A model generated the notes under the pieces. It made no database searches. It had not been told where the DNA came from and saw only the letters and a list, made by a program, of their open reading frames with translations. A DNA stretch of 64,000 bases from NCBI RefSeq assembly GCF_914271545.1, contig NZ_CAJZAH010000002.1:434001-498000 (forward strand), in the 5' to 3' direction. The DNA is from Cupriavidus respiraculi (GTDB lineage: Bacteria; Pseudomonadota; Gammaproteobacteria; Burkholderiales; Burkholderiaceae). The position numbers and the translations under genes are program-made. This document shows, piece after piece, positions 1 to 64,000 of the stretch (positions are counted from its first letter, which is position 1; each line of letters starts with the position of its first letter).

Positions 1-100
1 CGGACCGTCCCACGGGCAGGGCAGGCCCCATGCCGGCGCCGTCGTCCGCGCTGGTATGGCGCTTGCCTTGTCCCGATGAGGTTCACCACCGGACACCACC

Positions 101-559
101 ATGAAAATCCTGAAATTCACCTTGCTTACCGCACTGGCAGCCGCCACCGCACTGACCACCATGGCCAAGGTCAGGCGACAGGCAGCCGCCGAAGGCACCG
201 GTTCCGTGTCGGGCTATGACGACGGCATGGAGGACAGCATGGCGTCGGGCACCGGCTCGTCGGGCTCGTCCTCCCGCATGGCGGGCGGTACCTCCGGCGG
301 CAGCTCGTCCAACATGTCCCCCGGCATGGCCTCGACGCCGGGTGGGGGCGCCTCGTCGCCCTCGAGCGTCACGGTCACCAATGCCGGCATGCCGCCGGGC
401 GGCGCCAGCTCTCCCGTCGTCGCGGGAATCGGGGGCGAAGACGGCGAACCGGCCACCGCGGATGTCACCGAAACCAGCAGCGTCGACGAGCCGCGGCCCA
501 ATCTGCGCTCGGTAGGCACCTCGGGCAACTCGGGCGATACGGGCTCCCGCCAGTCGTGA
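101..559 (+). CDS. Exported Gly/Ser-rich small protein
   Basis: A 152-residue protein of unknown function. Residues 1-22 look like a Sec signal peptide: a short basic start (MKILK) and a hydrophobic Leu/Ala/Thr stretch. The rest is low complexity, rich in Gly, Ser, Met and Pro, with no recognisable domain, so it is probably secreted or periplasmic and disordered. The ATG follows a weak purine-rich leader. An opposite-strand frame of similar length (214-570) is a GC-rich shadow. No functional assignment is possible. Confidence 0.6.
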   Translation: MKILKFTLLTALAAATALTTMAKVRRQAAAEGTGSVSGYDDGMEDSMASGTGSSGSSSRMAGGTSGGSSSNMSPGMASTPGGGASSPSSVTVTNAGMPPGGASSPVVAGIGGEDGEPATADVTETSSVDEPRPNLRSVGTSGNSGDTGSRQS

Positions 560-605
560 CGCGAGCGCACGGACGCCGGCAGCGCCCCGGGACGACCGAT
601 CGTTC

Positions 606-890
606 CTAGCCGTCCGAAAACGGATCGATCGGCGTCCCGGCCGCGCTGGGCGCCTCGGTCAGGTCGAACTCGTCGCGCACCTTGTCCACCACCGCGCGGA
701 TGGCCCGCTCGTAGCCCGCGGCGTTGCCGAACGCCTTCATGTCCCAGTTACGGCCGCGCGCATCGCGGGGATGCGGCTCGGGCTCGGGCACGCGGATCCG
801 CGCGCCATCCTCGGCAATGTCTTCGATCTTGTGAATGCGCCGGCTCACTTCGTCCTGCAAGGCGCGGCGATTGCGTTCGCGCTTGGCCAT
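606..890 (-). CDS. Conserved hypothetical protein, charged
   Basis: A 94-residue, highly charged soluble protein with no signal peptide or membrane segment. The basic N-terminus (MAKRERNRR) and the helical, Arg/Glu-rich first half suggest a nucleic-acid or protein-binding role, but this is inference only. It is convergent with the exported protein on its left. No family is recognised. Confidence 0.6.
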   Translation of the reverse strand: MAKRERNRRALQDEVSRRIHKIEDIAEDGARIRVPEPEPHPRDARGRNWDMKAFGNAAGYERAIRAVVDKVRDEFDLTEAPSAAGTPIDPFSDG

Positions 891-1054
891 CGGGCGGTCC
901 TATGGAGGGAAACGTGGCCGATGCTAGCATCGCGAGCCGCAGCGGTCGACGACCGCGAAGGGATCTTTACCCCACCCTCAGGTGGGTTACAAGCGCCGCC
1001 GAATATTGAATACTTCGACTCAGAGAGATTGACCCCTCTCTGACATTTCCCGAC

Positions 1055-1083
1055 GGCGGCCTGCGTGGCCGCCATTTTTTTTG
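1055..1083 (+). terminator. Rho-independent terminator, possible sRNA 3' end
   Basis: A 7-bp GC stem (GGCGGCC 1055-1061 with GGCCGCC 1067-1073) is followed by eight or nine T residues. No plus-strand gene ends here. Two further hairpins lie just upstream: CCCACC/GGTGGG at 971-986 and TCAGAGAG/CTCTCTGA at 1020-1043. The terminator may therefore end a small RNA rather than an mRNA. Confidence 0.7.
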
Positions 1084-1122
1084 TGGGCTCTATTTCGGCT
1101 CACAGCCGTCGGCCAGAAATGA

Positions 1123-1320
1123 TCAGCAGCGACCCTTCTTCGCCTGGCCCGGCGGGCAGAACGATTCATTGCCGTATTGATCGACCCGGCAATTTCCTTT
1201 CTTCGCCTGTCCCGGCGGACAGCCGGGACCGTCGCCGCGATAGCCGTCGTCATATGGGGCGACGACACAGCCGGTAAGCAGCACGCCGCAGGTCATGCAA
1301 AGGGCAATCAAGGTTTTCAT
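1123..1320 (-). CDS. Small lipoprotein with CPPGQAKKG repeats
   Basis: A 65-residue predicted lipoprotein. The start MKTLIALCMTCG leads to a lipobox LLTGC at residues 14-18, so Cys18 should be lipidated. The mature part contains two copies of the motif CPPGQAKKG (residues 34-42 and 55-63) separated by a short linker. Motifs of this type occur in small Cys-containing envelope proteins of proteobacteria of unknown function. The start was chosen because it gives a complete signal; the longer open frame upstream does not. Confidence 0.75.
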   Translation of the reverse strand: MKTLIALCMTCGVLLTGCVVAPYDDGYRGDGPGCPPGQAKKGNCRVDQYGNESFCPPGQAKKGRC

Positions 1321-1519
1321 CTTTCTGGAAGTGTGGGTTGCAATTCCGCGAGGGTATCCCGCCTTATTCATCCGTCCTGTAAGAAGTTGTGACGTCGCCA
1401 TGCAAGCGATTAATCCTGTCAGACGCAGCCGGATAGCGGACGCAGTCCGTAAAGACCGAAAGTAGCAGTACCCAGCGTCATACGCGAAAGTCATAGCCAG
1501 GTAAATCACAGGAGGCGAT

Positions 1520-1747
1520 ATGTCACTACCCAATATCCACGTCGTTCCAACGGACAAGAATGGCTGGGCTGTCGAAGTCGAAGGAACGGATGGCGCCACC
1601 TCGCACTACCCTTCGCAGGAGGAAGCGATTGCCGCCGGCACCGAGAAGGCCAAGCAGGACCGCGTGGAGCTCTTTATCCACGGTCGCGACGGGCAGATCC
1701 GCGAGCGCAACAGCTTCGGCAACGATCCCGCGCGAAGCAAGGGATAG
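1520..1747 (+). CDS. DUF2188 family protein
   Basis: A 75-residue DUF2188 protein, recognised by the N-terminal HVVPTDKNGWAVEVEG strand pattern and the C-terminal RIRERNSFG-like ending (here IRERNSFGNDP). The family is small, soluble and of unknown biochemical role; it is common on prophages and plasmids. A strong ribosome site (GGAGG) precedes the ATG. A second, clearly homologous copy lies at 27714-27935 inside the right-hand prophage, which suggests that this left region is phage cargo too. Confidence 0.85.
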   Translation: MSLPNIHVVPTDKNGWAVEVEGTDGATSHYPSQEEAIAAGTEKAKQDRVELFIHGRDGQIRERNSFGNDPARSKG

Positions 1748-2048
1748 GATCGCGACGGGATACCGGTCCTCTCCGCGATGGCCGGCACGACGCCGTAGAT
1801 GTCGCGACAACTTCCGCACGGAACGCCCGATAACGGGTTGTCGGGATGCTTCCGCAATGCGAGCAAATGGCGCACGGTGGTCCCATCGCGCCGTCGATGA
1901 ACCCTATGTGTGACGGTTTTGGGTTCGGACTTGTGTTATCCGCGCCGCCGCACTTTCCCATCGCACCAGACCGTCCGAACATTGCGGGGCCTTGCGCATG
2001 CAGGGTGGGAGCGGTCGCCCGACCCTCCCCATTCCCACAGGAGGATGG
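1748..2048. other. Intergenic stretch without a gene
   Basis: About 300 bases between the DUF2188 and DUF2513-like genes. The open frames here are GC-rich shadows without ribosome sites. I see no RNA gene or clear terminator. Confidence 0.5.
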
Positions 2049-2327
2049 ATGAAACGCGATGCCGATCTCGAATATCAGATCCTTGTGACTCTCGAACGAG
2101 CCGGCGGTTACCACCTGTACTGCCCTCACCTGATGCTGCACGCACTCGACGGCACCCTGGTGTCGTACGAAGCGAAGCGCGGCCATCTCTACTTGCTCGC
2201 CGATCGTGGACTGGTTTCGGAAACCAAATCCAACCATTGGCGACTGACGGCCGCCGGGCATGAAGAACTGGCGCGGCTCAGAGGGTTCCTCGACACAAAA
2301 TCTCCGGCGGACTGCACCGAACTGTAG
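2049..2327 (+). CDS. DUF2513-like winged-helix protein
   Basis: A 92-residue protein starting MKRDADLEYQIL, with YHLYLLADRGLV-like features in the middle (here GHLYLLADRGLVSE) and WRLTAAGHEELA near the end. This pattern matches DUF2513, a small phage-associated family with a winged-helix look. The start is set by a very good Shine-Dalgarno site (AGGAGG at 2039-2044) ahead of the ATG at 2049; the longer frame from 1992 lacks one. A role in DNA binding is inferred, not shown. Confidence 0.75.
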   Translation: MKRDADLEYQILVTLERAGGYHLYCPHLMLHALDGTLVSYEAKRGHLYLLADRGLVSETKSNHWRLTAAGHEELARLRGFLDTKSPADCTEL

Positions 2328-2445
2328 TCGCGCTTTCACCCCGCCGCGTCGACGGCGGACCTGAGAACGCCCGCCCAGCCAAGGACTGCGCGGGCGTATT
2401 TTGTTTTGTACGCCCGACTGAAGGCACGGCGCACCGACGCCGTTA

Positions 2446-2465
2446 TACTGTACATCCATACAGTA
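2446..2465 (+). promoter_or_regulatory. LexA (SOS) box
   Basis: TACTGTACATCCATACAGTA is a near-perfect SOS box (CTGT-N8-ACAG core at 2448-2463). It lies 15 bp before the ATG at 2479 and overlaps a TATACT sequence that could be the -10 element. The same box at the same spacing recurs at 20656 and 26366. Confidence 0.9.
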
Positions 2466-2478
2466 TATAGCCCGTCAC

Positions 2479-2874
2479 ATGCATTCCCGCGGCAACGAAC
2501 ATCTCTGGGCAAAAGCGATCGCCGCCGGCGAAGTCGACGTCCCGCCGCCGGGACAGCGCTTCCGGGTGCCGCTGACATCCGTGGAAATGCGCGCGATGTA
2601 TCAACGCAACCGAACGCCGGAAGTGCGTGCCCTGCTATGGGAAGTGGCACGGCTTCAAGCCATCGTTCGCCGCGCCAATCAGCTTGCCGCATGTTTTCCG
2701 CTCTACGACAACCACGCCACTGCTTCCTCGTTCCATATCATCCTGGAAGCGCTGCGGCGCGAATTGGCGGTGGAGCCCTGCGTTCACATTGAGGCCCCGG
2801 CCATTCCCGGCGCGTGGCCCGAGGAAATGGTCGACGCCATCGGGCCGGGCAGGCAGAACAAGCGCCGACGATGA
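2479..2874 (+). CDS. SOS-regulated hypothetical protein
   Basis: A 131-residue soluble protein of unknown function whose only clear feature is its control. A LexA box ends 15 bp upstream of the start, so it should be made after DNA damage. It has a helical, Arg-rich middle (residues 30-70) and a basic tail (NKRRR). Its sequence is unrelated to the other two SOS-boxed genes here (20689, 26397), although the promoter layout is the same. It is followed almost at once by the YkvA gene, so the two may form one SOS operon. Confidence 0.75.
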   Translation: MHSRGNEHLWAKAIAAGEVDVPPPGQRFRVPLTSVEMRAMYQRNRTPEVRALLWEVARLQAIVRRANQLAACFPLYDNHATASSFHIILEALRRELAVEPCVHIEAPAIPGAWPEEMVDAIGPGRQNKRRR

Positions 2875-2877
2875 CAG

Positions 2878-3303
2878 ATGAAGGACAATGGCCGCTCAGA
2901 CCACGCCTTCCAAATAATGCCGCTGCTGGAACGAATCAAAGCCTGGGCGCGACGGCTCAAGCGCGAGATCATCACCCTCTATTTCGTCTGCCGGCATCCC
3001 GGTACGCCGTGGCCGGTGAAAGCGCTCGGGCTGATCGTCGTCGCCTATGCGCTCAGCCCTATCGACCTGATACCGGACTTCATTCCGGTCCTGGGATTTC
3101 TCGACGAAGCGATTTTGCTGCCGGGGCTGCTCTGGATCGGTGTCAGAGCGACACCGGGTGAGATACTGGCCGAGTGCCGGGCAAAAGCGCTGGAGCGCGA
3201 TGCTGCACGCGCGCGCTTGCCGAAAAGCTATTTGGGGGCGGCCACTGTCCTTGTTGTCTGGACAGCCTCCGCGTATGCCCTGTGGTGGTGGTTACAGCAG
3301 TAA
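2878..3303 (+). CDS. YkvA family (DUF1232) membrane protein
   Basis: A 141-residue protein with the DUF1232 signature around residues 58-80 (ALSPIDLIPDFIPVLGFLDE), a conserved acidic motif in a membrane-associated segment, plus a C-terminal hydrophobic helix (residues 118-138). The YkvA family is of uncertain function. The ATG at 2878 lies 4 bp after the preceding stop, so translation is probably coupled; an internal ATG at 2917 is possible. The gene faces the leftward tail operon head-on. Confidence 0.85.
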   Translation: MKDNGRSDHAFQIMPLLERIKAWARRLKREIITLYFVCRHPGTPWPVKALGLIVVAYALSPIDLIPDFIPVLGFLDEAILLPGLLWIGVRATPGEILAECRAKALERDAARARLPKSYLGAATVLVVWTASAYALWWWLQQ

Positions 3304-3316
3304 GTGCGGAAACGCG

Positions 3317-3892
3317 TCACTGCACCGGGCCATGGCCAGTCCACCTCAATGCCGAGCCCTCCGCATTCAAGGCATCGTATGCTCTTTCGCACGCCTGTCC
3401 GGCAATGCGGGCGGAATCGGCGTACTCAGCCAGGATTCCCGCTCGACGGTCAGCGCGGCCGAGCACGTCGGCAAGCATGCCGACGGGATCGGCGGTTGAC
3501 GCGCCAGCTGTGGCAGGGGAGGAATGGCCGGCGCTGTGACCGGCGGCGACCAGCTGGGCAACTCGCTGGCGCAGCCGGTCAGCAGCAGCATGAGCGTCGC
3601 GAGCAGCCGTTCTGGCCGACTCGGCATCCTTTGTGGCCGCATGGGCAATCTCCGTCTGAGCCGCGAAGCGGCGTTGTTCTTCCAGGCGGACCTTGTCGAT
3701 CGCGAGTGCCATCGCATAGGCCTGCTCGCCGCGCTCGGCCGCTTGCTGGGCCTCAAGCCGTTTGATCTCACTGTTTGCGCGCCAGCCGTTAGTAACCCAC
3801 CCCGCGGCGAAACAGCCCACTGCGATGGCCAGTGCTGCAGCGGCCCGCCAGGGTATTTCACCCGCTCCGCGGGATAGGGCGGTTCTGATCAT
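3317..3892 (-). CDS. Inner-membrane spanin (Rz-like, DUF2514 type)
   Basis: A 191-residue i-spanin that fuses the inner and outer membranes in the last step of lysis. One N-terminal transmembrane segment (about residues 17-36) is followed by a long Ala/Glu/Arg-rich coiled coil (40-115) in the periplasm. The ATG follows GGGGAG. A second reading frame inside the gene encodes its outer-membrane partner (3367-3627), the classical Rz/Rz1 arrangement. It is the last gene of the tailocin late operon. Homologues with embedded partners lie at 21306 and 29336. Confidence 0.85.
   Translation of the reverse strand: MIRTALSRGAGEIPWRAAAALAIAVGCFAAGWVTNGWRANSEIKRLEAQQAAERGEQAYAMALAIDKVRLEEQRRFAAQTEIAHAATKDAESARTAARDAHAAADRLRQRVAQLVAAGHSAGHSSPATAGASTADPVGMLADVLGRADRRAGILAEYADSARIAGQACERAYDALNAEGSALRWTGHGPVQ
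3367..3627 (-). CDS. Embedded outer-membrane spanin (Rz1-like lipoprotein)
   Basis: This frame lies wholly within the Rz gene. About 86 residues, with a hydrophobic stretch, lipobox LLTGC and a proline-rich mature domain (PSWSPPVTAPAIPPLP), which are the hallmarks of an o-spanin. The first ATG giving a basic start is at 3627; its ribosome site is poor, so the precise start is uncertain. The frame is conserved in the two sister cassettes (21323-21598, 29353-29628), which supports it as a real gene. Confidence 0.8.
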   Translation of the reverse strand: MPSRPERLLATLMLLLTGCASELPSWSPPVTAPAIPPLPQLARQPPIPSACLPTCSAALTVERESWLSTPIPPALPDRRAKEHTMP

Positions 3893-3946
3893 CTGTGCTC
3901 CCCACTGACGAGGCGCAGTCGCGGACCGGGCCGCCGGAAGGCGCCG

Positions 3947-4279
3947 TCACGGAACAGGTCCATCCAGCCGCTCCTTGAGATACCGCACTTCGGCGGTAAG
4001 CTCGGCGATCGTGCGCTTCAGGTCACCGATTTCACGAAGCAGATCGTTCCGCTCCTTGTAAGCGACATCCGCGCGCTGCTCGGCCGAGTCGGCCCGTGCC
4101 GAAGCCTTGTCCAATTGCTCGGACAGACGTTGGATGATGTCGATCTCCGCCTTGCTTTGCGCGACTTCGACCCTGTCGTTGCGCCACACCTGCCGGATCA
4201 ACCAGGCAGCGCCGCCGACCGCGGCCATGATGGCTCCGATGGCACCGCTCGCTCCTCCTGGCATCCCCCAATCGTTCAT
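3947..4279 (-). CDS. Lysis-cassette membrane protein, holin candidate
   Basis: A 110-residue protein with one Gly/Ala-rich transmembrane helix (about residues 10-28) and a long C-terminal coiled coil (38-105, with heptads ending EVRYLKERLDG). It sits between endolysin and spanin, where a holin is expected, and no other holin is visible in the cassette. The one-helix topology and long coiled coil are atypical for known holins, so the call rests on context. GGAGG precedes the ATG. Orthologues are at 22476 and 30505. Confidence 0.6.
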   Translation of the reverse strand: MNDWGMPGGASGAIGAIMAAVGGAAWLIRQVWRNDRVEVAQSKAEIDIIQRLSEQLDKASARADSAEQRADVAYKERNDLLREIGDLKRTIAELTAEVRYLKERLDGPVP

Positions 4280-4303
4280 ATCGCCTCCGCGTGCCGATCC
4301 GCG

Positions 4304-4810
4304 CTACGGCCCGATGTCGGTACCGCCGAACGCAACGTACTTCTCAAGAAGGACCTCGAGCGTGTGTTCGCGCTGACCGTAGCCCGCGCCTGGAAGGCTG
4401 GCCCATTCGTGCCGGCACTTCGCCACGGCAATTCGGAATCGTCCCTGAACGAGATCGGGCAAGGCCCCACGGCGGACCACAAGATACGCCGCCACCTTGT
4501 CCTGGGACAGTGGCGAAAAATCTGTCACACCGCATGCGCGGCTCGCCCAATCCCAGGTGTCGGTGAGAATCTTTCCGGGAATCGCGGCCATGATCTGGTA
4601 TCGGCCGGCAGCGTTGCTAAGGCCCCATTTCGTCACAACCGCACGACCTGGATGTTGCGTGTAGCCATGGAACAGCGCCCCCCCAACATTTACGTTGTAT
4701 CCGTCATCGCTGCCACGTACAGTAGACGTGCCTTCACTGAAAGCTATTGTGTCTAAAAATGCCGCCATGCTTTTGCCGCCCGGAAGGCTTTCTGGTTTGG
4801 TAAAGGGCAT
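4304..4810 (-). CDS. Endolysin, lambda R-like lytic transglycosylase
   Basis: A 168-residue peptidoglycan-cleaving enzyme of the lambda R type. The catalytic Glu is E26 in FSEGT, followed by GRYQIMA and the C-terminal GAGYGQ motif, in the same order as in lambda R (158 residues). There is no signal peptide, so export depends on the holin. The sequence differs clearly from the endolysin of the right-hand prophage (30868) but is close to the broken copy at 22830. Confidence 0.9.
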   Translation of the reverse strand: MPFTKPESLPGGKSMAAFLDTIAFSEGTSTVRGSDDGYNVNVGGALFHGYTQHPGRAVVTKWGLSNAAGRYQIMAAIPGKILTDTWDWASRACGVTDFSPLSQDKVAAYLVVRRGALPDLVQGRFRIAVAKCRHEWASLPGAGYGQREHTLEVLLEKYVAFGGTDIGP

Positions 4811-4966
4811 TGGAAATCCTGCGGTTCAAATCTCATGGAAACGCAATAAGGCTTCCAACCTAAAAAAGGGAGGACCGCGATTGGAGCCCTGAATAGCCTT
4901 CGCCATCCGTCCTCCGTAGCTCCACCCGCCCCGCAACGGCGCACGGCAGATCGCGGCTCTCTCTTC

Positions 4967-5386
4967 CTACGCGAAAACAGTCGGAAAAGTCGATTGATCC
5001 GGAAACCCCGGTTGCAACGGCAAATCGCGAAGCGCCTGTCGATACGAAAGCAGTGCGGCAAACGATTCAGGCGTAAGAGTCGTCGTGCCACTATTGGCGA
5101 GTTGATCGCGGTGTCGCAACACGAGCCAGTCCGTCCGACTCAAAAGACGATTCCTACGCTCTCTGACTTCGTTGCTCAGTTCCGCAGTGACTGCCTCACT
5201 CGTCGGAGGTGCCGGCGGAACCAGCCTTAGATCTGCGACGCGATACTGTTGAGAGGCGATGCAGGTAAGCCATTCGTCATAAGTAATAGCGATGACGTTA
5301 GCACCTGCCGGTGGAGGACTGTCCTCGGAATCATAAAAGGCAGTGATTGAGCCAGTCTCGTCATATCCCGCAAATTTCATCCCCAT
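4967..5386 (-). CDS. Tail fibre assembly chaperone
   Basis: A 139-residue protein immediately downstream of the fibre gene. The N-terminus (MGMKFAGYDETGSITAFYDS) and the C-terminal half, with Leu/Arg helices and an ending QPGFPDQSTFP resembling the WP-type terminus of Caudo_TAP proteins, fit a fibre-folding chaperone. The start ATG at 5386 nearly overlaps the fibre stop codon (TGATATG). The 156 bases between this gene and the endolysin hold nothing I can name. Confidence 0.75.
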   Translation of the reverse strand: MGMKFAGYDETGSITAFYDSEDSPPPAGANVIAITYDEWLTCIASQQYRVADLRLVPPAPPTSEAVTAELSNEVRERRNRLLSRTDWLVLRHRDQLANSGTTTLTPESFAALLSYRQALRDLPLQPGFPDQSTFPTVFA

Positions 5387-5387
5387 A

Positions 5388-6287
5388 TCAATGCCCCAAT
5401 GCCCATACATTGATCTGGGCTGCAATGCGCGCGCCATTGCCAGGGGCGTATGCCGCCACGCCAATAGCAGACGGACCGAACGCACCGAGCGACGCTATCG
5501 CCGCGTTGCTGCCGTTGAAATTGTGATACGTCGCCACTGCATTGCGCATTGCGTTGGGGAATCGCACCGGAAACGTGAAGCTAACATCCGCCACTGCCGA
5601 CGTGGTGATGCTTCCCCACTGCACGATCCACCCACCTGGGAGCTTCTGGTAGCCGTTGTTTCCGAGCACGGCATCGAACTGACCAAGAGATACCGCCTGA
5701 TGGGTGCGCGTGGCCGGTGGCACCTGGGCCGCGCCACCCGTGGAAACAGTAAGCACCCAGGCCTCCTGATCGGCGCGCCAGACTGCCTGACAGCGGCCGC
5801 CAGCCACAATCTCGCCGCCTTGCAGCGCAGCGTGGGGACCCACGAGCGGCTTCGGCCCCAAACCGTTTACATTAAGAGTCGAGACCCCCGTGTTCCCAGT
5901 ACGTGCCTTGAACCACAGGACCATCCCGTCCTTCAACAATGCGACTGCCGGACTGTAATCGACGACATATGCGTTAGCAGTGCCTGAATCGCTCGCGGCA
6001 ACGGGTGCTGCAGATTGAATCATGCTGGCGATGCCACTGGTCAGGCCATCAGTCGTATCCGAAGCCAGCGCAAGATTTTCCGTTCCTGCAAGGTTGCGGA
6101 TCTGCGCGAACAACCACGCCGCCTTCTGATCGTTCAACTGCTGCACGCGGTTGAACTGCTCCACCGATGGCGGCGTGGATCCGATGAAGGCCCAACCCTG
6201 CCTGTACTGGTTCTCGTCGATGGTCTCGATACCACCGTTCTGCGCCCACTGCGTCTCGAAGTTGTCGAAGAAATTCACGTCAGCCAT
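5388..6287 (-). CDS. Tail fibre, receptor binding
   Basis: A 299-residue short tail fibre and the likely determinant of target range. The N-terminal 60 residues should attach to the baseplate (followed by a DQKAAWLFAQIRN helix). The C-terminal third carries the NGYQKLPGGWIVQWG motif and a Gly/Ala-rich end, which resemble the gp53-like tip domain of proteobacterial phage fibres. The ATG at 6287 shares one base with the upstream stop; the codon before it is TTG. It is short for a fibre and might act as a trimer. Confidence 0.85.
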   Translation of the reverse strand: MADVNFFDNFETQWAQNGGIETIDENQYRQGWAFIGSTPPSVEQFNRVQQLNDQKAAWLFAQIRNLAGTENLALASDTTDGLTSGIASMIQSAAPVAASDSGTANAYVVDYSPAVALLKDGMVLWFKARTGNTGVSTLNVNGLGPKPLVGPHAALQGGEIVAGGRCQAVWRADQEAWVLTVSTGGAAQVPPATRTHQAVSLGQFDAVLGNNGYQKLPGGWIVQWGSITTSAVADVSFTFPVRFPNAMRNAVATYHNFNGSNAAIASLGAFGPSAIGVAAYAPGNGARIAAQINVWALGH

Positions 6288-6949
6288 CAAATTCCCCTTG
6301 TCATTACACCTGCACCAAATCCGTAGAATCCCTGCCCGGAAAAGCCAAAAGGCGTCTCGGACGAGCCCGTGATGATCTTCACGCCCACGCCAGCCGCCTT
6401 CGGTACCCAGCGGTACGGGTTGTTCATCAGCACGTCAGTCGGCCCCGGAATCTTGCTCACCCAAATGCGGATCCGTGCGTTGCCCGCATCCTCGACAATC
6501 ACGCGGCTCACATCGAAGATCGGCTTCAGCGCCGCCGCGATCTCGGGTGCCGTGCCATGGCCGTTGTTGAGCGCGATCTTCCAGTAGAGCAACTTGCGGT
6601 ATTCCGGATCCTGCAATGTCGTGGACCCCACCAGCGGCTTCTCGTATGCGCGCCGGATGCGTGCCTGCCCGAAACCGTTGATGGCGGGCTGACCGACGAA
6701 GCCAAAGAAGGCCGTGAAAATCGCCTCGTCGATGACTCGGGGGAGCCCCACGATCTCTCCGATCCCGTCCAGTTGCCGGCCCTCGGCGGCGTCGAGCCAT
6801 CGCCTGTCGAAAAGGTCCCTGAGCGCTCCCTGGATGCCCTGCGCCGGCTTCAGCAGGGCGCGAACCAACGCCTCGAGTTTTGGTTTGCCTTCGAACTGGC
6901 TGAGCCAGCGACCCCATCCTGTACCCGGATGATCCTGTTCCAGATCCAT
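6287..6949 (-). CDS. Baseplate protein, DUF2612
   Basis: A 220-residue DUF2612 protein, the wedge-to-fibre connector in several contractile tails, occupying the slot of P2 gpI or Mu gp48. The motif EYRKLLYWKIALNNGHGT (about residues 113-130) is typical. The ATG at 6949 overlaps the stop of the J gene (TGATG), and GAGGTG lies just upstream, so translation is coupled. Confidence 0.85.
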   Translation of the reverse strand: MDLEQDHPGTGWGRWLSQFEGKPKLEALVRALLKPAQGIQGALRDLFDRRWLDAAEGRQLDGIGEIVGLPRVIDEAIFTAFFGFVGQPAINGFGQARIRRAYEKPLVGSTTLQDPEYRKLLYWKIALNNGHGTAPEIAAALKPIFDVSRVIVEDAGNARIRIWVSKIPGPTDVLMNNPYRWVPKAAGVGVKIITGSSETPFGFSGQGFYGFGAGVMTRGI

Positions 6950-8400
6950 CACGACACCTCGATGCGGGAGAGATCGAACTTGGCCACCTCGAAGTCCTGG
7001 ATCGGGATGTTGGCCGCGGAAAAATCCGCCGGCTGCGGTTCGAACGCCGGGTCGGCGGAATGGGCGAACGTCAGATCCACATGGGCGATACCGGGCGTCG
7101 CGTAGATTGCGCTGTAGAAGCGCTGTTGCACCACGTCCTGCCCGATGCCCAGTGCCGTGCCGGCGGCTGCGATACCTTCGGCGACCTGGCGGAATCCGTC
7201 CGGCGGAAAGGGCTGCTCGCTTGCCGGCAGCAGCGTGAGGCGCGCACGCACCGATACGTACACCGGTATCGGACGGTCGAACCGCACGACGTGGCGGTCG
7301 CCGTCGTCGCTCAGCACCTCCACCGCAATGGCGCCGTGCGTGTCGATGCCTGCGGCCTTGACACGGTAGATCGCACCGCCGATTTCATCATCCAGCCCAC
7401 CATCCACCACCACGTGAATGCTGTGAGGCGGTCGACCCATGGCGTCGGTCGTATCCGTGTCGTTCTGGAAATCCTTGATGGCCGAAATGCCGGCGACGCG
7501 GTCGCGCACATTCGGGCCGATGCTTGGCTTCGTCGCCGCTCCCAGGCGGAATAGTCCTGTGGGGTAACGAGCGCGCAAGGCCGCATCGTTCTCCGTGAGC
7601 CGGCCCAGCGAGGCGGCCTGCAGATTCGTCACCGACTCCCACCCCGTCACCGTCGACACGATGCCGTCGAGATCGCCGACCGCGGCTGCTTCCGCCATGG
7701 GATTCGCCGTCTGGGCGAGCACGGGAGAACCCACCCGGGACAACGATAGCGGGCCGCCGAGCCCCACCGCGAACGCCACCCTGCCGTCCGAAGTGACCCG
7801 CAGCGAGGCACCATCGCTGGCGACTTTCAAGCCCGACTGGCTGACCGCGCCCACCAGGCCCGAGAGAACTTCCGCAATGGTCGGTGCCGCGTCCGAGGCG
7901 AACGTGTAGTCGGCGCCGTCGATGGCCACGCGATAGGTCTGGTTGGCGATGACCTCCGGAACGATGACTACGTCCGCGGCTGCCGCCGGGGTGATGGTGA
8001 CGTCCGCCGTCGTGATCCAGTTCGACTGCGTCGTGCGATGCCGGATCTGTGAGCCGGCCGGCACCATTGTGGAGGCCGTGCCGTAGCAGACGACATAGCA
8101 GCGCGACGGCTCGGCGGCCAGGCGAGTCACACCCGTGAACGACACCGCATTGTCGAGGGACGTACCCGAGGCGGACCCGGGATACATCGCCAGATACACG
8201 GCTTCCGCGAGCTCCCACAGGGCGGCTTCGCGCTCGGCGAACGTATCGATGAGCAAGCCGGTGATCGAGTTCGGACGGGTTTCCACCTCGCCGGCATAGC
8301 CGGCGTTGCGCAGCCGGTCGTTGAGGTCCTGCACCACTTCCTGCCGCAGTTCCGGCAGTCGAGGACGAACGAATCCCTCCGGGGTTACACCGTAGGCCAT
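6949..8400 (-). CDS. Baseplate J-like wedge protein
   Basis: A 483-residue baseplate J family protein (Mu gp47, P2 gpJ). N-terminal features are GVTPEGFVRPRLPEL, then NSITGLLIDTFAEREAALWELAE and YPGSASGTSLDNA, the usual order for the family; the C-terminal half is beta-rich. It forms the hexagonal rim of the baseplate that triggers contraction. The ribosome site AAGGAA lies ahead of the ATG. Confidence 0.92.
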   Translation of the reverse strand: MAYGVTPEGFVRPRLPELRQEVVQDLNDRLRNAGYAGEVETRPNSITGLLIDTFAEREAALWELAEAVYLAMYPGSASGTSLDNAVSFTGVTRLAAEPSRCYVVCYGTASTMVPAGSQIRHRTTQSNWITTADVTITPAAAADVVIVPEVIANQTYRVAIDGADYTFASDAAPTIAEVLSGLVGAVSQSGLKVASDGASLRVTSDGRVAFAVGLGGPLSLSRVGSPVLAQTANPMAEAAAVGDLDGIVSTVTGWESVTNLQAASLGRLTENDAALRARYPTGLFRLGAATKPSIGPNVRDRVAGISAIKDFQNDTDTTDAMGRPPHSIHVVVDGGLDDEIGGAIYRVKAAGIDTHGAIAVEVLSDDGDRHVVRFDRPIPVYVSVRARLTLLPASEQPFPPDGFRQVAEGIAAAGTALGIGQDVVQQRFYSAIYATPGIAHVDLTFAHSADPAFEPQPADFSAANIPIQDFEVAKFDLSRIEVS

Positions 8401-8421
8401 ATTGCGATTCCTTTTTGTTGG

Positions 8422-8781
8422 CTAGAGAAGGTACCGTCGGGCTATCAGCCCCTCGTCGGTATCGGCCTCGAAAGCGAGCGCCAGCGCGCGGCCCTGGTGG
8501 TCGATCAGCAGCTCGAGCCGGCGCACGAACTTCACCCCGGCCACCGCGGTGATGCGCGCTCGAAAGATCGCTTCGATTCCGGCGCGATCCGGCGACTTGA
8601 CGAGAACGCGTTCGAGGTAGGGAACGCCCACAGTGACATCGAGGAACCACTCCCCCAGAACCGTTTGCAGCGAAACCTTGATCTGTTGGGCAATGCGCTC
8701 CGCGCCTTCCAGGAGCGATGCGTCGCCAGCGCGGGAGAGATCGAGATCATGGTCCGCCGCCAGTGCGAGGTCGAATGTCAT
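8422..8781 (-). CDS. Baseplate wedge protein, gp25/GPW-like
   Basis: A 119-residue small wedge protein in the gp25/DUF2634 group. Features are DLSRAGDASLLEGAERIAQQI early, LGEWFLD at about residue 45 and an internal GVKFVRRLELLID strand. It should help link the sheath to the wedge. The ATG overlaps the spike-gene stop (ATGA), so it is translationally coupled. Confidence 0.82.
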   Translation of the reverse strand: MTFDLALAADHDLDLSRAGDASLLEGAERIAQQIKVSLQTVLGEWFLDVTVGVPYLERVLVKSPDRAGIEAIFRARITAVAGVKFVRRLELLIDHQGRALALAFEADTDEGLIARRYLL

Positions 8782-9467
8782 GCGTGGGGCTCCGAGGTTT
8801 GTCCGCCCATGCTGTCGGTGTGGCGATGGCCATCTTCCACCACGCTGTCCGAGCGAATGGTTCCTCCGGCGTGGTGGACGTCGCCACGGATCGTCGTGCC
8901 GGCGGCGCCTGCTTCGCCGCTCAGACCTTGCGCATAGGTGAGCAGTCCCTCCACGCGAACCGTCTGCCGGAATACCGACTTCATGTCGACCGTGAACACA
9001 CCCGGGCCGGCAAGCGTGGCATCGCCCGAGGGCGACAGCTTCAGTGCGCAACTTCCGTACTCCACGCTGACATTGTCGATGTCCGCCCTTGCCGTTCCCG
9101 GGCGCAGCACGGGGGTCGCAAACGCGTCCGACAAGTCGAACTGGCGAGGGTCGTCCGGCGCGCCGTCAGACCCGGACAACCAGCTTTCCAGCGCCCTTTC
9201 CGAGAAAGACAGCTTGACGGGATCGCCCGCCTTCAGCGGCACGGTGATCAGAGCCAACGATCCCCGCACATCGCCCGCCGGCCAGCACACCGGCACCTGG
9301 ACGATCTGTGGGGGCGCGAGGAACTGGCCGCTTGCCAGTTGCTTCGGCAGCGCGGGGCGCACCACCGCGCTGCTGCCGTCGTAGGAGACGATGACGCCTG
9401 GCAGCGTGGTATGGATGTCCGCCAGTTCCGTGGCGATGAGTCTGCGCAGTTCGGTGATATTCATCAT
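8778..9467 (-). CDS. Membrane-piercing spike, Gp138-type
   Basis: A 229-residue central spike. The N-terminal OB-like domain (residues 1-110) resembles Gp138_N and is followed by a repetitive beta-helix. The C-terminal DGHRHTDS carries the HxH motif typical of spike tips that hold an iron ion. It should puncture the target outer membrane when the sheath contracts. AGGAG precedes the double ATG at 9467. Confidence 0.88.
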   Translation of the reverse strand: MMNITELRRLIATELADIHTTLPGVIVSYDGSSAVVRPALPKQLASGQFLAPPQIVQVPVCWPAGDVRGSLALITVPLKAGDPVKLSFSERALESWLSGSDGAPDDPRQFDLSDAFATPVLRPGTARADIDNVSVEYGSCALKLSPSGDATLAGPGVFTVDMKSVFRQTVRVEGLLTYAQGLSGEAGAAGTTIRGDVHHAGGTIRSDSVVEDGHRHTDSMGGQTSEPHA

Positions 9468-10375
9468 CGATTGCTCCTGGGGGAGGCATTGACGTCGATC
9501 AGCTGGAGCTCGGTCTGCCACTGCCCATCTTCGGTATCGCCGGTATGGCGCAGGCTTTCGACACGGTAGAAGCCGTCTGCCAGCCGGCTGCGGAGCCTGA
9601 TCAGGTCGCCCGGATTGACTTGCGGCACAAGCAGCGATTGCACACGCCAGCCATCGCGCTGCTGCCCGGCACTGGCCATCTCGCGATTGGCTTTGGCCTT
9701 CTGGTCGTTCGCCTTGTCCTTCTCGCTCGCAGCAGCGCGGCTTCGTTCGGGATATCCCACAAGACCGGACTCGGCCGCGAGCTCCACGGCTCGGCGCCGG
9801 GTCGTGCCGCGCTTCGGTACGATCTGCAGCGTCTGGTTCTGGATCGACCATTCCAGGCCAGTCCCTTGCACGACCTTGTGCAGGGCCTGGCGCGCGGGCC
9901 CGTAGAACGAAAATCCGTTCCGCCATATGCGGTCCGGTACGTCATGCGCCATGATCAGGGGCAGTCCCATCTGCTTCGCCAGATCGCGGATGATGGCGGC
10001 AGCCGAAACACCCGCCCCATAGCCGAGCGTCACCGCGGTATCGCGGATCTCGACGTAGCCATCGTGGACCTCGAGTTCCGTTACCACGTCGCTGCCTTCG
10101 AAGCGGGTGTGGGCACCGGTGATCGATCCCGCCGCCAGCAGCATGGGACCGCCTTCCTCGGCATATCCGGCATAGAGCAGGCAGCGAAGATCCGGCTGTT
10201 CGATGCGGCTGCGTGTAGCCGGGGCAAGGTTGTAGAGGCTGATCTTGTGGCCATTGGGTTGTTCCCCGGCATCCTTCGCAATCTCGAACTGGATGCGAAT
10301 AGGTAGTGCGATCTCTACCCCTTGCCGGCCCGCCTGTCCGATCTGCAATCGATAGACTCTATTGAAGCGTGCCAC
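9464..10375 (-). CDS. Baseplate hub protein
   Basis: A 303-residue hub protein carrying the spike (equivalent of T4 gp27 or Mu gp44). Beta-rich first half with MLLAAGSITGAHTRFEG and EVHDGYVEIRD; the C-terminal part has NPGDLIRLRSRLADGFYRVE, a common hub ending. The start is a GTG at 10375, chosen because AGGAG sits seven bases upstream and the gene then overlaps its predecessor by 17 bases. An Arg/Ala/Lys-rich linker (about residues 200-235) is unusual. Confidence 0.82.
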   Translation of the reverse strand: MARFNRVYRLQIGQAGRQGVEIALPIRIQFEIAKDAGEQPNGHKISLYNLAPATRSRIEQPDLRCLLYAGYAEEGGPMLLAAGSITGAHTRFEGSDVVTELEVHDGYVEIRDTAVTLGYGAGVSAAAIIRDLAKQMGLPLIMAHDVPDRIWRNGFSFYGPARQALHKVVQGTGLEWSIQNQTLQIVPKRGTTRRRAVELAAESGLVGYPERSRAAASEKDKANDQKAKANREMASAGQQRDGWRVQSLLVPQVNPGDLIRLRSRLADGFYRVESLRHTGDTEDGQWQTELQLIDVNASPRSNR

Positions 10376-10694
10376 TGGCCGACTCCTGCGCGGGGATATA
10401 GACAAGCGCCACGTCACCGGACGGGAGGTCCTCACGGCCGATGGTGTCTCGCAGATCCGGCGACACGGCCACCAAGTCACCCGCGGGCACATGAAGATGG
10501 CGGTATCGCTGCAGCAACGGCGTATCGGGTACCACGGCGATGCCATCGACGATCGCGTCGTTGTAGGCGTTTTCGATGGAGAGCGTCCACAGCTCCCCCT
10601 CGCTATTCCACGACAGGCGCAGGAAGAACGTCTCGTCGTCCAGGACGATCTCGGTCAGGCTGTCGTTGGCGTCCAGCACCGGTATTCTGAACAT
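10359..10694 (-). CDS. Baseplate plug protein (DUF6983-like)
   Basis: A 111-residue beta-rich protein with FFLRLSWNSEGELWTLSIENA in the first half and GDLVAVSPDLRD later, the pattern of the small plug protein of simple contractile tails such as cyanophage Pam3. It should fill the central channel between hub and tube. It lies between the Dit-like and hub genes, its usual place. Confidence 0.8.
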   Translation of the reverse strand: MFRIPVLDANDSLTEIVLDDETFFLRLSWNSEGELWTLSIENAYNDAIVDGIAVVPDTPLLQRYRHLHVPAGDLVAVSPDLRDTIGREDLPSGDVALVYIPAQESASGTLQ

Positions 10695-11269
10695 TACTTT
10701 CCCCTTTGCAGATATCTGGATGCCAGCGAACGCTCGGTCCCGCTGGGCTGCACGCCGTTGACCTTCCCCGCCTTGGTCTTCGTCGCTCCGGCCTTGCCTT
10801 TGGCACGTCCGGCCTGCGGCGACACCAGATCGGGTGGTATCTCGGCGGTGCGCAACGTGGCCTTGCGGATCTGGCGGAAATCGCAGGCGACCTGGTAGAA
10901 GTCGCCCTTGCCATCCCGGCTGATCTTGCAGGACTCCATCACCATGTCGGGATACGTATCGAGCCCGGTCACCACCGTGATTGCCGTGCGTTCGCGGTGC
11001 AAGGCTCGCAAGGCGTCCTTGGCGGTGATCAGCTTGCTGCGACCGCCTGCACCGAACAACGTCGTATCGGCGGCGGTGACCCAGCCGGTAATCGAGAGCC
11101 GCTCCGACTCCGATCGCACGTGGTCCGAGATCGGCGCGCCTTCCTCGACGGCATATTGGGTAGCCTGGCCGCTCAGCTCGGTGCTTTCGTCGATCAAGGC
11201 ATCCAGCGTGATGGCGCCGATGCTGGTCCGCGCCACACCGGCCGCAAAGACTAGGGATACGAAGCTCAT
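10694..11269 (-). CDS. Dit-like tail/baseplate protein
   Basis: A 191-residue protein. The N-terminal two thirds (GAITLDALIDESTELSG, SITGWVT, DTYPDMVMESC) fit the Dit-like domain found between tape measure and baseplate. The last 45 residues are Lys/Gly/Ala-rich and probably flexible. It connects tube and hub. The ATG overlaps the tape-measure stop. Confidence 0.78.
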   Translation of the reverse strand: MSFVSLVFAAGVARTSIGAITLDALIDESTELSGQATQYAVEEGAPISDHVRSESERLSITGWVTAADTTLFGAGGRSKLITAKDALRALHRERTAITVVTGLDTYPDMVMESCKISRDGKGDFYQVACDFRQIRKATLRTAEIPPDLVSPQAGRAKGKAGATKTKAGKVNGVQPSGTERSLASRYLQRGK

Positions 11270-13062
11270 GGCATGGCCTCCACCATGGGGACGCCGATCG
11301 GTGCGGCCGGGGATCTCGTGTTCGACAACGCGCCGTCGATGCCGCGTTGCGTGGCTGCGGCCACGGCGGCCGGATTGGCGCTGGGTGCGTTCACCGTGAC
11401 GCCGGCAATATTGTTCTGCACGTTCACCGTCCCTCCGGCTCCACCGGCCCGCTGCACATCGGCGGCGCCCACATTGAGCACGTTCCTTCCGATCCAGGAG
11501 GCGCCGGACTTCACCCATTCCGGCATCAGGTCCGTGAACATTGCCTTCGCCGCTTCCAGCTTCCCGGTGATCCATGTCGAGATGCTTTCGCCCACGCCCT
11601 GGATCCAGCCCACCATCGTTTTGTAGGCGGCCGCCGCGCCGGACACGATGCTCGCCCACGCTTGCTCGCCGGCCGCCTTGATGGCGTCCCAGTTCTGATA
11701 GATCGCGACACCCGCGGCCACCACCGCAGCCACCACTGCCGCGACAAGCAGCGCCGGCCAACCCACTACAGCCGCAAGGGCGGAGACGAGCATCCACCCC
11801 ACCCGGAGCACCATGCCCAAGCCTCGGGCCGCAGAGAACACGCCTCGGCCCAGTGATTGCATGAAGCCCGCCACCCGCATGACAGGAGGCACCAGACCGG
11901 TGATCAACACGGCCATTGTGCCCAGCGTGCTCGCCCAGGGCGCCAGAGCCTGCGCCGAGCCGCCCAGTTGGTCCACCAGCCAGGCCATGCCGGCACGGAT
12001 TGCGTCGACCGTTCCCTGCCATTCCTCGAACGGGCCGATCAGCGATCCCGTGACCGACGTCCCTCCACGCATCCAGACCAGGATGTCCTCACCGATCAGG
12101 TACACGCTTCCCAGCAGCGCCGCCATCCGGAGATAGGGCCACAGCGCACGCGCCGACGCGCCGCGAAGTGCGCCCATCGCCCGCTGCAGCAGCGTTGCGG
12201 ATCCCGCCGCCCCATCGAGCGCCCTCTTGCCCTGCACCAGGCCCCATGAAGCGCCGGCAATCCCGAACGTGACCAGGACGCCGTGCAGATTGCGCGCCAG
12301 CAACTCGACTGCCCCGCCGAACAGCTCTGCCGCGCCGGTGAGCCGATTGAAGCCGTCGATCTCCTGCCCCATGGCGTTGGTCAGCACCGCCATGGCGCCG
12401 CCAAACGTCTGCGGCATCCGACCGAACTCGCCGTTGATCTGCTCCCCCTGCCGCAATAGCCCCTGGGCGAGCCGAGCGCTGGTCAGCTCGCCAGCATCCG
12501 CCAGACCACGGAGTTCCTCCACGCCGACCCCGAAGGCCTGCGCGATGGTCCGCGCAAGCCCCGGCGCCTGCTTGGCGATCGCGTCCACTCCAGCGCTGTC
12601 GAGCCGGCCGGACGCCAGCGCCTGACCCACTTGCTCTCCCGCGGCCTGACGCGCCGCGGGATCGCTGGCGCCCATTGCCGCCGCCTTGCCGATCAGCTCT
12701 GTCAGTTGCAGCGAGTCTCGCAGTTCAAGGCCCAGTCCCTTGGCTCCGCGCTGCACCAGGCCGAATACGGTCGCGGTGCCGGCGTACGCCTGCCGCGAAC
12801 GCTGGGATATCTGAAAGATCTCGTCCAGCGCGGTGCGCTGTTGCTCCAGGTCGTTCGTCGCCAGGCCGACCCGCGTCCGCACCGCAGCCCATTCGTCCGC
12901 AATCTTTGCGGCGCCGATGACGGAGACGTTGGCGGCGATGCCGCGGGCAAGACCCGCCAGGACCTGATAACCCTTCGCGATCTGCCGCACCTGCCCGGCA
13001 TTGCCGACGTGTTGGACGACCTGCAGTTGCAGGATCCCGATCACTTGAGAAACGTTTGTCAT
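11266..13062 (-). CDS. Tape measure protein
   Basis: A 598-residue tape measure that sets tail length. N-terminal helices (residues 1-200) contain a tape-measure domain (ANVSVIGAAKIADEWAAVRTRVGLA onwards). The middle (about 330-460) holds several hydrophobic helices that could insert into the target membrane. The end is Ala/Asn-rich. At about 600 residues the tail should be of moderate length by the usual scaling, consistent with R-type particles. Confidence 0.88.
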   Translation of the reverse strand: MTNVSQVIGILQLQVVQHVGNAGQVRQIAKGYQVLAGLARGIAANVSVIGAAKIADEWAAVRTRVGLATNDLEQQRTALDEIFQISQRSRQAYAGTATVFGLVQRGAKGLGLELRDSLQLTELIGKAAAMGASDPAARQAAGEQVGQALASGRLDSAGVDAIAKQAPGLARTIAQAFGVGVEELRGLADAGELTSARLAQGLLRQGEQINGEFGRMPQTFGGAMAVLTNAMGQEIDGFNRLTGAAELFGGAVELLARNLHGVLVTFGIAGASWGLVQGKRALDGAAGSATLLQRAMGALRGASARALWPYLRMAALLGSVYLIGEDILVWMRGGTSVTGSLIGPFEEWQGTVDAIRAGMAWLVDQLGGSAQALAPWASTLGTMAVLITGLVPPVMRVAGFMQSLGRGVFSAARGLGMVLRVGWMLVSALAAVVGWPALLVAAVVAAVVAAGVAIYQNWDAIKAAGEQAWASIVSGAAAAYKTMVGWIQGVGESISTWITGKLEAAKAMFTDLMPEWVKSGASWIGRNVLNVGAADVQRAGGAGGTVNVQNNIAGVTVNAPSANPAAVAAATQRGIDGALSNTRSPAAPIGVPMVEAMP

Positions 13063-13214
13063 CTTCTTCCCGCCATGCTGTTGGCCGCCTTCTGCTGCGC
13101 GGCCTCCTGTGCATCCAACAGCGCGTTCAGTTTCAGGATGTCGACCAGGTCCACGCCGCCGGCCCTCACCTCACTCACGCTGACCAGCCCCGCCATGACG
13201 GGGCGCCAGATCAC
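13059..13214 (-). CDS. Small tail protein, DUF6889-like
   Basis: A 51-residue protein beginning at a GTG that overlaps the stop of the chaperone gene (GTGA at 13211-13214). The core GGVDLVDILKLNALLDAQEAA fits DUF6889, usually found straight after the tail assembly chaperone and probably its counterpart of lambda T or Mu gp42. The overlap suggests reinitiation rather than frameshifting here. Confidence 0.65.
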   Translation of the reverse strand: MIWRPVMAGLVSVSEVRAGGVDLVDILKLNALLDAQEAAQQKAANSMAGRR

Positions 13215-13702
13215 GAGTTCCGCTTCGAAGTCGCGCCGGAATCGGCCGACAGCGTCTCCGCGAGGCCTTGGACCGAGCCAAAACGGCCGGCCCAGCGCAG
13301 AAAAAAATCCGCGAAGTTCAAGCGGATGATCTGAAACATCAGCTCGAGGATGTCCCCGGCGTCGGAGAATGCGAGCGCACGCATCTCCTTGGTAAGCCTG
13401 GACTCGCGGCCATTGATCGAGACCGCGACGAACTCCGGATCCAGCAGCCGGTTCGCCCAGGCTTCCAGCGATGCGCCGTCGAGTTTGGCCGACAGTTCTC
13501 GAATCGCCTCCGCGACAGTGGCATCCTGCCCGGCATTGCCCCCGGTACCCGCGCCGCCGCCGAACGCACCCTCCAGCAGATGCCCTACCGCCGGAAGAAT
13601 GTCCCGCTGCAGATCGCCAAAAATCCGCAGCGCGAGGAAGGGATCCATCTTGCGAATCATGAATTCGGCGTCGCCGATCGTGACGTTGGTCGCCCGGCTC
13701 AT
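13211..13702 (-). CDS. Tail assembly chaperone
   Basis: A 163-residue protein between tube and tape measure, the place of lambda gpG. The N-terminal part (INATNVTIGDAEFMIRKMDPF-like) and the helical remainder match tail assembly chaperones of myophages with DUF3383 sheaths. It should coat the tape measure before tube polymerisation. The start at 13702 replaces a longer frame from 13753 that lacks a ribosome site. Confidence 0.75.
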   Translation of the reverse strand: MSRATNVTIGDAEFMIRKMDPFLALRIFGDLQRDILPAVGHLLEGAFGGGAGTGGNAGQDATVAEAIRELSAKLDGASLEAWANRLLDPEFVAVSINGRESRLTKEMRALAFSDAGDILELMFQIIRLNFADFFLRWAGRFGSVQGLAETLSADSGATSKRNS

Positions 13703-14130
13703 GCGGCATTCCCCCCGACGAAGAACGCGCTGTTGCCGGTTTCGATGGTCCACTCCCGGCTACCTACCTCGGCGCCGAACTCGGCGGTCGGATACTTCAC
13801 CACCCAGGCCTCGGACGAAGTGAACACCGTGCGACCACGCAGATCCGCCACGGCGATCGGGAACAGGTTTCCGCCGCCACTGAGGCGGTCCGCTTGCAGC
13901 AGGGCCGAGAGCACATCGTTGCCGGCGCTGGTCTGCTGGAGCGTGATCTTGACGCGGCAACGGCGGTCGGACGACATGGCCCGCGCGACCTCGCCATCAG
14001 CGCCGACCACGGAGGTAACGCCGTCGCCGACCTCCTCGATACTGATAAAGGTGTCCGCGGCGAAGCCGCTCAGCGTCGCTGCACCGACGGTGACGTTGAC
14101 ACGCGACGGGTCATAGGTACGAGTTGTCAT
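13699..14130 (-). CDS. Tail tube protein (DUF3277-like)
   Basis: A 143-residue tube subunit with the family features TYDPSRVNVTVGAATLSGFA at the start, DRRCRVKITLQQTSAGNDVLSALL in the middle and EWTIETG near the end. It forms the inner tube driven through the target envelope. It lies directly after the sheath gene. Confidence 0.88.
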   Translation of the reverse strand: MTTRTYDPSRVNVTVGAATLSGFAADTFISIEEVGDGVTSVVGADGEVARAMSSDRRCRVKITLQQTSAGNDVLSALLQADRLSGGGNLFPIAVADLRGRTVFTSSEAWVVKYPTAEFGAEVGSREWTIETGNSAFFVGGNAA

Positions 14131-14141
14131 GGAAGCTCCTG

Positions 14142-15497
14142 TCAGAGGGCGTAGGTCAGATTGCCGCGGATCGTCACGGCATGGATGGCGCCAGCCAGGC
14201 GCGCGGTGAACGACACGTCGTTCAGTACGCGATTGGCCTTGTCGTTGAAAGGCACGTTGGCGGCCAGAGGGGCGCTGATGGTGTAGGAGGGAATCTTGCG
14301 TCCGTCTTCGCCCAACTCCTCCGGCGCGATGCCTCCGCGCGAAACGCCGAGGTCCAGCGCCTTGCGCATGGCCGTGGTGATGATCTGGATGCCGCCGTCC
14401 GTGTATGGCACCTTGCCGTTGGCATTGACGAGGGCGGACATGACGTTGATCTTCACCTGCTCTGCGAGCCAGTCGCGAAAACGGATCACGTCGATCCACT
14501 CGCCTGCGGCAACCTTGCCGCCTTGCGTGATCGCGAAATTCCGGAACGGCTCGAAGGTGTTGGCGTTCTTGTTGCGCGCGGCGATCGACTGCCCCTCGCC
14601 GAGGTTGTCGAACGAGATGCCGGCGAGGCGCAGATTGGCCCAGGTCTCGCCGCCGGGGTAAAAGGTAAAGCGGTTGCCGGCAACCGCTGACTCCAGCCAT
14701 TCCGTGGCCGCGGCTGCGTGGTACCAGACCGCCGTACGGAAGAACTGCTTCTGCTGCAGCTTGGATGCCAGATCGGTTTCGGAGCCGCTATCGATGATTG
14801 CTGCCTGGCTCGACGACACCCCCATCAGCTTGGCATTCGACTCGACCCATTCCGCAGCCGCAAGGATGTCGGCTTCGGCCCGGCTGGCCAGAACAACCCC
14901 ATACCAGTCGTCGTTCTCCGCGCGGCAGGCCGCGAGTGCCTCGACGATGGACTCGGTCGCCACCATTGGCTGCAACGCGAGGTTGCCCTTGAGGGCGACG
15001 GCGATCGCAGTACCTTGCACGTCGGCCGAGACGGTGAGGGTCGCTCCCACCGCCGTGGCGGTGGCGGGGGCGGCCGTCGCATTCAGCGCGGTTGCCAGTC
15101 CCTGCGCGATCGCGGTGACACTGTCCGCGGCCGTCGCGGCGTATGTCGCCGTGGCGCTCTGCGTCTTCCCGGCCGCGTCCTTCCACTGCAGCGTGATGTC
15201 ATATGCGGATTCGGACGCCACGCTCACCGCCACATCGAAACTGTCGGCGGCTTGCCGACCGATGAAGCATCGGGAGATGGTCGGGATCTGCTTGAACACG
15301 TCGCGCACCGCCATGTACAGCGGCGATGCGCTCGACAGGCCCAGTTCGAGCAGCTCGTCGGCCGTCGTCACGGCCATTACGCGGCCCAGACCGAGCGCAT
15401 GCGGGCCGACGATGAGCAAGTCGGAGAAGGACTGTTCCTTGATTGCGGTTGTGTTCAGGCTGATCTGAACGTTGACGATACGGTCGAGTGTTGCCAT
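14142..15497 (-). CDS. Contractile tail sheath (DUF3383)
   Basis: A 451-residue sheath. The N-terminus MATLDRIVNVQISLNTTAIKEQ and ADIFKQIP-type positions (RDVFKQIPTISRCFIGRQA) fit DUF3383; the C-terminus RLAGAIHAVTIRGNLTYAL is typical. A contractile sheath shows that this is a myovirus-type (R-type) apparatus rather than a flexible F-type. GGGGAG precedes the ATG. A bidirectional terminator-like hairpin lies just upstream (15515-15546). Confidence 0.9.
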   Translation of the reverse strand: MATLDRIVNVQISLNTTAIKEQSFSDLLIVGPHALGLGRVMAVTTADELLELGLSSASPLYMAVRDVFKQIPTISRCFIGRQAADSFDVAVSVASESAYDITLQWKDAAGKTQSATATYAATAADSVTAIAQGLATALNATAAPATATAVGATLTVSADVQGTAIAVALKGNLALQPMVATESIVEALAACRAENDDWYGVVLASRAEADILAAAEWVESNAKLMGVSSSQAAIIDSGSETDLASKLQQKQFFRTAVWYHAAAATEWLESAVAGNRFTFYPGGETWANLRLAGISFDNLGEGQSIAARNKNANTFEPFRNFAITQGGKVAAGEWIDVIRFRDWLAEQVKINVMSALVNANGKVPYTDGGIQIITTAMRKALDLGVSRGGIAPEELGEDGRKIPSYTISAPLAANVPFNDKANRVLNDVSFTARLAGAIHAVTIRGNLTYAL

Positions 15498-15514
15498 GCA
15501 AGGCTCCCCAAAGA

Positions 15515-15546
15515 AAAAAGCCGCCCGGGGGCGGCTTTGGTTTTTT
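15515..15546 (-). terminator. Terminator-like hairpin ahead of sheath gene
   Basis: A GC stem AAAGCCGCC/GGCGGCTTT with T tracts on both sides, between the tail-terminator and sheath genes on the minus strand. Being inside the tail operon, it would have to be read through or would lower expression upstream of the most abundant product. Confidence 0.65.
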
Positions 15547-15578
15547 CCATTCCACGATGCCGTGGACATGGTCCAGCG

Positions 15579-16055
15579 TCAGGGGCGTTCCCCCTCCGCT
15601 GTAGTTCCATCGGCGTTCACCGTCTCGATCAGGCCAACGTCCTCCTCGAGCATGACGGTGTAGCGAACGCCGACTTCAATCCGCGTGCGCGGTTCGAAGG
15701 TACCGTCATCGAGCAGCAGCGGTACCTGCTCCGCCTTCCCCACGGCGAAGACAGCCAGGTCCAGCGCATCGGCGCGCACCAGCGCCCTCTCCATCTGGAG
15801 GCGTTGGGTCAGCGTGTCCATGGCCTCCATGCCGTCGGCGCCCAGGTACGTCAGCTGAATCAGCGCATCGCGGTGACTGCTGGCGGCGCGCACCCCATTC
15901 GGCGCGACGGGCCCGAGATGCGGCGGTAAGCGGGTGGACTCCTGCAGCTTCAGCGCGATATAGGGCTTTGGCGGCGCTGCGTCCCGTTCGGCGAATATCA
16001 CGGGCACTGCGGCCTCGTTCGCGATCAATTCGTAGATGGCCTGCTCGGGTGTCAT
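15579..16055 (-). CDS. Tail terminator / neck protein
   Basis: A 158-residue protein at the head-proximal end of the tail operon. The N-terminus MTPEQAIYELIANEAAVPVIFAERDAAPPKPYIALKLQ and YLGADGMEAMDTLTQRLQ fit the phage neck terminator family that caps the tube and sheath. In a complete phage, head-completion and capsid genes would come next; here there are none. Confidence 0.8.
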   Translation of the reverse strand: MTPEQAIYELIANEAAVPVIFAERDAAPPKPYIALKLQESTRLPPHLGPVAPNGVRAASSHRDALIQLTYLGADGMEAMDTLTQRLQMERALVRADALDLAVFAVGKAEQVPLLLDDGTFEPRTRIEVGVRYTVMLEEDVGLIETVNADGTTAEGERP

Positions 16056-16392
16056 GGTTCGGTCTTCGGTATAGCAAGGCATCGCACGGGACTGGTTCGG
16101 GCACAGTCCCCGCGTGCGTCGCAGGCGCGCCGCCACGCAGACAAGAAGCGCGGGCGCAAAAAAAGCCCGCACGACGACATCGTGCGAGCTTGTGTGAGCA
16201 TCAACGGTAATGTGGGTACGTCGCGTCCAACCACCTCCCACCATTTCTTCGGGGCGCTGCGGAAGCGCACGCGGCGCAAACTGCTCGCGCCAGAAATGCA
16301 AAAGCCCCCAGCGGGCTGGGGGCTTCAGATACATTGACTGCGAGTCTGGAAGAAATATACAAGGCTTGTCGCAAAAGCGCAAGCACTTTTCG
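16056..16392. promoter_or_regulatory. Late-operon leader with two terminator hairpins
   Basis: About 340 bases with no convincing gene. On the minus strand two terminators follow the HTH gene: a 10-bp stem AGCCCCCAGC/GCTGGGGGCT followed by TTTT (16303-16326), and GCTCGCACGA/TCGTGCGGGC followed by seven Ts (16158-16189). Stacked terminators ahead of late genes are typical of phages that use an antiterminator. Confidence 0.7.
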
Positions 16393-17127
16393 TTAGGCGT
16401 GGACCGCCTTCGGCAACTCGTAGTCCGTCGACTCCGCGACGAGGCCATGGGCGATAAACATGGGCTCCAGACGCGACAGCGCGAGATTCTCCAGCGCGCG
16501 GAAATTCGCATCCATCCATTTGGCGGCCCGGAAGATCTTGTCCTTGCTGACCTCGTACTTCTCGCCGAGGGCCCGCACCGTCAAACCCTCGCGCTGCTCC
16601 CTTGGCAGATAGTGACGAGCGGCAAGCTCCAGCAGCAGCGCACCGGACGTCAACCCCGAAGAGCGCCTGGCGTACAGCGCGAGGCGCTTGCAACCTTCCA
16701 GCTTCTCCGGACCGACGGCGAAGCGCGCCTGCACAGCCGCCATTTCCTGGCTGGGCAACCGGTCGCGCGCGGCAGCTGTCACCATGCTGCACTGGGCCCT
16801 CACCTCGTTCGGCGCAAGACCGTCGAAGTTGACGGTACCGCTGCCGCCGTTCTCGCGCAATCGCTGCAGCCACGCCAATTGCTGCCCCGTCGGCCGCTCG
16901 AGATCCTCGAGCAGGCGAACGAGCATGTTTCGGAACGGTTGTCCGTGCCGCGGGGGCATGGACAGGATCAGATAAGACACGCGTAGCGCTTGCTCGGTGC
17001 TTGTAAAGATGGCTTCAGTCATTGCTTGGTTTCCCGGTTGAGCTCTCATGGCTGTCCGTAATGTCTGCGCTTGCCGTTGGGCAGCGCCTGTCTTCTGATC
17101 GTGCGGCACGATCCTTCTCTTCGTCAT
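16393..17127 (-). CDS. HTH protein, candidate late-gene regulator
   Basis: A 244-residue protein not assignable to a named family. The C-terminal segment LTVRALGEKYEVSKDKIFRAAKWMD (about residues 185-209) reads as a helix-turn-helix. It lies between dnaB and the terminator-rich leader of the tail operon, the place of Q-type antiterminators. The first ATG abuts the dnaB stop; an internal ATG at 17022 is an alternative start. Its job in late-gene activation is inferred from position only. Confidence 0.65.
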   Translation of the reverse strand: MTKRRIVPHDQKTGAAQRQAQTLRTAMRAQPGNQAMTEAIFTSTEQALRVSYLILSMPPRHGQPFRNMLVRLLEDLERPTGQQLAWLQRLRENGGSGTVNFDGLAPNEVRAQCSMVTAAARDRLPSQEMAAVQARFAVGPEKLEGCKRLALYARRSSGLTSGALLLELAARHYLPREQREGLTVRALGEKYEVSKDKIFRAAKWMDANFRALENLALSRLEPMFIAHGLVAESTDYELPKAVHA

Positions 17128-18522
17128 TCACAGGTCGGCAACGATGTCGCGCCTGCGCGGTGCGAACCGCGCGCCGGCCTGTGGCAGCGGACCACTCCAC
17201 TCTTCGAATGTCGTCACCGCGCCTCGATACCGCAGCGGCACGTCACCGAGCGCGCCGTTGCGCTGCTTGCGGATCATCACTTCTGCATAGCCCTTCAACG
17301 CCATGTCCGCGGGCTGGTACATCTCCGGGCGATGCACGAGCAGCACCACATCGGCGTCCTGCTCGATGTCGCCGGAGTCGCGCAGATCCGCCAGTTGCGG
17401 CCGTTTGTCGGGCCGTTCTTCGCTCTTGCGGCTCAACTGCGACAGCACGATGACGGCAGCGCCCAACTCCTTGGCCAACGCCTTCAGGCCCCGCGAATAC
17501 GCGCCGATCTGTTGCGTGCGCTGCTTCTCCTCCCCGCCCGTCATCAGCCCGAGGTGGTCGACGATCAGCACGTCCAGGCCATGTCTGCGCTGGAAAGCCT
17601 TGGCCTTCATCCGGATATCGAGCAGCGTCAGCGACGGTGTGTCGTCCACCGCGAATCGGAGTCCCTCGATGGCGGCAAACGCGGACCGCATGCCCGTCAG
17701 CGCTTTCTCATCGTTGGCGTCCATGCGACCGAGCAAGGTGGACAGCGGCACCTCGCCGCGGCTCGCCACAGCGCGCGATACGATTTCCTGATCGGCCATT
17801 TCCATCGACAACAGCAACACGCTGTGGTCCGCAGCGAGGTTCAGGCCGATATTCGTCGTCAGTGCCGTCTTGCCCATCGACGGCCGCCCGGCAACGACGA
17901 CCAGATTGCCGCGGCGCAGCCCTCCATTCAGCGCCTTGTCCAGGGGCGGCAGGCCCGTTCTCAACGGCGCTTCCCCCATGCCCGCGATACGATCGTCCAC
18001 ACTTCGTGCGAATGCCGGCAGCAAATCCCGCAGCATGCTGGGTTCCCTGCGTCCACCCGCCTCGGCCAGTTGAGACAACGTGGTCTGCGCATGGTCGAGC
18101 ATCTCCGCACCCGTCATCGCGCTCGGCGACAGGACCGACTGTTGTAGGTTTTGCGCGGCGGCGAGTATTTCGCGCAACAGCGCGCGGTCTCGCACGGTTT
18201 GCGCATAGCGGGCAATGTTGGCGGTGCCCGGCGTGCTTTGCGCCAATTCGGTCAGGTACACGAGATCAGCGACGTCGGTCGTGCGGCCGCGTTCCCGCAG
18301 CCTCTCGAACACCGTCACGACGTCGGCGGACTTCCCCTCTGCGACGAGCCCGAGAATGCAGGCATGGATCTGCCGGTGATCCTGTCGATAGAAATGTTGC
18401 GGCTCAAGGCCAGCGGTGCGGTCGATGGCATCGTTGTCCAGCAGCAGGCCGCCCAATACAGCTTGCTCGGACTCCACGCCCCACAGAGCCCTCCCGAAGC
18501 CAGCGTGATCGATCTGCTTCAT
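17128..18522 (-). CDS. dnaB: Replicative DNA helicase DnaB-like
   Basis: A 464-residue phage DnaB. The N-terminal domain (1-110, starting AVLGGLLLDNDAIDR) is followed by a RecA-like ATPase with Walker A GRPSMGKT (212-219), Walker B LDVLIVDHL and the QLSRKSEERPDKRP loop. The length matches the family. The start overlaps the DUF1376 stop as ATGA. Keeping an intact helicase in a headless element is odd, because a tailocin does not need DNA replication. Confidence 0.92.
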   Translation of the reverse strand: MKQIDHAGFGRALWGVESEQAVLGGLLLDNDAIDRTAGLEPQHFYRQDHRQIHACILGLVAEGKSADVVTVFERLRERGRTTDVADLVYLTELAQSTPGTANIARYAQTVRDRALLREILAAAQNLQQSVLSPSAMTGAEMLDHAQTTLSQLAEAGGRREPSMLRDLLPAFARSVDDRIAGMGEAPLRTGLPPLDKALNGGLRRGNLVVVAGRPSMGKTALTTNIGLNLAADHSVLLLSMEMADQEIVSRAVASRGEVPLSTLLGRMDANDEKALTGMRSAFAAIEGLRFAVDDTPSLTLLDIRMKAKAFQRRHGLDVLIVDHLGLMTGGEEKQRTQQIGAYSRGLKALAKELGAAVIVLSQLSRKSEERPDKRPQLADLRDSGDIEQDADVVLLVHRPEMYQPADMALKGYAEVMIRKQRNGALGDVPLRYRGAVTTFEEWSGPLPQAGARFAPRRRDIVADL

Positions 18523-19343
18523 GCACTCTCCTGACCGTGGTAGCGGCCCTCCCGGATCTTCGCGAAATTCTCCGCCTTGACGATCCAGTCCAGGCTCGCA
18601 ACGAAGGGCTTTCTGCCATCGGCAGCGCCGGTGCGGCCAGTCAGGAAATCCGACTCTGCGACATAACCGAACAGACGTCGCCAGTAGTCCAGATGCTGGC
18701 GCTTCGTGTCCTCGCTCCACCGGGCCCGGAGAGCCTGCGCACGCGCCGGCGTCCATTCGCGGATCCCGGGGCACATCGGCAACAGCTGGTGATACAGCGC
18801 GATGATCGCCTGATGCGGGCACGCTGGTCCGGCCTTCCGTACCGCCACACGGCAAACCATCCGGTCTCTGTCGGCGTCGCCGCCGGCGACCACCACGCCA
18901 GTGGTGGTTACGGTTTCTTCTGGATCATGGCTAGTGGCTGATGGCTGATGGCTAGGGTTTTCTTCGCTTTGCGATTCCTTACCGAAAGGAAACCCGATGG
19001 GTTCGCTTTCGCTTTCGCTTTCCCGGCGCTTGGGCCTGCCTCCCCGCTTGCCGTTGGCTCGATTCGCCTCGATTTGCGCGCTGGCCAGTTCGATTTCCCG
19101 CTCGCATCGCGCTTGTCTCCACGTTTCGCCCTCCAGCTGAAAGAACTCGGACAGAACCGCCTCCACAGCCTTGAGTTCCTCCTCCGCGCGCGCACCGATG
19201 AGGCGGGCCGCCTGACTCGCCGGTATGCCGCCTTCGCGCGTGTAGTAGACATCCATCAGCCGCGCATACACGCCGTGTTCGAGCAGCGAAAGATGGGCTG
19301 CGTCCTTGATGTAGTCGCCGATATGGCGTTTGTAAAAGTTCAT
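18519..19343 (-). CDS. DUF1376 (YdaU-like) replication protein
   Basis: A 274-residue protein with the DUF1376 N-terminal domain (MNFYKRHIGDYIKDAAHLSLLEHGVYARLMDVYY), a phage module usually next to a helicase or helicase loader. The linker (about 105-150) is Ser/Glu-rich and partly encoded by tandem heptamer-like repeats (GGCTGAT units near 18926-18955), which suggests slippage-prone variation. It is the first gene of the leftward operon under repressor control. Confidence 0.85.
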   Translation of the reverse strand: MNFYKRHIGDYIKDAAHLSLLEHGVYARLMDVYYTREGGIPASQAARLIGARAEEELKAVEAVLSEFFQLEGETWRQARCEREIELASAQIEANRANGKRGGRPKRRESESESEPIGFPFGKESQSEENPSHQPSATSHDPEETVTTTGVVVAGGDADRDRMVCRVAVRKAGPACPHQAIIALYHQLLPMCPGIREWTPARAQALRARWSEDTKRQHLDYWRRLFGYVAESDFLTGRTGAADGRKPFVASLDWIVKAENFAKIREGRYHGQESA

Positions 19344-19522
19344 GGACAGTTGCGAGCCACGGAATCCCCGTCCAGCCCGCCCTTCTTTGTTTCATCGCCC
19401 GTTGCATCTCGGCTGGCACCGGCGGCCAGCCTTGTTTGTGCCCCGTGTCGCTTCTGGTCCATCGTCTCGTTCAATCTCCACTCCGTTCTCGCGGAGCCAC
19501 GGCTCCGGTCCGGCTCATTCTA

Positions 19523-19598
19523 TTACCCACTAGGTAACATATCAACGGAAATTTGTTACCATTATGGTCTCTTTACCTTTTTGGTCCGGACAGGTCCA
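19523..19598. promoter_or_regulatory. Operator/promoter region of tailocin repressor
   Basis: Between the divergent DUF1376 and repressor genes lie repeated half-sites: TTACC-N5-GGTAA (19523-19537) and GGTAACA-N14-TGTTACC (19533-19560). These are likely repressor operators. I see no cro-like gene in the 255-base gap, unlike the right-hand prophage. Confidence 0.65.
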
Positions 19599-20516
19599 AT
19601 GGCGCCCATGAAATCGATCAAGGAAATCCGCCGGGAGAAGCTGGCGGTCGCGATACGGGAGAAGTGCGAGGGCAACCAGTCGAGGGCCGCGGAAGCGCTG
19701 TGCTATTCCACGCCGTCCCTCGTGAATCGCTATCTCAGCGGGGCGAAGGACATCGGCGACCGAACGGCGCGGAAGATTGAAGAAACGTTTGGCTACCCAA
19801 CCTACTGGATGGACTCGGGTGCCGCCCCGATGGTGGCAGACGACCAAGCGGCAGCAGTCGCCGCTCGCGTAGCGCATCTCTTCCAGACGACGGGTGCGAG
19901 TCCCGCGGCGATCGCGCAGTTGGTGCGACTACCGGTGAGCGACATCGAAGAGTGGCTACAGGGCTCCCGTAAGCCGACGCTGGACCAGGCCATCGCCATC
20001 CAGGAGCGGCACCGGATCAATGCTGTCTGGCTCGTGACAGGCAAGGGAGAGCCATCGCCCAGCATCGCGCATAACGATGACTGGAACCCCATCCGCATAT
20101 CCCAGGACGCGTACAAGAAGATCGCGGTCGTCGCCATGGCACAACTCGGGGACAACGGCAATTTCTGCGACCTCGAGTATCCGGTCGGTCATGGCGACGG
20201 CTATTTGCACTTCATCAGCACCGACCCCGATGCCTACGGCCTGCGTTGCGCCGGCCAATCGATGGAGCCTCGTATCAAGGATGGCGAGTTTGTGGTCGTC
20301 GCGCCTAACCATCCCGTCACTAACGGAGACGAAGTCCTCGTGAAGGCGAAGGACGGGCGCGTCATGGTGAAGGTGCTCGGTTACGCCAGAGATGGTTATA
20401 CGACCCTGCTGTCGGTGAACCAGACGCACAAGCCTATCCGGATCGTTTCCGCGGAGATCGAAAGGATGTCGTTCATCGAGGCCATCGTGAAGCCGTCCGC
20501 ATGGAGACCGGACTGA
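19599..20516 (+). CDS. LexA-like (S24) repressor of tailocin
   Basis: A 305-residue two-part repressor. An N-terminal DNA-binding region (residues 1-145) has two helix-turn-helix-like segments (NQSRAAEALCYSTPSLVNRYL and AIAQLVRLPVSDIEEWLQG), followed by an S24 domain. Catalytic Ser221 (in AGQSMEP) and Lys258 (in RVMVK) are 37 residues apart, as in LexA. No obvious Ala-Gly cleavage site is seen at the usual distance. The S24 half is almost the same as in the repressor at 56502. The ATG at 19599 follows ACAGG; another lies 9 bases on. Confidence 0.88.
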   Translation: MAPMKSIKEIRREKLAVAIREKCEGNQSRAAEALCYSTPSLVNRYLSGAKDIGDRTARKIEETFGYPTYWMDSGAAPMVADDQAAAVAARVAHLFQTTGASPAAIAQLVRLPVSDIEEWLQGSRKPTLDQAIAIQERHRINAVWLVTGKGEPSPSIAHNDDWNPIRISQDAYKKIAVVAMAQLGDNGNFCDLEYPVGHGDGYLHFISTDPDAYGLRCAGQSMEPRIKDGEFVVVAPNHPVTNGDEVLVKAKDGRVMVKVLGYARDGYTTLLSVNQTHKPIRIVSAEIERMSFIEAIVKPSAWRPD

Positions 20517-20653
20517 ATAGGCGGCGGTGGCCCGGCAACTTGATGTAAATCTCAACCCCGATCCGCGCCGGGCGCCAAGAAGCGGTTTTCTTGATGTATC
20601 CATCAAGACCACGGAACACTTCAAGACCCTTGCACCATTCGGGTGGCGCGATA

Positions 20654-20673
20654 TACTGTACATCCATACAGTA
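20654..20673 (+). promoter_or_regulatory. LexA (SOS) box
   Basis: TACTGTACATCCATACAGTA, with core 20656-20671, is identical to the box at 2446 and lies 17 bp before the ATG at 20689. Confidence 0.9.
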
Positions 20674-20688
20674 CTCGAAGCCTCTCCG

Positions 20689-20952
20689 ATGCCCGCCACT
20701 TTTCCCACCAAGTCCGTCTCTCTCGAGATTCAGTTCTTCGGCGATCTCCGTGACGAATTCCACGTACCGTGCGACGCCGTCACCGTCCACACCAACACCA
20801 TCACGGTAAAAGGCCCGCAGGCCTGGCGCCTCGCATCGGTAGGTTGGACGCCCGATTCACTGACGTTCCATTGCTATGATCAGAGACATCGTTTTCCGGT
20901 GGGACGACCGACGATCGTGGATGATCGGACTGCGCGGTTTCCGTTGTTGTGA
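20689..20952 (+). CDS. SOS-regulated 87-residue protein, copy 1
   Basis: An 87-residue protein of unknown function. Most residues match the copy at 26397 (for example GDLRDEF, ITVKGP.AW, SVGWTPDSLTF, RHRFPVGRP, DDRTARFPLL), so it is a true family. It is beta-rich and soluble, with no signal. A LexA box lies just upstream. It is found at the att-proximal edge of a phage cassette in both cases. Confidence 0.82.
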   Translation: MPATFPTKSVSLEIQFFGDLRDEFHVPCDAVTVHTNTITVKGPQAWRLASVGWTPDSLTFHCYDQRHRFPVGRPTIVDDRTARFPLL

Positions 20953-21305
20953 GCAGCCATGCCGGCAACCTGCGGTGCTGATTGTCGAGTACACCAGCGT
21001 TCCGCATTGCCGCCTGCCTTGAATCGTCATGCATGTCGCTGCAGCGGACGCGGCAGAGTCGAGTCTTGAACCAATCAGGAAGGTAGTTGGCTTTGTCTGA
21101 TGTTGGTTCGCGCAGTGATGCATGACGGATGGGCGTCGGCGCGACTTCGCAAACAGCGGAGCGCTTCGAATGCGGTCGTTCCGCATTCCCGGACGGCCGT
21201 AACCCATATGAGCCGGCACGGCGGCCCAGGCACAGCGGCAAAGCGGCAAAGCGGCTACAACGATCGAGAAGAAGAAGCCGCCTTGAGCCAACAGTGGTGC
21301 CTTTC
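20953..21305. other. Intergenic stretch without a gene
   Basis: About 350 bases between the SOS gene and the spanin gene of the decayed fragment. Open frames here lack ribosome sites and family features. This may be what remains of lost genes that separate the same two genes in the right-hand prophage. Confidence 0.5.
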
Positions 21306-21851
21306 CTACGGCGAGGCCGCGTTCAGGGAGTCGTAGGAGCGCTCGCAAGCTTGGCCGGCGATTCGGGCCCCGTCAGCATATTCAGCCAGGAGCCCCGCTC
21401 GACGGTCAGCGCGCTGGAGCACGTCGGCAAGCATTCCGACGGGACCGCCGGTTGCCGGGCCTGCGCCGGCAGGGCCGGAATCCTGGCCGGCTCGACTGGC
21501 GGCGACCAACTCGGCGACTCGGTTGCGCAGCCGATCAGCAGCAGCGCCAGCATCGCGGGCGTTGCGGCGCGCGCCCTCCAGTTCTTTAGCTGCAGCATTC
21601 GCTATCTCCATCTGCGCCGCGGTGCGGCGTTGCTCTTCCAGGCGCGCCGCGTCCACCGCTCTGACGTGCTCATCGGCCTGAACCCTGCGCTCTTCGGCCT
21701 GCTGAGCCACGAGCCGGTCGATCTGGCTGTCCTTGCGCCAACCGTTGACTGTCCATCCGATGCCGAACGCCAGCACCGCCACGCCGACGGCTGCGACAGC
21801 GCGCCACGGGACCGCAGCCGCGGCGGCCCGCATTGCATTGGTTGGGATCAT
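21306..21851 (-). CDS. Inner-membrane spanin (Rz-like, DUF2514 type)
   Basis: A 181-residue i-spanin with a transmembrane helix at about residues 15-33, a coiled coil to about 115 and a Cys-containing C-terminal helix (GQACERSYDSLN). It is nearly the same as the protein at 29336. The frame is intact in spite of decay nearby. GAGGGAACG precedes the ATG. Confidence 0.83.
   Translation of the reverse strand: MIPTNAMRAAAAAVPWRAVAAVGVAVLAFGIGWTVNGWRKDSQIDRLVAQQAEERRVQADEHVRAVDAARLEEQRRTAAQMEIANAAAKELEGARRNARDAGAAADRLRNRVAELVAASRAGQDSGPAGAGPATGGPVGMLADVLQRADRRAGLLAEYADGARIAGQACERSYDSLNAASP
21323..21598 (-). CDS. Embedded outer-membrane spanin (Rz1-like)
   Basis: A 91-residue frame inside the Rz-like gene, with hydrophobic leader, lipobox LLIGC (residues 20-24) and a Pro-rich mature part (PSWSPPVEPARIPALPA). 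It is intact and parallel to 29353-29628. Confidence 0.8.
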   Translation of the reverse strand: MLQLKNWRARAATPAMLALLLIGCATESPSWSPPVEPARIPALPAQARQPAVPSECLPTCSSALTVERGSWLNMLTGPESPAKLASAPTTP

Positions 21852-22042
21852 CGTTCCCTCGTTGCGCAGTCCGCGTACATCGCGGCGGTCTTGTCGATGT
21901 GGGCCAGCATCGCCTTGCGCCCGGAGCCGCGCGGTAGCGTCGGCAGTGGCGGGCATGCGTAGCGCGCGGCCGGCGCCGCAGTAGGCTGGGTCGGTGGCGG
22001 CGGCGCCGGCGCGGCGCAGGCGGTCACCAGCACGGTCAGCAT
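21848..22042 (-). CDS. Second lysis lipoprotein (o-spanin candidate)
   Basis: A 64-residue lipoprotein: short hydrophobic leader, lipobox LVTAC (Cys9), then a Pro-rich stretch (APAPPPPTQP) and KAMLAHIDKTAAMYADC. The stop overlaps the start of the Rz-like gene. Paired with the upstream membrane coiled-coil gene, it looks like a second spanin pair. The homologue is at 29878. Confidence 0.7.
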   Translation of the reverse strand: MLTVLVTACAAPAPPPPTQPTAAPAARYACPPLPTLPRGSGRKAMLAHIDKTAAMYADCATRER

Positions 22043-22492
22043 GAGCGCCCTCGTCGGCTGCCCTCCTGCAGCTTGCGTTTCGCTGCTTCGATGGCGCTGT
22101 TGGCCCGCGCCCGCTCGGCCGCCGTCAGCGGCGCCGGCGTGGTCGGCTTGCCCTGCGCCACGCGCTTGGCGGTCTGCGCGACCTCCGCGGACGAGACGGC
22201 TGCCTCTGCCGCAGCGCCGGCCGCCGCCGATGCCGTCTCGGCAATGGCGGTTATCTTCGGCGCCAGCGCCTGGAGCGTCAGGGCGTACGTGCGCTGCATG
22301 CGCTCGATCTCGGCCACGTGGTCCGCCCGCAGCTGTATCACCGCTTCCTGTGCCTGCCACTGCGCCAGCGCGTAGCCGCCCACAGCGCCGCCCATGGCCA
22401 ACACCAGCACCAGAGTCAACGGTCTCCAGCATGTGGGCCACGCGGCGGAACACCGTGCGATGCCGGTCCAGCCAATCACGAAGCTTGTCCAT
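22036..22492 (-). pseudogene. Frameshifted membrane coiled-coil gene (second i-spanin-like)
   Basis: The first about 20 codons (MDKLRDWLDRHRTVFRRVAH) lie in one frame and the rest (LTLVLVLAMGG onwards, transmembrane plus coiled coil) in another. The intact homologue at 30081 reads straight through this junction. A small indel near 22430-22440 explains the break, unless it is a sequencing error. Confidence 0.75.
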
Positions 22493-22808
22493 CCAACCTC
22501 TCCTTGAGATACCGCACCTCGGCTGTCAGCTCGGCGATGGTGCGCTTCAGGTCTCCGATCTCGCGCAGCAAGTCGTTCCGCTCCTTGTAGGCGAGGTCCG
22601 CGCGCTGCTCCGCCAGGTCGGCCCTCCCGTTGGCCTTGTCAAGCAGGCCCTCCAGCCGCTGGATGATGTCGATCTCGGCCTTGCTCTGCGCGCCTTCGAC
22701 CTTGTCGTTGCGCCACCCTTTGCGGATCAGCCATGCGCCCCCGCCGATGGCGGCTAGAATCGCCCCCACCGCCCCGCTCGCGCCCCCCGGCACCATCCAC
22801 TCGTTCAT
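22476..22808 (-). CDS. Lysis-cassette membrane protein, holin candidate
   Basis: A 110-residue protein, orthologue of 3947-4279: one Gly/Ala-rich transmembrane helix near the N-terminus and a long coiled coil ending in VRYLKERLDG. The frame is intact. It lies between the broken endolysin and the broken spanin-like gene. AAGGA precedes the ATG. Confidence 0.6.
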   Translation of the reverse strand: MNEWMVPGGASGAVGAILAAIGGGAWLIRKGWRNDKVEGAQSKAEIDIIQRLEGLLDKANGRADLAEQRADLAYKERNDLLREIGDLKRTIAELTAEVRYLKERLDGQAS

Positions 22809-22829
22809 GTCGAATCCTTCCGTTGGGCC

Positions 22830-23204
22830 TTACGGCTCGATGTCGGTACCGCCGAAGGCGAGGTACTTCTCGCGCAGCAGCTCGAGCCGGTGCTCGCGCT
22901 GTCCGCCGGCGTGAAGTCGAACACTTGGCATGCCCGGCTGGCCCAGTCCCACGTGTCGGTCCGGATCTTCCCGGGAATGGCGGCCATGATCTGGTACCGG
23001 CCGGCTGCGTCGCTCAGCCCCCAACGAGTGAGCACCGCGCGCCGGGTGGTGCTGGCCATAGCCGGCGAACAGCTCGCCCACGGTGACGTTGTAGCCATCG
23101 TCGCTGCCGGCAACCGTGGTTGTTCCTTCGCTGAAGCCAAGCATGTCAAGGAAGGCCGCCATGTTCTGGCCGCCGGGCAGTTGGTCGGAAGGTGTGCGTG
23201 GCAT
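22830..23204 (-). pseudogene. Broken endolysin (lambda R-like)
   Basis: The frame starts as MPRTPSDQLPGG with FSEGT (catalytic Glu present), loses frame near 23040-23060, continues in another frame (TRWGLSDAAGRYQIMAAIPG) and then jumps from DFTPA to GQREHRLELLREK. Compared with 4304-4810, about 40 codons including the GAGYG motif are deleted. No active enzyme can be made. Confidence 0.88.
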
Positions 23205-23225
23205 GGTGCTCTCCAGAAAGGAGAA

Positions 23226-23244
23226 AGCCCGCTCGCGGCGGGCT
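23226..23244 (-). terminator. Hairpin ahead of endolysin
   Basis: AGCCCGC/GCGGGCT with a 5-base loop and a TTTCTC tail on the minus strand. A matching hairpin lies upstream of the endolysin of the right-hand prophage (31381-31397), which suggests a conserved boundary between tail and lysis genes. Confidence 0.6.
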
Positions 23245-23332
23245 ACGGACATAACAAGAAAGGGACGGTCTACTGGTGTGGCATCATGCCGCCGGACGTC
23301 CGGCGGACGACAGCGGCGCAATTACCTAGAAA

Positions 23333-25657
23333 ATGGAAAATCATTCGTATCGGGGCCCCGCCACAGAGCCGAGGCAGGCGAAGCTGGCATTCATACTGAT
23401 GCTCGTGACCGTGCCGATCATCTACGCGGCCAACTCGACGCTGATATTCGACGACCCGGGCCTGTATGAGCATTTCGGGAAACTGCTCGGTCAGGACGGG
23501 CCCACGCGAACGCTCATCACGCTGCTCTTCAACCGGGACCTGCATGAGGGCTACTCGGAATACCGCACGTATGGCCTCTCGAAGGTGTTCCATTTCCTGA
23601 TCTGGACCATCATCGGCCCGACGACCTGGGTCTACAGTGCGCTCATCGGCCTCACACAGGCCGTCAGCGGCGCGTTCCTCTATCTGACGGCGCGGCGCCT
23701 GGGCTGCGACGCGGTACAGGCATTGCTTGTCGCGATCGTGTGGATCGCCTGCCCGTTCGCGGTCACCACGTGCTTCCACCACTATTCCTACCTGATCCTG
23801 CCTGTGCAGGCGACCATCGTCGCGGCGTTCTTGCTGCAGTGGTGGCTGTCCGCAAAGGTCCGTGGCCGTCTTCTCGGGTACATCGCTATCGCTGTCGTCT
23901 CCGCATCGATCAGCCTGATGGGCGAGGCACACATACCTCTGACGGCGGTAGTGGTGCTGGGGATAGCGGCAGCGTCGGGGGCTGGCCTTCGTCGGAAGGC
24001 GGCCGTCGCCGCCACGTTCCTAGTCTCGACGCTCGCCGCGCTCGCGCTCCACCATCGCGGCTGGCGCGGACCACATGCGCTCGAAGGCGCGAATCGCTTC
24101 AACGTGGCCAGCTTGGGCCCGGAAGCGCTTATCTATCGATCCCGTGAGTTCTGGTCTTCGGTGCTTCCGGGGGCGGGCGACCAGATCGGGCAGATACTCA
24201 GCTTCAGCGGCGCCTCAGCAATGGGCGCGGCGGTGTTCTTTGCGGTCTCGGTGTTGGCCATTGGAAGGCTCTCCCTCGCGTTACAGGCATCTGGCCCCAC
24301 CAGCGGCGACGCGGGTAACGCGACGCCGCGTTGCAAAGCGCGCTTCGCATGGCTGGTGGCCGCCTGCGCGGTCGTGGCGGCATCGACCTTCGTCGTTCCA
24401 TGGGCGCTCGCCCTCGTGGTCGGTCCATACGGTAGTTCGCTGCCAAGACGCTATGGCTATGTCCCGTACACCATCCTGACCATGGCGGCAGTGGCCATAC
24501 TGAGCGCCCCGTATCTCCGAGCCCGCATGTCTTTGGCCCCTGCGCTCACCGCGGTCAGCTCTGCAGTGGCGCTCTACGCAACCCTCGTCCTCGTGTGCCT
24601 TCCTACCGTGCGGGCTCAGGATGGTAAGGTGTGGGCGCAACTGGATGATCGGGTCCGGGCGGACAAGGCCAGCTCCATCCTATTCGCGAACGCATGGCTT
24701 CCAAGTTCCGCCCCCGACTACGTGAGCGGCCATGACACTCCGGGACTGCGGGGCCCCAACTTTCCAATCGTCTTCGAGTCCCCTCTGATGAGCCTGTGGT
24801 GGCAGTCGCTCTATGCCAAGGCTCGATATGGCCTGACCGCGACCGGCGACGGCTACGGGCGAACAACGCCCCAGAATGTCAGCCTCACGGGAATGGTCCG
24901 GGGCGTCCATTTCCTCAATGCCGGAGCGATCGAGACGCCGAAGTCATCGTTGCTTGTGGCATTTGACCCGCGCCTCGTGCCGCCACATTGGCGCGATGGG
25001 CCAGCGCCACTGAAGCTACTGGGATTCGATGAGTTCCCGGGCGCCCACGGCACGTATGCCCGCACGGACACCGGATGGGCTGCTCGGAGGTTCGGTTCGA
25101 GCCTCGGTACCGTGACTATCGACGTGGGCGGCGTTGTGAACGACGTCGCTACCGCGGGCACCCTGCCCGATAAGCGTTGGGCCAATCCGGCGACTTTGCA
25201 CGGGCCGGTTTCGAACTACGGCCTGGAGTCCGGAGAGGACCGTGTGTATCGCCCCAACCCCATGCCGCGAAGCTATCGCGACTACTACGAAACGAACCGG
25301 CACGGCGACTTCACCTATCGGCTGGATTTCTCCGACGCTAGTCCCAAGCTGGTGGCCATCGACTTCCTGGACTTCTGGTCCAGACGCAGCAACACCCGCG
25401 TCATTTCGGTCGATGTCATGCTCGACGAACAACTGGTCGTTCTCGGCCAGATCGACACGTCAACTCCGTCAGGAAATCAGCCGGTCACTGTGCAGTTTCT
25501 GACCCGCGACGCGAAGTCACTTCGCATCCATCTTCGCAAGGCCTTTCCGGAAAGCGACATCCCCTTGATCAGCGGAATTCGCGTCACCGCTTCTTCCGGC
25601 GAACCCGTCACCGCTATCGAGCCGGTGGAATCGGCCAAGATAGGTTTCCAGCAGTGA
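23333..25657 (+). CDS. Large polytopic membrane protein, GT-C-like cargo gene
   Basis: A 774-residue integral membrane protein of unknown exact function. Residues about 18-420 hold roughly ten hydrophobic helices. The first periplasmic loop has a FDDPGLYEHFG acidic pair, as in GT-C glycosyltransferases. Residues about 430-770 form a soluble, probably periplasmic, beta-rich domain. It is on the opposite strand to the lysis and tail genes, at the place where the right-hand prophage carries a methyltransferase, so it behaves as a lysogenic-conversion gene. Surface glycan modification is my inference. Confidence 0.65.
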   Translation: MENHSYRGPATEPRQAKLAFILMLVTVPIIYAANSTLIFDDPGLYEHFGKLLGQDGPTRTLITLLFNRDLHEGYSEYRTYGLSKVFHFLIWTIIGPTTWVYSALIGLTQAVSGAFLYLTARRLGCDAVQALLVAIVWIACPFAVTTCFHHYSYLILPVQATIVAAFLLQWWLSAKVRGRLLGYIAIAVVSASISLMGEAHIPLTAVVVLGIAAASGAGLRRKAAVAATFLVSTLAALALHHRGWRGPHALEGANRFNVASLGPEALIYRSREFWSSVLPGAGDQIGQILSFSGASAMGAAVFFAVSVLAIGRLSLALQASGPTSGDAGNATPRCKARFAWLVAACAVVAASTFVVPWALALVVGPYGSSLPRRYGYVPYTILTMAAVAILSAPYLRARMSLAPALTAVSSAVALYATLVLVCLPTVRAQDGKVWAQLDDRVRADKASSILFANAWLPSSAPDYVSGHDTPGLRGPNFPIVFESPLMSLWWQSLYAKARYGLTATGDGYGRTTPQNVSLTGMVRGVHFLNAGAIETPKSSLLVAFDPRLVPPHWRDGPAPLKLLGFDEFPGAHGTYARTDTGWAARRFGSSLGTVTIDVGGVVNDVATAGTLPDKRWANPATLHGPVSNYGLESGEDRVYRPNPMPRSYRDYYETNRHGDFTYRLDFSDASPKLVAIDFLDFWSRRSNTRVISVDVMLDEQLVVLGQIDTSTPSGNQPVTVQFLTRDAKSLRIHLRKAFPESDIPLISGIRVTASSGEPVTAIEPVESAKIGFQQ

Positions 25658-26003
25658 TCTCCATCCGGTTAAGTGCGATCCTGCACTGCTTCCACGCCGT
25701 GAGCCTTGCCACCTCTTCTGCCGTTGCCTCGTCAAGATCCACTGCGTCCTGAAGCGGGGCAATGGCCAACGTCGCGGCGGCCATAAAAGGCCGCGCGCGT
25801 TGACTCGTTCTCGAGCAGGGTCGGAGCGATAATCGGAGGCGGCGAAAACTGTCCGTCCTCATAGCGCCACCATCCGGCCGGCATGGTTTCATGTCTGTCA
25901 CGTCGATCCAGACAAGATCGGGATGAAACATCTCCGCGATGTTGCCTTCGGTGTGGAGCAATTCCACGACGATCCCTTGATCGATGCGTGCATAGGTCTT
26001 CAT
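25614..26003 (-). pseudogene. Broken tail fibre assembly chaperone
   Basis: The start MKTYARIDQGIVVELLHTEG and the end TAWKQCRIALNRMEI..SWP are in one frame and match Caudo_TAP chaperones. The middle (AGWWRYEDGQFSPPPIIAPT) lies in a second frame, so two compensating frameshifts are present. The 3' end overlaps the cargo gene by 44 bases. It is the last trace of the tail operon of this fragment. Confidence 0.82.
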
Positions 26004-26138
26004 TTACGCATACTCCCAGACAACCACGATTACCGGTGCGCCAACGCCTCCAGGCGTACCGGTATCCGCTTGGGGCGCCGCCCCTAGTTAGAAATCTTCT
26101 AACTAACTGGCATAACCGCGCTGCCTGCGCAAAAGACA

Positions 26139-26172
26139 AAGCCCGCATAACCTTCCGATTATGCGGGCTTCA
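26139..26172 (-). terminator. Terminator downstream of tRNA-Pro 3' end
   Basis: A perfect 12-bp stem (AAGCCCGCATAA with TTATGCGGGCTT, loop 26151-26158). On the minus strand it lies just past the CCA end of the tRNA fragment, as expected for the native terminator of that tRNA gene. It could work in both directions. Confidence 0.8.
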
Positions 26173-26173
26173 A

Positions 26174-26221
<48 letters not shown>

Positions 26222-26262
26222 TACCTACGCATGTGCGGCAAAACAAGCACTTACGCCCTTTT

Positions 26263-26334
26263 GTCTAACTTGGCGCTTAATTTTTAAGCACGGTAGCACG
26301 CGGCTTTCCGGGCGATTTTGACATCAAGTTAGAC
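26263..26334. repeat. Inverted repeats near att, possible integrase arm sites
   Basis: GTCTAACTTG (26263-26272) and CAAGTTAGAC (26325-26334) form a perfect 10-bp inverted repeat in an AT-richer stretch just inside the prophage. Such sites next to a core are typical of tyrosine integrase arm or excisionase binding, but this is inferred. Confidence 0.5.
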
Positions 26335-26363
26335 ACCTTCTTGACCACTCCGGTGTACCGAGG

Positions 26364-26383
26364 TACTGTATATTCATACAGTA
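26364..26383 (+). promoter_or_regulatory. LexA (SOS) box
   Basis: TACTGTATATTCATACAGTA, with core 26366-26381, is close to the LexA consensus and lies 15 bp before the ATG at 26397. Confidence 0.9.
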
Positions 26384-26396
26384 CTTACAAAGTTCC

Positions 26397-26660
26397 ATGC
26401 CCGCCACCTTTCCTGCCCAGTCCGTCTTCCTCGAAGTCCAATATTTCGGTGACCTGCGCGACGAGTTCCGCGTCCCCTGCGAGGCCGTCACGATCGGCAA
26501 CAGCACGATCACGGTCAAAGGGCCCCACGCCTGGAAGCTCGGTTCGGTGGGTTGGACGCCGGACTCATTGACGTTCCAATGCTATGACCAGAGCCACCGG
26601 TTTCCGGTTGGCCGGCCAGCGATCCTCGATGACAGGACCGCGCGTTTTCCCCTGCTTTGA
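26397..26660 (+). CDS. SOS-regulated 87-residue protein, copy 2
   Basis: A close homologue of the protein at 20689 (roughly three quarters of residues the same by eye). Beta-rich, soluble and of unknown function. It is the first gene of a rightward group that continues with an SRAP protein, DUF2188 and a DNA ligase, so a DNA-damage role is plausible. Confidence 0.82.
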   Translation: MPATFPAQSVFLEVQYFGDLRDEFRVPCEAVTIGNSTITVKGPHAWKLGSVGWTPDSLTFQCYDQSHRFPVGRPAILDDRTARFPLL

Positions 26661-26663
26661 GCC

Positions 26664-26954
26664 ATGGGCAACAGCAAACTAGCCAATGGCTGCCAAGTGC
26701 CGACCGGGCCGGCACCTGACGCGGACGGACTTCTATCCCGGGTTCCGGGCCAGCACGTCGCGGAGGCCAGCCTGACCCTACCGGACCCAGCGCCAGGCCA
26801 GCACGCGGAAGCGGAGATAGACGCCGGCCATGTGGGACGGGTTCGGATCTTCTTCGAGGTCAAGACAGCCCGCCGCGGCAAGCACTCCCACCAGTTCTGG
26901 GCTGCGTACCGGGCCGAGCCGATACACGGCGGGTGGGATTCCGACGTGTCGTAG
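26664..26954 (+). CDS. Hypothetical protein between SOS gene and SRAP gene
   Basis: A 96-residue frame starting 4 bp after the preceding stop. The second half (VRIFFEVKTARRGKHSHQFWAAYRAEPI) looks protein-like; the first is Ala/Pro-rich. No family is recognised and there is no clear ribosome site, so it may be translated by coupling or not at all. Confidence 0.5.
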   Translation: MGNSKLANGCQVPTGPAPDADGLLSRVPGQHVAEASLTLPDPAPGQHAEAEIDAGHVGRVRIFFEVKTARRGKHSHQFWAAYRAEPIHGGWDSDVS

Positions 26955-26979
26955 ACTGGCAGCACCAAGGAGACAGGCC

Positions 26980-27621
26980 ATGTGCGTGAACTACGTCCCG
27001 CTTCAGCGGAAGATCCTGCGCGACATCTTCGGTGTCGAACCGCCAGAATTCGACTGGAAGCCGGAGACCTGGCCGGACTACGCCGCTCCAATAGTCAGAG
27101 CAACGGAGTCGGGCCGGGAATGCGTGCTTGGGTCATTCAGCATGGTTCCGAAAGCGCGTATTGGCCCGGGCGTGAGGTACTACCCGACGGCTAACGCGCG
27201 GGCGGAGACCATGGGTAAACTCAGTTCATTCGCGAAATACTGGAAGGCCGGGCAACTATGCCTCATCCCCGCTACAGCGTTCTATGAACCGAACTATGAG
27301 AGCGGCAAAGCAGTTCGATGGAAGATCGGCTTGGCCGGATGGGAGCCATTCGCAATCGCTGGCCTATGGCGCTCATGGCCGGACGGCGCCGTGTCTTTCA
27401 CAATGCCGACGCTCAACGCCGATAGCCATCCGCTGATGCGTCGGTTTCACAAGCCGGGCGACGAAAAGCGCGGCATCGTGGTACTGCCGCGGGAAAGCTG
27501 GGACGACTGGCTCACGTGCCGCGACTCTGAGGTCGCCCGCACGTTCCTCCGGCTGCTGCCACCCGAGCAATTGGTTGCTGAGCCGGCGCCGATACCGCCG
27601 CGCGTCAAGGCCGCGCCCTAG
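26980..27621 (+). CDS. SRAP family protein (HMCES/YedK-like)
   Basis: A 213-residue SOS-response-associated peptidase family protein. After removal of Met1, Cys2 becomes the N-terminal nucleophile that traps abasic sites in single-stranded DNA. The other expected active-site residues are visible: Asn72 (ANARAET), Glu103 (FYEP) and His157 (RRFHKPG). The length agrees with YedK. AAGGAGA precedes the ATG. It lies downstream of a LexA box with other repair genes. Confidence 0.92.
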   Translation: MCVNYVPLQRKILRDIFGVEPPEFDWKPETWPDYAAPIVRATESGRECVLGSFSMVPKARIGPGVRYYPTANARAETMGKLSSFAKYWKAGQLCLIPATAFYEPNYESGKAVRWKIGLAGWEPFAIAGLWRSWPDGAVSFTMPTLNADSHPLMRRFHKPGDEKRGIVVLPRESWDDWLTCRDSEVARTFLRLLPPEQLVAEPAPIPPRVKAAP

Positions 27622-27713
27622 CAGGCCAGCGGGTTCCGGCTGCTGTCGGACGTGTCCCTATACCGCTCGAGCCGTCGTCACTCTACAAAGAATGAAACGA
27701 CAAGGAGAGAACC

Positions 27714-27935
27714 ATGGCTGGAAATGTCCACGTAGTACCGAAGGACAATGGTTGGGCAGTCGAGATCGAAGGCGGCGGAGGCCCCCTCGCACACTTTGAG
27801 AAGCAGGAAGACGCGATCGCCGAAGGAACGGAGCGCGCTCAGATGTACAAGGTCGAACTGCTCATCCACGGCCGGGACGGCAAGATCCGCGAGCGCAACA
27901 GCTTCGGGAACGACCCGCGCAACATCAAGGGGTAG
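27714..27935 (+). CDS. DUF2188 family protein
   Basis: A 73-residue paralogue of 1520-1747, sharing HVVPKDNGWAVEIEG and RIRERNSFG-type motifs. Unknown role. A strong AAGGAGA ribosome site. It lies two bases ahead of the ligase gene, so the two are probably co-translated. Confidence 0.87.
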   Translation: MAGNVHVVPKDNGWAVEIEGGGGPLAHFEKQEDAIAEGTERAQMYKVELLIHGRDGKIRERNSFGNDPRNIKG

Positions 27936-27937
27936 CT

Positions 27938-28555
27938 GTGGCCGCCCCTACCCTGGCCGATCTGTCCCCCATGCTGCTTACGGAGCGCAAGACCATCCCG
28001 ACCACCGGGGACTGGCTGTACGAAATCAAGTACGACGGCTACCGGCTACTCGCCGCCACCGGTGACCCGCAATTGCGATCGCGCAACGGCCACGTCGCAA
28101 CCAAATGGTTTCCCGAGATCGCAGAAGCGATGGCGACTTTGGCGCCGGGCTGCATTCTGGATGGGGAGATCTGCGTGCTGGACGACATGGGCCGCCCCGA
28201 CTTTGACCGGCTCCACAAGCGGGCTGCGCGCCGGGGCCGACCTGGCGGCTCGGATCCAGTGGTCTATTCCGTCTTCGACCTACTGGTATTGCACGGTGAA
28301 GACATCCGCGACCAGCCAGTTGAGGACCGGAAGGCCGCCTTGCAGGATGTTCTGGACTGTTGCACGTCGGTGCTGCTCTACGTGCAGGATGTGGACGACG
28401 GCCAGGGGCTGTACCAGCATGCCTTGGCCCTCGGGCTGGAAGGGATCGTGGGGAAGCGGCTGGGGAGCGTCTACAACTGCGGCAAGAGGTCGCCGGACTG
28501 GGTGAAGGTGAAGCGGCCGGGGGCTGTGCCGCCGGAGAGGTTTAAGCGCGCCTAG
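27938..28555 (+). CDS. Minimal ATP-dependent DNA ligase (LigD-like catalytic domain)
   Basis: A 205-residue adenylation-domain protein. The nucleophile Lys31 is in KYDGYR (motif I), followed by DGEICVLDD (motif III area), EGIVGKR (motif IV) and WVKVKR (motif V). The C-terminal OB-fold of normal ligases is absent, so it may act with a partner, may only adenylate, or may be a compact ligase. The start is a GTG after AAGGGG. It is next to SRAP in an SOS-linked group. Confidence 0.82.
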   Translation: MAAPTLADLSPMLLTERKTIPTTGDWLYEIKYDGYRLLAATGDPQLRSRNGHVATKWFPEIAEAMATLAPGCILDGEICVLDDMGRPDFDRLHKRAARRGRPGGSDPVVYSVFDLLVLHGEDIRDQPVEDRKAALQDVLDCCTSVLLYVQDVDDGQGLYQHALALGLEGIVGKRLGSVYNCGKRSPDWVKVKRPGAVPPERFKRA

Positions 28556-28610
28556 AACGTAGAGGTTCGTCGAGTTAGTATCGAGGTGAGCCCACAACAA
28601 CCCGACAGAA

Positions 28611-29267
28611 ATGGCACAAAAACTGAGGCGCGGCGCTAACGCAGACGCAAGCGGATCATACCAACCCATCATCCTTATAAAGAACGCAAAAGTCAATCCG
28701 GGAGCAAGAATCGACGGCGAGATATTTATTACCGGCTATGGCGCAATAAGCAGTGCGAAGTTAGCCGTGTATTCATCGCTGGGACTGTTCGTGGATGAGG
28801 CGTCCACATATAAATCCGGATTCGGTGAACGGCGGGATGGGGACCGCCTGCACATATTGCAGGGCCATCAAGAGACCCAAGGAGGTGGCAACGTTCTTAT
28901 TCTTTTCGAGGCTGCGGTAGTGAGGGAGGACAGTATCATTGCGGACCCGTTTTCCGATTCCACTAGGGACCTAGTGATTTTTTCAGAGACGCGCGCGCCG
29001 CAGGCTCCGCTCTCATTCTCTTTAAAACTGCATGAGCGGTGCTCACCGGGTACGTATCAACTCGCGTTCGGTTTCACGTATTTTAACGGAACCGAGTGGT
29101 GTTCCGAACGAGAAGAAAAGCAATTCGTAGTGCGCAGTTTGATAGATCGTATCGATTGGCGTGCGGCGGCGTTATTCCTTACTGCGGCCGCAGTATCGAT
29201 GGTTGCGGATTTGCCGGGCGCTATTATCAGCGTTTCAAGATTACTTCATCTCATTTTTCCTTTATAG
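28611..29267 (+). CDS. Unknown membrane-anchored beta-rich protein, foreign base use
   Basis: A 218-residue protein with no recognised family. Residues 1-180 look like an all-beta domain (PIILIKNAKVNPGARIDGEIFI, FSLKLHERCSPGTYQLAFGF). Residues about 188-216 are hydrophobic with a Pro break and could anchor it in the membrane. The DNA is clearly AT-richer and uses rare-looking codons compared with neighbours, which points to recent transfer. It lies between the repair group and the lysis cassette, a favourite place for phage-exclusion genes; that role is a guess. Confidence 0.6.
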   Translation: MAQKLRRGANADASGSYQPIILIKNAKVNPGARIDGEIFITGYGAISSAKLAVYSSLGLFVDEASTYKSGFGERRDGDRLHILQGHQETQGGGNVLILFEAAVVREDSIIADPFSDSTRDLVIFSETRAPQAPLSFSLKLHERCSPGTYQLAFGFTYFNGTEWCSEREEKQFVVRSLIDRIDWRAAALFLTAAAVSMVADLPGAIISVSRLLHLIFPL

Positions 29268-29335
29268 GCTAGGAGCGAGAATCGCGTATATCGCCCGCGG
29301 ACCATCGAATCGTGGCACCCGGACGTAGCCCGCCC

Positions 29336-29881
29336 CTATTGCAAGCTTGCGTTCAGGGAGTCGTAGGAACGCTCACAGGCCTGGCCGGCGATACGGGCTG
29401 CGTCAGCATATTGAGCCAATAGCCCCGCTCGACGGTCAGCGCGCTCGAGCACGTCGGCAAGCATTCCGATGGGATCGTCGGTTGTCGGGCCTGCGCCGGC
29501 AGAGCCGGAATCCTGGCCGGCTCGGCTGGCGGCGACCAGCTCGGCGACTCGGCTGCGCAGCCGCTCAGCAGCAGCGCCAGCATCGCTGGCGTCGCGGCGC
29601 GCGCCCTCCAGTTCTTCCGTTGCAGCATTCGCTATCTCCATCTGCGCCGCGGTACGGCGCTGTTCTTCCAGGCGCGCCGCGTCCACGGCTTTCAGCTGCG
29701 CATCGGCCTGTGCCCGGCGCTCCTCTGCCTGCTGAGCCACGAGCCGGTCGATCTGGCTCTCTTTGCGCCAACCGTTAACCGTCCATCCGATACCGAACGA
29801 CAGCACCGCCAGGCCGACGGCGGCGACAGCGCGCCAAGGGACTGCAGCAGCAGCAGCTCGGATTGCAGTGGTCTGGATCAT
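29336..29881 (-). CDS. Inner-membrane spanin (Rz-like, DUF2514 type)
   Basis: A 181-residue i-spanin with transmembrane helix (about 15-33) and periplasmic coiled coil to about 115, ending GQACERSYDSLNASLQ. It is the last gene of the prophage late operon. The ATG at 29881 overlaps the lipoprotein stop. It carries an embedded lipoprotein frame. Confidence 0.85.
   Translation of the reverse strand: MIQTTAIRAAAAAVPWRAVAAVGLAVLSFGIGWTVNGWRKESQIDRLVAQQAEERRAQADAQLKAVDAARLEEQRRTAAQMEIANAATEELEGARRDASDAGAAAERLRSRVAELVAASRAGQDSGSAGAGPTTDDPIGMLADVLERADRRAGLLAQYADAARIAGQACERSYDSLNASLQ
29353..29628 (-). CDS. Embedded outer-membrane spanin (Rz1-like)
   Basis: 91 residues in an alternative frame of the Rz-like gene, with lipobox LLSGC (residues 20-24) and a Pro-rich mature part (PSWSPPAEPARIPALPA). 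It is conserved in the three cassettes. Confidence 0.82.
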   Translation of the reverse strand: MLQRKNWRARAATPAMLALLLSGCAAESPSWSPPAEPARIPALPAQARQPTIPSECLPTCSSALTVERGYWLNMLTQPVSPARPVSVPTTP

Positions 29882-30084
29882 CGTTCCCTCGTTGCGCAGT
29901 CCGCGTACATCGTGGCGGTCTTGTCGATGTGAGCCAGCATCGCCTTCCGGCCGGCTCCCCGCTCGAGGATCGGCAGTGGCGGGCACGGCGCCGCCTGTGC
30001 GGCCGGCACGGCCATATGCTGGATAGTTGGGCTGGGAGGGGCGGCGCATCCGGCCAGAAGCATTGCCAGCATTATCATCTTCAC
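29878..30084 (-). CDS. Second lysis lipoprotein (o-spanin candidate)
   Basis: A 68-residue lipoprotein with lipobox LLAGC (Cys13) and a conserved KAMLAHIDKTATMYADCATRER end. The start is probably a GTG overlapping the stop of the upstream gene (GTGA at 30081-30084); an ATG six bases further in is possible. Together with 30081-30521 it could make a second spanin pair. Confidence 0.72.
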   Translation of the reverse strand: MKMIMLAMLLAGCAAPPSPTIQHMAVPAAQAAPCPPLPILERGAGRKAMLAHIDKTATMYADCATRER

Positions 30085-30521
30085 CGCACGCCCTCCCTCA
30101 GCTTCCGATTCGCAGCCTCGATGGCACTGTTTGCCTTGGCCCGCTCCGCCTCCGTCAATGGGGTCGGTCCGCTCGCCTTACCCTGAGCGACGCGCTTGGC
30201 AGTCTGGGCCACTTCCGCCGAAGTCACGGCGGCCTCGGCGGCAGCGCCCGCCGCCTCCGATGCGGTCTGCGCAATGTCATTGATCTTCGGCACGAGGGCG
30301 CGCAGCGTGATGCCGTAGGTTTCCTGCATGCGCTCTATCTCCGCCAGGTGGTCGGCGCGCTGCTCAATCATGGCTTCACGAGCCTGCCACAGTGCAATGC
30401 TGTAACCGGCCACGCCACCGCCCACCGCAATCAGCAGCACAAGGGACACCGCCTCACAGAGATGAGCGGCGCGGAGGAATGCCGCCCGATTCCGCTCCAC
30501 CCATTCACGAACCTTTGACAT
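30081..30521 (-). CDS. Membrane coiled-coil lysis protein (second i-spanin-like)
   Basis: A 146-residue protein with one transmembrane helix (about residues 24-45), a coiled coil (50-75) and an Ala-rich helix. Topology and place before a small lipoprotein fit an i-spanin, although a DUF2514 i-spanin follows in the same operon. The ATG at 30521 has GGAGAGG upstream; the frame extends to a TTG one codon earlier. Confidence 0.65.
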   Translation of the reverse strand: MSKVREWVERNRAAFLRAAHLCEAVSLVLLIAVGGGVAGYSIALWQAREAMIEQRADHLAEIERMQETYGITLRALVPKINDIAQTASEAAGAAAEAAVTSAEVAQTAKRVAQGKASGPTPLTEAERAKANSAIEAANRKLREGVR

Positions 30522-30861
30522 CAAGCCTCTCCTTCAAGAATCGGATCTCGGTCGTCAGTTCGGCCACCGTCCGCTTGAGGTCGCCGATCTCGCGCAGCAG
30601 GTCGTTGCGCTCCTTGTATGCCATGTCGGCGCGCTGCTCAGCGAGATCTGCGCGCGCATTGGCCTTGTCTAGCTGACCCTCGAGCCTCGCGATGATGTCG
30701 ATTTCAGCCTGGCTTTGTGCGCCTTCGACACGATCGTTGCGCCATACCTTCCGGACGAACCAAATTGCCCCTCCGATCGCCGACACGATCAGGCCAATGG
30801 CGCCGCCAGTGCCCCCCGGCACACTGCTCCCGAGCTCGTCCAAAACAACCCCCTTTCCCAT
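30505..30861 (-). CDS. Lysis-cassette membrane protein, holin candidate
   Basis: 118 residues: a Gly-rich transmembrane helix (about 15-36) and a long coiled coil (45-112). Orthologous to 3947 and 22476. It is placed between endolysin and spanins, and no better holin candidate is present. Confidence 0.6.
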   Translation of the reverse strand: MGKGVVLDELGSSVPGGTGGAIGLIVSAIGGAIWFVRKVWRNDRVEGAQSQAEIDIIARLEGQLDKANARADLAEQRADMAYKERNDLLREIGDLKRTVAELTTEIRFLKERLDVKGS

Positions 30862-30867
30862 GTGGCC

Positions 30868-31362
30868 TTACGTCTCGACGCTCTCGCCGCCTTTAGCCAG
30901 ATACACGGCCAGCAGCAGGTCTAGCGCTTGTTCATGTTGGCCGTATCCGGCGCCAGGTAGGCTGGCCCAGATGTTCTTGCACTTCCTGACCGCCTCACTG
31001 ATGCGACCCGCCTCGATGTCTGGGATTGCGCGCCGCTCTTTGATCTGCTGTACCGCGATCGCGTCCTGACTTGCCGGCGAGAAATCCGGCAGGCGGAGCT
31101 GCTTCTTATAGGCGTCGTAGTAGCGCGACAGCAGTTGATAGCGGCCCGCCGCCGTCGAGCTGATTCCAAGGCGAGGCAGGCGCACCAGCTTGCGGGGATG
31201 GTCTGCATAGCCATCAAAGAGGCCGCCGCCTACCAACACGTCATAGCCTTGATCTTTGGTCCGTTGCAGACCGTTGTCCGTCCCTTCGCTGAACGCCAAC
31301 ATGTCGAGAAACGCCGCCATGTTTTTGCCGCCGGGCAGTAGATCGGGATGCGTGATTGGCAT
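30868..31362 (-). CDS. Endolysin, lambda R-like lytic transglycosylase
   Basis: 164 residues, closer to lambda R than the tailocin enzyme: FSEGTDNG (catalytic Glu26), GYDVLVGG, DHPRKLV, AGRYQLLSRYYDAYKKQL, DFSPASQDAIA and WASLPGAGYGQ all match in order. The start at 31362 is fixed by GGAGG just upstream; the longer frame has none. Confidence 0.95.
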   Translation of the reverse strand: MPITHPDLLPGGKNMAAFLDMLAFSEGTDNGLQRTKDQGYDVLVGGGLFDGYADHPRKLVRLPRLGISSTAAGRYQLLSRYYDAYKKQLRLPDFSPASQDAIAVQQIKERRAIPDIEAGRISEAVRKCKNIWASLPGAGYGQHEQALDLLLAVYLAKGGESVET

Positions 31363-31380
31363 GGGCCTCCAGAAACAGAA

Positions 31381-31397
31381 GCCCGCACGAGGCGGGC
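31381..31397 (-). terminator. Hairpin ahead of endolysin
   Basis: GCCCGC/GCGGGC on the minus strand followed by TTCTGTTTC. A further GGCCAC/GTGGCC hairpin around a run of nine A or T bases lies next to it (about 31406-31430). Same place as the hairpin at 23226. Confidence 0.6.
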
Positions 31398-31483
31398 ATA
31401 CGATCGGCCACTGCAAAAAAAAAGTGGCCTAGGGATTGCAAAGTAGAATGGTGCCTCGGAGCGCGATAGCCCAAAGGTCAAGA

Positions 31484-32854
31484 ATGAATAAGAAGATCGA
31501 AGCAGCTTTGCCCATCCTGCGTTGTCCCAGAACCGGCACTCGGCTTTTCCACGAGGGCGCAGAACTCGTATCCGAAGCCGGGGAGCGCTACCCCATCGTG
31601 AACGGGAAGCCCATCCTGGTGCGGAACATTCAGGCGTTGCACACCACTCCCCCGCCGGTCGACATCGTGTCGCAGAACTTCACGCAGTTTCTACCGCACA
31701 TGGAGTCACGCCGCATCGACGGGTTCAAGCTGCACCTCGGCTCGGGCAACGTTCCTTGCCGCGACGCTCATGTACTGTCCGTAGACATCCTTCCGACGCC
31801 GAACGCTGACCTCGTTGCAGAGGCTGAAGCTCTCCCGTTCGCGGACAACTCTCTGGCATGGGTTGAATCCGATGCGGTGTTCGAGCACCTCTACGACCCG
31901 ATGGCGGCGATAGCGGAGGTCCGCCGCATACTGAAGCCTGGCGGCGCAATGCTCATCGACACGGCGTTCATGCAGAGCTATCACGGCTTCCCTGGCCACT
32001 ACCTGAACATGACGCCACAGGCGGTGGAAACGCTTCTCGTCGATGACTTCGAATTGCTCGAATCACGAGTACCCTTCAAAGACCGCCCCTCATTGAACAT
32101 CGAGGTCAGCATCCAACGGCTGATTGATGGGCTTCCGCTGGCCCACCGCCATGAGCTTCTTGGCATGCCGGTATCTCGCTTGCTAGCCGCGTTGCGCGAC
32201 CTCAACACGGCCCGCACATGGTTCGATGCATCATCCGAGTACACGAATCGCTCGCTTGGTGCCGGCACCATGGTTATCGCTGCAAAGCCGAACGATTACG
32301 AGGCCCGACGAGCAGCAATCATAGAGAAAGTGGGCGCTGACCAGTTCGCAAGGATGAAGCGCCACTACTACGCCAGCCGTGTTGCCGTACAGCAGCGTCA
32401 CCATGAAGCCGAGTTCTACCGACGCCGGAGCTTTGAAGTGGAGCCGAGCCGGTCCGACGATCACCCGCTACCCGATCTGTCGCAATGCCTCTATGCCGCA
32501 GCTGTCCGAGACTCGCTGGACCCTAGGGAATGGCAGTCGGCGATTGACCGGCTCTCCGCCCTTGATGCGCAACTCACAGAAATCCGCGACTTCTGGATCC
32601 GCAGCTATCTGCCTCTTGCGGAGGCTTCTGCGCGGATCGACGCAGCGTTCACTGATCCGATCGACACCATCCATAAGCTCAATGCCGACTTAGATGCTAT
32701 GCGCGAATTGGTACAAAGACTAGAGTCCGGAAACGCTAAGCTGCGCCGCGAAAACCAAGATGCGCACCGCGCGCTCGAAGCCATGCGAACAAGCACGTCA
32801 TGGCGTATCACGAAGCCACTGCGGGGAATCGTCACTCGCCTGAGGATACGATAG
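31484..32854 (+). CDS. SAM-dependent methyltransferase cargo gene
   Basis: A 456-residue protein on the opposite strand to the late operon. Residues 1-45 resemble a Trm112-like small domain (LPILRCPRTGTRLF, with only one Cys, so probably no zinc). A class I methyltransferase fold follows with motif I LHLGSGN, then LPFADNSLAWVESDAVFEHL and ILKPGGAMLID. The end is a coiled coil plus TSWRITKPLR, a tag common in enzymes of surface polysaccharide gene clusters. It probably modifies a surface glycan in the lysogen; the target is unknown. Confidence 0.75.
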   Translation: MNKKIEAALPILRCPRTGTRLFHEGAELVSEAGERYPIVNGKPILVRNIQALHTTPPPVDIVSQNFTQFLPHMESRRIDGFKLHLGSGNVPCRDAHVLSVDILPTPNADLVAEAEALPFADNSLAWVESDAVFEHLYDPMAAIAEVRRILKPGGAMLIDTAFMQSYHGFPGHYLNMTPQAVETLLVDDFELLESRVPFKDRPSLNIEVSIQRLIDGLPLAHRHELLGMPVSRLLAALRDLNTARTWFDASSEYTNRSLGAGTMVIAAKPNDYEARRAAIIEKVGADQFARMKRHYYASRVAVQQRHHEAEFYRRRSFEVEPSRSDDHPLPDLSQCLYAAAVRDSLDPREWQSAIDRLSALDAQLTEIRDFWIRSYLPLAEASARIDAAFTDPIDTIHKLNADLDAMRELVQRLESGNAKLRRENQDAHRALEAMRTSTSWRITKPLRGIVTRLRIR

Positions 32855-32857
32855 AGA

Positions 32858-33058
32858 CTACCACCTGTCCCACGGCCACACGACGAGATGAGGCCCCGCG
32901 CGCTCGCAGGGCTCCCACTCCGCTCCGGTCCACTGCCATGCCCCCGGCTGAAGGGAAAAGTCTTCGTTCTCTTCTTGGCTGATATCACCAGGATCGTTTG
33001 CTTCCATATAGCCAAACGCCTTCAGTACGTTGGTTTCAGGGTTTCGGAATGAGCGCAT
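32858..33058 (-). CDS. Small protein after tail fibre gene
   Basis: 66 residues of unknown family, Trp/Glu-rich (GAWQWTGAEWEPCERAGPHLVVWPWDRW). It directly follows the fibre stop and has a strong TGGAGGG ribosome site inside the fibre gene end. Place and size suggest a fibre chaperone or accessory protein. Its stop lies 3 bases from the end of the cargo methyltransferase gene. Confidence 0.65.
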   Translation of the reverse strand: MRSFRNPETNVLKAFGYMEANDPGDISQEENEDFSLQPGAWQWTGAEWEPCERAGPHLVVWPWDRW

Positions 33059-34057
33059 TTAGCACCCTCCATTTGGAACGGTGTAGCCAAAGACGCCGAT
33101 ACTCGCGGCCCGAAGTGAAATGTTTGCGGAATTGGTCTCAGAGAACCACAAATAGAAGAGGTTCTGGCCGACGTTGGGAACTTCCCATGTGCCGCCACTA
33201 AGGCCGGTGGCGTTTGCCAGAGGAGTGGAGATCGGAATCGTCCACGAGTCCAACCCCGAGTCAACCCGCACGGCGAGGAAGGTCTGCGCACTACCGCTTC
33301 CGTTCGTATTCATTTGCCCCCCCGCACCAACTAACACAGTAAGCGCATTCGGCGGTACGCTCGTAGCAAGTGATACGGGCGTCTCGGTCGTAGCGGATCC
33401 GCTCGAAACAATGCCCGTGCTTACGTAGTAATGTGCGCATGCGCCACGATAACGCGTTTTCACCAGCTGCGAACCGGCGTTGAAGTACAGCGCGCCGATG
33501 TATGCCCAGTGGGTGTATCCGCTCGGCAACGTCGGACCGGTCGGTGGTGCGACGGTGCTTGCGATGGTCGCCAGTGCAGTACCGTTCCAGATGTAGTACA
33601 GGTGTAGCCACGTCGAGGGTGGAAATACTCCCACTTGGTCACGGCCGTTCGCTGCGGGCCCCGCGACCGCAACGTCGCAGGTCAACGTCGCTGCCGAATA
33701 AACGCTCGCCAAGTTGCCGCTTGCCGGAGCCCGCAGCACCACCCCCTGTGCCGAAATGTCGTACTTGGAATTCGGCGTCGCGGTGTTGTTGCTTCCAAGC
33801 AGGCCACGAACGCTTGGCAAAGCGACGGCTCCCCGGACGAGCTTCTGGATGGCCTGCAGTACCTGATCGCGCGAAGAACCATTGACGACGCCTCCAGTGG
33901 CCTCCACGACGTTTGCCAGTTCCTCCTGGACGTGGTCGAACCAGACATCCTCCAGATCCGTCGCCGGAATGCCAGAGACGGCATCCCCATTGGTAAAGCC
34001 GTCCTTGCCTGCCCCGAACTTGTCGATTACTCGGGTTGCAGTTGAAATGCGTCGCAT
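33059..34057 (-). CDS. Tail fibre
   Basis: A 332-residue fibre. The N-terminus (RRISTATRVIDKFGAGKDGFTNGD, then VWFDHVQEELANVVEATG) is a common baseplate-attachment module of Mu-like and P2-like phage fibres. The rest is Ser/Thr/Gly-rich beta structure ending in GVFGYTVPNGGC. It differs fully from the tailocin fibre at 5388, so the two should bind different receptors. The start overlaps the DUF2313 stop (TGATG). Confidence 0.85.
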   Translation of the reverse strand: MRRISTATRVIDKFGAGKDGFTNGDAVSGIPATDLEDVWFDHVQEELANVVEATGGVVNGSSRDQVLQAIQKLVRGAVALPSVRGLLGSNNTATPNSKYDISAQGVVLRAPASGNLASVYSAATLTCDVAVAGPAANGRDQVGVFPPSTWLHLYYIWNGTALATIASTVAPPTGPTLPSGYTHWAYIGALYFNAGSQLVKTRYRGACAHYYVSTGIVSSGSATTETPVSLATSVPPNALTVLVGAGGQMNTNGSGSAQTFLAVRVDSGLDSWTIPISTPLANATGLSGGTWEVPNVGQNLFYLWFSETNSANISLRAASIGVFGYTVPNGGC

Positions 34058-34650
34058 CAGGTATCTCCGTATCCAATGAATAGAATCGTGTGAGCCGGCT
34101 TGTATTGCGCCAGCAGGCAGTAGAGGCCCGGGTCGCCCCATGAGGCGAGTGGTTCGTTACAGCGGCTGTTCGCCTTCATCCGGCGGACGTCCGCCTCGGC
34201 CGGAACATTGACGCGCCAGGCGTTCCGCCAGCCGCCTTGGTTTAGCGCTGAATTGCACTTGCTGTTGGCGCGGAAAGGTCGGAACTCCGTCACTGTCACG
34301 CCGGCATAGCCCATGGCATTCAGCAGCCCAGTGAAGAACGCCATCGACTGTCCGCCCTGGAACACAATGCGCTGCAGCAGCCGGCCTCGACGGTCCGCAA
34401 TGGATGTAGCCGGCGTCAGGCACGGATCCGGCAAGCCAAACAGCGCCTCCCACTGCCCCAGCAGCTGCGTGGTCGTGCGCGGGTCCGCCTCATCCAGCAG
34501 GTCGTCTACCCTTGCATCGATGCGCGCCAGTTCCGTACCGACCGCGTCCATCTGCTTGACCGTGATCGCGTCCCTCCCGCGCGGCCAAGCCGGGCCACGA
34601 GGCAGGAGCCCGAGCAGGTGATCGAGATAATCGGCCTCCGTCAGAGCCAT
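34057..34650 (-). CDS. Baseplate protein, DUF2313 (Mu gp48-like)
   Basis: 197 residues with LLGLLPRGPAWPRG, TTTQLLGQWEALFGLPDPCL and the FRANSKCNSALNQGGWRNAW segment of the DUF2313/YmfQ family. It lies between J and fibre as in Mu. Confidence 0.9.
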   Translation of the reverse strand: MALTEADYLDHLLGLLPRGPAWPRGRDAITVKQMDAVGTELARIDARVDDLLDEADPRTTTQLLGQWEALFGLPDPCLTPATSIADRRGRLLQRIVFQGGQSMAFFTGLLNAMGYAGVTVTEFRPFRANSKCNSALNQGGWRNAWRVNVPAEADVRRMKANSRCNEPLASWGDPGLYCLLAQYKPAHTILFIGYGDT

Positions 34651-35687
34651 GTGATGCTCCCGAAGGTCGACATCTGGCCTGTCGAATTCGTGACGTTGGC
34701 TGCGGGAGATACCAACACGTGGTCATCCTCGCCGGCCGCGATACTGATCGCCTCACGGATATGGCTGATGAGAATCGTCTTGCCGGGGGCCGCTTCCCTG
34801 AGAAGGAGGTCTCGCAGTTCCGCTTCTACCGAAGCCTTTACTGCCAACGTGGGCGGCGTGAGCTGAATCTGGAAGTTGATGGGCGCCGCTATCGGGGCCA
34901 CGACGTACAGCTCTGCCGTGACGGGCCGCACCGTGTCGATGTGGGCTTGGACTGCCGCCACCTCGGCAGCGTCCGGGATCATCGACGCATCGTTGTCGCG
35001 CACGAACCGGACGGTCACGGTTCCTGCCCCCATTTCCAACGGATAGACCCACGCACGCGTGACGCCCGGGACCTCCAGCGCCCACGCGATGTAATCGGAT
35101 GCCGCGCCGCCGCTGGCAGGCTTGCGGATGCGCTCCAAGAACCGGGCGCGAAGTTCGTCGACTTGCTCGACGTCGGAGCCATTCGTCATCCCAGCAACGT
35201 CAACGACACCGACAGACTGGGCGCCGGCTATTGGGGACAGAAGCGACAGCGGCGTTCCGGGCAGTGCGTTGCCCGCAGCGCCAGCCTCGACGGCTTGCAC
35301 CGGGATAACAGTCACACCGCCACCGATTGCGGTGTCCGCAACCACCCGGTACTCGACACCGTCCGCTCTGCGGAGCACGGCCTCAGCCGGGACAATGGTG
35401 CCCGCAATGCCGCTCGTCGACCAGGCACCCGCAGCGAACTCTGCGGGCTTCGGCTCGATACCCCAGATGGACGCCCACCGGACAAGGATCTCGTCATCCG
35501 CGGTGTCGTAGATGATCTGGTTGGCAATCCAATCCAGGTATCCATGCAATTCGTGCGAGGTGCCGGCCAGAACCCGCGCGATCACCTCGGAATCGGACCG
35601 GCGCAGTAGTTCGTCAGGCGTGAGCCGGGCCAGCATGTCAGCGCGAGTGCGCGATACCAGCTCCGTCAGCGTCGGTCGGCTAAACAT
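34641..35687 (-). CDS. Baseplate J-like protein (Mu gp47-like)
   Basis: 348 residues. The N-terminus FSRPTLTELVSRTRADMLARL, SHELHGYLDWIANQI and KPASGGAASDYIAWALEVPGVTRAWVYP are hallmark segments of the baseplate J family. It overlaps gp48 by 10 bases. Confidence 0.93.
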   Translation of the reverse strand: MFSRPTLTELVSRTRADMLARLTPDELLRRSDSEVIARVLAGTSHELHGYLDWIANQIIYDTADDEILVRWASIWGIEPKPAEFAAGAWSTSGIAGTIVPAEAVLRRADGVEYRVVADTAIGGGVTVIPVQAVEAGAAGNALPGTPLSLLSPIAGAQSVGVVDVAGMTNGSDVEQVDELRARFLERIRKPASGGAASDYIAWALEVPGVTRAWVYPLEMGAGTVTVRFVRDNDASMIPDAAEVAAVQAHIDTVRPVTAELYVVAPIAAPINFQIQLTPPTLAVKASVEAELRDLLLREAAPGKTILISHIREAISIAAGEDDHVLVSPAANVTNSTGQMSTFGSITWL

Positions 35688-36117
35688 TCAATTGGCTCCA
35701 GACATTTGCGAAACGCAGATCAAGCTGCGGCCCGTCTTGGCGATCAATCACGACGCGCATCGCGAGCACGTCGAGCCCTTGGCGCTCCGCCTCAACTGTG
35801 ACGCGAGTCGCTACGCCGTCCTCAACCAGGTGCGCCAGGGCCTCACGGCCGTACTCGATGGCGCGCTGCACTGTGGCGTTCGTCAGCTTCTCGCGGGACA
35901 ACAGCCACAGGCGGGAACCAATGCGATCGCCTTCCTGCTCGGCAACGTTGTCGCCCCACCAGCCCCATCGCTCACCCTCTATCGGGTCATCCGCCTCTGC
36001 ACGGCGCCAGGTGAAAAGCGCCATGATCACGGCGCGCACCAGCGGGTTGGTGACCGCCAGCAAAGAAGATTCGACACCGTCGATCGTGATCGACATGTCG
36101 TCGGCGTAGCCCGGCAT
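35680..36117 (-). CDS. Baseplate wedge protein, Mu gp46-like (GP46)
   Basis: 145 residues, with SLLAVTNPLVRAVIMALFTWRRAE, a tryptophan-rich GERWGWWGDN and GSRLWLLSREK in the order of the phage GP46 family, a gp25-like wedge component. Confidence 0.9.
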   Translation of the reverse strand: MPGYADDMSITIDGVESSLLAVTNPLVRAVIMALFTWRRAEADDPIEGERWGWWGDNVAEQEGDRIGSRLWLLSREKLTNATVQRAIEYGREALAHLVEDGVATRVTVEAERQGLDVLAMRVVIDRQDGPQLDLRFANVWSQLNV

Positions 36118-36128
36118 TCGTGCTCCTG

Positions 36129-36674
36129 TTAATCGGGTATGGGCCCACCACCGTGGCGGTGGCCGAGGAAGGACTTGCCGCCGATGTTGGCGTCGCCGGT
36201 GACGGTGATGTCGCCGTCTACCGTTAGCCCGCCCGCTGGTGTCGAGATGCCGTCCATCGCGGTGAGCCGGCCCTCCACGGTCATATCGCCATGGAGTCGC
36301 GTGTGTTCCGAATAGACGTGAATGCCGTCCGCCTTCAGAACCACCGCTTGCGACTTGTCGTCGTGAATGGCGACCTCACCCTCCTCGAGCCCGGTCATCC
36401 GGTAGCGCCGGTCTGCGCACACGATCACGATGCCGTGAGAGCGGTCACCGTCGAGGAACAGGGTCACGACCTCAGCGCCCTTCTTCGGGCAACTGGTAAA
36501 TCCGTAGGGCTCGAAGTGTTCAAGCGTGCCTGGAACGTCGTCCGCCAGAAGCTGGACCTGAAGCCCTTGCATCTTTGCCGCGGCGTTGGCGAGAACGACC
36601 GTGCCGCGCACGACCATGTTCTGCAGGCGCTGCATCAGCGGCCTGGCCAGACGCGAGAACGTCCTGTCGTCCAT
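36129..36674 (-). CDS. Baseplate spike, Mu gp45-like
   Basis: 181 residues: N-terminal OB domain (VVRGTVVLANAAAKMQGLQVQLLADDVPG) and a beta-helical tip ending SFLGHRHGGGP, where HRH probably holds iron. This is the piercing spike of the prophage tail, of a different family from the tailocin spike. Confidence 0.92.
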   Translation of the reverse strand: MDDRTFSRLARPLMQRLQNMVVRGTVVLANAAAKMQGLQVQLLADDVPGTLEHFEPYGFTSCPKKGAEVVTLFLDGDRSHGIVIVCADRRYRMTGLEEGEVAIHDDKSQAVVLKADGIHVYSEHTRLHGDMTVEGRLTAMDGISTPAGGLTVDGDITVTGDANIGGKSFLGHRHGGGPIPD

Positions 36675-37846
36675 CAGCGAGCCCCCTTCACTTCACTCCA
36701 GCCGCCGCCCTTTGTCTTCGGCGCGCTGTTGTTGACCTTGGGTGCTCGGCTGTCGGCCGGTCGCACGTCGCCCCACTCTGCAACCTTCTTGTCCTTGGCA
36801 TCCTTTTTTGCGGCACCCTTGGCCGGGTTGTTGACGTACCCGTCGGGCGGCCCAACCTGGAGCAGGGAAACCATGCCCTGATCGCTCAGGCGGTAAGTGA
36901 TCTGGGCGATCACGAACTGATCATCGAAGCCGATTACCGGGTCGGTCACCCGTACCAGTTGGTTGTGCCGCCAAAGCGAGCCGTCAGCCTGCCGCCACCC
37001 TTGGACGGTGTAGGTCGTGGCGATTGCCTTGGCACGGCGGTTTGCGCGCTCGTACTTCACCCGATCGGCCGCAGTCCCGCCATCGGCCTGTCCGCTGGCC
37101 TTGATCAGCATTACCCTGCGTCGGCGCACTGTCGCGTCCGTGATTACCGCGCTTTCTTCGGCTACCGCGGCGCCAAAGTCTTCATCATTGCCCGCGCGCT
37201 GGCCCTTGCAGATGTATTCACTGAATACCTCCTTGTAGTCCAGAGACGCATCGGCACCCAAAATGTTCTCGCCGTGGCGCAACGCCGTCGCGGCCGAGCC
37301 AGCCGAGCCCACATGGATAAAGACTAGCCGCCCTTCCGCGTCGTCGGTCGCGAGCAGCTGGCGCAGGCGCAGCAGGCGGTCAATGGATTCGAATACCGTC
37401 TCGCCCTGCTCAATGACGTGGGACAGCGGCTTTCCGGGCTCGACTTCGCTCGTTACCTTGATGCCGTAGGTCGACGCCAGATCCCGAGCGATTCGCTCGA
37501 CCGTCGCGCCGCTCCAGCTTCCTGGCTTGTGCATAGCCGCGCAGTCGACGAGATCCTGCGTCTTGCTGCGGCCCTTCACGCCCACGGACACCTGCCGACC
37601 GTCGTAGCGGATCGGGGTCGCGTCCACGTAGCCGGTAAGAACCCGGTCTGATCCGATGAAGACCTCGCACACATCCCCGGGCCGGATGCGCCGTGGAACG
37701 TCCGTCTGCCCCGGCCAACGGTCGGTCACCGCTAGGGTGAAGTCTCGGACCTGCCGCTCGATGCCAGCCGTGATCTCGACCTCTTTCCACCCGCCGTAGT
37801 CCGTGCCGTTGACCCGCAGCTTGACCGCGTTGATGTTCTCCGTCAT
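36674..37846 (-). CDS. Baseplate hub, Mu gp44-like
   Basis: 390 residues. NINAVKLRVNGTDYGGWKEVEITAGIERQVRDFTLAVTDRW and the central VEPGKPLSHVIEQGETVFESIDRLLRLRQLL match Mu gp44 hub proteins. A Lys/Ala-rich tail follows. ATGA-type overlap with gp43. Confidence 0.93.
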   Translation of the reverse strand: MTENINAVKLRVNGTDYGGWKEVEITAGIERQVRDFTLAVTDRWPGQTDVPRRIRPGDVCEVFIGSDRVLTGYVDATPIRYDGRQVSVGVKGRSKTQDLVDCAAMHKPGSWSGATVERIARDLASTYGIKVTSEVEPGKPLSHVIEQGETVFESIDRLLRLRQLLATDDAEGRLVFIHVGSAGSAATALRHGENILGADASLDYKEVFSEYICKGQRAGNDEDFGAAVAEESAVITDATVRRRRVMLIKASGQADGGTAADRVKYERANRRAKAIATTYTVQGWRQADGSLWRHNQLVRVTDPVIGFDDQFVIAQITYRLSDQGMVSLLQVGPPDGYVNNPAKGAAKKDAKDKKVAEWGDVRPADSRAPKVNNSAPKTKGGGWSEVKGAR

Positions 37847-39087
37847 GCCGACAGCACCTTCAGAGGACGGGGGGCGAGGAAGCCCGGCCGGCGAACTCTG
37901 TTCAGCTCCACGATTTCCGCCTCGCGCGACACGTCTTCGAACCGGTCGTAGGCAAGCGCCAACGCTGGTGTCACGGCCACCGGCGTTACAGTGGTCAGCC
38001 TGGCGCTTCCGGCAACGCGCATCGTGACGTCGCGATGCACGTTGCCGCGCAGCACCTGCATTTCGCGATAGACGGGATCCGACGCGGTCAGGCTGGCCTC
38101 ATCGAGCGTCGCGACAAGATCGTCTCGCACCTGGACAGCGTCGTCGTAGACCGGAAGCGGCATAGCCGCCGTCATCCCGGCAGCCTGTACGAGGGTCGCC
38201 CGCGCAAACAATTCGTTCAGCGCCGCGGCGTTGGCGTTGATACGCTGGCGACTGGGGCTGGTGCTTGCTGTCGGATTCTCGACCGTCCCGCCAGCGGCGG
38301 CCGTGTTGGCACGCTGCTGGAAAGTGCGGGCAAGGGCCGTCAACGCCTGAACCGACACCCTATTTCGCGCAGCGGCGCCGCCACCGCCGATCACCCCGGC
38401 GATGCTCTCGAAGATCGATTCACCGCGGGCGAACATCCCAAAGACGGCGGAGGCCAAGCCCGCGGTATCGGGCAGGAGCGATAGTGCTTGCGCCTTCAGG
38501 AAACCAAGGGGGTTCGCCAGCAGATTCGTCAGGTTGCCCGCGCCGTTCTCGACCAGGTCAAAACCCTCGTTCAGCATGGAGAGCGCGTCCAGAGACACGA
38601 ATGACGCCACGCCATCGAGACTAAATTTGCTCATGAAGTCAGTCGTCGCAACCTCCTGCAGCGTGTCCGCCGACAGAAGCGTCTTAGCCCCCAGCGACTC
38701 CATCGCGGAGGGGAAAGCCAGTTCTCCGGACTCGACGAAGGACATCTGCACGGTGCACATCCCGCCGTGCGACATGCTGTGCGTTACGCGGGCAGGTTCC
38801 TTCAGCGAGACGGTCATCTCGCCATACCAGGGATGCACCAGAGTCCCCGGGCCGGCCTTCTCGAGGGCCTCTAGCAGCCGGTCGCGCTGCTCGATGTAGT
38901 CGTCACCTAGCAGAAAGCCGGTGATAGAGAACTCCCTGGCTGCCCGGCCAAGGTCCTCCGCATACGGCTTGTCACGCTGGGGGTACTCATGCACCTGAAC
39001 ACGACGACCAAACGCGCCGTCGTCGGCCTCGACCTCAAAGGCGACCCCGCGGAACGAGGCCGCCTGCATCTTCTCTTTCCAGGCCAT
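37843..39087 (-). CDS. DNA circularisation / tail protein, Mu gp43-like
   Basis: 414 residues with the DNA_circ_N signature at the start (MQAASFRGVAFEVEADDGAFGRRVQVHEYPQRD, then HPWYGEMTV). Despite the family name it is a tail component linking tube and baseplate in Mu. Confidence 0.92.
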   Translation of the reverse strand: MAWKEKMQAASFRGVAFEVEADDGAFGRRVQVHEYPQRDKPYAEDLGRAAREFSITGFLLGDDYIEQRDRLLEALEKAGPGTLVHPWYGEMTVSLKEPARVTHSMSHGGMCTVQMSFVESGELAFPSAMESLGAKTLLSADTLQEVATTDFMSKFSLDGVASFVSLDALSMLNEGFDLVENGAGNLTNLLANPLGFLKAQALSLLPDTAGLASAVFGMFARGESIFESIAGVIGGGGAAARNRVSVQALTALARTFQQRANTAAAGGTVENPTASTSPSRQRINANAAALNELFARATLVQAAGMTAAMPLPVYDDAVQVRDDLVATLDEASLTASDPVYREMQVLRGNVHRDVTMRVAGSARLTTVTPVAVTPALALAYDRFEDVSREAEIVELNRVRRPGFLAPRPLKVLSA

Positions 39088-39088
39088 G

Positions 39089-40837
39089 TTAGAAGCTCAG
39101 TGCGCTGCGATAGCCGACATCGGGATTCACGGCGAGGCCCGGTTGGTTCGTCCGGCCCGGATCCACGCGCATGCCTTCAGGCGCGCCCTCGAACCGCACG
39201 CGCAGTTCGCCATTCAAGCGCGCCGGCTGCTGAGGCCCCGTCAAGGCTCCCCGGTTAGCCAGCGGGCTACCCATAGACGCCGCTGCAGGATTTGGTGACG
39301 CGGGCTGGCGCGCCAACGCGCTAGCCCCCTGCGCCACAGGCGTCGAGTCGCCGGAGCCGAATACCTTGCCAACGAAGCCGCCGACAGCCCGGGCACCGTT
39401 CATGATCGGCTCGATGAACCCCTTGACGCGATCCCACAGCGACGAGAACCATGTAACGATCGGTTCCCAGTTCCGCACGATGATGCCCAGCGGGTGGAAG
39501 CTCATAAGCGCATCAGCCACGAAGCCTAGGAATCCAGTGAGGGTAGCGGACACCGAATTCCACAGCTCTGCGAGCCACGCGCTGATTGCGGACCAAGCCG
39601 CGACAAGGTTCGACCTCACGGATGCCCATAGCGCGGAGAACCAGGTGCTGATGCCACCCCAGTTGTCATAGATCAGGTATGCAGCCGTAGCGATGGCCGC
39701 CACGATCGCAAGGATCGGATTAGCCAGCATCGCCCGGCCCACCGCGATGATTGCCGTCCCGACCATCGACAGCGCTCCAATGAGCAGCGGCGCTACGTAG
39801 GTCGCCATGCGCGCGAAGACCATCACGAGCTGCACCGCGGAGGAAAGCGGCCCGGCAAGGATCAAAGCCCCGATGCCGATGAGGACGTTGCGCATGCCGC
39901 CCATGGCATCGACGAAGTCGGAGATCCCATCTACGACGCGCACAATCCCATTCCCGAGCCGCTCGAACCCACCCGAATCCACCCAGCCTTGAAACGCAGT
40001 AGCGAGGCGGGTGATGTACCCGCCGACCTTCTGCTGCAGCAGCACCTGATTCGCTGCGATCCAACTTTCCAACGCCTTCAGCGCAGGCATGATGGCGGGC
40101 GCAGCGAAGGCGAACATCTCGGCCGTCTGTGTCCGGTACTGGGCGCCGATCTCGCCCAAGGTCTCGTCCAGCTTGTCCAGCCGTTCGACGGAATCCGCGG
40201 AGAGCACCTTGCCCATCGTCTGCTGGGCGCTCAGCATCTCGATCAGCGCGTCCTTGCCGCCGGTGAGCGTGGGGAGTAGCTTGGCGCCTGTCTTCCCGAA
40301 CGCTTCCATCGCCATCCGGGTGCGTAGGGCGTGGTTCTCGTTCGCTTCAAGCCCTGCCGCGAACTCCGGCAGAATCTCGGTGATGGAACGGATCTCGCCC
40401 TTGGCGTTGCGCAACGGGATGCGCAAGCGGGTCATGAGTTCGGCGAATCCCTTGTCCTTCCCTGCCGCGGCGTCAGCGATGCCCTTGTTGAACTTCACGA
40501 TGGCGTCGTTCGCTGCCTCCGCCTCCAGACCACCGAGGCGGAATGCGCCCTGCAGCCGCTGCAGTTGCTCGGCCTGGACGCCGGTCACGTCGACCGCGTC
40601 CTGTACCGATGCGGAATACTGCATCGCCGAGCGGGCGGCATTCAGCGCGCCCCACCCTATGGCACCGAAGCTGATAGCGGTGGGGAGGCCGAAGCTGCCA
40701 ACCAGTCCTCGGCTTGCGCTGCCCAAGTCCCGAAAGCTCTTGTGCGTGGCGTTGATGCCGCCCCGGACCGTCTTCAGCGTCGGAGAGATCTTGTCCACCG
40801 CGCTGAGAATGGCCTTGAGCATGAAGCTATCCGCCAT
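39089..40837 (-). CDS. Tape measure protein
   Basis: 582 residues. N-terminal helices (LSAVDKISPTLKTVRGGINATHKSFRDLG), a tape-measure core, and several hydrophobic segments at about 320-400. Similar length to the tailocin tape (598), so similar tail length is expected. The ATG at 40837 overlaps the stop of the frameshift product. Confidence 0.9.
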   Translation of the reverse strand: MADSFMLKAILSAVDKISPTLKTVRGGINATHKSFRDLGSASRGLVGSFGLPTAISFGAIGWGALNAARSAMQYSASVQDAVDVTGVQAEQLQRLQGAFRLGGLEAEAANDAIVKFNKGIADAAAGKDKGFAELMTRLRIPLRNAKGEIRSITEILPEFAAGLEANENHALRTRMAMEAFGKTGAKLLPTLTGGKDALIEMLSAQQTMGKVLSADSVERLDKLDETLGEIGAQYRTQTAEMFAFAAPAIMPALKALESWIAANQVLLQQKVGGYITRLATAFQGWVDSGGFERLGNGIVRVVDGISDFVDAMGGMRNVLIGIGALILAGPLSSAVQLVMVFARMATYVAPLLIGALSMVGTAIIAVGRAMLANPILAIVAAIATAAYLIYDNWGGISTWFSALWASVRSNLVAAWSAISAWLAELWNSVSATLTGFLGFVADALMSFHPLGIIVRNWEPIVTWFSSLWDRVKGFIEPIMNGARAVGGFVGKVFGSGDSTPVAQGASALARQPASPNPAAASMGSPLANRGALTGPQQPARLNGELRVRFEGAPEGMRVDPGRTNQPGLAVNPDVGYRSALSF

Positions 40838-41018
40838 CTTCGTTCCTCATGTTCTCTGCGATTCGCAGCGCTTGGGATTCATACAAATCCAGCCGCGACA
40901 TGGGCAAGGCCAGTGCCGCGGCGGGGTCCAACTTCCAGAAGTAGGCAACGTCGAATACGCGCTCTACGAATCGCTCTCGGTCGAGATCGTCGTCGCCGCT
41001 TCCTCCTGACCGAAAAAA
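40827..41018 (-). CDS. Frameshift extension of tail assembly chaperone (Mu gp42-like)
   Basis: An open frame without its own good start, entered by a -1 shift from the upstream chaperone gene. It encodes RERFVERVFDVAYFWKLDPAAALALPMS.. and ends at TAG 40829-40827. The Trp/Asp-rich helical piece matches the T part of lambda G-T or Mu gp41-gp42 fusions. The shift site is described separately. Confidence 0.75.
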   Translation of the reverse strand, partial: FFRSGGSGDDDLDRERFVERVFDVAYFWKLDPAAALALPMSRLDLYESQALRIAENMRNEDGG

Positions 41019-41284
41019 CCCATGACGATTCCCTGCAGCTTCTGCAGGTCGGCCAGGCCAATCTGCTTGACGGACGACATGGGGATCTGGGCCAGCTTGG
41101 AAACGTAGCGGGCGACCACCTTGGGGCGAAGTTCGACGCCCTGGCCGCCGGTGTCACTCTGGACCACGATGTACGGATAGCCGATCTCCATCAGATCCTC
41201 GCCGCTCGGCTCGCGCAGTTCGATCTCGCGACGTTCTTCGCCGTGCGCGGTGATGGCCTTGCTCAGGGTGACAGTCACGCTCAT
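40964..41284 (-). CDS. Tail assembly chaperone, Mu gp41-like
   Basis: 106 residues (E14-type family): VTLSKAITAHGEERREIELREPSGEDLMEIG and a helical end with IPMSSVKQIGLADLQKLQGIVMGFFG. The slippery run lies in the last 20 codons. It overlaps the tube gene as ATGA. Confidence 0.9.
   Translation of the reverse strand: MSVTVTLSKAITAHGEERREIELREPSGEDLMEIGYPYIVVQSDTGGQGVELRPKVVARYVSKLAQIPMSSVKQIGLADLQKLQGIVMGFFGQEEAATTISTESDS
41012..41018 (-). promoter_or_regulatory. Slippery heptamer T TTT TTC for -1 frameshift
   Basis: In the chaperone frame the codons read GGT TTT TTC GGT, giving the canonical heptamer T-TTT-TTC. A -1 slip enters an open frame of about 60 codons that ends just at the tape-measure start, the same plan as in lambda and Mu tail genes. 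Confidence 0.8.
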
Positions 41285-41640
41285 TGCCAGATCCCCTTGG
41301 AGCCCTCGAATTCGAGGTCGATTTCGCCTTCCTCGCCCTTGATAGTCGGTTCACCGATCAAGTAGGCGCCGGACAGCGTGAATACCTTGCCGTTGGCAAG
41401 CTCGGCGGTGATGGTCATGTCCGAGCCTTCGCGCAGGGTCTCCAGCGGGAAGTCATTGGTAAAGAGTGCCGTGACCTTCAGCGACGGGGCGCGAGGCATC
41501 TCCTTGAAGCCCGCGACACCCTTCGTGCTCATCACGGTTTCCCGCGTGACATCGGCGGCGGAGATTTCCACGCCGCCCTTGATTTCGAGCTGGTCGCCGT
41601 CCGTCTTGACGAAGCAGGCGCCGGCAATGCGTTTTGCCAT
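41281..41640 (-). CDS. Tail tube protein, Mu gp40-like
   Basis: 119 residues: MAKRIAGACFVKTDGDQLEIKGGVEI, GFKEMPRAPSLKVTALFTNDFPLE and the acidic EGEIDLEFEG end are typical of the Mu tube (gpM). Confidence 0.92.
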   Translation of the reverse strand: MAKRIAGACFVKTDGDQLEIKGGVEISAADVTRETVMSTKGVAGFKEMPRAPSLKVTALFTNDFPLETLREGSDMTITAELANGKVFTLSGAYLIGEPTIKGEEGEIDLEFEGSKGIWQ

Positions 41641-41650
41641 GTTGGACTCC

Positions 41651-43135
41651 TTAGTATTGCAGACGGAATTGCGCCAGGACTGCGAAGACGCGAAGCTGAT
41701 TCACCAGATCGGGCGGCAGCAGGACGTTGAGGCGGTTCGGGTCGTTGGCATCACGCTCGACGATCAGGTTGGCGGCGAATGCCCGGGAGTTCTCGACCAG
41801 ACCCTCGTCCTCCATGGCCGCGTACTGGGCCAGGAGCTCGCCGCGGATCACGCTCGGCGTCACGATGGCGGCCCCGGCGCCGAACTGGGTGCCGTCGTCG
41901 GCCAGCTTGTGACGCGGGTACTTGGTCGTGATCGCGTTGCGCAGCCGGCGCAGGATCGCGGCCAGTTGGTGCATCGTCTCGCTGTCCAGGTAGGACGGGT
42001 CAGGCTGGCCCCACAGATTCTTCTGGTAGGTCGTGATCGCCCGCTCGATGCGCACCACGCCGCCGGAGACGAAACTGGTCGCAATCCCGGACGACAGCAG
42101 GGTCTGTCGCTCGGCCTGGACGAAGCGGTTGCCTGCCGGCGCCGGCAGAATGCCAACCAGTTCTCCGGTCTGCGTCGGCCGGGCCGGATCGGCGTTGATG
42201 AACACCGCATTCCGGGCGCCATAGGCTGCCGCGTACTCCCAGACCGGGTTGGGCACCAGCGTTTCAAAGCCGGCCAGGGTGACGTGCTGATCGTTGCGCA
42301 GGACGCCAGCCGCCTGGAGGCCCGAGAACGTACCACGCTGGGCGCTGTAGACGTGGCCGTAGATCTGGCGGTTCCATGCCCACCGACCGCTCACATCGTT
42401 CATCGTGGTGCGCCACAGGTCCAGCGTGGTGGTGTCGCTGTACGGGTTCACGATGAAGTCGAACTCTTCGTCGCCCATCGCTGGGACGGCGGCCGTCAGG
42501 CTGGGCGCCGCCGTGCCACCCGACATGGCGGTCACGGCTACGGTCAGGCCGGCCGGCGTGCTCTCGCCACCGGCGGCACCGTAGTAGTTCATCTGCAGCA
42601 GCAGGTCATTGCCCAGCGCGCCCTTGTGGCGGGCGCTCAGCGTGACCGTACCGGTAGCCGCGGCCGCGGTCACGGGCAGTTCGACGTTGGCATTGACTGC
42701 AGCAGCGAGCGCAGTCGCCAGGGTGGCTGCGGTGTCGCCCGCGGCGACGCCGATCTGTACGCGCTGAGCGCCGATGTACGCATTCAGGGTGCCGGCCTTG
42801 GTGGCCGTGCCGGAGATGGCGAACGAGCCAGTCGCGGCGGCGCCTGCGCCGGGGTCGTCCATGGCGATGCACCACACCTCGCCGAAGGGATCGCCGAGCC
42901 GGTAGAGCTCGTGCATGCGGGCCAGCATCGAGCCGACGCCGAACAGCTCTTTCGCTTGGTCAGTCCGGGCCACCAGCTGCAGCGTGTCGGCCGGCGACGT
43001 GCCCGCAGCCAGCTTCTGGCCGACCAGCAAGGTCCGGTTCTGTTGCGAGAAGTAGCCAGCCTGGGAGTTGTCGACCTCCGCGTAGAACAGAGGCACCCGG
43101 ACGTTCTGCGGGATGTTCGAGAATGGTACGGTCAT
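41651..43135 (-). CDS. Tail sheath, Mu gpL-like
   Basis: 494 residues, with IPQNVRVPLFYAEVDNSQAG at the start, NRTLLVGQKLAAGT, and the C-terminal PSVIRGELLAQYAAMEDEGLVENSRAF / NRLNVLLPPDLVNQLRVFA region of the Mu sheath family. Unlike the DUF3383 sheath of the tailocin, so the two tails are of different lineages. Confidence 0.94.
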   Translation of the reverse strand: MTVPFSNIPQNVRVPLFYAEVDNSQAGYFSQQNRTLLVGQKLAAGTSPADTLQLVARTDQAKELFGVGSMLARMHELYRLGDPFGEVWCIAMDDPGAGAAATGSFAISGTATKAGTLNAYIGAQRVQIGVAAGDTAATLATALAAAVNANVELPVTAAAATGTVTLSARHKGALGNDLLLQMNYYGAAGGESTPAGLTVAVTAMSGGTAAPSLTAAVPAMGDEEFDFIVNPYSDTTTLDLWRTTMNDVSGRWAWNRQIYGHVYSAQRGTFSGLQAAGVLRNDQHVTLAGFETLVPNPVWEYAAAYGARNAVFINADPARPTQTGELVGILPAPAGNRFVQAERQTLLSSGIATSFVSGGVVRIERAITTYQKNLWGQPDPSYLDSETMHQLAAILRRLRNAITTKYPRHKLADDGTQFGAGAAIVTPSVIRGELLAQYAAMEDEGLVENSRAFAANLIVERDANDPNRLNVLLPPDLVNQLRVFAVLAQFRLQY

Positions 43136-43326
43136 TGTTTCGCTCCCTTCTTGGCGGGCGCAGGTTCGTCGAGATCGGCGATGCCGGGCTGCACTTCGAC
43201 CACGTCGCCATCACGAAGGCGGCGCAGCCAGTATTGGGACGGTTCCACCGCGCGGCCTTCCGCGGGCAAATAGCCGCCCTTCTCCGGATCCGGGACTTCC
43301 CGGCCGGAGGCTGGTTTCACATGCAT
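43132..43326 (-). CDS. DUF2635 protein (Mu gp38-like)
   Basis: 64 residues: HVKPASGREVPDPEKGGYLPAEGRAVEPSQYWLRRLRDGDVV is the DUF2635 pattern found before the sheath in Mu-like phages. Unknown structural role. Confidence 0.9.
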   Translation of the reverse strand: MHVKPASGREVPDPEKGGYLPAEGRAVEPSQYWLRRLRDGDVVEVQPGIADLDEPAPAKKGAKQ

Positions 43327-43336
43327 GGGTAACTCC

Positions 43337-43957
43337 TTAGGGTTGCGGCAGGTCGATCGTCAGGCCGGACTCAGCGCGCCCGTCCGGGCCCGGCGATCCG
43401 CCCGGGTAGGCGCTGGGATCGTCGGGATGATCTTGTTTCGGATGGTTGGGGTCCGCTGGGTCGATGGCGTCAACGGTTACGTCCAGTCCTTCCAGATAGG
43501 GCAACTCATCGTCGCGGACAGACTTAAACGTGTCTTCGTAGCCGATGTCGTACACCGCCTTGAACTCAAACTGGTAATAGAGCCGCGCCCGGTCCAAGTG
43601 GAGCAGTGAGCCGCCGTCGTACTCGATCTGGTCGTAGTCATCGCCCGGCTGCCAGCCCACCAGTGCTCGTACCAGAATCTTCCGCATGTCATGCACGGTC
43701 GTAACCGCCGCCTGGCCCCGTTCGTCAACCGCGTTGCTCAGGACCACCACCACAGCGAATGAGTCTTCCACCGTCTGCCGATGGCCGTTCGTGCTTTTGT
43801 TCGGATCAGGGTTCTCGTCCAGCGGAATCACGTACGCGGCGGGGACGAGCAGGTTTGCACCTTCTGGCAGCACCTGGAACTTGGCGGCGCCTGCTACCCG
43901 GTTCTGGAAGATTCCCGCGCGTTGGCGCAACTGCGTAATGACGGCGTTCAGGTTCAT
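43337..43957 (-). CDS. Tail terminator-like protein (Gp37 family)
   Basis: 206 residues with a gp37-like fold pattern (RVAGAAKFQVLPEGANLLVPAAYVIPLDE; VRALVGWQPGDDYDQIEYDGGSLLHLDRARLYYQFEF) and a long Pro/Asp-rich tail. It lies at the junction of head and tail modules, where the tail is capped. Confidence 0.83.
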   Translation of the reverse strand: MNLNAVITQLRQRAGIFQNRVAGAAKFQVLPEGANLLVPAAYVIPLDENPDPNKSTNGHRQTVEDSFAVVVVLSNAVDERGQAAVTTVHDMRKILVRALVGWQPGDDYDQIEYDGGSLLHLDRARLYYQFEFKAVYDIGYEDTFKSVRDDELPYLEGLDVTVDAIDPADPNHPKQDHPDDPSAYPGGSPGPDGRAESGLTIDLPQP

Positions 43958-44397
43958 CGCGGAATCAGCGCGTTTTGCAGCGCCGCCCTCAACGCCACCT
44001 CTGCCACAGGCCGGCGACGGTTCAGTGCCTCGACCATATAATTCGCTCGCGGCTCAATCCGCCACCCGCTCGGGCCACCCCCCTTTCCGTTCGGATTCGG
44101 GCGGACACCGTACTGGAGGAAGGCGGGATAGAAGTCTTGTCCCATCTCGGGGGTCTTTTGCGGTGCAATACGCACCAGGAACCCGGGCCGACTCAGCTTG
44201 GATTTGATGCTTCGAGAGAGCGCGCCCGTATCTCGGCCGGGAAATTCGCCTGGTGCCGAAATGGCACGGCGAGCCACCAGCCGGCGGGCCTCCTTCTGGA
44301 CGCCGCGGCCCTCGACACGCAGGGCCTTCCGGATCTGCTTGCGGTCAAAGTCGATGCGGGTGTGCCCGGACAGCCGGACGCTTAGGTCGTTGCTCAT
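43954..44397 (-). CDS. HK97 gp10-like minor tail/neck protein
   Basis: 147 residues, basic, with KQIRKALRVEGRGVQKEARRLV, PGRDTGALSRSIK and a YPAFLQYGVRPN motif, typical of the gp10-like neck proteins. Confidence 0.82.
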   Translation of the reverse strand: MSNDLSVRLSGHTRIDFDRKQIRKALRVEGRGVQKEARRLVARRAISAPGEFPGRDTGALSRSIKSKLSRPGFLVRIAPQKTPEMGQDFYPAFLQYGVRPNPNGKGGGPSGWRIEPRANYMVEALNRRRPVAEVALRAALQNALIPR

Positions 44398-44738
44398 GCG
44401 ATCTTCGCGAGCAGTTCGACGTCGAGAAGGACTGCTTCGCGCTCGCCCTGCCAGGCACTCGCACGGCGAACGCGGTAGCGCAAGCCTTCCGCATCGACGA
44501 CATGCTCACCGGTGATTTCCGTCTCTGTCAGGCCCGGCCGCCGACGAATCGTCACACGGTGCGTCACGCCTTCGCCGGTCTGCTTGGCACCGTAGAAGAT
44601 CGCCGCGCCGACCGGGACGATGCTTGCCCAAGCTGGAATACCCGGGCCAAACTCCTGTTCGATGGCGAACCCCGTGTCAGGTTGATCTTGCCAACGTCGG
44701 ATGAGAACTCGACGGTTCAACTTCCCCGCTTGCAACAT
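44394..44738 (-). CDS. Head-tail adaptor (head closure)
   Basis: 114 residues, beginning MLQAGKLNRRVLIRRWQ, the usual AGKLRHRVTI-type start of head-closure proteins, then GLRYRVRRASAWQGERE. The ATG at 44738 follows the connector stop directly; the upstream frame start at 44762 is less likely. Confidence 0.85.
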   Translation of the reverse strand: MLQAGKLNRRVLIRRWQDQPDTGFAIEQEFGPGIPAWASIVPVGAAIFYGAKQTGEGVTHRVTIRRRPGLTETEITGEHVVDAEGLRYRVRRASAWQGEREAVLLDVELLAKIA

Positions 44739-44740
44739 GG

Positions 44741-45043
44741 TCAGAACTTTTTCCGATACCACAGCAGCCGCTCGACGCCTTGGTCAACCTGCGCTGACGT
44801 GGCGCCGATAACTACAGATTCGCGGTTGGTGTACCAATGGCCCACCAGGAGCAGAATGGCCTGCTGCACATCCTTGGTCAGAAGCATCTCGTCCGGTGTC
44901 ACAGGATCCGCATCGACAATCACCCGATCGCAATGCTGCTCAACATGAGCAATCGCCGCATCGACGTACCCTTGGATGAGGTCGTCATCGTCCGTGAAGT
45001 CAGGGTCCAGACGCAGTTGCTTCTTGACCAGTGCAAGGTCCAT
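44741..45043 (-). CDS. Head-tail connector (gp6-like)
   Basis: 100 residues, MDLALVKKQLRLDPDFTDDDDLIQGYVDAAIAHVEQHCDR followed by DVQQAILLLVGHWYTNRE: the standard connector_1 pattern that forms the ring below the portal. Confidence 0.9.
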   Translation of the reverse strand: MDLALVKKQLRLDPDFTDDDDLIQGYVDAAIAHVEQHCDRVIVDADPVTPDEMLLTKDVQQAILLLVGHWYTNRESVVIGATSAQVDQGVERLLWYRKKF

Positions 45044-45264
45044 TACTTCGTCTCTTTTGCCGCAGCCGGCTTCGTGGCCTTGGGCTCGGCCTTTTCGGCT
45101 TCCGGCTGACGGCCTTTGAGCTCTTCGGCCAGGCCCTTTCCGATCAGCGCATGCGCATACTCAGGGTCAACGTCCTTGAATACCTGACCCGCCTTGACTT
45201 GCACGTTGCCAGACTTGAGTAAATCCGCGTCATCGCGGAACCCCCACACAATTCTGATGTTCAT
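45043..45264 (-). CDS. Small protein after major capsid gene
   Basis: 73 residues; N-terminal half IRIVWGFRDDADLLKSGNVQVKAGQVFKDVD, C-terminal Lys/Ala/Glu-rich tail. Similar small genes between capsid and connector encode minor head or DNA-end proteins, but no family is certain. Confidence 0.65.
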   Translation of the reverse strand: MNIRIVWGFRDDADLLKSGNVQVKAGQVFKDVDPEYAHALIGKGLAEELKGRQPEAEKAEPKATKPAAAKETK

Positions 45265-45305
45265 GTCAGTCTCCTCAGCGGGAGGGGTTGCCCCCTCCCC
45301 ACCGG

Positions 45306-46511
45306 TTACACGGCGAAGGTGCCCTTGACGAAGGCGTAGGGCCGGCGCACTGCCAGGCCAAGGCGCTCTTCCACCAGGATGACGCGCTGGTTCTTCACGA
45401 AGTCGTCATTGATCATGCCGACCTTGACCGTAAAGGCCATGCGGTCATAGATCCGGGCGCCCTGCGCGAACGAGCCGACGACGAACTCACCGCCGGTGCT
45501 CGTGCCGTCGCCTTCGTCCATGCTGTCGGACGCGACAACCGGACGACCCCACAGTACCGGGGTAACCAGGCCCTGCAGGTTCGCGAACAAGTAGCGGTTC
45601 TCGCCGTCCTTCTGGAGCTCAATGTTCATCCAATCCAGTTCGGACATGACGACCGCATCGGCCGCCCGCTTCGACTGCTTGCGGACCTGGTAGATCGCCC
45701 GGCGAATCGTGTCGATCGCCGTGTCACCGGCTTTTGCCAGCGCAGCGTCGAAGGTCGTCGCTTGGGTCATGATGCCGTTCAGGTTGTTGCCGGTGCCCGA
45801 TCCCTTCAGGATCTGGCCTTCCTCGGCCAGCTTGAGGTCGTAGCGCAGCAGTTCCTGGATGTAGCTGTAGAGCTGCGGCACGTCGTCCAGCGCTTCGTCC
45901 GTGACGGGCATCCATACGGCGATCTTCTTGATCGTGTCGGTCTTTGCCTCGAACGTGACGTTGCTTTGCGGCTTGGCGGCACCTTCCGCTACCATGCCAG
46001 CGCCCATGGTATGCAGAAGCTCGACGAAATAGCTGAAGCTGTTGCCGGCCGTCACGGGCGTGGTCGGGATCAGGTCGCGGATCAGCAGCTCTTGGCGCGG
46101 CTTGTCCTGGATGATCGGGTCATAGACCGGGGGTACGATGCCGGCGCTTGTCACCTTGGTTTCGGACATGGCCGCCATGTCGCCCTTTGTGATCTCGATC
46201 TCCGCTGCGATCTGCTTCTTTTCGATCAGAGCCTTGTAGTTGTCGTCGCTCTTGACGAAGTCGACGAAGCCCTTCTTCTCGCCGCCGGGGGTGCGCAGAC
46301 GGACGCCCTTCTCCTCGAGCTTCTGGACTTGGTCGATGACCTTTTGCAGCTCGCCCTGTTGGTTTGCGATCTGGCTCTTGATCTCGCCAGTCACGCCCTC
46401 GCCCTTTTCCAGCTTTTCGACGACTGCGTCGTATTTTTGCTGCAGGCCGGCAAAGCCGTCTTTCAGTTGACGCTCCAGACCTTCGCGCATTTCTTTCACA
46501 TCGGTGGTCAT
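45306..46511 (-). CDS. Major capsid protein, HK97 type
   Basis: 401 residues. Residues 1-100 form a helical scaffold (delta) domain (MREGLERQLKDGFAGLQQKYDAVVEKLEKG). The rest is the HK97 fold with IIQDKPRQELLIRDLIPTTPVTAGNSFSYFVE, WMPVTDEALDDVP and a typical end VEERLGLAVRRPYAFVKGTFAV. The scaffold should be removed by the protease encoded next. Confidence 0.95.
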   Translation of the reverse strand: MTTDVKEMREGLERQLKDGFAGLQQKYDAVVEKLEKGEGVTGEIKSQIANQQGELQKVIDQVQKLEEKGVRLRTPGGEKKGFVDFVKSDDNYKALIEKKQIAAEIEITKGDMAAMSETKVTSAGIVPPVYDPIIQDKPRQELLIRDLIPTTPVTAGNSFSYFVELLHTMGAGMVAEGAAKPQSNVTFEAKTDTIKKIAVWMPVTDEALDDVPQLYSYIQELLRYDLKLAEEGQILKGSGTGNNLNGIMTQATTFDAALAKAGDTAIDTIRRAIYQVRKQSKRAADAVVMSELDWMNIELQKDGENRYLFANLQGLVTPVLWGRPVVASDSMDEGDGTSTGGEFVVGSFAQGARIYDRMAFTVKVGMINDDFVKNQRVILVEERLGLAVRRPYAFVKGTFAV

Positions 46512-47152
46512 AGTGATGCTCCAAATTTCGTGGTGAACAGTTGAGAGATTTGTTTCAGCTCCTCCACGATCTCCGTGGCCTCACTACCACCGTCTCGGTG
46601 GAGTGCGGGATAGCCGAGCGAAGCGACTGCCGCCGCTTCCTTCTGCGAGAGTCCCATGCGATCTCGCAGGGCGCCCTCGAAAAGACGAATGTCCGATTTG
46701 ACGCTCGTGACTTGCGCATCCGGGTTCATGCCAAAGGGGACGACAGACGCCTCCCAAAGCTCAGCCTCTTTGATGACCCGAACAGTCCGGCCGCCGCGCT
46801 CTTCATACGCCGCGGTGATGGTGTTAAATCCGATGGACATGCTGTCCAGCGTGCCGTCCTTCATCAGCTCGTATGCGTCGACCGCGTAGGACACCTTCAG
46901 ATTGACGCGGCCCTTTACGAACAAGCCGTGGTCGTCTTGACGAAAATCAGCCGCACCGATCAAACGGGTCAGATCATGAAAAAGGGCCAGCTTGAGCTGG
47001 CCCTTTCGGGTGGTCTTAACCTTGGTAAAGGCGCCTGGAAGGATGATGTCGTCACCAAGGTCCACGTTGTTGAATGCCGAGGCGTAGCCCTCGAAATTGC
47101 CCGCATCGTCGACAGCCTTGATGTCGAACGGGACTTCAAGCTTGCTGAGCAT
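46508..47152 (-). CDS. Prohead protease, HK97 family
   Basis: 214 residues. FEGYASAFNNVDLGDDIILPGAF at the start, catalytic His in LALFHD and Ser in SMSIGF (about residue 85) are visible. It processes the capsid scaffold. ATGA overlap with the capsid gene. Confidence 0.95.
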   Translation of the reverse strand: MLSKLEVPFDIKAVDDAGNFEGYASAFNNVDLGDDIILPGAFTKVKTTRKGQLKLALFHDLTRLIGAADFRQDDHGLFVKGRVNLKVSYAVDAYELMKDGTLDSMSIGFNTITAAYEERGGRTVRVIKEAELWEASVVPFGMNPDAQVTSVKSDIRLFEGALRDRMGLSQKEAAAVASLGYPALHRDGGSEATEIVEELKQISQLFTTKFGASL

Positions 47153-48347
47153 TGGTCTGCATCTCCCATCGTGTCACCCGGTCGTACTCGTCGCCGTCAA
47201 GAAGCTCCAAGTTTTCCTTTGCCCTTACTTCATTGATCGCCATCCAGCCCGAGCCATTTGAGCCACCTAGAGCGGCCTGGTAATAGGCGGCGCGGCCCGC
47301 ACTGTCCGCGCGCAGCAGCCCCTCCACGATGAACTCGACGTACATCGGTCCATCACCGAAAAGCTTGTCGTTGAGCTCGTCTTCGATTGCGTCGATGTAC
47401 GGCTTGAGGCCGAATGTCACGAATCCGCTCTTCTGCTGCTCCAGGTTCGATCCCATGATGGAGGTCTTCCCCGCCCGATTCGCCAGCCAAAGGGGGACCC
47501 CCCAGATGCCGGCAAGGGCCTCTTCCTGGAACTGCTGCGACTCAATGAATTGACTGTCTTTCTGGCTCAGCCCGGCGGGGATGATGCTCGGCCCACCTTG
47601 GAGGACTGCCATCTTGCCAATGTCCTCGACGTCGCCCTGCCGGATGTCGGGAAACTTCGCCATGATCTGCTCTTGCTGCGCGGCGGTCAGGAACTCCTTG
47701 TAGACCACGTAGCCGCCAGTGAAGCCACCCTTGCGCATGAAGCGCGCCGACCAGTCCTGGCCGGCCTTTGCCAGTCCCATCGACTCGGCTTGGTATTCAA
47801 CGGGCGACATGCCGATGATCCCGTCGCAACTAAACAGCTTGAAGTGCAGCATGTTCTCGGGCGAGACCGGAAAGCGATCGTTTCCGAGCGTGACCCAGTA
47901 GAGCAGATCCTCTTCCGTCTCGACATCCACGCAATCCGTCGCGACGGGTACAAGGCCAATAGGGTCGCCGCTTCCGTTGCGCTCGATCAGCGCGTAGCCG
48001 TTGCCACGCAACGCCATGTTCATCACTGCGGCCTTCAAAAAGTTCAGGCGCGTCATGAAGGGATTCGGCTTGCGCAGCAGGCGCGTGAATCTTGCGTTCT
48101 TGGACGGCGCTTTGTCTCGGCCGGTGCCCTCGTAGAGCTTCAACGGCAGACCAGCAACGGACTCGCTGAGAATCTTCAGGCAAGCCCAGACGATAGGGAT
48201 CGTCGGTGCGTTCTCAGCCGTGATCCTTACCCCGGCTTGCGTGCGTTTCCCGCCGATAGCCATGTCGACTTCGACATAGTTCCCCGTGGCGGGATCGGTG
48301 TACCCGAACATGCGCCAGGTCAGGGGGTTGTACCAGCGAAACGCCAT
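47136..48347 (-). CDS. Portal protein, HK97 type
   Basis: 403 residues: TAENAPTIPIVWACLKILSESVAGLPLKLYE, FLKAAVMNMALRGNGYALIERN and IWGVPLWLANRAGKTSIMGSNLEQQKSGF are classic portal segments. The start at 48347 (MAFRWYNPLTW) was chosen over a longer frame. Confidence 0.95.
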   Translation of the reverse strand: MAFRWYNPLTWRMFGYTDPATGNYVEVDMAIGGKRTQAGVRITAENAPTIPIVWACLKILSESVAGLPLKLYEGTGRDKAPSKNARFTRLLRKPNPFMTRLNFLKAAVMNMALRGNGYALIERNGSGDPIGLVPVATDCVDVETEEDLLYWVTLGNDRFPVSPENMLHFKLFSCDGIIGMSPVEYQAESMGLAKAGQDWSARFMRKGGFTGGYVVYKEFLTAAQQEQIMAKFPDIRQGDVEDIGKMAVLQGGPSIIPAGLSQKDSQFIESQQFQEEALAGIWGVPLWLANRAGKTSIMGSNLEQQKSGFVTFGLKPYIDAIEDELNDKLFGDGPMYVEFIVEGLLRADSAGRAAYYQAALGGSNGSGWMAINEVRAKENLELLDGDEYDRVTRWEMQTNAQQA

Positions 48348-48349
48348 TT

Positions 48350-50044
48350 TTAGCCTATGAGTCCAAAGAATCCGCCAGTGAGGTACTGATCGATACTGCC
48401 TTGTGCAGCCGGGTTCAGTGCCATCAGCGAGACGGCACACAGAGCCGCCATAAGCGGGTCGATCTTTGCTTTGCCTGACGCTGCCTTGGTGATCAGGATC
48501 GCGTTGCCTTTGTCCTCAACGCGGGCATTACTGATGCACCACGCCATCAGGGGGCGACCGCCGTGCAACAGATCGCGGCCTGCAACCTTCCGTTCCGTGG
48601 TCTTAATCGCGCCGTTCAGTCGGTAGCCCTGCGAGATCGCGATGATCTGTTCCATGGTGATACCGCGCTCTTCGGTGATCAGTTCGTCGACGATGTCTCC
48701 GATACCAGCCGCATCGACCCCGATTCCCTTTTCCTTGGGGAGGAGGCCCGAATCCCGTACCCTGCAGATGACGTCGGCCACCGCGGTGACGTCTTCCCCA
48801 GGCTGCTCCATGATGGTCAGATCGCCTTCCTTCTCGAAGTCCAGTAGGCGGGGTGCGATCTCCTTGCGCCTATCGAAGACGATCTTGTGAGCCCAGGCAT
48901 GGCACCAAAGCAGCCATTTGCCGGTTCCCCGCTCGCGGCCCAACACGGCCAAGCCCAGCAAGTCGTCCAGTCCACCGCCGTCGATACCGACGACCGCGAC
49001 CTCTGACCGTGCAAGTAGGGAGTCCAGCGTGATGGAGGTATCCGCCGCGGCTTCCCAGAAGTCCGCACCGGCCCACCGGTCCGACCGAAGGTTCAGACCG
49101 ATCTCGACATTCAGATGTTTGGCAAGGAACTGCTGCAGCGTTCCGTCCGTCTTGGACTGGTTCTTCCGCAGTTGGTCCTCGAGCCATTCCGCGCTCACTG
49201 AACGTCCGATGTTCGGGTTCGTGACGTAGAAGTTGGCGGGGTCCGTGTACGCCTTGCTCTTGAGCATGGCTTCCGGGAACTCGTAGAGAATCCCCAGCGT
49301 CTTGCAGTCATCTATCCGACCGTCTCGGACGGCGCGCCAGTAGTCCAGGCGCTCCTTGAACACCCCGGCAGGCGGGTCATCGCTCTGCGTGGTCAGGTAA
49401 ATCACCCAGCCCTCATCACGAGACACCTGGCCGCCCAGCGCTTCCATAAACATGGATTCGGCATTGGATCGCTTGCCAAACAGCCAAAGTTCGTCGACAA
49501 GGACCTTCCCAGACTTCTTGCCAGACACCGTGTCAGTGTCTGCCGCGACAACCTTGAGGCTGTTCCGATTCAGCCGGTGCGTGATGGTGCGGACGTGGTC
49601 CTGGATGTGGAACAGGGCCTTTAGCTCGTCGTCCTCCCGGACCATTGCTGCGGCAGGCTTGAAGCTGTTATCCGCTACCTCCTTGGTCGGCGCTAGGATC
49701 AGGTGTTCCTCTTCCTCTCGCCAGCACAGGATCAGAGCGGTCAGCATGATTCCGGCCGCGATCGTGGATTTCGTGTTCTTCTTGCTGATGAGCAGACCGT
49801 ATTCGCGGATCAGTTGCTTGCCGCTCTCGGCGTCGTAGCCACCGAATATGGCGGACACGAAGTCGAATACCCATTGTTCGCTGCATTCCCCGAAGGTCGG
49901 CTTGCCAGGCAAGTCGACCACGCGGAGCTGCTTGAAGATGGCAAGCGCCTGTTCGGCCTGTTCCCGGTAGATCGGCGCGGGGATGATGGACTCCCGCGCC
50001 ACCAACCTGCGCTCCCAATCCGCGCAGGCGGTCGACCATTCCAT
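48350..50044 (-). CDS. Terminase large subunit
   Basis: 564 residues, Terminase_1/YmfN type. ATPase region with LLISKKNTKSTIAAG (Walker A-like) and KVLVDELWLFG (Walker B), and a nuclease half with AVVGIDGGGLDDLLGLAVLG and VDAAGIGDIVDEL carrying the acidic residues. It powers DNA packaging. Its presence here contrasts with its absence in the tailocin. Confidence 0.95.
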   Translation of the reverse strand: MEWSTACADWERRLVARESIIPAPIYREQAEQALAIFKQLRVVDLPGKPTFGECSEQWVFDFVSAIFGGYDAESGKQLIREYGLLISKKNTKSTIAAGIMLTALILCWREEEEHLILAPTKEVADNSFKPAAAMVREDDELKALFHIQDHVRTITHRLNRNSLKVVAADTDTVSGKKSGKVLVDELWLFGKRSNAESMFMEALGGQVSRDEGWVIYLTTQSDDPPAGVFKERLDYWRAVRDGRIDDCKTLGILYEFPEAMLKSKAYTDPANFYVTNPNIGRSVSAEWLEDQLRKNQSKTDGTLQQFLAKHLNVEIGLNLRSDRWAGADFWEAAADTSITLDSLLARSEVAVVGIDGGGLDDLLGLAVLGRERGTGKWLLWCHAWAHKIVFDRRKEIAPRLLDFEKEGDLTIMEQPGEDVTAVADVICRVRDSGLLPKEKGIGVDAAGIGDIVDELITEERGITMEQIIAISQGYRLNGAIKTTERKVAGRDLLHGGRPLMAWCISNARVEDKGNAILITKAASGKAKIDPLMAALCAVSLMALNPAAQGSIDQYLTGGFFGLIG

Positions 50045-50046
50045 GG

Positions 50047-50358
50047 CTAAACCTTCTTCCCGCCTGCGGCCACCAGCTTAGGAGGCGCCGCCGCGGCGAA
50101 CCGGCTGGCAACTTGTTTGGCCGCCTCCTGCCGCTGATCCTTCTTGCCGCCCTCGCCAAGCTTCTGATGGGTGTACGGCAACATTGCCTTCGCCGCATCG
50201 ACACGCATCTTGGCGTCGGTCGACACGTCGTTCATGACTGCCTTGAGAAACTTCAGCGGGTCGTCATAGGTTGCCGCGATAGCCAGGATGTCCGGCTCCT
50301 TCGGCGGACGGCCGGCTCCCGGACGGGCACCGCCGCTTCGTCCGGGCTTGCCTGCCAT
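50047..50358 (-). CDS. Terminase small subunit-like packaging protein
   Basis: 103 residues with a basic Gly-rich start (GKPGRSGGARPGAGRPPKEP), a motif common to small packaging proteins, then helical DNA-binding parts (YDDPLKFLKAVMNDVSTDAKMRVDAAKAMLPY). Two bases before the large subunit. Confidence 0.83.
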   Translation of the reverse strand: MAGKPGRSGGARPGAGRPPKEPDILAIAATYDDPLKFLKAVMNDVSTDAKMRVDAAKAMLPYTHQKLGEGGKKDQRQEAAKQVASRFAAAAPPKLVAAGGKKV

Positions 50359-50454
50359 TTGAATTCCTTTTGAATGAGGGAAATTTTCCGCGCGTGGGAG
50401 GGCGAGTGGTCTAGAGCCTATGGTGGCCCTATGTTTTCACCCCCCCCGCCACAA

Positions 50455-50478
50455 AAAACGGCCCGTCTATGGGCCATT
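50455..50478 (-). terminator. Terminator-like hairpin before terminase genes
   Basis: GGCCC/GGGCC stem with a G and six Ts on the minus strand, between the hypothetical gene at 50485 and the terminase genes. Confidence 0.7.
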
Positions 50479-50484
50479 TTCGAT

Positions 50485-50727
50485 CTAGTACACGCCGAGC
50501 TTGATGTCGGACTGCGCCGTACTTACAAGCGCATCTACCGCCGAACTGCCGAGGACGGTCTCAAAGTCCGTAGCGTTCTCATGGGTCACAGTGTAAGTAA
50601 CCCCGTTTGCTCGTTGATTTGTTCCACGCAGAAATACGGCGACATCTGCGCCGTGCGACTGGTTTGGTACGACTACGACATCGTAATCCTTACCGTTGTG
50701 GGAGAACTGGCTGGCGACTCTACGCAT
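50485..50727 (-). CDS. Hypothetical phage protein
   Basis: 80 residues with alternating polar/apolar strands (KDYDVVVVPNQSHGADVAVFLRG) and no recognised family. It lies between HNH and terminase genes. The terminator follows it directly, which favours a real gene. Confidence 0.6.
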   Translation of the reverse strand: MRRVASQFSHNGKDYDVVVVPNQSHGADVAVFLRGTNQRANGVTYTVTHENATDFETVLGSSAVDALVSTAQSDIKLGVY

Positions 50728-50794
50728 CTCTTAGACCCCAAAAAGCTAGAAGGATGCCATATGTCGGAGGCAACATCGAATACAGCGGCCGGCT

Positions 50795-51130
50795 TCAACG
50801 CTGTTCCTCCCGCTGTTTGGCACCGCTGTGGTGCGATGCGCACAGGGACTGCCAATTGGCCCTGTCCCAGAACACATCTCTGTCCCCACGGTGCGGCACG
50901 ATGTGGTCAACCACAGTAGCCACCGTCACGTACCCTTCCCGCTCGCAATAGACACACACGGGGTTGTCCCGTAGGAATGCCTCTCGTGCCTTCTGCCACC
51001 GGTAGTCATACCCCCGCTGCGAGGACGTCTGCCCACTGGCGCGCCACGATCCTGCCTCCATGGTCTGGACGCGGCTTGCTGATAACAGGGCAATGGGCCG
51101 CTTCAGGGTTGCGAGCTTCTGCCTCGCCAT
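50795..51130 (-). CDS. HNH endonuclease next to terminase
   Basis: 111 residues: RWQKAREAFLRDNPVCVYC, then VATVVDHIVPHRGD and NWQSLCASHHSGAK give the two-CxxC/HNH pattern. In HK97-like phages this enzyme assists terminase in cutting cos sites, which suggests cohesive-end packaging. Confidence 0.93.
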   Translation of the reverse strand: MARQKLATLKRPIALLSASRVQTMEAGSWRASGQTSSQRGYDYRWQKAREAFLRDNPVCVYCEREGYVTVATVVDHIVPHRGDRDVFWDRANWQSLCASHHSGAKQREEQR

Positions 51131-51149
51131 GGTCAGCGTAGAAAGAACG

Positions 51150-51181
51150 AAGCCCCGTCGAGCGTTAGCAGGACAGGGCTT
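51150..51181 (-). terminator. Terminator-like hairpin upstream of HNH gene
   Basis: A 10-bp stem AAGCCCTGTC/GACGGGGCTT (one G-T pair) on the minus strand, followed by CGTTCTTTC. The T tract is weak. Confidence 0.5.
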
Positions 51182-51352
51182 CTAATAGCGGTGGTGAGCC
51201 GCCAGGTGGAGACGGTTGAGGGAGCCTTCCTTCCGCCCCGTGCTCAGGCCACCCGCGGTCAATGGCACGAATGCCTCCGCTGCCGGCTCCTGCGGTCCAT
51301 GGCCTCCAAGGCGTTGCCATGCCACAGCGCATCTCTGCGCATTTCCCTCACG

Positions 51353-51463
51353 ACTGCCGACTGGATTTGAACCAGTTCCCTCTTAGGGCTTGGGCTTTTG
51401 ACCCGTGTCCGGGCTTTTGACCCGGCGAAACCCCAAGCGCTCTATCCGATGAGCTACGGCATA
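51353..51463 (-). tRNA. tRNA-like element with internal duplication
   Basis: The minus strand shows a D arm (GCTC-N8-GAGC), a variable stem (CCCT/AGGG), a full T arm (ACTGG-TTCAAAT-CCAGT) and 5 paired acceptor bases (TGCCG/CGGCA). The anticodon region is too long (a CTTGGG/CCCAAG stem around about 37 bases) and contains a 14-bp sequence twice (51392-51405, 51411-51424). No usable anticodon and no CCA are evident, so it is probably a damaged or remodelled tRNA. Confidence 0.4.
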
Positions 51464-51478
51464 CGTGAAGGAAAGCAA

Positions 51479-51507
51479 AAAGCCGGTGGATTTCTCCGAC
51501 CGGCTTT
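51479..51507 (-). terminator. Terminator upstream of late operon
   Basis: AAAGCCGGT/ACCGGCTTT with TTTTTGC on the minus strand and TTTCTTT on the plus strand. It lies between the candidate late regulator and the tRNA-like/terminase region, as expected of a late leader under antitermination. Confidence 0.75.
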
Positions 51508-51567
51508 CTTTGGGCGCACTGTCCCGGCACCTATTAAAGCAGCTTTCTTTTCGGTTTACAACTCTTG

Positions 51568-51969
51568 TCACGCGGCTTCTGTCATTCGTACAACACCAAG
51601 CAGCCGAAGGGGCGGGAGCATCGTTTCCTTGGCCGCCTGGTAGACCGCGTGTACCTCGGCTACCCGGGCGCTGCGCCATACCGCATGGTCCCGGTTCATC
51701 AGATGCAGATTCACCGCGACCCTATGCTCCTGGCTCATCCCGGTGAGAAGGCGATCGACGATCTCCCCGATCGAGGCATCCAGGCGCCGGTCTGCCTCTT
51801 CTCCCATATCGGCAGTTTCCTCCCACAGGTCTGTGGATCGAAACTCCCGGCATGACGAATCGGCGGACGGATACCACATGCCGCGCATCTCGGCGAAGGA
51901 CTGGCGCTGCTGCCAGCGGTGCCAGGCTTGCAGCGCTTCCTCTACCTGCTGGCTCTCGTCTTGTGTCAT
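51568..51969 (-). CDS. Phage protein, candidate late regulator
   Basis: 133 residues, helical and acidic. The C-terminal half (DASIGEIVDRLLTGMSQEHRVAVNLHLMNRDHAVWRSARVAEVHAVYQAAKETM) looks like a sigma-region-4 or ArpU/Q-like helix bundle. It is the last gene of the early leftward operon, before terminators and late genes. AAGGACC precedes the ATG. Function is inferred from place and fold impression only. Confidence 0.6.
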   Translation of the reverse strand: MTQDESQQVEEALQAWHRWQQRQSFAEMRGMWYPSADSSCREFRSTDLWEETADMGEEADRRLDASIGEIVDRLLTGMSQEHRVAVNLHLMNRDHAVWRSARVAEVHAVYQAAKETMLPPLRLLGVVRMTEAA

Positions 51970-51997
51970 GGTCCTTCCCTCCCTCGTTCCCCGTACA

Positions 51998-52294
51998 TCA
52001 AATCAGCCCCTCTCGCGCTAGGATCCGGATTGACCGGATATGTCCGACCAGCCAGTCCAGATCGACCTCTTCCTTCGTCATGCCTGCCGGCCTCGGCCGC
52101 TGGCCGTCATAGACCGCGTCGCACGCAGTGCAGGCATACGCCCCGCAGATGTCGTCCGACTTGATGGCGCCGCCCTTCCCGCCTGCCTCGCCACGGTAGT
52201 GGCTCCAGATGGTCGTAGCTGGGTCGAAGGTGCAGACGCCCGGCAATCTCACTTGGCAGTCCTTACCGTTGGCGGACTTGCGGATCTTGCTCAT
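51998..52294 (-). CDS. YbcO-like nuclease (DUF1364)
   Basis: 98 residues with KDCQVRLPGVCTFDPATTIWSHYR, GGAIKSDDICGAYACTACDAVYDG: the DUF1364 pattern with paired Cys. The usual CHDAIDG is here CDAVYDG, so one ligand or catalytic His is replaced; activity is doubtful. It belongs to lambda nin-type recombination genes. Confidence 0.83.
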   Translation of the reverse strand: MSKIRKSANGKDCQVRLPGVCTFDPATTIWSHYRGEAGGKGGAIKSDDICGAYACTACDAVYDGQRPRPAGMTKEEVDLDWLVGHIRSIRILAREGLI

Positions 52295-52632
52295 AGCGTT
52301 TTGGCCTCCGCTCGCCGATTGGCCTCGATAGTCCGCCAAACTTCGATCTTTGCTTGGGCCGCAACCATCTGCCACCTCAGCACTTCCTCTGCCTCTACGG
52401 CTTCACGCAGGCCGCTCAGCAGCTCCGCGTACTCAGGATGCCGATAAGCCTCACGCTCCTGGGCCACAGACGAGGGGTAATCTGGCTCGGCCGCCTTCAT
52501 CAGCATGGCCTTCTTAGTCTTCCGAAACTCCTCCAGATAGACGCGATCGGCCTTCGCCTTGGCGTAGTGCTTGGCGTTGTCCCGGATGAAGTCCAACGCC
52601 CTGAAGATGTTGATTTCGCTCGGGTCGCTCAT
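52291..52632 (-). CDS. Helical phage protein of unknown function
   Basis: 113 residues, mostly helix (EINIFRALDFIRDNAKHYAKAKADRVYLEEFRKTKK.., LREAVEAEEVLRWQMVAAQAKIEVWRTIEANRR). Its place between YbcO and RusA suggests a recombination helper. The start at 52632 replaces a longer frame without a ribosome site. Confidence 0.7.
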   Translation of the reverse strand: MSDPSEINIFRALDFIRDNAKHYAKAKADRVYLEEFRKTKKAMLMKAAEPDYPSSVAQEREAYRHPEYAELLSGLREAVEAEEVLRWQMVAAQAKIEVWRTIEANRRAEAKTL

Positions 52633-52826
52633 GGCCGACCCGTTACAGCAAACGCCATGACGGCGAACGGCAGCATGACTACGAACGCCGCCGACCAGAA
52701 CAGCAAGCGACCGCCGGCACAGGCCCATCCGAGAACGCGATCGGCGACTTGACGTATTTCGCAAGCCTTGCCGCATTCTTTGCGCTCAGCAGCCGAATTC
52801 TTGATATCTGCGTCAACTGGTTTCAT
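52629..52826 (-). CDS. Small membrane protein
   Basis: 65 residues: a polar N-terminal part with two Cys (KECGKACE) and one or two transmembrane helices (about 33-60). Overlaps its neighbours by ATGA-type junctions. Unknown role. Confidence 0.65.
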   Translation of the reverse strand: MKPVDADIKNSAAERKECGKACEIRQVADRVLGWACAGGRLLFWSAAFVVMLPFAVMAFAVTGRP

Positions 52827-53200
52827 GCCGCTTCCTCCAGGCTGTCGTCCATGTTCATGCTGTGGCGCTGGTACGGGAGATAGATGTCCACTACCCGCAT
52901 TCCCCATACCTGCATCAGGTGGTGGGACTCCGGCTCTGCCTTACGCTCACGCCGCGGCACGAATCGCGGCTTCGGAACCCACTTCTCCATAGCCTCGCGG
53001 TCCACGCACTCCCACAGCACCGCGTTTGCCATACCGGCGACCCGCCGCGCTTTCACGATCTCACCGAACTGCTTCATGGCGGAGCTGATACCCGCGCGCG
53101 TCCCGCCAATCCGTTCAGCGAACTCCGGCGCGCATATCCTTTCCCCGCGAAGGAACGCTTCTCTGAGCAGTTCCCCTACGCTCTTGTCTCTGCTATCCAT
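52823..53200 (-). CDS. HTH-containing phage protein
   Basis: 125 residues with an N-terminal winged-helix-like part (GELLREAFLRGERICAPEFAERIGGTRAGISSAMKQFGEIVKARRVAGM) and a charged C-terminus. Possibly a transcription or replication accessory factor. Confidence 0.68.
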   Translation of the reverse strand: MDSRDKSVGELLREAFLRGERICAPEFAERIGGTRAGISSAMKQFGEIVKARRVAGMANAVLWECVDREAMEKWVPKPRFVPRRERKAEPESHHLMQVWGMRVVDIYLPYQRHSMNMDDSLEEAA

Positions 53201-53208
53201 CTGTCCCC

Positions 53209-53706
53209 CTATGCCCTTTCCAGTGCCAGCTCTTCGGCCACCACCGACACGCCCGGAACTGCCGCGTATCGCTTCACCAGCCTGATTTCCACCGCCTGGG
53301 CGTCGTCCAGATAGACCACGCCGTTCATTCCGTCCTTGACCGCCTTGAGCACGTTGTCGGCGTCCGGCTTCTTCGTCGCCGCCACCAGACCGTCGATTGC
53401 CTGCGCCTGCTTGCGCTTCGACCAGCTCGCCGGAATCTGAAGCAAGATCGACACGCCAAGCCGGATGGGCCCTTGCATCGGGCCAGCGCCTTGCATCGCT
53501 TCCATGGCGGCCAGCTTCACGAGGTTTTCGTACTTGGCCGTCTTCTCCGGGGTGTACGTGCTAACGAATGCGCCGCGGCGAGCGAATCGCGCCCTGCCCT
53601 TTGCTACCGGCTGGCCGGGAACGGTGAAGGCGCAGTACCGAGCCGTATTGCCCTCCGGTACCGGGTCGCAGCAGGTGGCAATTTCGATGACTTCCTCAGC
53701 GGTCAT
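53209..53706 (-). CDS. rusA: RusA-like Holliday junction resolvase
   Basis: 165 residues. N-terminal FTVPGQPVAKGRARFAR, then KKPDADNVLKAVKDGMNGVVYLDDAQAVEIRLVKRY, which holds the three conserved Asp residues (D-x-D-N, DD) and the basic ending of RusA. It resolves recombination junctions before packaging. The start at 53706 replaces a longer frame. Confidence 0.93.
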   Translation of the reverse strand: MTAEEVIEIATCCDPVPEGNTARYCAFTVPGQPVAKGRARFARRGAFVSTYTPEKTAKYENLVKLAAMEAMQGAGPMQGPIRLGVSILLQIPASWSKRKQAQAIDGLVAATKKPDADNVLKAVKDGMNGVVYLDDAQAVEIRLVKRYAAVPGVSVVAEELALERA

Positions 53707-53918
53707 GCAAGCCCCCCAACGAAAGCCTCCGTGTAGCGCGCAAGCGCTTGGCTTGGATGCCCAATCAAGGCGTGGACGTGGTTCTGCAGGATCACCCTTG
53801 TGATCCACACGCCGTCCTCCTTAATTTCCAGATCGAGAACGTCGATATTCCTGAATTCACGCCCTAGCGTGCATTCACGGTCATACGCCGAGACGCCGGC
53901 AAAGGAGAACTTGCTCAT
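53703..53918 (-). CDS. Small phage protein
   Basis: 71 residues (SKFSFAGVSAYDRECTLGREFRNIDVLDLEIKEDGVWITRVILQNHVHALIG). No family recognised. Coupled on both sides (ATGA overlaps) with the loader and RusA genes. Confidence 0.68.
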   Translation of the reverse strand: MSKFSFAGVSAYDRECTLGREFRNIDVLDLEIKEDGVWITRVILQNHVHALIGHPSQALARYTEAFVGGLA

Positions 53919-54772
53919 GCATGCCTCCGGTAGCTGGGCCAATCGAAGGCGATAAGCTTCCCGCCGCCTTCGCGGAGCCGGTCAAATGCCCGCTCCCCGA
54001 TGAACGACGCCAGGGCATCCTTCGCCAAATTGCTGATCACGATGGTGGGCTTGAGGCGCTCATAGCGACCGTTGATGATTTCGAAGAGGTACATCTTCTC
54101 GGTGTCGCTACCGAACTGGACCCCCACCTCATCGAGGATCAGAAGGTCTGGCTGGATGAATCCTTTGATGACGTCGGATTCGGTGTCCACGGAGTCTTTC
54201 CGGTAGGTCTCTTTGATCGCCCGGACAGCGCCCATGACAGAGGTGAAAACAGGCGCCATGTCGCGCGCCATGATTGCGTGGGCTATGCCGATGGCAAGGT
54301 GTGTCTTGCCAGTTCCGACGCCACCGCAAAGGATCAGGCTGGCCCCCGTCTCGCACGCAAGTTCGAAGTTGTCTGCGTAGGCTGTGGCGACTTCCAGAGC
54401 TCGGCGCGCGCCTTCGCACTGGGGGACGAAGTTGGACAGCCGGCGCTCAGAGAAGCGCGGCGGGATAGCAGCTCGTCCAAGCAGTTGTTGGAACCGGCGA
54501 TCCCGGAATTCCTGCGCCTGCTTCGCTTGGCGCTCTTCATCCTCACGCTTGATCTTTTCCGACTCGCAGAGTGGGCATGTCGAAGCCCCGAACGGATACA
54601 GCGTGCATTGGTATTCGCCGTGCTCGTCGCACACGCGAGGCTCACGCTTAATCTCTCCGGCACGGCCGGCAAGAAAAGATTTCACCGCAGCAAATCGTTC
54701 AGAAGGAGCCATCTGCGGCAACGCCTGCTCGGTAGTCTTGCTGTGCGAAGTTTCCATGACGGTCGATCCCAT
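53915..54772 (-). CDS. DnaC-like helicase loader
   Basis: 285 residues. A Cys cluster (RVCDEHGEYQC..STCPLC, about residues 44-70) may bind zinc, followed by an AAA+ ATPase with Walker A LCGGVGTGKTHLA and Walker B PDLLILDEVG. It loads the host replicative helicase at the phage origin, unlike the tailocin block, which has its own DnaB. The ATG at 54772 has GGAG 8 bases upstream but overlaps the O gene by 74 bases; 54757 and 54712 are alternatives. Confidence 0.88.
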   Translation of the reverse strand: MGSTVMETSHSKTTEQALPQMAPSERFAAVKSFLAGRAGEIKREPRVCDEHGEYQCTLYPFGASTCPLCESEKIKREDEERQAKQAQEFRDRRFQQLLGRAAIPPRFSERRLSNFVPQCEGARRALEVATAYADNFELACETGASLILCGGVGTGKTHLAIGIAHAIMARDMAPVFTSVMGAVRAIKETYRKDSVDTESDVIKGFIQPDLLILDEVGVQFGSDTEKMYLFEIINGRYERLKPTIVISNLAKDALASFIGERAFDRLREGGGKLIAFDWPSYRRHA

Positions 54773-55526
54773 TTTTTGCACTCCGTGCCTTCACCTCAAA
54801 CAACCCTTGCCAACTGTTCATCGTGCTTTGGTTCAACACCGCTTCAGGGTCCTGCCCACAACTTCGAAACTTCTCCAGCTCGCCTACCGCCAACCGCTTT
54901 GCGTACTCGGTCATCGGCTTCTTGATCCGCTTCCGCATGTCGAGGTACGCGGACCATGCCTCTTCAGGAACCCAATCCGGGGGCTGGTAGGCACAGTGTT
55001 TTTCTGTCTTTTGGTTGTCTTTTGGATGGTTGTCTTTTGTGGTTACTGATTCGGTAACCGGAGGGGTTACTGGTTCGGTAACCCTTTCGCTACCGATTCG
55101 GTAACTACTTACCGATTCAGTAACCGTTACTGAATCAGTAACCCCGGTTACTGATTCGGTAACCGGCACCCGCGCTTTCTGTGACGTCTGCGGGGTTACT
55201 GATTTGGTAACCCCGGACCACTCTTGATGGCACTTGTTGATGCCTAAAACGTGACCAAACCGACCGACCGAACGCGTCAGAATCCCCCGCCCTTCAAGCT
55301 CGCGAATAGCGACGCTCACGTGCGACTTTGCTATTCCGGTCATCGAGGCGATCTGGCTGAGACCAATGTCGTCGGACTTCTTGTTGAAGCCATAGGTCTT
55401 CCGAATGACGGCCATCGCGACAGCCCACTGACGAGACGTCATCCCGGCGCCCAACAGAGCGTCCATAAGCTCGTTGGCGATCCTGGTGAAGCCGTCTTCA
55501 AGCTGCGGTGTGGATTGCTCGCTCAT
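54699..55526 (-). CDS. Replication initiator, lambda O-like
   Basis: 275 residues. The N-terminal winged-helix domain (QLEDGFTRIANELMDALLGAGMTSRQWAVAMAVIRKTYGFNKKSDDIGLSQIA) is Phage_rep_O. The central part is built of Val-Thr-Glu-Ser-Val repeats because the gene contains the origin iterons. The C-terminal part (PEEAWSAYLDMRKRIKK) should contact the loader. The same layout as lambda O. Confidence 0.92.
   Translation of the reverse strand: MSEQSTPQLEDGFTRIANELMDALLGAGMTSRQWAVAMAVIRKTYGFNKKSDDIGLSQIASMTGIAKSHVSVAIRELEGRGILTRSVGRFGHVLGINKCHQEWSGVTKSVTPQTSQKARVPVTESVTGVTDSVTVTESVSSYRIGSERVTEPVTPPVTESVTTKDNHPKDNQKTEKHCAYQPPDWVPEEAWSAYLDMRKRIKKPMTEYAKRLAVGELEKFRSCGQDPEAVLNQSTMNSWQGLFEVKARSAKNGIDRHGNFAQQDYRAGVAADGSF
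55042..55213. repeat. Replication origin: seven iterons inside the O gene
   Basis: Seven 17-19 bp units of consensus GGTTACTGATTCGGTAACC start at 55042, 55066, 55090, 55109, 55126, 55147 and 55195. Each is itself a near palindrome (GGTTAC/GTAACC). Lambda has four iterons at the same place in O. Confidence 0.85.
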
Positions 55527-55545
55527 CGCCTTGTCTTCGAAGCGC

Positions 55546-56049
55546 CTAGGCTTGCCCTTCAGTAGCGGCGCTGTGAATGGCCTTGATGCGGGCCTTCCAT
55601 TCCATGACGCACTGGATGATCTTGTCGGACGCGGCATCGAGAACGGCGTAGTCGCCGCTGTCGATCATTCCGTCCGCATAGCGAGTGGTGAACTCGCTGA
55701 ACATTTGCCCTTGATTGGTCAGCAGGTTTCCGGCGAGCTCAACCAACGCACCGTCGGACAGGTCGCCGAGCTGAGGCACCGGCACTGTGATGCGGCCACA
55801 CGAAGCCGCCAGGGCGTCCGCAATGCGGTGGTCGCCCGTCAGAGCCGTGATGGCCGCGGCTTCCTTCAGCGTCAGCTTGTGGTGTTCTTGTGAAGGGTTT
55901 AGCTTGTTCTGCAGCACGTTCGCGCTCTTTATCCCCATACGTGCGCCCAGTGCAGGCACGCCGCCCGGGTAGTCGTGGGCCACGTGATAGGCGGCGTCTT
56001 CAACCTGCATCAGCGCGGTCAAGTCGATTTCGTGTGAACTGTGAGTCAT
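55546..56049 (-). CDS. CII-like regulatory protein
   Basis: 167 residues of the Phage_CII_2 (CP76) family: EDAAYHVAHDYPGGVPALGARMGIKSANVLQNKLNPSQEHHKLTLKEAAAITALTGD. It has an HTH in the first half and a helical C-terminus. First control gene after cro in the leftward operon. Confidence 0.88.
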   Translation of the reverse strand: MTHSSHEIDLTALMQVEDAAYHVAHDYPGGVPALGARMGIKSANVLQNKLNPSQEHHKLTLKEAAAITALTGDHRIADALAASCGRITVPVPQLGDLSDGALVELAGNLLTNQGQMFSEFTTRYADGMIDSGDYAVLDAASDKIIQCVMEWKARIKAIHSAATEGQA

Positions 56050-56239
56050 TCTGTTTCTCCACCGTTTTTTCTAAGGCGCCGTTGGCTGATACTTCGCTCA
56101 CACCAAAAACAACGCCGGGTCGCAACATGAAAACCGCTACTGCTCGTCCTTCTCTTCGCTGCCTGCGCTCTCTTGCACTTCCCGCCGGACGCTCCTGCCG
56201 TCCCCAACCTAGCGCCTTCCGGCATCAACGCTGCCGCTG

Positions 56240-56437
56240 CTAGGCGGATACGGCGGTACGCATCTCTGTCTGCGGCTGAGGAAAGAGGTCGGGACGTAAC
56301 AACTTGATCGCGGACGGAATGCCGCGCTTCTTCCAGTTGCTCACCCGCTGAACACCACCGCGCGCCTTGTCGAAGCCGAGCAATTCGGCAACCTTCGACG
56401 ACCCGCCGAGGCGGTCGATCGCAACTCGGTCTTCCAT
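56240..56437 (-). CDS. Cro-like repressor
   Basis: 65 residues, HTH: AIDRLGGSSKVAELLGFDKARGGVQRVSNWKKRGIPSAIKLLRPDLF. Diverges from the S24 repressor gene, the classical immunity switch. The start at 56437 (GGGGAC upstream) leaves room for promoters; an ATG at 56461 is also in frame. The 190 bases between cro and CII genes hold no gene. Confidence 0.82.
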   Translation of the reverse strand: MEDRVAIDRLGGSSKVAELLGFDKARGGVQRVSNWKKRGIPSAIKLLRPDLFPQPQTEMRTAVSA

Positions 56438-56469
56438 AACGTCCCCGCTTCGGATATCCATGCCTCAAT

Positions 56470-56523
56470 TACACACCACGTTTAAGCAAAAGGCAAACGC
56501 CATGTTTATCAACAACGCGTTTA
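56470..56523. promoter_or_regulatory. Three tandem repressor operators
   Basis: TACAC-ACCAC-GTTTA (56470-56484), CAAAC-GCCAT-GTTTA (56494-56508) and TCAAC-AACGC-GTTTA (56509-56523) share the pattern YAAAC-N5-GTTTA. The second covers the repressor start codon, so autoregulation is likely. Two better copies lie at 58405 and 58429. Confidence 0.7.
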
Positions 56524-57461
56524 CGTGTGAGACCATCGCGCGCATGCATGAAACGATGGTTCGCCTCTACGAGGCCGCACGGAAGCTGAAAGACCTGGAG
56601 ACGCCTACCGACGTCGCGCGGGCGCTTAACCAATCCCAGCAGACGATCAACAATTGGGAGCGGCGTGGCATGTCTCGGGCCGGGATGATCGAGGCTCAGA
56701 AGCTCATCGGATGCAGCGCCACTTGGCTGCAGACGGGGCAGCCTCCTATGACAACCGATGTAGGTTCGGCAGCTGAAGCGGCCCCCTCGGGAGGCCCGGG
56801 GCTAAGTGAGCGGATTGAACTGATACTTGACGAAACGAAGGCTGAACAGGCGGCGCTTGCTAAGGCGGCCGGTGTGACGAAGACCACGGTCAGCCAATGG
56901 CTCAGCGGACAGATCAAGTCCATGAAGCTTGAGTACGCCGCCGGCATCCAAGACGCGTTCGGCTATAACGCTGTGTGGCTTGTCATGGGCAAGGGGCAGA
57001 AGCGTGTAGCCGTACAGAAAGACGATTTCCAACCAGAGCCAATCCAGGCAAGCAGGTACAGGAAGATTCCTGTAGTAGCCATGGCGCAGCTCGGCGACAA
57101 CGGCCACTTCTGCGACCTTGAGTACCCCGTGGGGCACGGCGACGGCTATCTGCACTTCATCAGCAACGACCCCGACGCCTATGGGTTGCGCTGTGCCGGT
57201 GATTCCATGGAGCCGAGGATCAAGGAAGGCGAGTTTGTGGTCATTGCTCCAAACCACCCTGTGCAGAACGGCGACGAGGTACTGGTGAAATCCAAGGACG
57301 GGCGAGTCATGGTGAAAATACTGGGCTTCACCCGCGACGGCTACACGACCTTGCTGTCCGTCAATCAGACTCACAAGCCGATAAAGATCCCAGCCGGCGA
57401 CATCGAAAAGGTCTCGTTTGTTGAGGCGATTGTGAAACCCTCTGCCTGGCGACCCGAGTAG
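56502..57461 (+). CDS. Prophage repressor, S24 autoprotease type
   Basis: 319 residues. HTH 1 at about 34-58 (TPTDVARALNQSQQTINNWERRGMS), HTH 2 at about 116-138 (QAALAKAAGVTKTTVSQWLSG), then an S24 domain with Ser235 (AGDSMEP) and Lys272 (RVMVK), 37 apart as in LexA. The catalytic half is nearly the same as in the tailocin repressor, the DNA-binding half is not. The start ATG has AAAGG upstream; internal ATGs (56544) remain possible. Confidence 0.9.
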   Translation: MFINNAFTCETIARMHETMVRLYEAARKLKDLETPTDVARALNQSQQTINNWERRGMSRAGMIEAQKLIGCSATWLQTGQPPMTTDVGSAAEAAPSGGPGLSERIELILDETKAEQAALAKAAGVTKTTVSQWLSGQIKSMKLEYAAGIQDAFGYNAVWLVMGKGQKRVAVQKDDFQPEPIQASRYRKIPVVAMAQLGDNGHFCDLEYPVGHGDGYLHFISNDPDAYGLRCAGDSMEPRIKEGEFVVIAPNHPVQNGDEVLVKSKDGRVMVKILGFTRDGYTTLLSVNQTHKPIKIPAGDIEKVSFVEAIVKPSAWRPE

Positions 57462-57491
57462 ATCCGCAACCAAACACCAAGGTGCAAACAG

Positions 57492-57815
57492 ATGAACAAT
57501 GAAGATGGCACTAACAATGCCAACTCACAGGACGACCCCGCGCAAGGGATTCTGGGGCTCACCAACGAGCAGATCCTTAGCTTTCTGGAAAGTGTAGGGA
57601 AAAATCACGTCTGCCCCTACTGTACGTCGGAAAAATGGACCCTCATCCGGGACGAAGACTTGGTCCTTGCCGTATTGGGACTAAAAAAGGACGGCACCTT
57701 CCCGGCCCCGCCTACCAACGTCCCTGTTGCTTTGGTAGGATGTGACGTTTGCGGTTACCTACGCCACCACGCTCTCGGAGTGATCAAACGATGGATCGAC
57801 AAGAATCCAGGATAA
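57492..57815 (+). CDS. Zinc-ribbon protein downstream of repressor
   Basis: 107 residues with two Cys pairs, CPYC (about 36-39) and CDVC (83-86), forming a likely zinc ribbon. No family assigned. It lies 30 bases after the repressor, so it is probably expressed in the lysogen. Confidence 0.75.
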   Translation: MNNEDGTNNANSQDDPAQGILGLTNEQILSFLESVGKNHVCPYCTSEKWTLIRDEDLVLAVLGLKKDGTFPAPPTNVPVALVGCDVCGYLRHHALGVIKRWIDKNPG

Positions 57816-57826
57816 CTGAAGGTGGG

Positions 57827-58348
57827 ATGGCTTACCTCGACCAGATACTGGGCAGAAGGCAGCAGCCCCGCCGGCAGCATGTGACCTATGGAAAGGAAGA
57901 TCTCCTGACTTTCCACATTGACAGACCCTCTGTCCGCCCCCACCATTCCTCCATGGACCCCGTTAGCCGCCCAGAACTTGAAGCGAAACTCGAGGCCATC
58001 GAAGCCAGGATGGATGCCAGAGCTGCACGCATCGAAGGAAAAATCGATGCGTTTCTAGCTCAGATTGCGGAACGCGATAAACGCTTCGAAACATCATTGG
58101 CTGATCGGGATGCTCGTATTGCGCTGATCGCGCAGCAAGCGGCAGACTCTGCTTCGCGCGCGGATGATGCTGCGCAAAAGGCCACCGGGATAAAGCTCCA
58201 TTTTTGGGCCTCCGTCGGTGCGCAGGTTGCCGCGGTCATCGCCATTTGCGTCGGAGCGTATTACGCCAACCAGCAAAGCGTGATCGGCATAGGTCAGTTG
58301 CTCCAAGGACAGCAGGCGGGCGCCACATCGCCGCCGACGTCCAAGTAG
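57827..58348 (+). CDS. Coiled-coil membrane protein, lysogen-expressed
   Basis: 173 residues: a charged coiled coil (about 45-115) and one transmembrane helix (about 123-145). Third gene of the repressor operon and followed by a terminator, so likely made in the lysogen; superinfection exclusion is possible but unproven. GAAGGTGGG precedes the chosen ATG; 57791 is an alternative start. Confidence 0.68.
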   Translation: MAYLDQILGRRQQPRRQHVTYGKEDLLTFHIDRPSVRPHHSSMDPVSRPELEAKLEAIEARMDARAARIEGKIDAFLAQIAERDKRFETSLADRDARIALIAQQAADSASRADDAAQKATGIKLHFWASVGAQVAAVIAICVGAYYANQQSVIGIGQLLQGQQAGATSPPTSK

Positions 58349-58367
58349 GCGTTCAACCAAACAACCC

Positions 58368-58395
58368 AGCCCGCCACACCGGCGGGCTTTTTTTC
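58368..58395 (+). terminator. Rho-independent terminator of repressor operon
   Basis: AGCCCGCC/GGCGGGCT stem, 5-base loop and seven Ts. Confidence 0.92.
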
Positions 58396-58404
58396 GCCCA
58401 AAAT

Positions 58405-58443
58405 TAAACATTTTGTTTGACACGAATCTAAACGTGTTGTTTA
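58405..58443 (+). promoter_or_regulatory. Two repressor operators at early rightward promoter
   Basis: TAAAC-ATTTT-GTTTG (58405-58419) and TAAAC-GTGTT-GTTTA (58429-58443), 24 bp apart. They overlap TTGACA-like (TTTGACAC) and AT-rich promoter sequence ahead of the gene at 58481, so repression of the rightward operon is expected. Confidence 0.75.
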
Positions 58444-58480
58444 ATGAATCCATCGAGGCAGCAAACCGACGGAGCAAGCG

Positions 58481-58663
58481 ATGGCCCACTACCTGGCACA
58501 GAACAGCACCCTTCGAGCGAACGGATTTCTGTACTGCTCGAACCCGGAGCGGACGGTGTTCCGCTGGATCGCTCCGGGTCTGCGCCGGTTCTTCTACCGC
58601 GACTGGATCGACACGACCCACATGAGCGACGCCGAGTTCTACGCGTTCGCCACCGCGGAGTAA
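58481..58663 (+). CDS. Small early protein
   Basis: 60 residues (MAHYLAQNSTLRANGFLYCSNPERTVFRWIAPG..). Basic and aromatic. GGAG seven bases upstream. First gene of the rightward operon; unknown role. Confidence 0.72.
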   Translation: MAHYLAQNSTLRANGFLYCSNPERTVFRWIAPGLRRFFYRDWIDTTHMSDAEFYAFATAE

Positions 58664-58666
58664 GCC

Positions 58667-58957
58667 ATGGGCAGCGCAATCAAGACCATCAGCCAAGAAG
58701 TCCGCGAGTTGATCGACGGACTGACCCCGGCTCAGCAGGAATCCCTGCTGGCCGAAATGCTGGAAGTGCTGGCGACCGACCCGAAGGAATACGCGAACGT
58801 CAACGACTACCGCGTGGACACGGTGGAAATGCTGGTCGATCTGCGGGACTCGTACGAGCGCCTTGCCGGCGATCAGATGGCGCAGTGGGACCGCGCACCC
58901 AAGCCCGTGACGCGCTTCACGCCGATTGCAGATCTGGCCGAGCGCCGGTTTGCCTGA
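58667..58957 (+). CDS. Small acidic early protein
   Basis: 96 residues, helical (QEVRELIDGLTPAQQESLLAEMLEVLA). It starts 4 bases after the previous stop. No family recognised. Confidence 0.72.
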   Translation: MGSAIKTISQEVRELIDGLTPAQQESLLAEMLEVLATDPKEYANVNDYRVDTVEMLVDLRDSYERLAGDQMAQWDRAPKPVTRFTPIADLAERRFA

Positions 58958-58979
58958 CCAACGCACAAGGGGAAGCAAG

Positions 58980-59270
58980 ATGAAGAAATTCGCCGGCAAC
59001 AAGCCGCTCATCGAAATCAAGCGCCAATGCGAAGCGGCGGGCATCGACTACAACGACACGCTGTACCGGCGGGGTGGGGACTACGTGGTCATCACCACGG
59101 TCAATGGCGATAACGACTCGGGCCAGGTCCTCTACAACACCGTCAACGGCAAGTTCTTCGGCACCACGCCGGACGGCATCCAGTTCGACAGCAGCAGCAC
59201 CAAGCACGAGAACGAGCCGTGGTTTCAGGCGCTGCTGTCGTTCTTCTACGTCGTAAAGGCAGCCGCCTAA
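58980..59270 (+). CDS. Small early protein, beta-rich
   Basis: 96 residues (KKFAGNKPLIEIKRQCEAAGIDYNDTLYRRGGDYVVITT.., DSSSTKHENEPWFQALLSFFYVV). The ribosome site AAGGGGAAG fixes the start at 58980. Unknown function. Confidence 0.72.
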   Translation: MKKFAGNKPLIEIKRQCEAAGIDYNDTLYRRGGDYVVITTVNGDNDSGQVLYNTVNGKFFGTTPDGIQFDSSSTKHENEPWFQALLSFFYVVKAAA

Positions 59271-59297
59271 CGCAACCCGCCCGCTACGGAGAAAACG

Positions 59298-59669
59298 ATG
59301 AACACGACATTTAGCGAAGCCGGGCTGGCTCGCGTGCTGGAGGCGGTGAAGAAGGAGCCGGGGCATACGCCGGGGCCGTGGACCGCTCGCTACCACCGCA
59401 GGTACAGGCAATGGAACCTGTTCGACAGCACCGGCTGCGGTGAGGCGATCGCCATCGTTGAAAACGTCGCCTGTACGCGCAGCGATGAAGAAGTCGCGGC
59501 CAACGCCCGCCTGATCGCCGCCGCGCCTTGCGTAACCGATCAGTTGGCGAAGCAGATTGAACTCCACTGTTGCGCGTTGCGGCTTCTGAAGTGCGACGAA
59601 GAATTTATCGAAAGGCAGGTGGCAGACGCACGCGCCGCCATCGCCAAGGCAACGGGAGAGCAATCGTGA
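59298..59669 (+). CDS. Ead/Ea22-like phage protein
   Basis: 123 residues with the widespread phage motif HTPGPW followed by EEVAANARLIAAAP, typical of Ead/Ea22-like early proteins of unknown function. Confidence 0.78.
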   Translation: MNTTFSEAGLARVLEAVKKEPGHTPGPWTARYHRRYRQWNLFDSTGCGEAIAIVENVACTRSDEEVAANARLIAAAPCVTDQLAKQIELHCCALRLLKCDEEFIERQVADARAAIAKATGEQS

Positions 59670-59860
59670 CCAATGAACAAGCGGCAGCGCGCCAAGCCGC
59701 GCACATTGCCACCGCTGCCGAGGTCTTCCACGCGCTGGATGAACTGGTGCTGGCACTGGATAACACGAACTGGTCCTCGTGGCAGACGACAGCCGGCTTC
59801 AGCGCTCAGCTTGAGGTTGCTCGGCATGTAGTGGCCCGCGCCAAGGAGCAACAGCAATGA
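59666..59860 (+). CDS. Small early protein, GTG start
   Basis: 64 residues (TNEQAAARQAAHIATAAEVFHALDELVLALDNTNWSSW..). The GTG at 59666 overlaps the previous stop (GTGA). It ends in AKEQQQ, encoded by the same GAGCAACAGCAATGA junction that ends the next gene, which suggests duplication of the junction. Confidence 0.68.
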   Translation: MTNEQAAARQAAHIATAAEVFHALDELVLALDNTNWSSWQTTAGFSAQLEVARHVVARAKEQQQ

Positions 59861-60030
59861 CCTACACGATTGAGTGCGTACGCGGCGTTTGGGACGCCAC
59901 ATGGCGGTACCGCGTGAAGTTGTGGTCGAAGCGAATGACCTACACCGGGACCACCACGTACAAAAACCACCGCGATGCAGAGCGCGCGGCAAAGGCAGCC
60001 GGCGCCGTACCGAAGGAGCAACAGCAATGA
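59857..60030 (+). CDS. Very small basic early protein
   Basis: 57 residues (TYTIECVRGVWDATWRYRVKLWSKRMTYTGTTTYKNHRDAERAAKAAG..), starting within the ATGA overlap and after AAGGAG. Aromatic and basic; unknown. Confidence 0.68.
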   Translation: MTYTIECVRGVWDATWRYRVKLWSKRMTYTGTTTYKNHRDAERAAKAAGAVPKEQQQ

Positions 60031-60122
60031 GCCGCCGCGAGTTTTACCTAGCCCTCGCCTACCCGCTTACCGTCCTTGCAGCCATTGCCATCGTGGGCAT
60101 CGCTGTGTGGGCCACCAAATAA
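60027..60122 (+). CDS. 31-residue single-span membrane peptide
   Basis: MSRREFYLALAYPLTVLAAI... to ATK: a basic start and one hydrophobic helix. Coupled by ATGA to the gene before, with AAGGAG upstream. Confidence 0.6.
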   Translation: MSRREFYLALAYPLTVLAAIAIVGIAVWATK

Positions 60123-60132
60123 GGAGAGACAC

Positions 60133-60453
60133 ATGGCACAGACCATTGAAATCAAAGGGCATGTGTATGCCCGCAAGGATTGGGACAACAAGCTGCAGTA
60201 CGCGTTCTTTGACTTCAACCCGGAGAGCGATTGGTTCCCCGTATGCGAGCACACGATCAACGCGACGCAGGCCGACGACTTTGACCCACTCCTCGCGCAA
60301 ATTCGGTCGCTGGAGCAACAGCGCGAGAGGCTCCGCGCCGAACTCGGCAAGCGCATCACCGAGATCAACGAACAGATCCAGTCGTTGCAGGCACTGCCGT
60401 TTGAGCAGCCCATCAGCGACGTGGACGGACTACCGGGTCACATCCCGTTTTGA
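60133..60453 (+). CDS. Small early protein with coiled coil
   Basis: 106 residues; beta-rich first half (IEIKGHVYARKDWDNKLQYAFFDFNPE) and a coiled coil (LEQQRERLRAELGKRITEINEQIQSL). AGGAGAG fixes the start. No known function. Confidence 0.73.
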   Translation: MAQTIEIKGHVYARKDWDNKLQYAFFDFNPESDWFPVCEHTINATQADDFDPLLAQIRSLEQQRERLRAELGKRITEINEQIQSLQALPFEQPISDVDGLPGHIPF

Positions 60454-60455
60454 TC

Positions 60456-60587
60456 ATGCTGCATCCCGACGATCCGATCTATATGCGCGTTCGACAAGAG
60501 CGCAACTGCCTGTGGCTGCGTCGCGTGACGTGGGCATGCATCGGCGTGCTGTTGGCTGTGGGCGTGAACCAGGCGATGGGAGGGTGA
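60456..60587 (+). CDS. 43-residue membrane peptide
   Basis: MLHPDDPIYMRVRQERNC.. followed by a single hydrophobic helix. It lies in frame between two coupled genes, with no strong ribosome site. Confidence 0.5.
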   Translation: MLHPDDPIYMRVRQERNCLWLRRVTWACIGVLLAVGVNQAMGG

Positions 60588-60588
60588 G

Positions 60589-60840
60589 GTGAAAGTTTGG
60601 ATAACGAAATACGCGCTCTCTGTTGGGCTCTATCAGGCAGAGGCTGAGCGGTGCAGCAGCCGGATGATCGAGGTGAGGGACAGTTCTGTCGGGCTGCCCC
60701 AGTACTTCCATGGCGCCGAATGGCACGAAGACCGCGATGTGGCCGTGGCGCAGTGTGAAGCGATGCGGAACAAGAAGCTGGAATCGCTGCGCAAGCAAAT
60801 CGCGAAGTTGGAGAAACTGACCTTCGGGGAACAAGCATGA
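60589..60840 (+). CDS. Small early protein, GTG start
   Basis: 83 residues (KVWITKYALSVGLYQAEAERCSSRMIEVRD.., LRKQIAKLEKLTFGEQA). Starts at GTG 60589 after GGGAGGG. Unknown function. Confidence 0.7.
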   Translation: MKVWITKYALSVGLYQAEAERCSSRMIEVRDSSVGLPQYFHGAEWHEDRDVAVAQCEAMRNKKLESLRKQIAKLEKLTFGEQA

Positions 60841-60956
60841 ACCTGTTCGAACGATTCGACGCAGCACACCCCCGGGCAGCCGAGGCGCTGGTGACGGTAT
60901 TCCTGTTCGCTGTCGTGTGCCTGGGCAACTGGCTCGACGGGCCGATGGTGGCGTGA
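60837..60956 (+). CDS. 39-residue membrane peptide
   Basis: MNLFERFDAAHPRAAEAL.. with one hydrophobic helix. ATGA overlap with the gene before. Confidence 0.52.
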   Translation: MNLFERFDAAHPRAAEALVTVFLFAVVCLGNWLDGPMVA

Positions 60957-60957
60957 C

Positions 60958-61143
60958 ATGGACCCGGCTTACTGGCAACAAGTCGGCCAGTGGGAACAGG
61001 CCGAAATCATCGAACTGATGGAGTGGTACGAAGCACGCCGCGATCAGTTCAGCCAATCAGACGAGGAATCAGAAAATGAGCATCGCAACCATGATTATCG
61101 GAGAGAGCGGGACTGGCAAGAGCACCAGCCTGCGCAACCTTGA
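60958..61143 (+). CDS. Small acidic early protein
   Basis: 61 residues (MDPAYWQQVGQWEQAEIIELMEWYEARRDQFSQSDEES..). It overlaps the ATPase gene by 68 bases, more than usual, so either the end is unimportant or expression is coupled. Confidence 0.52.
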   Translation: MDPAYWQQVGQWEQAEIIELMEWYEARRDQFSQSDEESENEHRNHDYRRERDWQEHQPAQP

Positions 61144-61738
61144 CCCGGACGAAACGCTGCTGATCCAGGCAGTAAAGAAGCCCCTTCCCTTCCGATCTGC
61201 TGGCTGGAAGCCGGTAGTAAAGGGGCAAGGCGGGTCGGTCTACGTAACCGACAACAGCGCCAACATCGTCACGGCCATGCAGAAGACGAGCAAGGAGATC
61301 ATCGTGATCGATGACTTCCAATACGTCCTCGCTAACGAGTTCATGCGCCGCGTCACGGACGTGGAGACGGGCAACGCGGCCTTCGCCAAGTACAACGAGA
61401 TCGCACGCCATGCGTGGGATGTGCTGATGGCGGCTAGCTCCCTGCCCGACTACAAGCGGGTCTACATCCTGAGCCACACCAGCACCGACGACTTCGGCAA
61501 GACCAAGATCAAAACCATTGGGAAGCTGCTGGACGAAAAGATCGTCATGGAGGGGCTCGTAACCATCGTTCTGCGCACCGCGGTCCAGAACGGCGAATAC
61601 ACCGTCAGCACCAAGAACAACGGCCAAGACACCGTAAAGGCACCGCTTGGCCTCTTCGAATCCGACCACATCGAGAACGACCTCGCCATGGTGGATGCGG
61701 CAATTGCCGACTACTACGACCTCAAGCAAGTAGCGTAA
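61076..61738 (+). CDS. P-loop ATPase, Sak4-like recombination protein
   Basis: 220 residues, RecA-like core without the full RecA length. Walker A GESGTGKS (9-16) and Walker B EIIVIDDFQ (about 73-81) are clear. In many phages such ATPases (AAA_24, Sak4) are encoded next to an SSB and promote single-strand annealing, as here. Confidence 0.83.
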   Translation: MSIATMIIGESGTGKSTSLRNLDPDETLLIQAVKKPLPFRSAGWKPVVKGQGGSVYVTDNSANIVTAMQKTSKEIIVIDDFQYVLANEFMRRVTDVETGNAAFAKYNEIARHAWDVLMAASSLPDYKRVYILSHTSTDDFGKTKIKTIGKLLDEKIVMEGLVTIVLRTAVQNGEYTVSTKNNGQDTVKAPLGLFESDHIENDLAMVDAAIADYYDLKQVA

Positions 61739-61749
61739 GGAAATCAGAC

Positions 61750-62379
61750 ATGTATCAACTCGACAAGCAAGCCGCGATGAATGCCGATTCCACCGGAAAG
61801 TGGCTGACGGAAACTGGCAAGTACATCGGCAAGATCCTCTGCGCGGAGGATATCAAGGCGTCGTCCGGCACGCGCGGTATCGCCCTGACTCTGCAAGCTC
61901 AGGATGGCCGCGAGACTCGCCAGTTCATCTACACGGTGAAGACTGATGGAACGCAACTGTCCGGCTATGACCTCGTGATGGCCCTGATGACTTGCCTGAA
62001 GCTGCGCGATATCAAGCCGGTGACCGGCACGGTAAAGCGCTGGAACAAGGACACCCGCCAGGAATACCAAGAGCAGGCCACCGTCTTCCAGGAACTCGCG
62101 GGCAAGCCTATCGGCTTCCTGCTCCAGAAGACCGAGGAAGAGAGCCGCAAGAACCCGGGCGAAACCGCATGGACCGCAAAGCTGGTCGGCGTGTTCGAGG
62201 CTGGCACCGAACTGATGGCGTCCGAGATTCTGACCGGCAAGAAGCAACCGGAGGCACTGGCCCTGCGCGTCGCTCAGTTGGCGGACCGCCCGCTGAAGAA
62301 GCGCACGGGCACTACATCGGCACACGACTACGCGCCTGCCGGGGGCGACAGCTTCCAAGACGCGGATATCCCGTTCTGA
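61750..62379 (+). CDS. Single-stranded DNA-binding-like protein
   Basis: 209 residues, beta-rich N-terminal two thirds in the DUF669 style, then a flexible linker and the acidic tip FQDADIPF. This ending matches the SSB C-terminal tail (DDDIPF) that recruits repair and replication proteins. Its place after the ATPase supports a recombination pair. Confidence 0.8.
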   Translation: MYQLDKQAAMNADSTGKWLTETGKYIGKILCAEDIKASSGTRGIALTLQAQDGRETRQFIYTVKTDGTQLSGYDLVMALMTCLKLRDIKPVTGTVKRWNKDTRQEYQEQATVFQELAGKPIGFLLQKTEEESRKNPGETAWTAKLVGVFEAGTELMASEILTGKKQPEALALRVAQLADRPLKKRTGTTSAHDYAPAGGDSFQDADIPF

Positions 62380-62391
62380 TAGGAGACGACC

Positions 62392-62889
62392 ATGAGCGCC
62401 CTCACCCTCTACCAGATCAGCCAAGAGCATCGCGCGCTGGCCGAGAAGCTCCAAGACATGGACTTGGACGAGCAGACGATTGTCGACACGCTGGAAGCCG
62501 AATCCGGCCTCGTGGAGAAGTCGCAATCGGTGGCGTTCGTGGTCCGCAACCTCGAAGCCTTTGCCGATGCGATCAAGGCCGAAGCTGACGCGATGGCGGA
62601 CCGTGCCAAGCGCGTGCGCAACCGGGCCGATGCCGTCCGCAAGTATCTGCACACCTGCATGAACCTCGCGGGCGTCCAGAAGATCGAGCACCCGCAATTC
62701 ACGATCAGCGTGCGGAAGAACCCTGTCAGCGTCCAGATTGACGGCGTGGACCTGATCCCGAAGGACTACATGCGCGAGATCCCGGCCAAGTACGAACCGG
62801 ACAAGAAGCTCATCAAGCAGGCCATCGAAGAAGGCTTTGCGGTGCCAGGCGCGAGCCTCACGCGCACCGAATCGCTCCAGATTAAGTGA
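62392..62889 (+). CDS. Siphovirus Gp157 family protein
   Basis: 165 residues: LYQISQEHRALAEKLQDMDLDEQTIVDTLE and IKAEADAMADRAKRVRNRADAVRKYLHTCM, then FTISVRKNPVSVQIDG, the Gp157 pattern. The family has been linked to phage resistance in streptococci. AGGAG precedes the ATG. Confidence 0.9.
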   Translation: MSALTLYQISQEHRALAEKLQDMDLDEQTIVDTLEAESGLVEKSQSVAFVVRNLEAFADAIKAEADAMADRAKRVRNRADAVRKYLHTCMNLAGVQKIEHPQFTISVRKNPVSVQIDGVDLIPKDYMREIPAKYEPDKKLIKQAIEEGFAVPGASLTRTESLQIK

Positions 62890-62898
62890 CTGCGACTT

Positions 62899-62940
62899 GC
62901 GGCTGCATCAATCCACCCCGGCAGGTGCGGCCGCCTTTTT
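62899..62940 (+). terminator. Terminator of early rightward operon
   Basis: GCGGCTGC/GCGGCCGC stem (one G-T pair) with a 20-base loop and CTTTTT. Confidence 0.7.
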
Positions 62941-62953
62941 ACACGAGTGAGAA

Positions 62954-63062
62954 GTGGCGGCCTACTACAACGAGATTGAGCCATACGCAGCTCAGTGGCT
63001 GCGAAACCTGATAGCCGCCGGCCACATCGCGCCAGGCGACGTAGACACGAGGGATATTCGAC
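62954..63062 (+). pseudogene. Duplicated 5' end of cytosine methyltransferase gene
   Basis: From a GTG at 62954 the frame reads AAYYNEIEPYAAQWLRNLIA, then AGHIAPGDVDTRDIR, matching the first 40 codons of the methyltransferase at 63640 (YYNEIDPFAAQWIRNLIAKGH..). After DIR the likeness stops at the end of the reversed HNH-like gene. The DNA copies differ at many third positions, so it is not a fresh duplication but a paralogous or recombined end. Confidence 0.75.
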
Positions 63063-63608
63063 CTATGCGAGTCCAAGGTCCGACGGAGGGTAGTTCATTC
63101 GGTCTAGCAGTCGATGGCACGTTGGACAAAGGACCCAAACCATTGTCGGCCACACCATATTTGCCGCAGACCTACGTTGCCCGAGCCTCTCATGGCCAGG
63201 CTTATGCGCAATCTCAGTCACGCGCGCCTCTCCGCATGCCTCGCAAGCGCGCGGCGCGTCCGGATTCAGGAAGTAGAAGCGGCGATTTTGGGTATCAGGC
63301 GGCAGCTTTTCTTTCGTGCGAGCGCGGTAGATCGCCTCCATTTTTGGCCGTCGCTCATGGAAGTTTCGTGCCGCCGCTGCGTTGCTTGCGCGCCGGCAAT
63401 CATCCGAGCATAGCCACTTGTTGTGCTGGCCAGGACCGATCGGAAACAAAGCTCCGCAGACCCGGCAATTGTGCCCAGCCTCCCGTGGGAGTCCAGGATT
63501 CTTCTTGCGCCATCGGGCTTTGCATCGAGTTGAACAGTACTTCCTATGAGAGTGGGACCCTGGCAATTCGATTCCGCACTCGACGCAATGAGGCTGCAAT
63601 TCGCTCAT
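63063..63608 (-). CDS. HNH-like zinc-finger endonuclease, inserted
   Basis: 181 residues with three Cys clusters: CVECG..HRKYCSTRC (8-30), CRVCG..WLCSDDC (48-70) and CEACGEARVTEIAHKPGHE..CPTCHRLLDRM (about 123-170), the last resembling an HNH core. It is opposite in strand to its neighbours and lies exactly between two copies of the methyltransferase start, as free-standing homing endonucleases often do. Confidence 0.72.
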   Translation of the reverse strand: MSELQPHCVECGIELPGSHSHRKYCSTRCKARWRKKNPGLPREAGHNCRVCGALFPIGPGQHNKWLCSDDCRRASNAAAARNFHERRPKMEAIYRARTKEKLPPDTQNRRFYFLNPDAPRACEACGEARVTEIAHKPGHERLGQRRSAANMVWPTMVWVLCPTCHRLLDRMNYPPSDLGLA

Positions 63609-63639
63609 CCGCTCTCCACTTTTTTGCCACGGAACTCTA

Positions 63640-64000
63640 ATGCAAAAGTGGGCTTACTACAACGAGATTGACCCGTTCGCAGCGCAGTGGATTCGGAACC
63701 TGATTGCTAAAGGCCATGTTGCCCCAGGCGTCGTTGATGAGAGGGATATAAGAGATGTTCGACCTGATGACGTCAGAGAGTTCGCTCAATGTCATTGGTT
63801 TGCGGGAGTTGCAGTCTGGTCCCATTCGCTCCGGCGTGCCGGTTGGAGCGACGATCGACCTGTTTGGACTGGTTCCTGTCCGTGCCAACCTTTCTCCGCG
63901 GCAGGCGCAGGACTTGGCTTTGCTGACGAGCGGCACCTTTGGCCGCACTGGCACCACCTCATCCGCGAGTGCCGCCCTGCAGTCGTCCTTGGAGAGCAGG
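63640..64000 (+). CDS. DNA (cytosine-5) methyltransferase, truncated by window
   Basis: The first 120 codons are present and the frame is open to the window edge. It begins MQKWAYYNEIDPFAAQWIRNL, has the motif IV catalytic loop GSCPCQPFSAAG (Cys nucleophile) and motif VI-like LGEQ at the edge. The usual N-terminal SAM motif I is not evident, as in some phage Dcm-type enzymes with an altered start. It probably protects phage DNA from restriction. Confidence 0.85.
   Translation, partial: MQKWAYYNEIDPFAAQWIRNLIAKGHVAPGVVDERDIRDVRPDDVREFAQCHWFAGVAVWSHSLRRAGWSDDRPVWTGSCPCQPFSAAGAGLGFADERHLWPHWHHLIRECRPAVVLGEQ

Follow-up and report, generated by a model that had tools for sequence, protein, structure and literature searches.

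A conserved headless contractile tail locus in Cupriavidus respiraculi, a probable R-type tailocin

Identification of the locus

In a 64,000-nucleotide stretch of the Cupriavidus respiraculi genome (the window), Pfam, PHROG, and NCBIfam profile scans identified positions 3317–20516 as a block of genes for a contractile tail and for lysis, together with a repressor that has an S24 domain (Table 1). We consider it highly probable that this block is a conserved R-type (contractile) tailocin derived from a temperate phage whose sheath was of the DUF3383 type. The headless tail locus is very likely a weapon against rival bacteria rather than a dying virus, because two other DNA records show the headless layout as well and the genes are under selection; the shared selection fits a bactericidal tailocin and another use of the tail alike. 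The profile scans showed the contractile tail set of an R-type tailocin (sheath, tube, tape measure, baseplate, and fibre) together with the block's own lysis genes and repressor gene, and each part is an open frame in the ORF list, with some start codons uncertain. These families confirm the initial annotation in its list of open tail and baseplate parts, endolysin, spanins, and S24 repressor. Its proposal of a probable new tailocin, in which the particles and their killing activity are predicted from the genes, is also supported, and neither of the results that it named as refuting turned up (i.e., head genes in or beside the block, or a recent deletion in this strain only). No published account of this locus was noticed in the literature searched on tailocins, including that on tailocins and Cupriavidus.

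Table 1. Features of the tail locus, with positions in the window and supporting evidence
Feature	Position	Strand	Evidence
Inner-membrane spanin (Rz-like, DUF2514)	3317..3892	-	Pfam PF10721 E 1.3e-25
Candidate outer spanin (Rz1), frame nested in Rz gene	3367..3861	-	Lipobox-like LLTGC, ORF list
Small membrane protein, PHROG "hol-like"	3947..4279	-	phrog_2658 E 8.5e-18
Endolysin	4304..4810	-	phrog_90 E 2.4e-38
Tail-fibre assembly chaperone	4967..5485	-	PF16778 E 1.8e-13; phrog_188
Tail fibre, probable target-recognition part	5388..6287	-	PF21882 (Gp53-like_C) E 6.6e-13
Baseplate protein DUF2612	6287..6952	-	PF11041 E 2.3e-27
Baseplate J-like wedge protein	6949..8400	-	PF04865 E 9.1e-8
Baseplate wedge subunit	8422..8781	-	phrog_120 E 5.9e-19
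Spike (xxxxx_N domain)	8778..9467	-	PF18352 E 3.8e-22 on longer ORF 8778-9926; start codon picked by eye
Baseplate hub	9464..10546	-	NF047561 E 2.8e-56; true start probably downstream of 10546
Small structural protein	10359..10694	-	phrog_349 E 1e-19
Dit-like tail protein	10694..11095	-	PF21821 E 3.7e-13
Tape measure protein (TMP_3), 598 aa	11266..13062	-	PF20155 E 1.8e-40
Tail assembly chaperone TAC15	13211..13753	-	PF21822 E 1.3e-16
Tail tube (KPP10_Orf10)	13699..14121	-	PF11681 E 1.1e-7
Contractile sheath (DUF3383)	14142..15569	-	PF11863 E 4.8e-25
Tail terminator	15579..16055	-	PF23961 E 1e-12; NF047498
Late leader at deletion junction	16056..16392	-	Promoter-like TTGCGC-17-TATATT (16382-16354)
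Leader terminator hairpins	16325-16302 and 16191-16163	-	
AlpA/Q-like antiterminator (earlier "HTH gene")	16393..17127	-	Profile to AlpA 7xya_G E 5.7e-11
DnaB-type replicative helicase	17128..18498	-	PF03796 E 1.6e-77, PF00772; dN/dS 0.10-0.15
DUF1376, replication-initiation/primosomal type	18519..19343	-	PF07120 E 1.1e-27; dN/dS 0.12-0.18
Divergent control region	19344..19598	.	Palindrome GGTAACA..TGTTACC (19533-19560), kept in three headless loci
Promoter-like site overlapping palindrome	19545-19517	-
Repressor, HTH + S24 peptidase	19599..20516	+	PF00717 E 7.9e-16, PF01381; dN/dS 0.05-0.07

In the Pfam search at E ≤ 0.001, the sheath matched DUF3383 only and no P2/Mu-type Phage_sheath_1 domain, so the locus appears by its sequence to lie outside the P2-like and Mu-like tailocin lineages. 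A profile search matched the sheath to six solved phage proteins, some of them named sheath; none of these six PDB entries was named pyocin, diffocin, or Mu. In the lysis cassette, the frame nested in the Rz gene is presumably the outer spanin, judging from its lipobox-like motif.

The missing head module

We searched the window with 18 head and early proteins of a sibling prophage in the same genome (G000:C2, approximately 631–678 kb) by tblastn (E ≤ 1e-3), and detected no portal, capsid, MuF, DUF2213 protease, terminase, or neck protein. The only matches were homologues of early genes, i.e., the "HTH gene" and DnaB, and h12134 in the phage to the right. Similarly, PHROG scans of ten frames in the two non-coding gaps (all six of the late leader and four of the six of the control region) gave no match. 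Both searches agree with the earlier statement that the interval from the tail terminator to the repressor contains an HTH gene, DnaB, and DUF1376 and no head or packaging gene. The head genes beside the block belong to a separate, att-bounded prophage on the right. The initial annotation had taken that phage as showing what is missing, a comparison that fails because its contractile tail is unrelated and Mu-like; for the same reason, it was rejected as the parent. The sibling prophage and the full-length IMG/VR phage contig G787 are therefore better comparators. The tail terminator and the AlpA-like gene are separated by 337 bp in C. respiraculi, and by 324 and 365 bp in two IMG/VR contigs (G400 and G399, respectively), versus 9210 bp in G787, where the slot holds TerS, TerL, portal, MuF, DUF2213 protease, capsid, neck, and further head genes. 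G787 shares the sheath, the rest of the tail, and the AlpA-like gene (66% identity) with the block, and keeps the late leader before its head genes. The sibling also has terminase, portal, and capsid genes in this slot. An integrase search of the genome found that of the right-hand prophage and missed that of the sibling, which hmmscan finds, so this census is incomplete.

Headless relatives and selection

G400 and G399 share the headless layout, and most of their proteins are 65–96% identical to those of the block. G400 covers the lysis genes to the repressor, whereas G399 begins inside the tape measure gene; the comparison thus comprises three loci, two of them metagenome contigs and one of these partial, and it spans contigs rather than one host species. 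The headless clade was supported at 100/100 with the tail terminator, sheath, tube, and TAC15 (13 rows), and C. respiraculi grouped with G400 at 100/100 with six further tail proteins (11 rows). Support for the clade was 100/99 for the AlpA-like gene, 100/99 for DnaB, and 96/96 for DUF1376, and weak for the repressor (65/36). A recent strain-specific deletion, which the initial annotation had named as refuting, is ruled out by the two other headless loci, although full-length relatives exist.

Among the three loci, dS was mostly 0.2–1.2 and dN/dS was < 0.25 for most genes, including the sheath (0.06–0.08), the tube (0.04–0.05), and the AlpA-like gene (0.08–0.10). Higher values were obtained for the tail terminator (0.21–0.45), the spanin (0.44; 65% identical to that of G400), and the hub (0.25, on a row that includes an upstream extension of the query). 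The G399 spanin row was left out because it derived from elsewhere in the contig, which ends before the lysis genes. Relative to G400, the fibre chaperone (32% identity) and the fibre (65% over 203 codons) were among the most divergent parts, as expected under target switching. Intact frames, which had been offered as the argument for selection, are weak evidence in themselves, and the low dN/dS among headless relatives supplies that argument. The headless state therefore appears to be maintained by selection in these three loci, one of them partial.

These data bear on the possibility that the block is a degraded, functionless prophage from which the head genes disappeared at random. A full-length sibling lies in the same genome, and the locus adjoins other prophage material and duplicated lysis cassettes. 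Moreover, of 60 genus genomes, only three have a close sheath, which in the two besides C. respiraculi is part of a phage that also carries portal and capsid genes. However, random decay does not readily account for three diverged loci with low dN/dS, or for the conservation of the late leader and the operator region. The single stop in the aligned headless rows of the block is in a hub row, and stops in the hub rows of most relatives are explained by the upstream extension of the query; the G400 hub ORF is open over 323 aa. This reading is largely refuted, and we regard it as very unlikely.

No further headless copies emerged: the leader pattern in viral contigs matched only G400 and G399, and among 64 DUF1376 loci, DUF3383 tail genes were found in the available flanks of these two only. 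Genome contigs yielded three loci, each with portal and capsid. In 399 genomes of the order, the AlpA-like protein (E ≤ 1e-8) and the repressor (E ≤ 1e-60) were each found in one. The merR gene was present in all 60 genus genomes and the left-flank gene in 41, with the array between them in C. respiraculi; elsewhere they were on different contigs or > 200 kb apart, and they were never adjacent in the matches, so no common empty site was read in the genus.

A second possibility is that the locus is a helper-dependent phage relative whose tails join the heads of the sibling or the right-hand prophage and still move DNA. The sibling's tail is homologous (sheath 75% identical), its head genes are present and open, and the block retains replication genes. 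Against this, a Pfam scan of 20 block proteins gave no match to an integrase or terminase family, the search for the neck and head proteins that relatives have beside the tail terminator was negative, and the right-hand phage encodes a Mu-like tail of its own. In addition, the tail terminator, the would-be contact with a head, evolves faster in the headless clade: the ratio of its dN to that of the sheath was 2.88, 4.04, and 6.43 in the headless pairs, as against a median of 1.73 in 45 full-length pairs. We consider such dependence to have only a slight probability. The contractile tail core would also fit an eCIS-like injection system that carries a cargo or serves some purpose other than killing, but this is highly improbable: eCIS clusters carry an AAA+ ATPase, whereas the ATPase matches among the 20 Pfam-scanned proteins are those of DnaB alone with no toxin family, and the block has a lysis cassette and a fibre chaperone, as tailocins do.

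Control genes and a predicted induction pathway

The "HTH gene" between the tail terminator and DnaB is present as annotated and is better named an AlpA/Q-type antiterminator. Its product is homologous in both sequence and fold to Pseudomonas aeruginosa AlpA (7xya_G): Foldseek matched its AlphaFold model at E 6.5e-6, with a TM-score of 0.77 by target length and 0.51 by query length. No Pfam family exceeded the cut-off, even when queried to E ≤ 10. A predicted promoter, recognized by pattern and conservation only, and an intrinsic terminator precede the target operon. In the leader, a 49-base stretch has one variable column across all three headless loci and is recognizable in G787; the sibling likewise has a promoter-like site and a terminator after its AlpA-like gene. 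The leader was recognizable in only two of six full-length relatives (G787 and the sibling), and not in G038, G041, G788, or G790. A consensus scan did not flag the late promoter, the −35 of which matches at three of six positions, and promoter-like sites were fewer than in shuffles (1 vs. a mean of 3.9). There were 18 terminator-like sites over 1400–21000, against a shuffle mean of 13.2 (sd 4.1).

The label "damage-type repressor" is supported only in part, by the S24 domain; no canonical cleavage site was recognized by eye. Upon DNA damage, this repressor would be inactivated and the divergent DUF1376–DnaB–AlpA-like operon expressed. At the promoter that immediately follows its own gene, the AlpA-like protein could then load on the RNA polymerase, which would read past two terminators and transcribe the tail and lysis genes. 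The tails would assemble, with the tape measure setting their length and the tail terminator capping the end, and the endolysin and spanins would burst the cell and release them. Such particles may bind relatives via the fibre, contract, and pierce the envelope.

DnaB and DUF1376 (also phrog_9327, primosomal, E 6.1e-34, and phrog_5810, replication initiation, E 1.6e-29) are kept under selection in a block that lacks heads, an integrase, and further early genes, among them the RuvC-like and other genes that ordinary phages have between the DnaB and AlpA-like genes. Because purifying selection acts across three loci, the pair is not just a leftover of recent domestication. An import of DnaB from a phage donor was not supported, as the nearest DnaBs found are the two headless ones and the others are ≤ 64% identical. 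No iterons or other visible replication origin were recognized in the DUF1376 gene. A role of the pair in induction is probable: it would either amplify the locus or tie late expression to replication. More specifically, and tentatively, DUF1376–DnaB might copy the locus in place on induction and so increase gene dosage or open up the late promoter.

Comparison with known systems

In Burkholderia cenocepacia, the headless contractile tail BceTMilo was traced to a temperate myophage from which the head genes had been deleted, and has a CI-like repressor and reported RecA-dependent induction (PMC5411513). It has the headless contractile tail in common with the particle predicted for the C. respiraculi locus; however, BceTMilo is P2/KL3-like with Ogr late control (PMC5411513), whereas our locus combines a sheath of the DUF3383 type with an AlpA-like antiterminator and retained replication genes. 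Homologous DUF3383-type sheaths (46–48% identity) occur in Pseudomonas phages POR1 and MiCath. In enterocoliticin, a contractile tailocin of Yersinia with a CI repressor, genes bearing the annotation antitermination protein Q precede the tail genes (PMC13030884), and their likeness to the AlpA-like gene is one of annotation only. In the P. aeruginosa AlpR–AlpA–alpBCDE system, a self-cleaving repressor controls an antiterminator that loads between −35 and −10, followed by an intrinsic terminator and lysis genes (PMC9371919, PMC7969949). Its antiterminator is homologous to that of the block by profile match, but the system governs lysis genes (and PA0807–PA0829) rather than a tail operon (PMC9371919, PMC7969949). 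The −35/−10 spacer of the leader, although largely conserved in four loci, is unlike the published AlpA motif, with GGGACG absent by eye.

A review describes tailocins as lacking replication genes (PMC12090994), which does not hold for the block. This description fits most tailocins rather than defining them, because rhizoviticin, an F-type tailocin of Allorhizobium vitis, also departs from it: its headless locus retains genes for a DnaB-like helicase and for a LexA-like repressor, and both activity and late-gene expression required the helicase gene plus four more early genes (PMC10811719). The retention of a helicase in a tailocin is therefore already known. Rhizoviticin, in which its authors see a possible early evolutionary stage (PMC10811719), has a flexible tail and belongs to an alphaproteobacterium, whereas the C. 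respiraculi type keeps DnaB and DUF1376 across three diverged loci.

The locus would represent a new tailocin lineage from phages with a DUF3383 sheath, a group that the available text of the cited tailocin papers does not name as a source. It shows how a tailocin can arise: the late leader and the switch are retained, and the head module that would separate the leader from the tail genes is gone. The locus also makes testable the puzzle posed by rhizoviticin, i.e., why some tailocins retain a replicative helicase. Replication coupling, if true, would mean that a domesticated weapon still uses the DNA replication of its phage ancestor for amplification.

Gene Content and Surroundings of the Headless Block

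The window spans G000:C2:434001-498000 in a 5.6-Mb genome. No head or packaging genes were found from the tail terminator to the repressor, and the block is predicted to produce contractile tail particles. The prophage to its right has its own Mu-like contractile tail, Phage_capsid, portal, and terminase (TerL). Two IMG/VR contigs, G400 and G399, also have a copy of this prophage's att sequence rightward of their headless block, and because a copy follows the block in each case, the tailocin lies beyond the att-bounded prophage at each of the three loci.

Features of the tailocin block and the adjoining prophage region (window coordinates)
Feature	Position	Strand	Remarks
Early genes, then tail and lysis genes	3317-19343	-	Order: DUF1376, DnaB, HTH gene, tail terminator; then sheath, tube, assembly chaperones, tape measure, Dit, hub, spike, baseplate; at the end fibre, fibre chaperone, endolysin, membrane protein, spanin
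Terminator hairpins	16325-16302 and 16191-16163		Leader after HTH gene; folding energies computed
S24 repressor	19599-20516		Divergent from the minus-strand genes
LexA-box-like sites	2448, 20656, 26366		CTGTACATCCATACAG twice, CTGTATATTCATACAG; precede small phage genes flanking the tailocin and right-hand prophage
Further spanin/endolysin cassettes	21306-23321 and 29345-31419		Related to the tailocin's
774-aa protein	23333-25657		Between tailocin and att site
Right-hand prophage	26165-64000, continuing to ~69100		Separate from the tailocin
att pair	26165-26230 and 69039-69107		
ATP-dependent DNA ligase domain	27938-28555		Left end of right-hand prophage
Integrase, right-hand prophage	67250-68347		
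tRNA-Pro(GGG)	69053-69129		Right-hand prophage inserted at its 3' end

Several further observations concern this region. Four LexA-box-like matches were observed in the window against 0.59 expected, and 2 of the shuffles also had four; the fourth, at 1207, looks like chance, and similar sites occur in G399, G400, and the sibling, a full-length prophage of the same genome (C2 ~631-678 kb). The first of the additional lysis cassettes is closer in DNA (about 92%) to the sibling's cassette than to the tailocin's, and DNA related (82%) to the ligase-domain region is present at the sibling's left end. The 774-aa protein, membrane-like by eye, had no NCBIfam or Pfam match and no matching ORF in G399 or G400; it is possibly a surface modifier that could shield the cell from phages or the tailocin. 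G400 has a second antiterminator-like gene (22982-23365), located rightward of the repressor and broken by one in-frame stop; it is probably a remnant of another prophage.

Relatives With and Without the Head Module

The sibling has a sheath 75% identical to that of the block and a syntenic tail, together with Major_capside, DUF2213 (a head maturation protease by PHROG), Mu F-like, Phage_portal_3, both terminase subunits (large and small), neck, and additional head proteins. It carries an integrase as well, and its own homologues of the HTH, DnaB, and repressor genes. Portal and capsid were present in each of four other genome relatives (L005, the same organism as G038; L006; L007; and G041), i.e., the head module occurs in 5/5 genome relatives including the sibling. 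The sheath scan gave 15 IMG/VR loci, some of which duplicate genome loci (e.g., L029 and the amp6 locus): 10 had portal and capsid, two were headless, two distant loci had weak head matches only, and one distant fragment had none. For the sibling's large terminase, only L026/G787 gave a homologue, apart from a weak match in L033 (27%); the remaining relatives may have a different terminase, or one beyond the stretch compared. Close sheaths were found in 3 of 60 genus genomes, with the headless form in one; at E<=0.001, nine of the 60 had matches, the six non-close ones at 25-29% identity. At E<=1e-40, the sheath was found in 3/398 family genomes.

Two of the three headless loci are metagenome contigs, one of them partial: G400 (IMGVR_UViG_3300048858_000147) contains the entire block from spanin to repressor, and G399 (3300048856_000028) starts within the tape measure gene and is complete from there to the repressor. 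Both continue rightward into other prophage DNA, and the terminase homologue of G399 (31699-33369) lies past its att copy (9216-9272). The HTH gene is directly upstream of the tail terminator in all three, at 337 (window), 324 (G400), and 365 bp (G399). In G787, the nearest full-length relative, 9210 bp separate these genes and encode TerS, TerL, portal, MuF, DUF2213, capsid, neck, and other head genes. The headless loci formed one clade with support of 100/100 (927 columns; term+sheath+tube+TAC15), as they did for the HTH gene (100/99), DnaB (100/99), and DUF1376 (96/96), with just 65/36 for the repressor; six other tail proteins (1304 columns) grouped the window with G400 at 100/100. In the simplest reading of these sequences, the head module would have been lost once.

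Selection in the Headless Loci

Nei-Gojobori dN/dS values among the three headless loci were 0.063-0.080 for the sheath, 0.036-0.054 for the tube, 0.051-0.070 for the repressor, 0.078-0.101 for the HTH gene, 0.103-0.150 for DnaB, 0.117-0.183 for DUF1376, 0.18-0.24 for the tape measure, and 0.21-0.45 for the tail terminator; Baseplate J gave 0.103 (window vs. G400 only). For all these genes, dS was 0.2-1.1; it reached 1.2 for the endolysin and 1.85 for the fibre. The spanin is under weaker constraint (0.44, window vs. G400), and the fibre chaperone, 32% identical, is too divergent for dS. The headless pairs gave ratios of tail terminator dN to sheath dN of 2.88, 4.04, and 6.43; in 45 full-length pairs, which are not independent, the median was 1.73 (range 1.11-2.90), and the sole pair above 2.88 was the near-identical L007-L031. 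This suggests relaxed constraint in the headless loci on the tail terminator, the component formerly in contact with the head.

Putative Antiterminator, Late Leader, and Control Region

The HTH gene product matched no Pfam family. When PDB was searched with a profile of six homologues, the one sequence matched at E<=0.1 was Pseudomonas aeruginosa AlpA (E 5.7e-11), and the AlphaFold model (mean pLDDT 73.8; >=90 at 90/244 residues) had the AlpA loading and loaded complexes as sole PDB matches in Foldseek at E<=0.001 (6.5e-6 and 1.3e-5). AlpA is a processive antiterminator whose loading site lies between -35 and -10; once its repressor self-cleaves, it enables polymerase to read through a terminator and transcribe lysis genes (PMC9371919, PMC7969949). 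Antitermination has a precedent among tailocins, since enterocoliticin has genes annotated antitermination Q (PMC13030884).

Directly after the window HTH gene, lying both within and next to a 49-base stretch in which one column varies across the three headless loci, is a promoter-like TTGCGC-17-TATATT, which the consensus promoter scan did not flag. G787 has the same leader ahead of its packaging genes (TTGCCT-17-TAGATT, then CAGACTCGCAG, then a terminator whose stem sequence differs with pairing retained), so the late leader has kept its position and now runs into the tail genes. The sibling also has a promoter-like site and terminator at this position; the combination is present in two of six full-length relatives and was not found there in G038, G041, G788, or G790. 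A palindrome, GGTAACA..TGTTACC, between DUF1376 and the repressor is kept in 3/3 headless loci and overlaps the sole promoter-like site flagged by the scan. Repressor self-cleavage and the antiterminator binding site are putative.

Retention of Replication Genes

Among 64 DUF1376 loci from IMG/VR, 13 had both DnaB and an HTH-gene homologue. The distance between the starts of these two genes was 1386 and 1398 bases in the two headless loci and 2802-4053 in the other 11/11, eight of which had a RuvC-like resolvase homologue (phrog_159) in between. The tailocin block has no genes between DnaB and the HTH gene, and it retains the DUF1376-DnaB pair, DUF1376 being of the primosomal/replication-initiation type (PHROG). 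A review describes tailocins as free of replication genes (PMC12090994); unlike that description, this tailocin keeps DnaB and DUF1376 under purifying selection. A DnaB-like helicase is likewise kept in rhizoviticin, an F-type tailocin, whose late expression needs early genes including the helicase by a mechanism that its authors leave open (PMC10811719). In the tailocin block, the helicase may serve gene amplification or replication-coupled expression.
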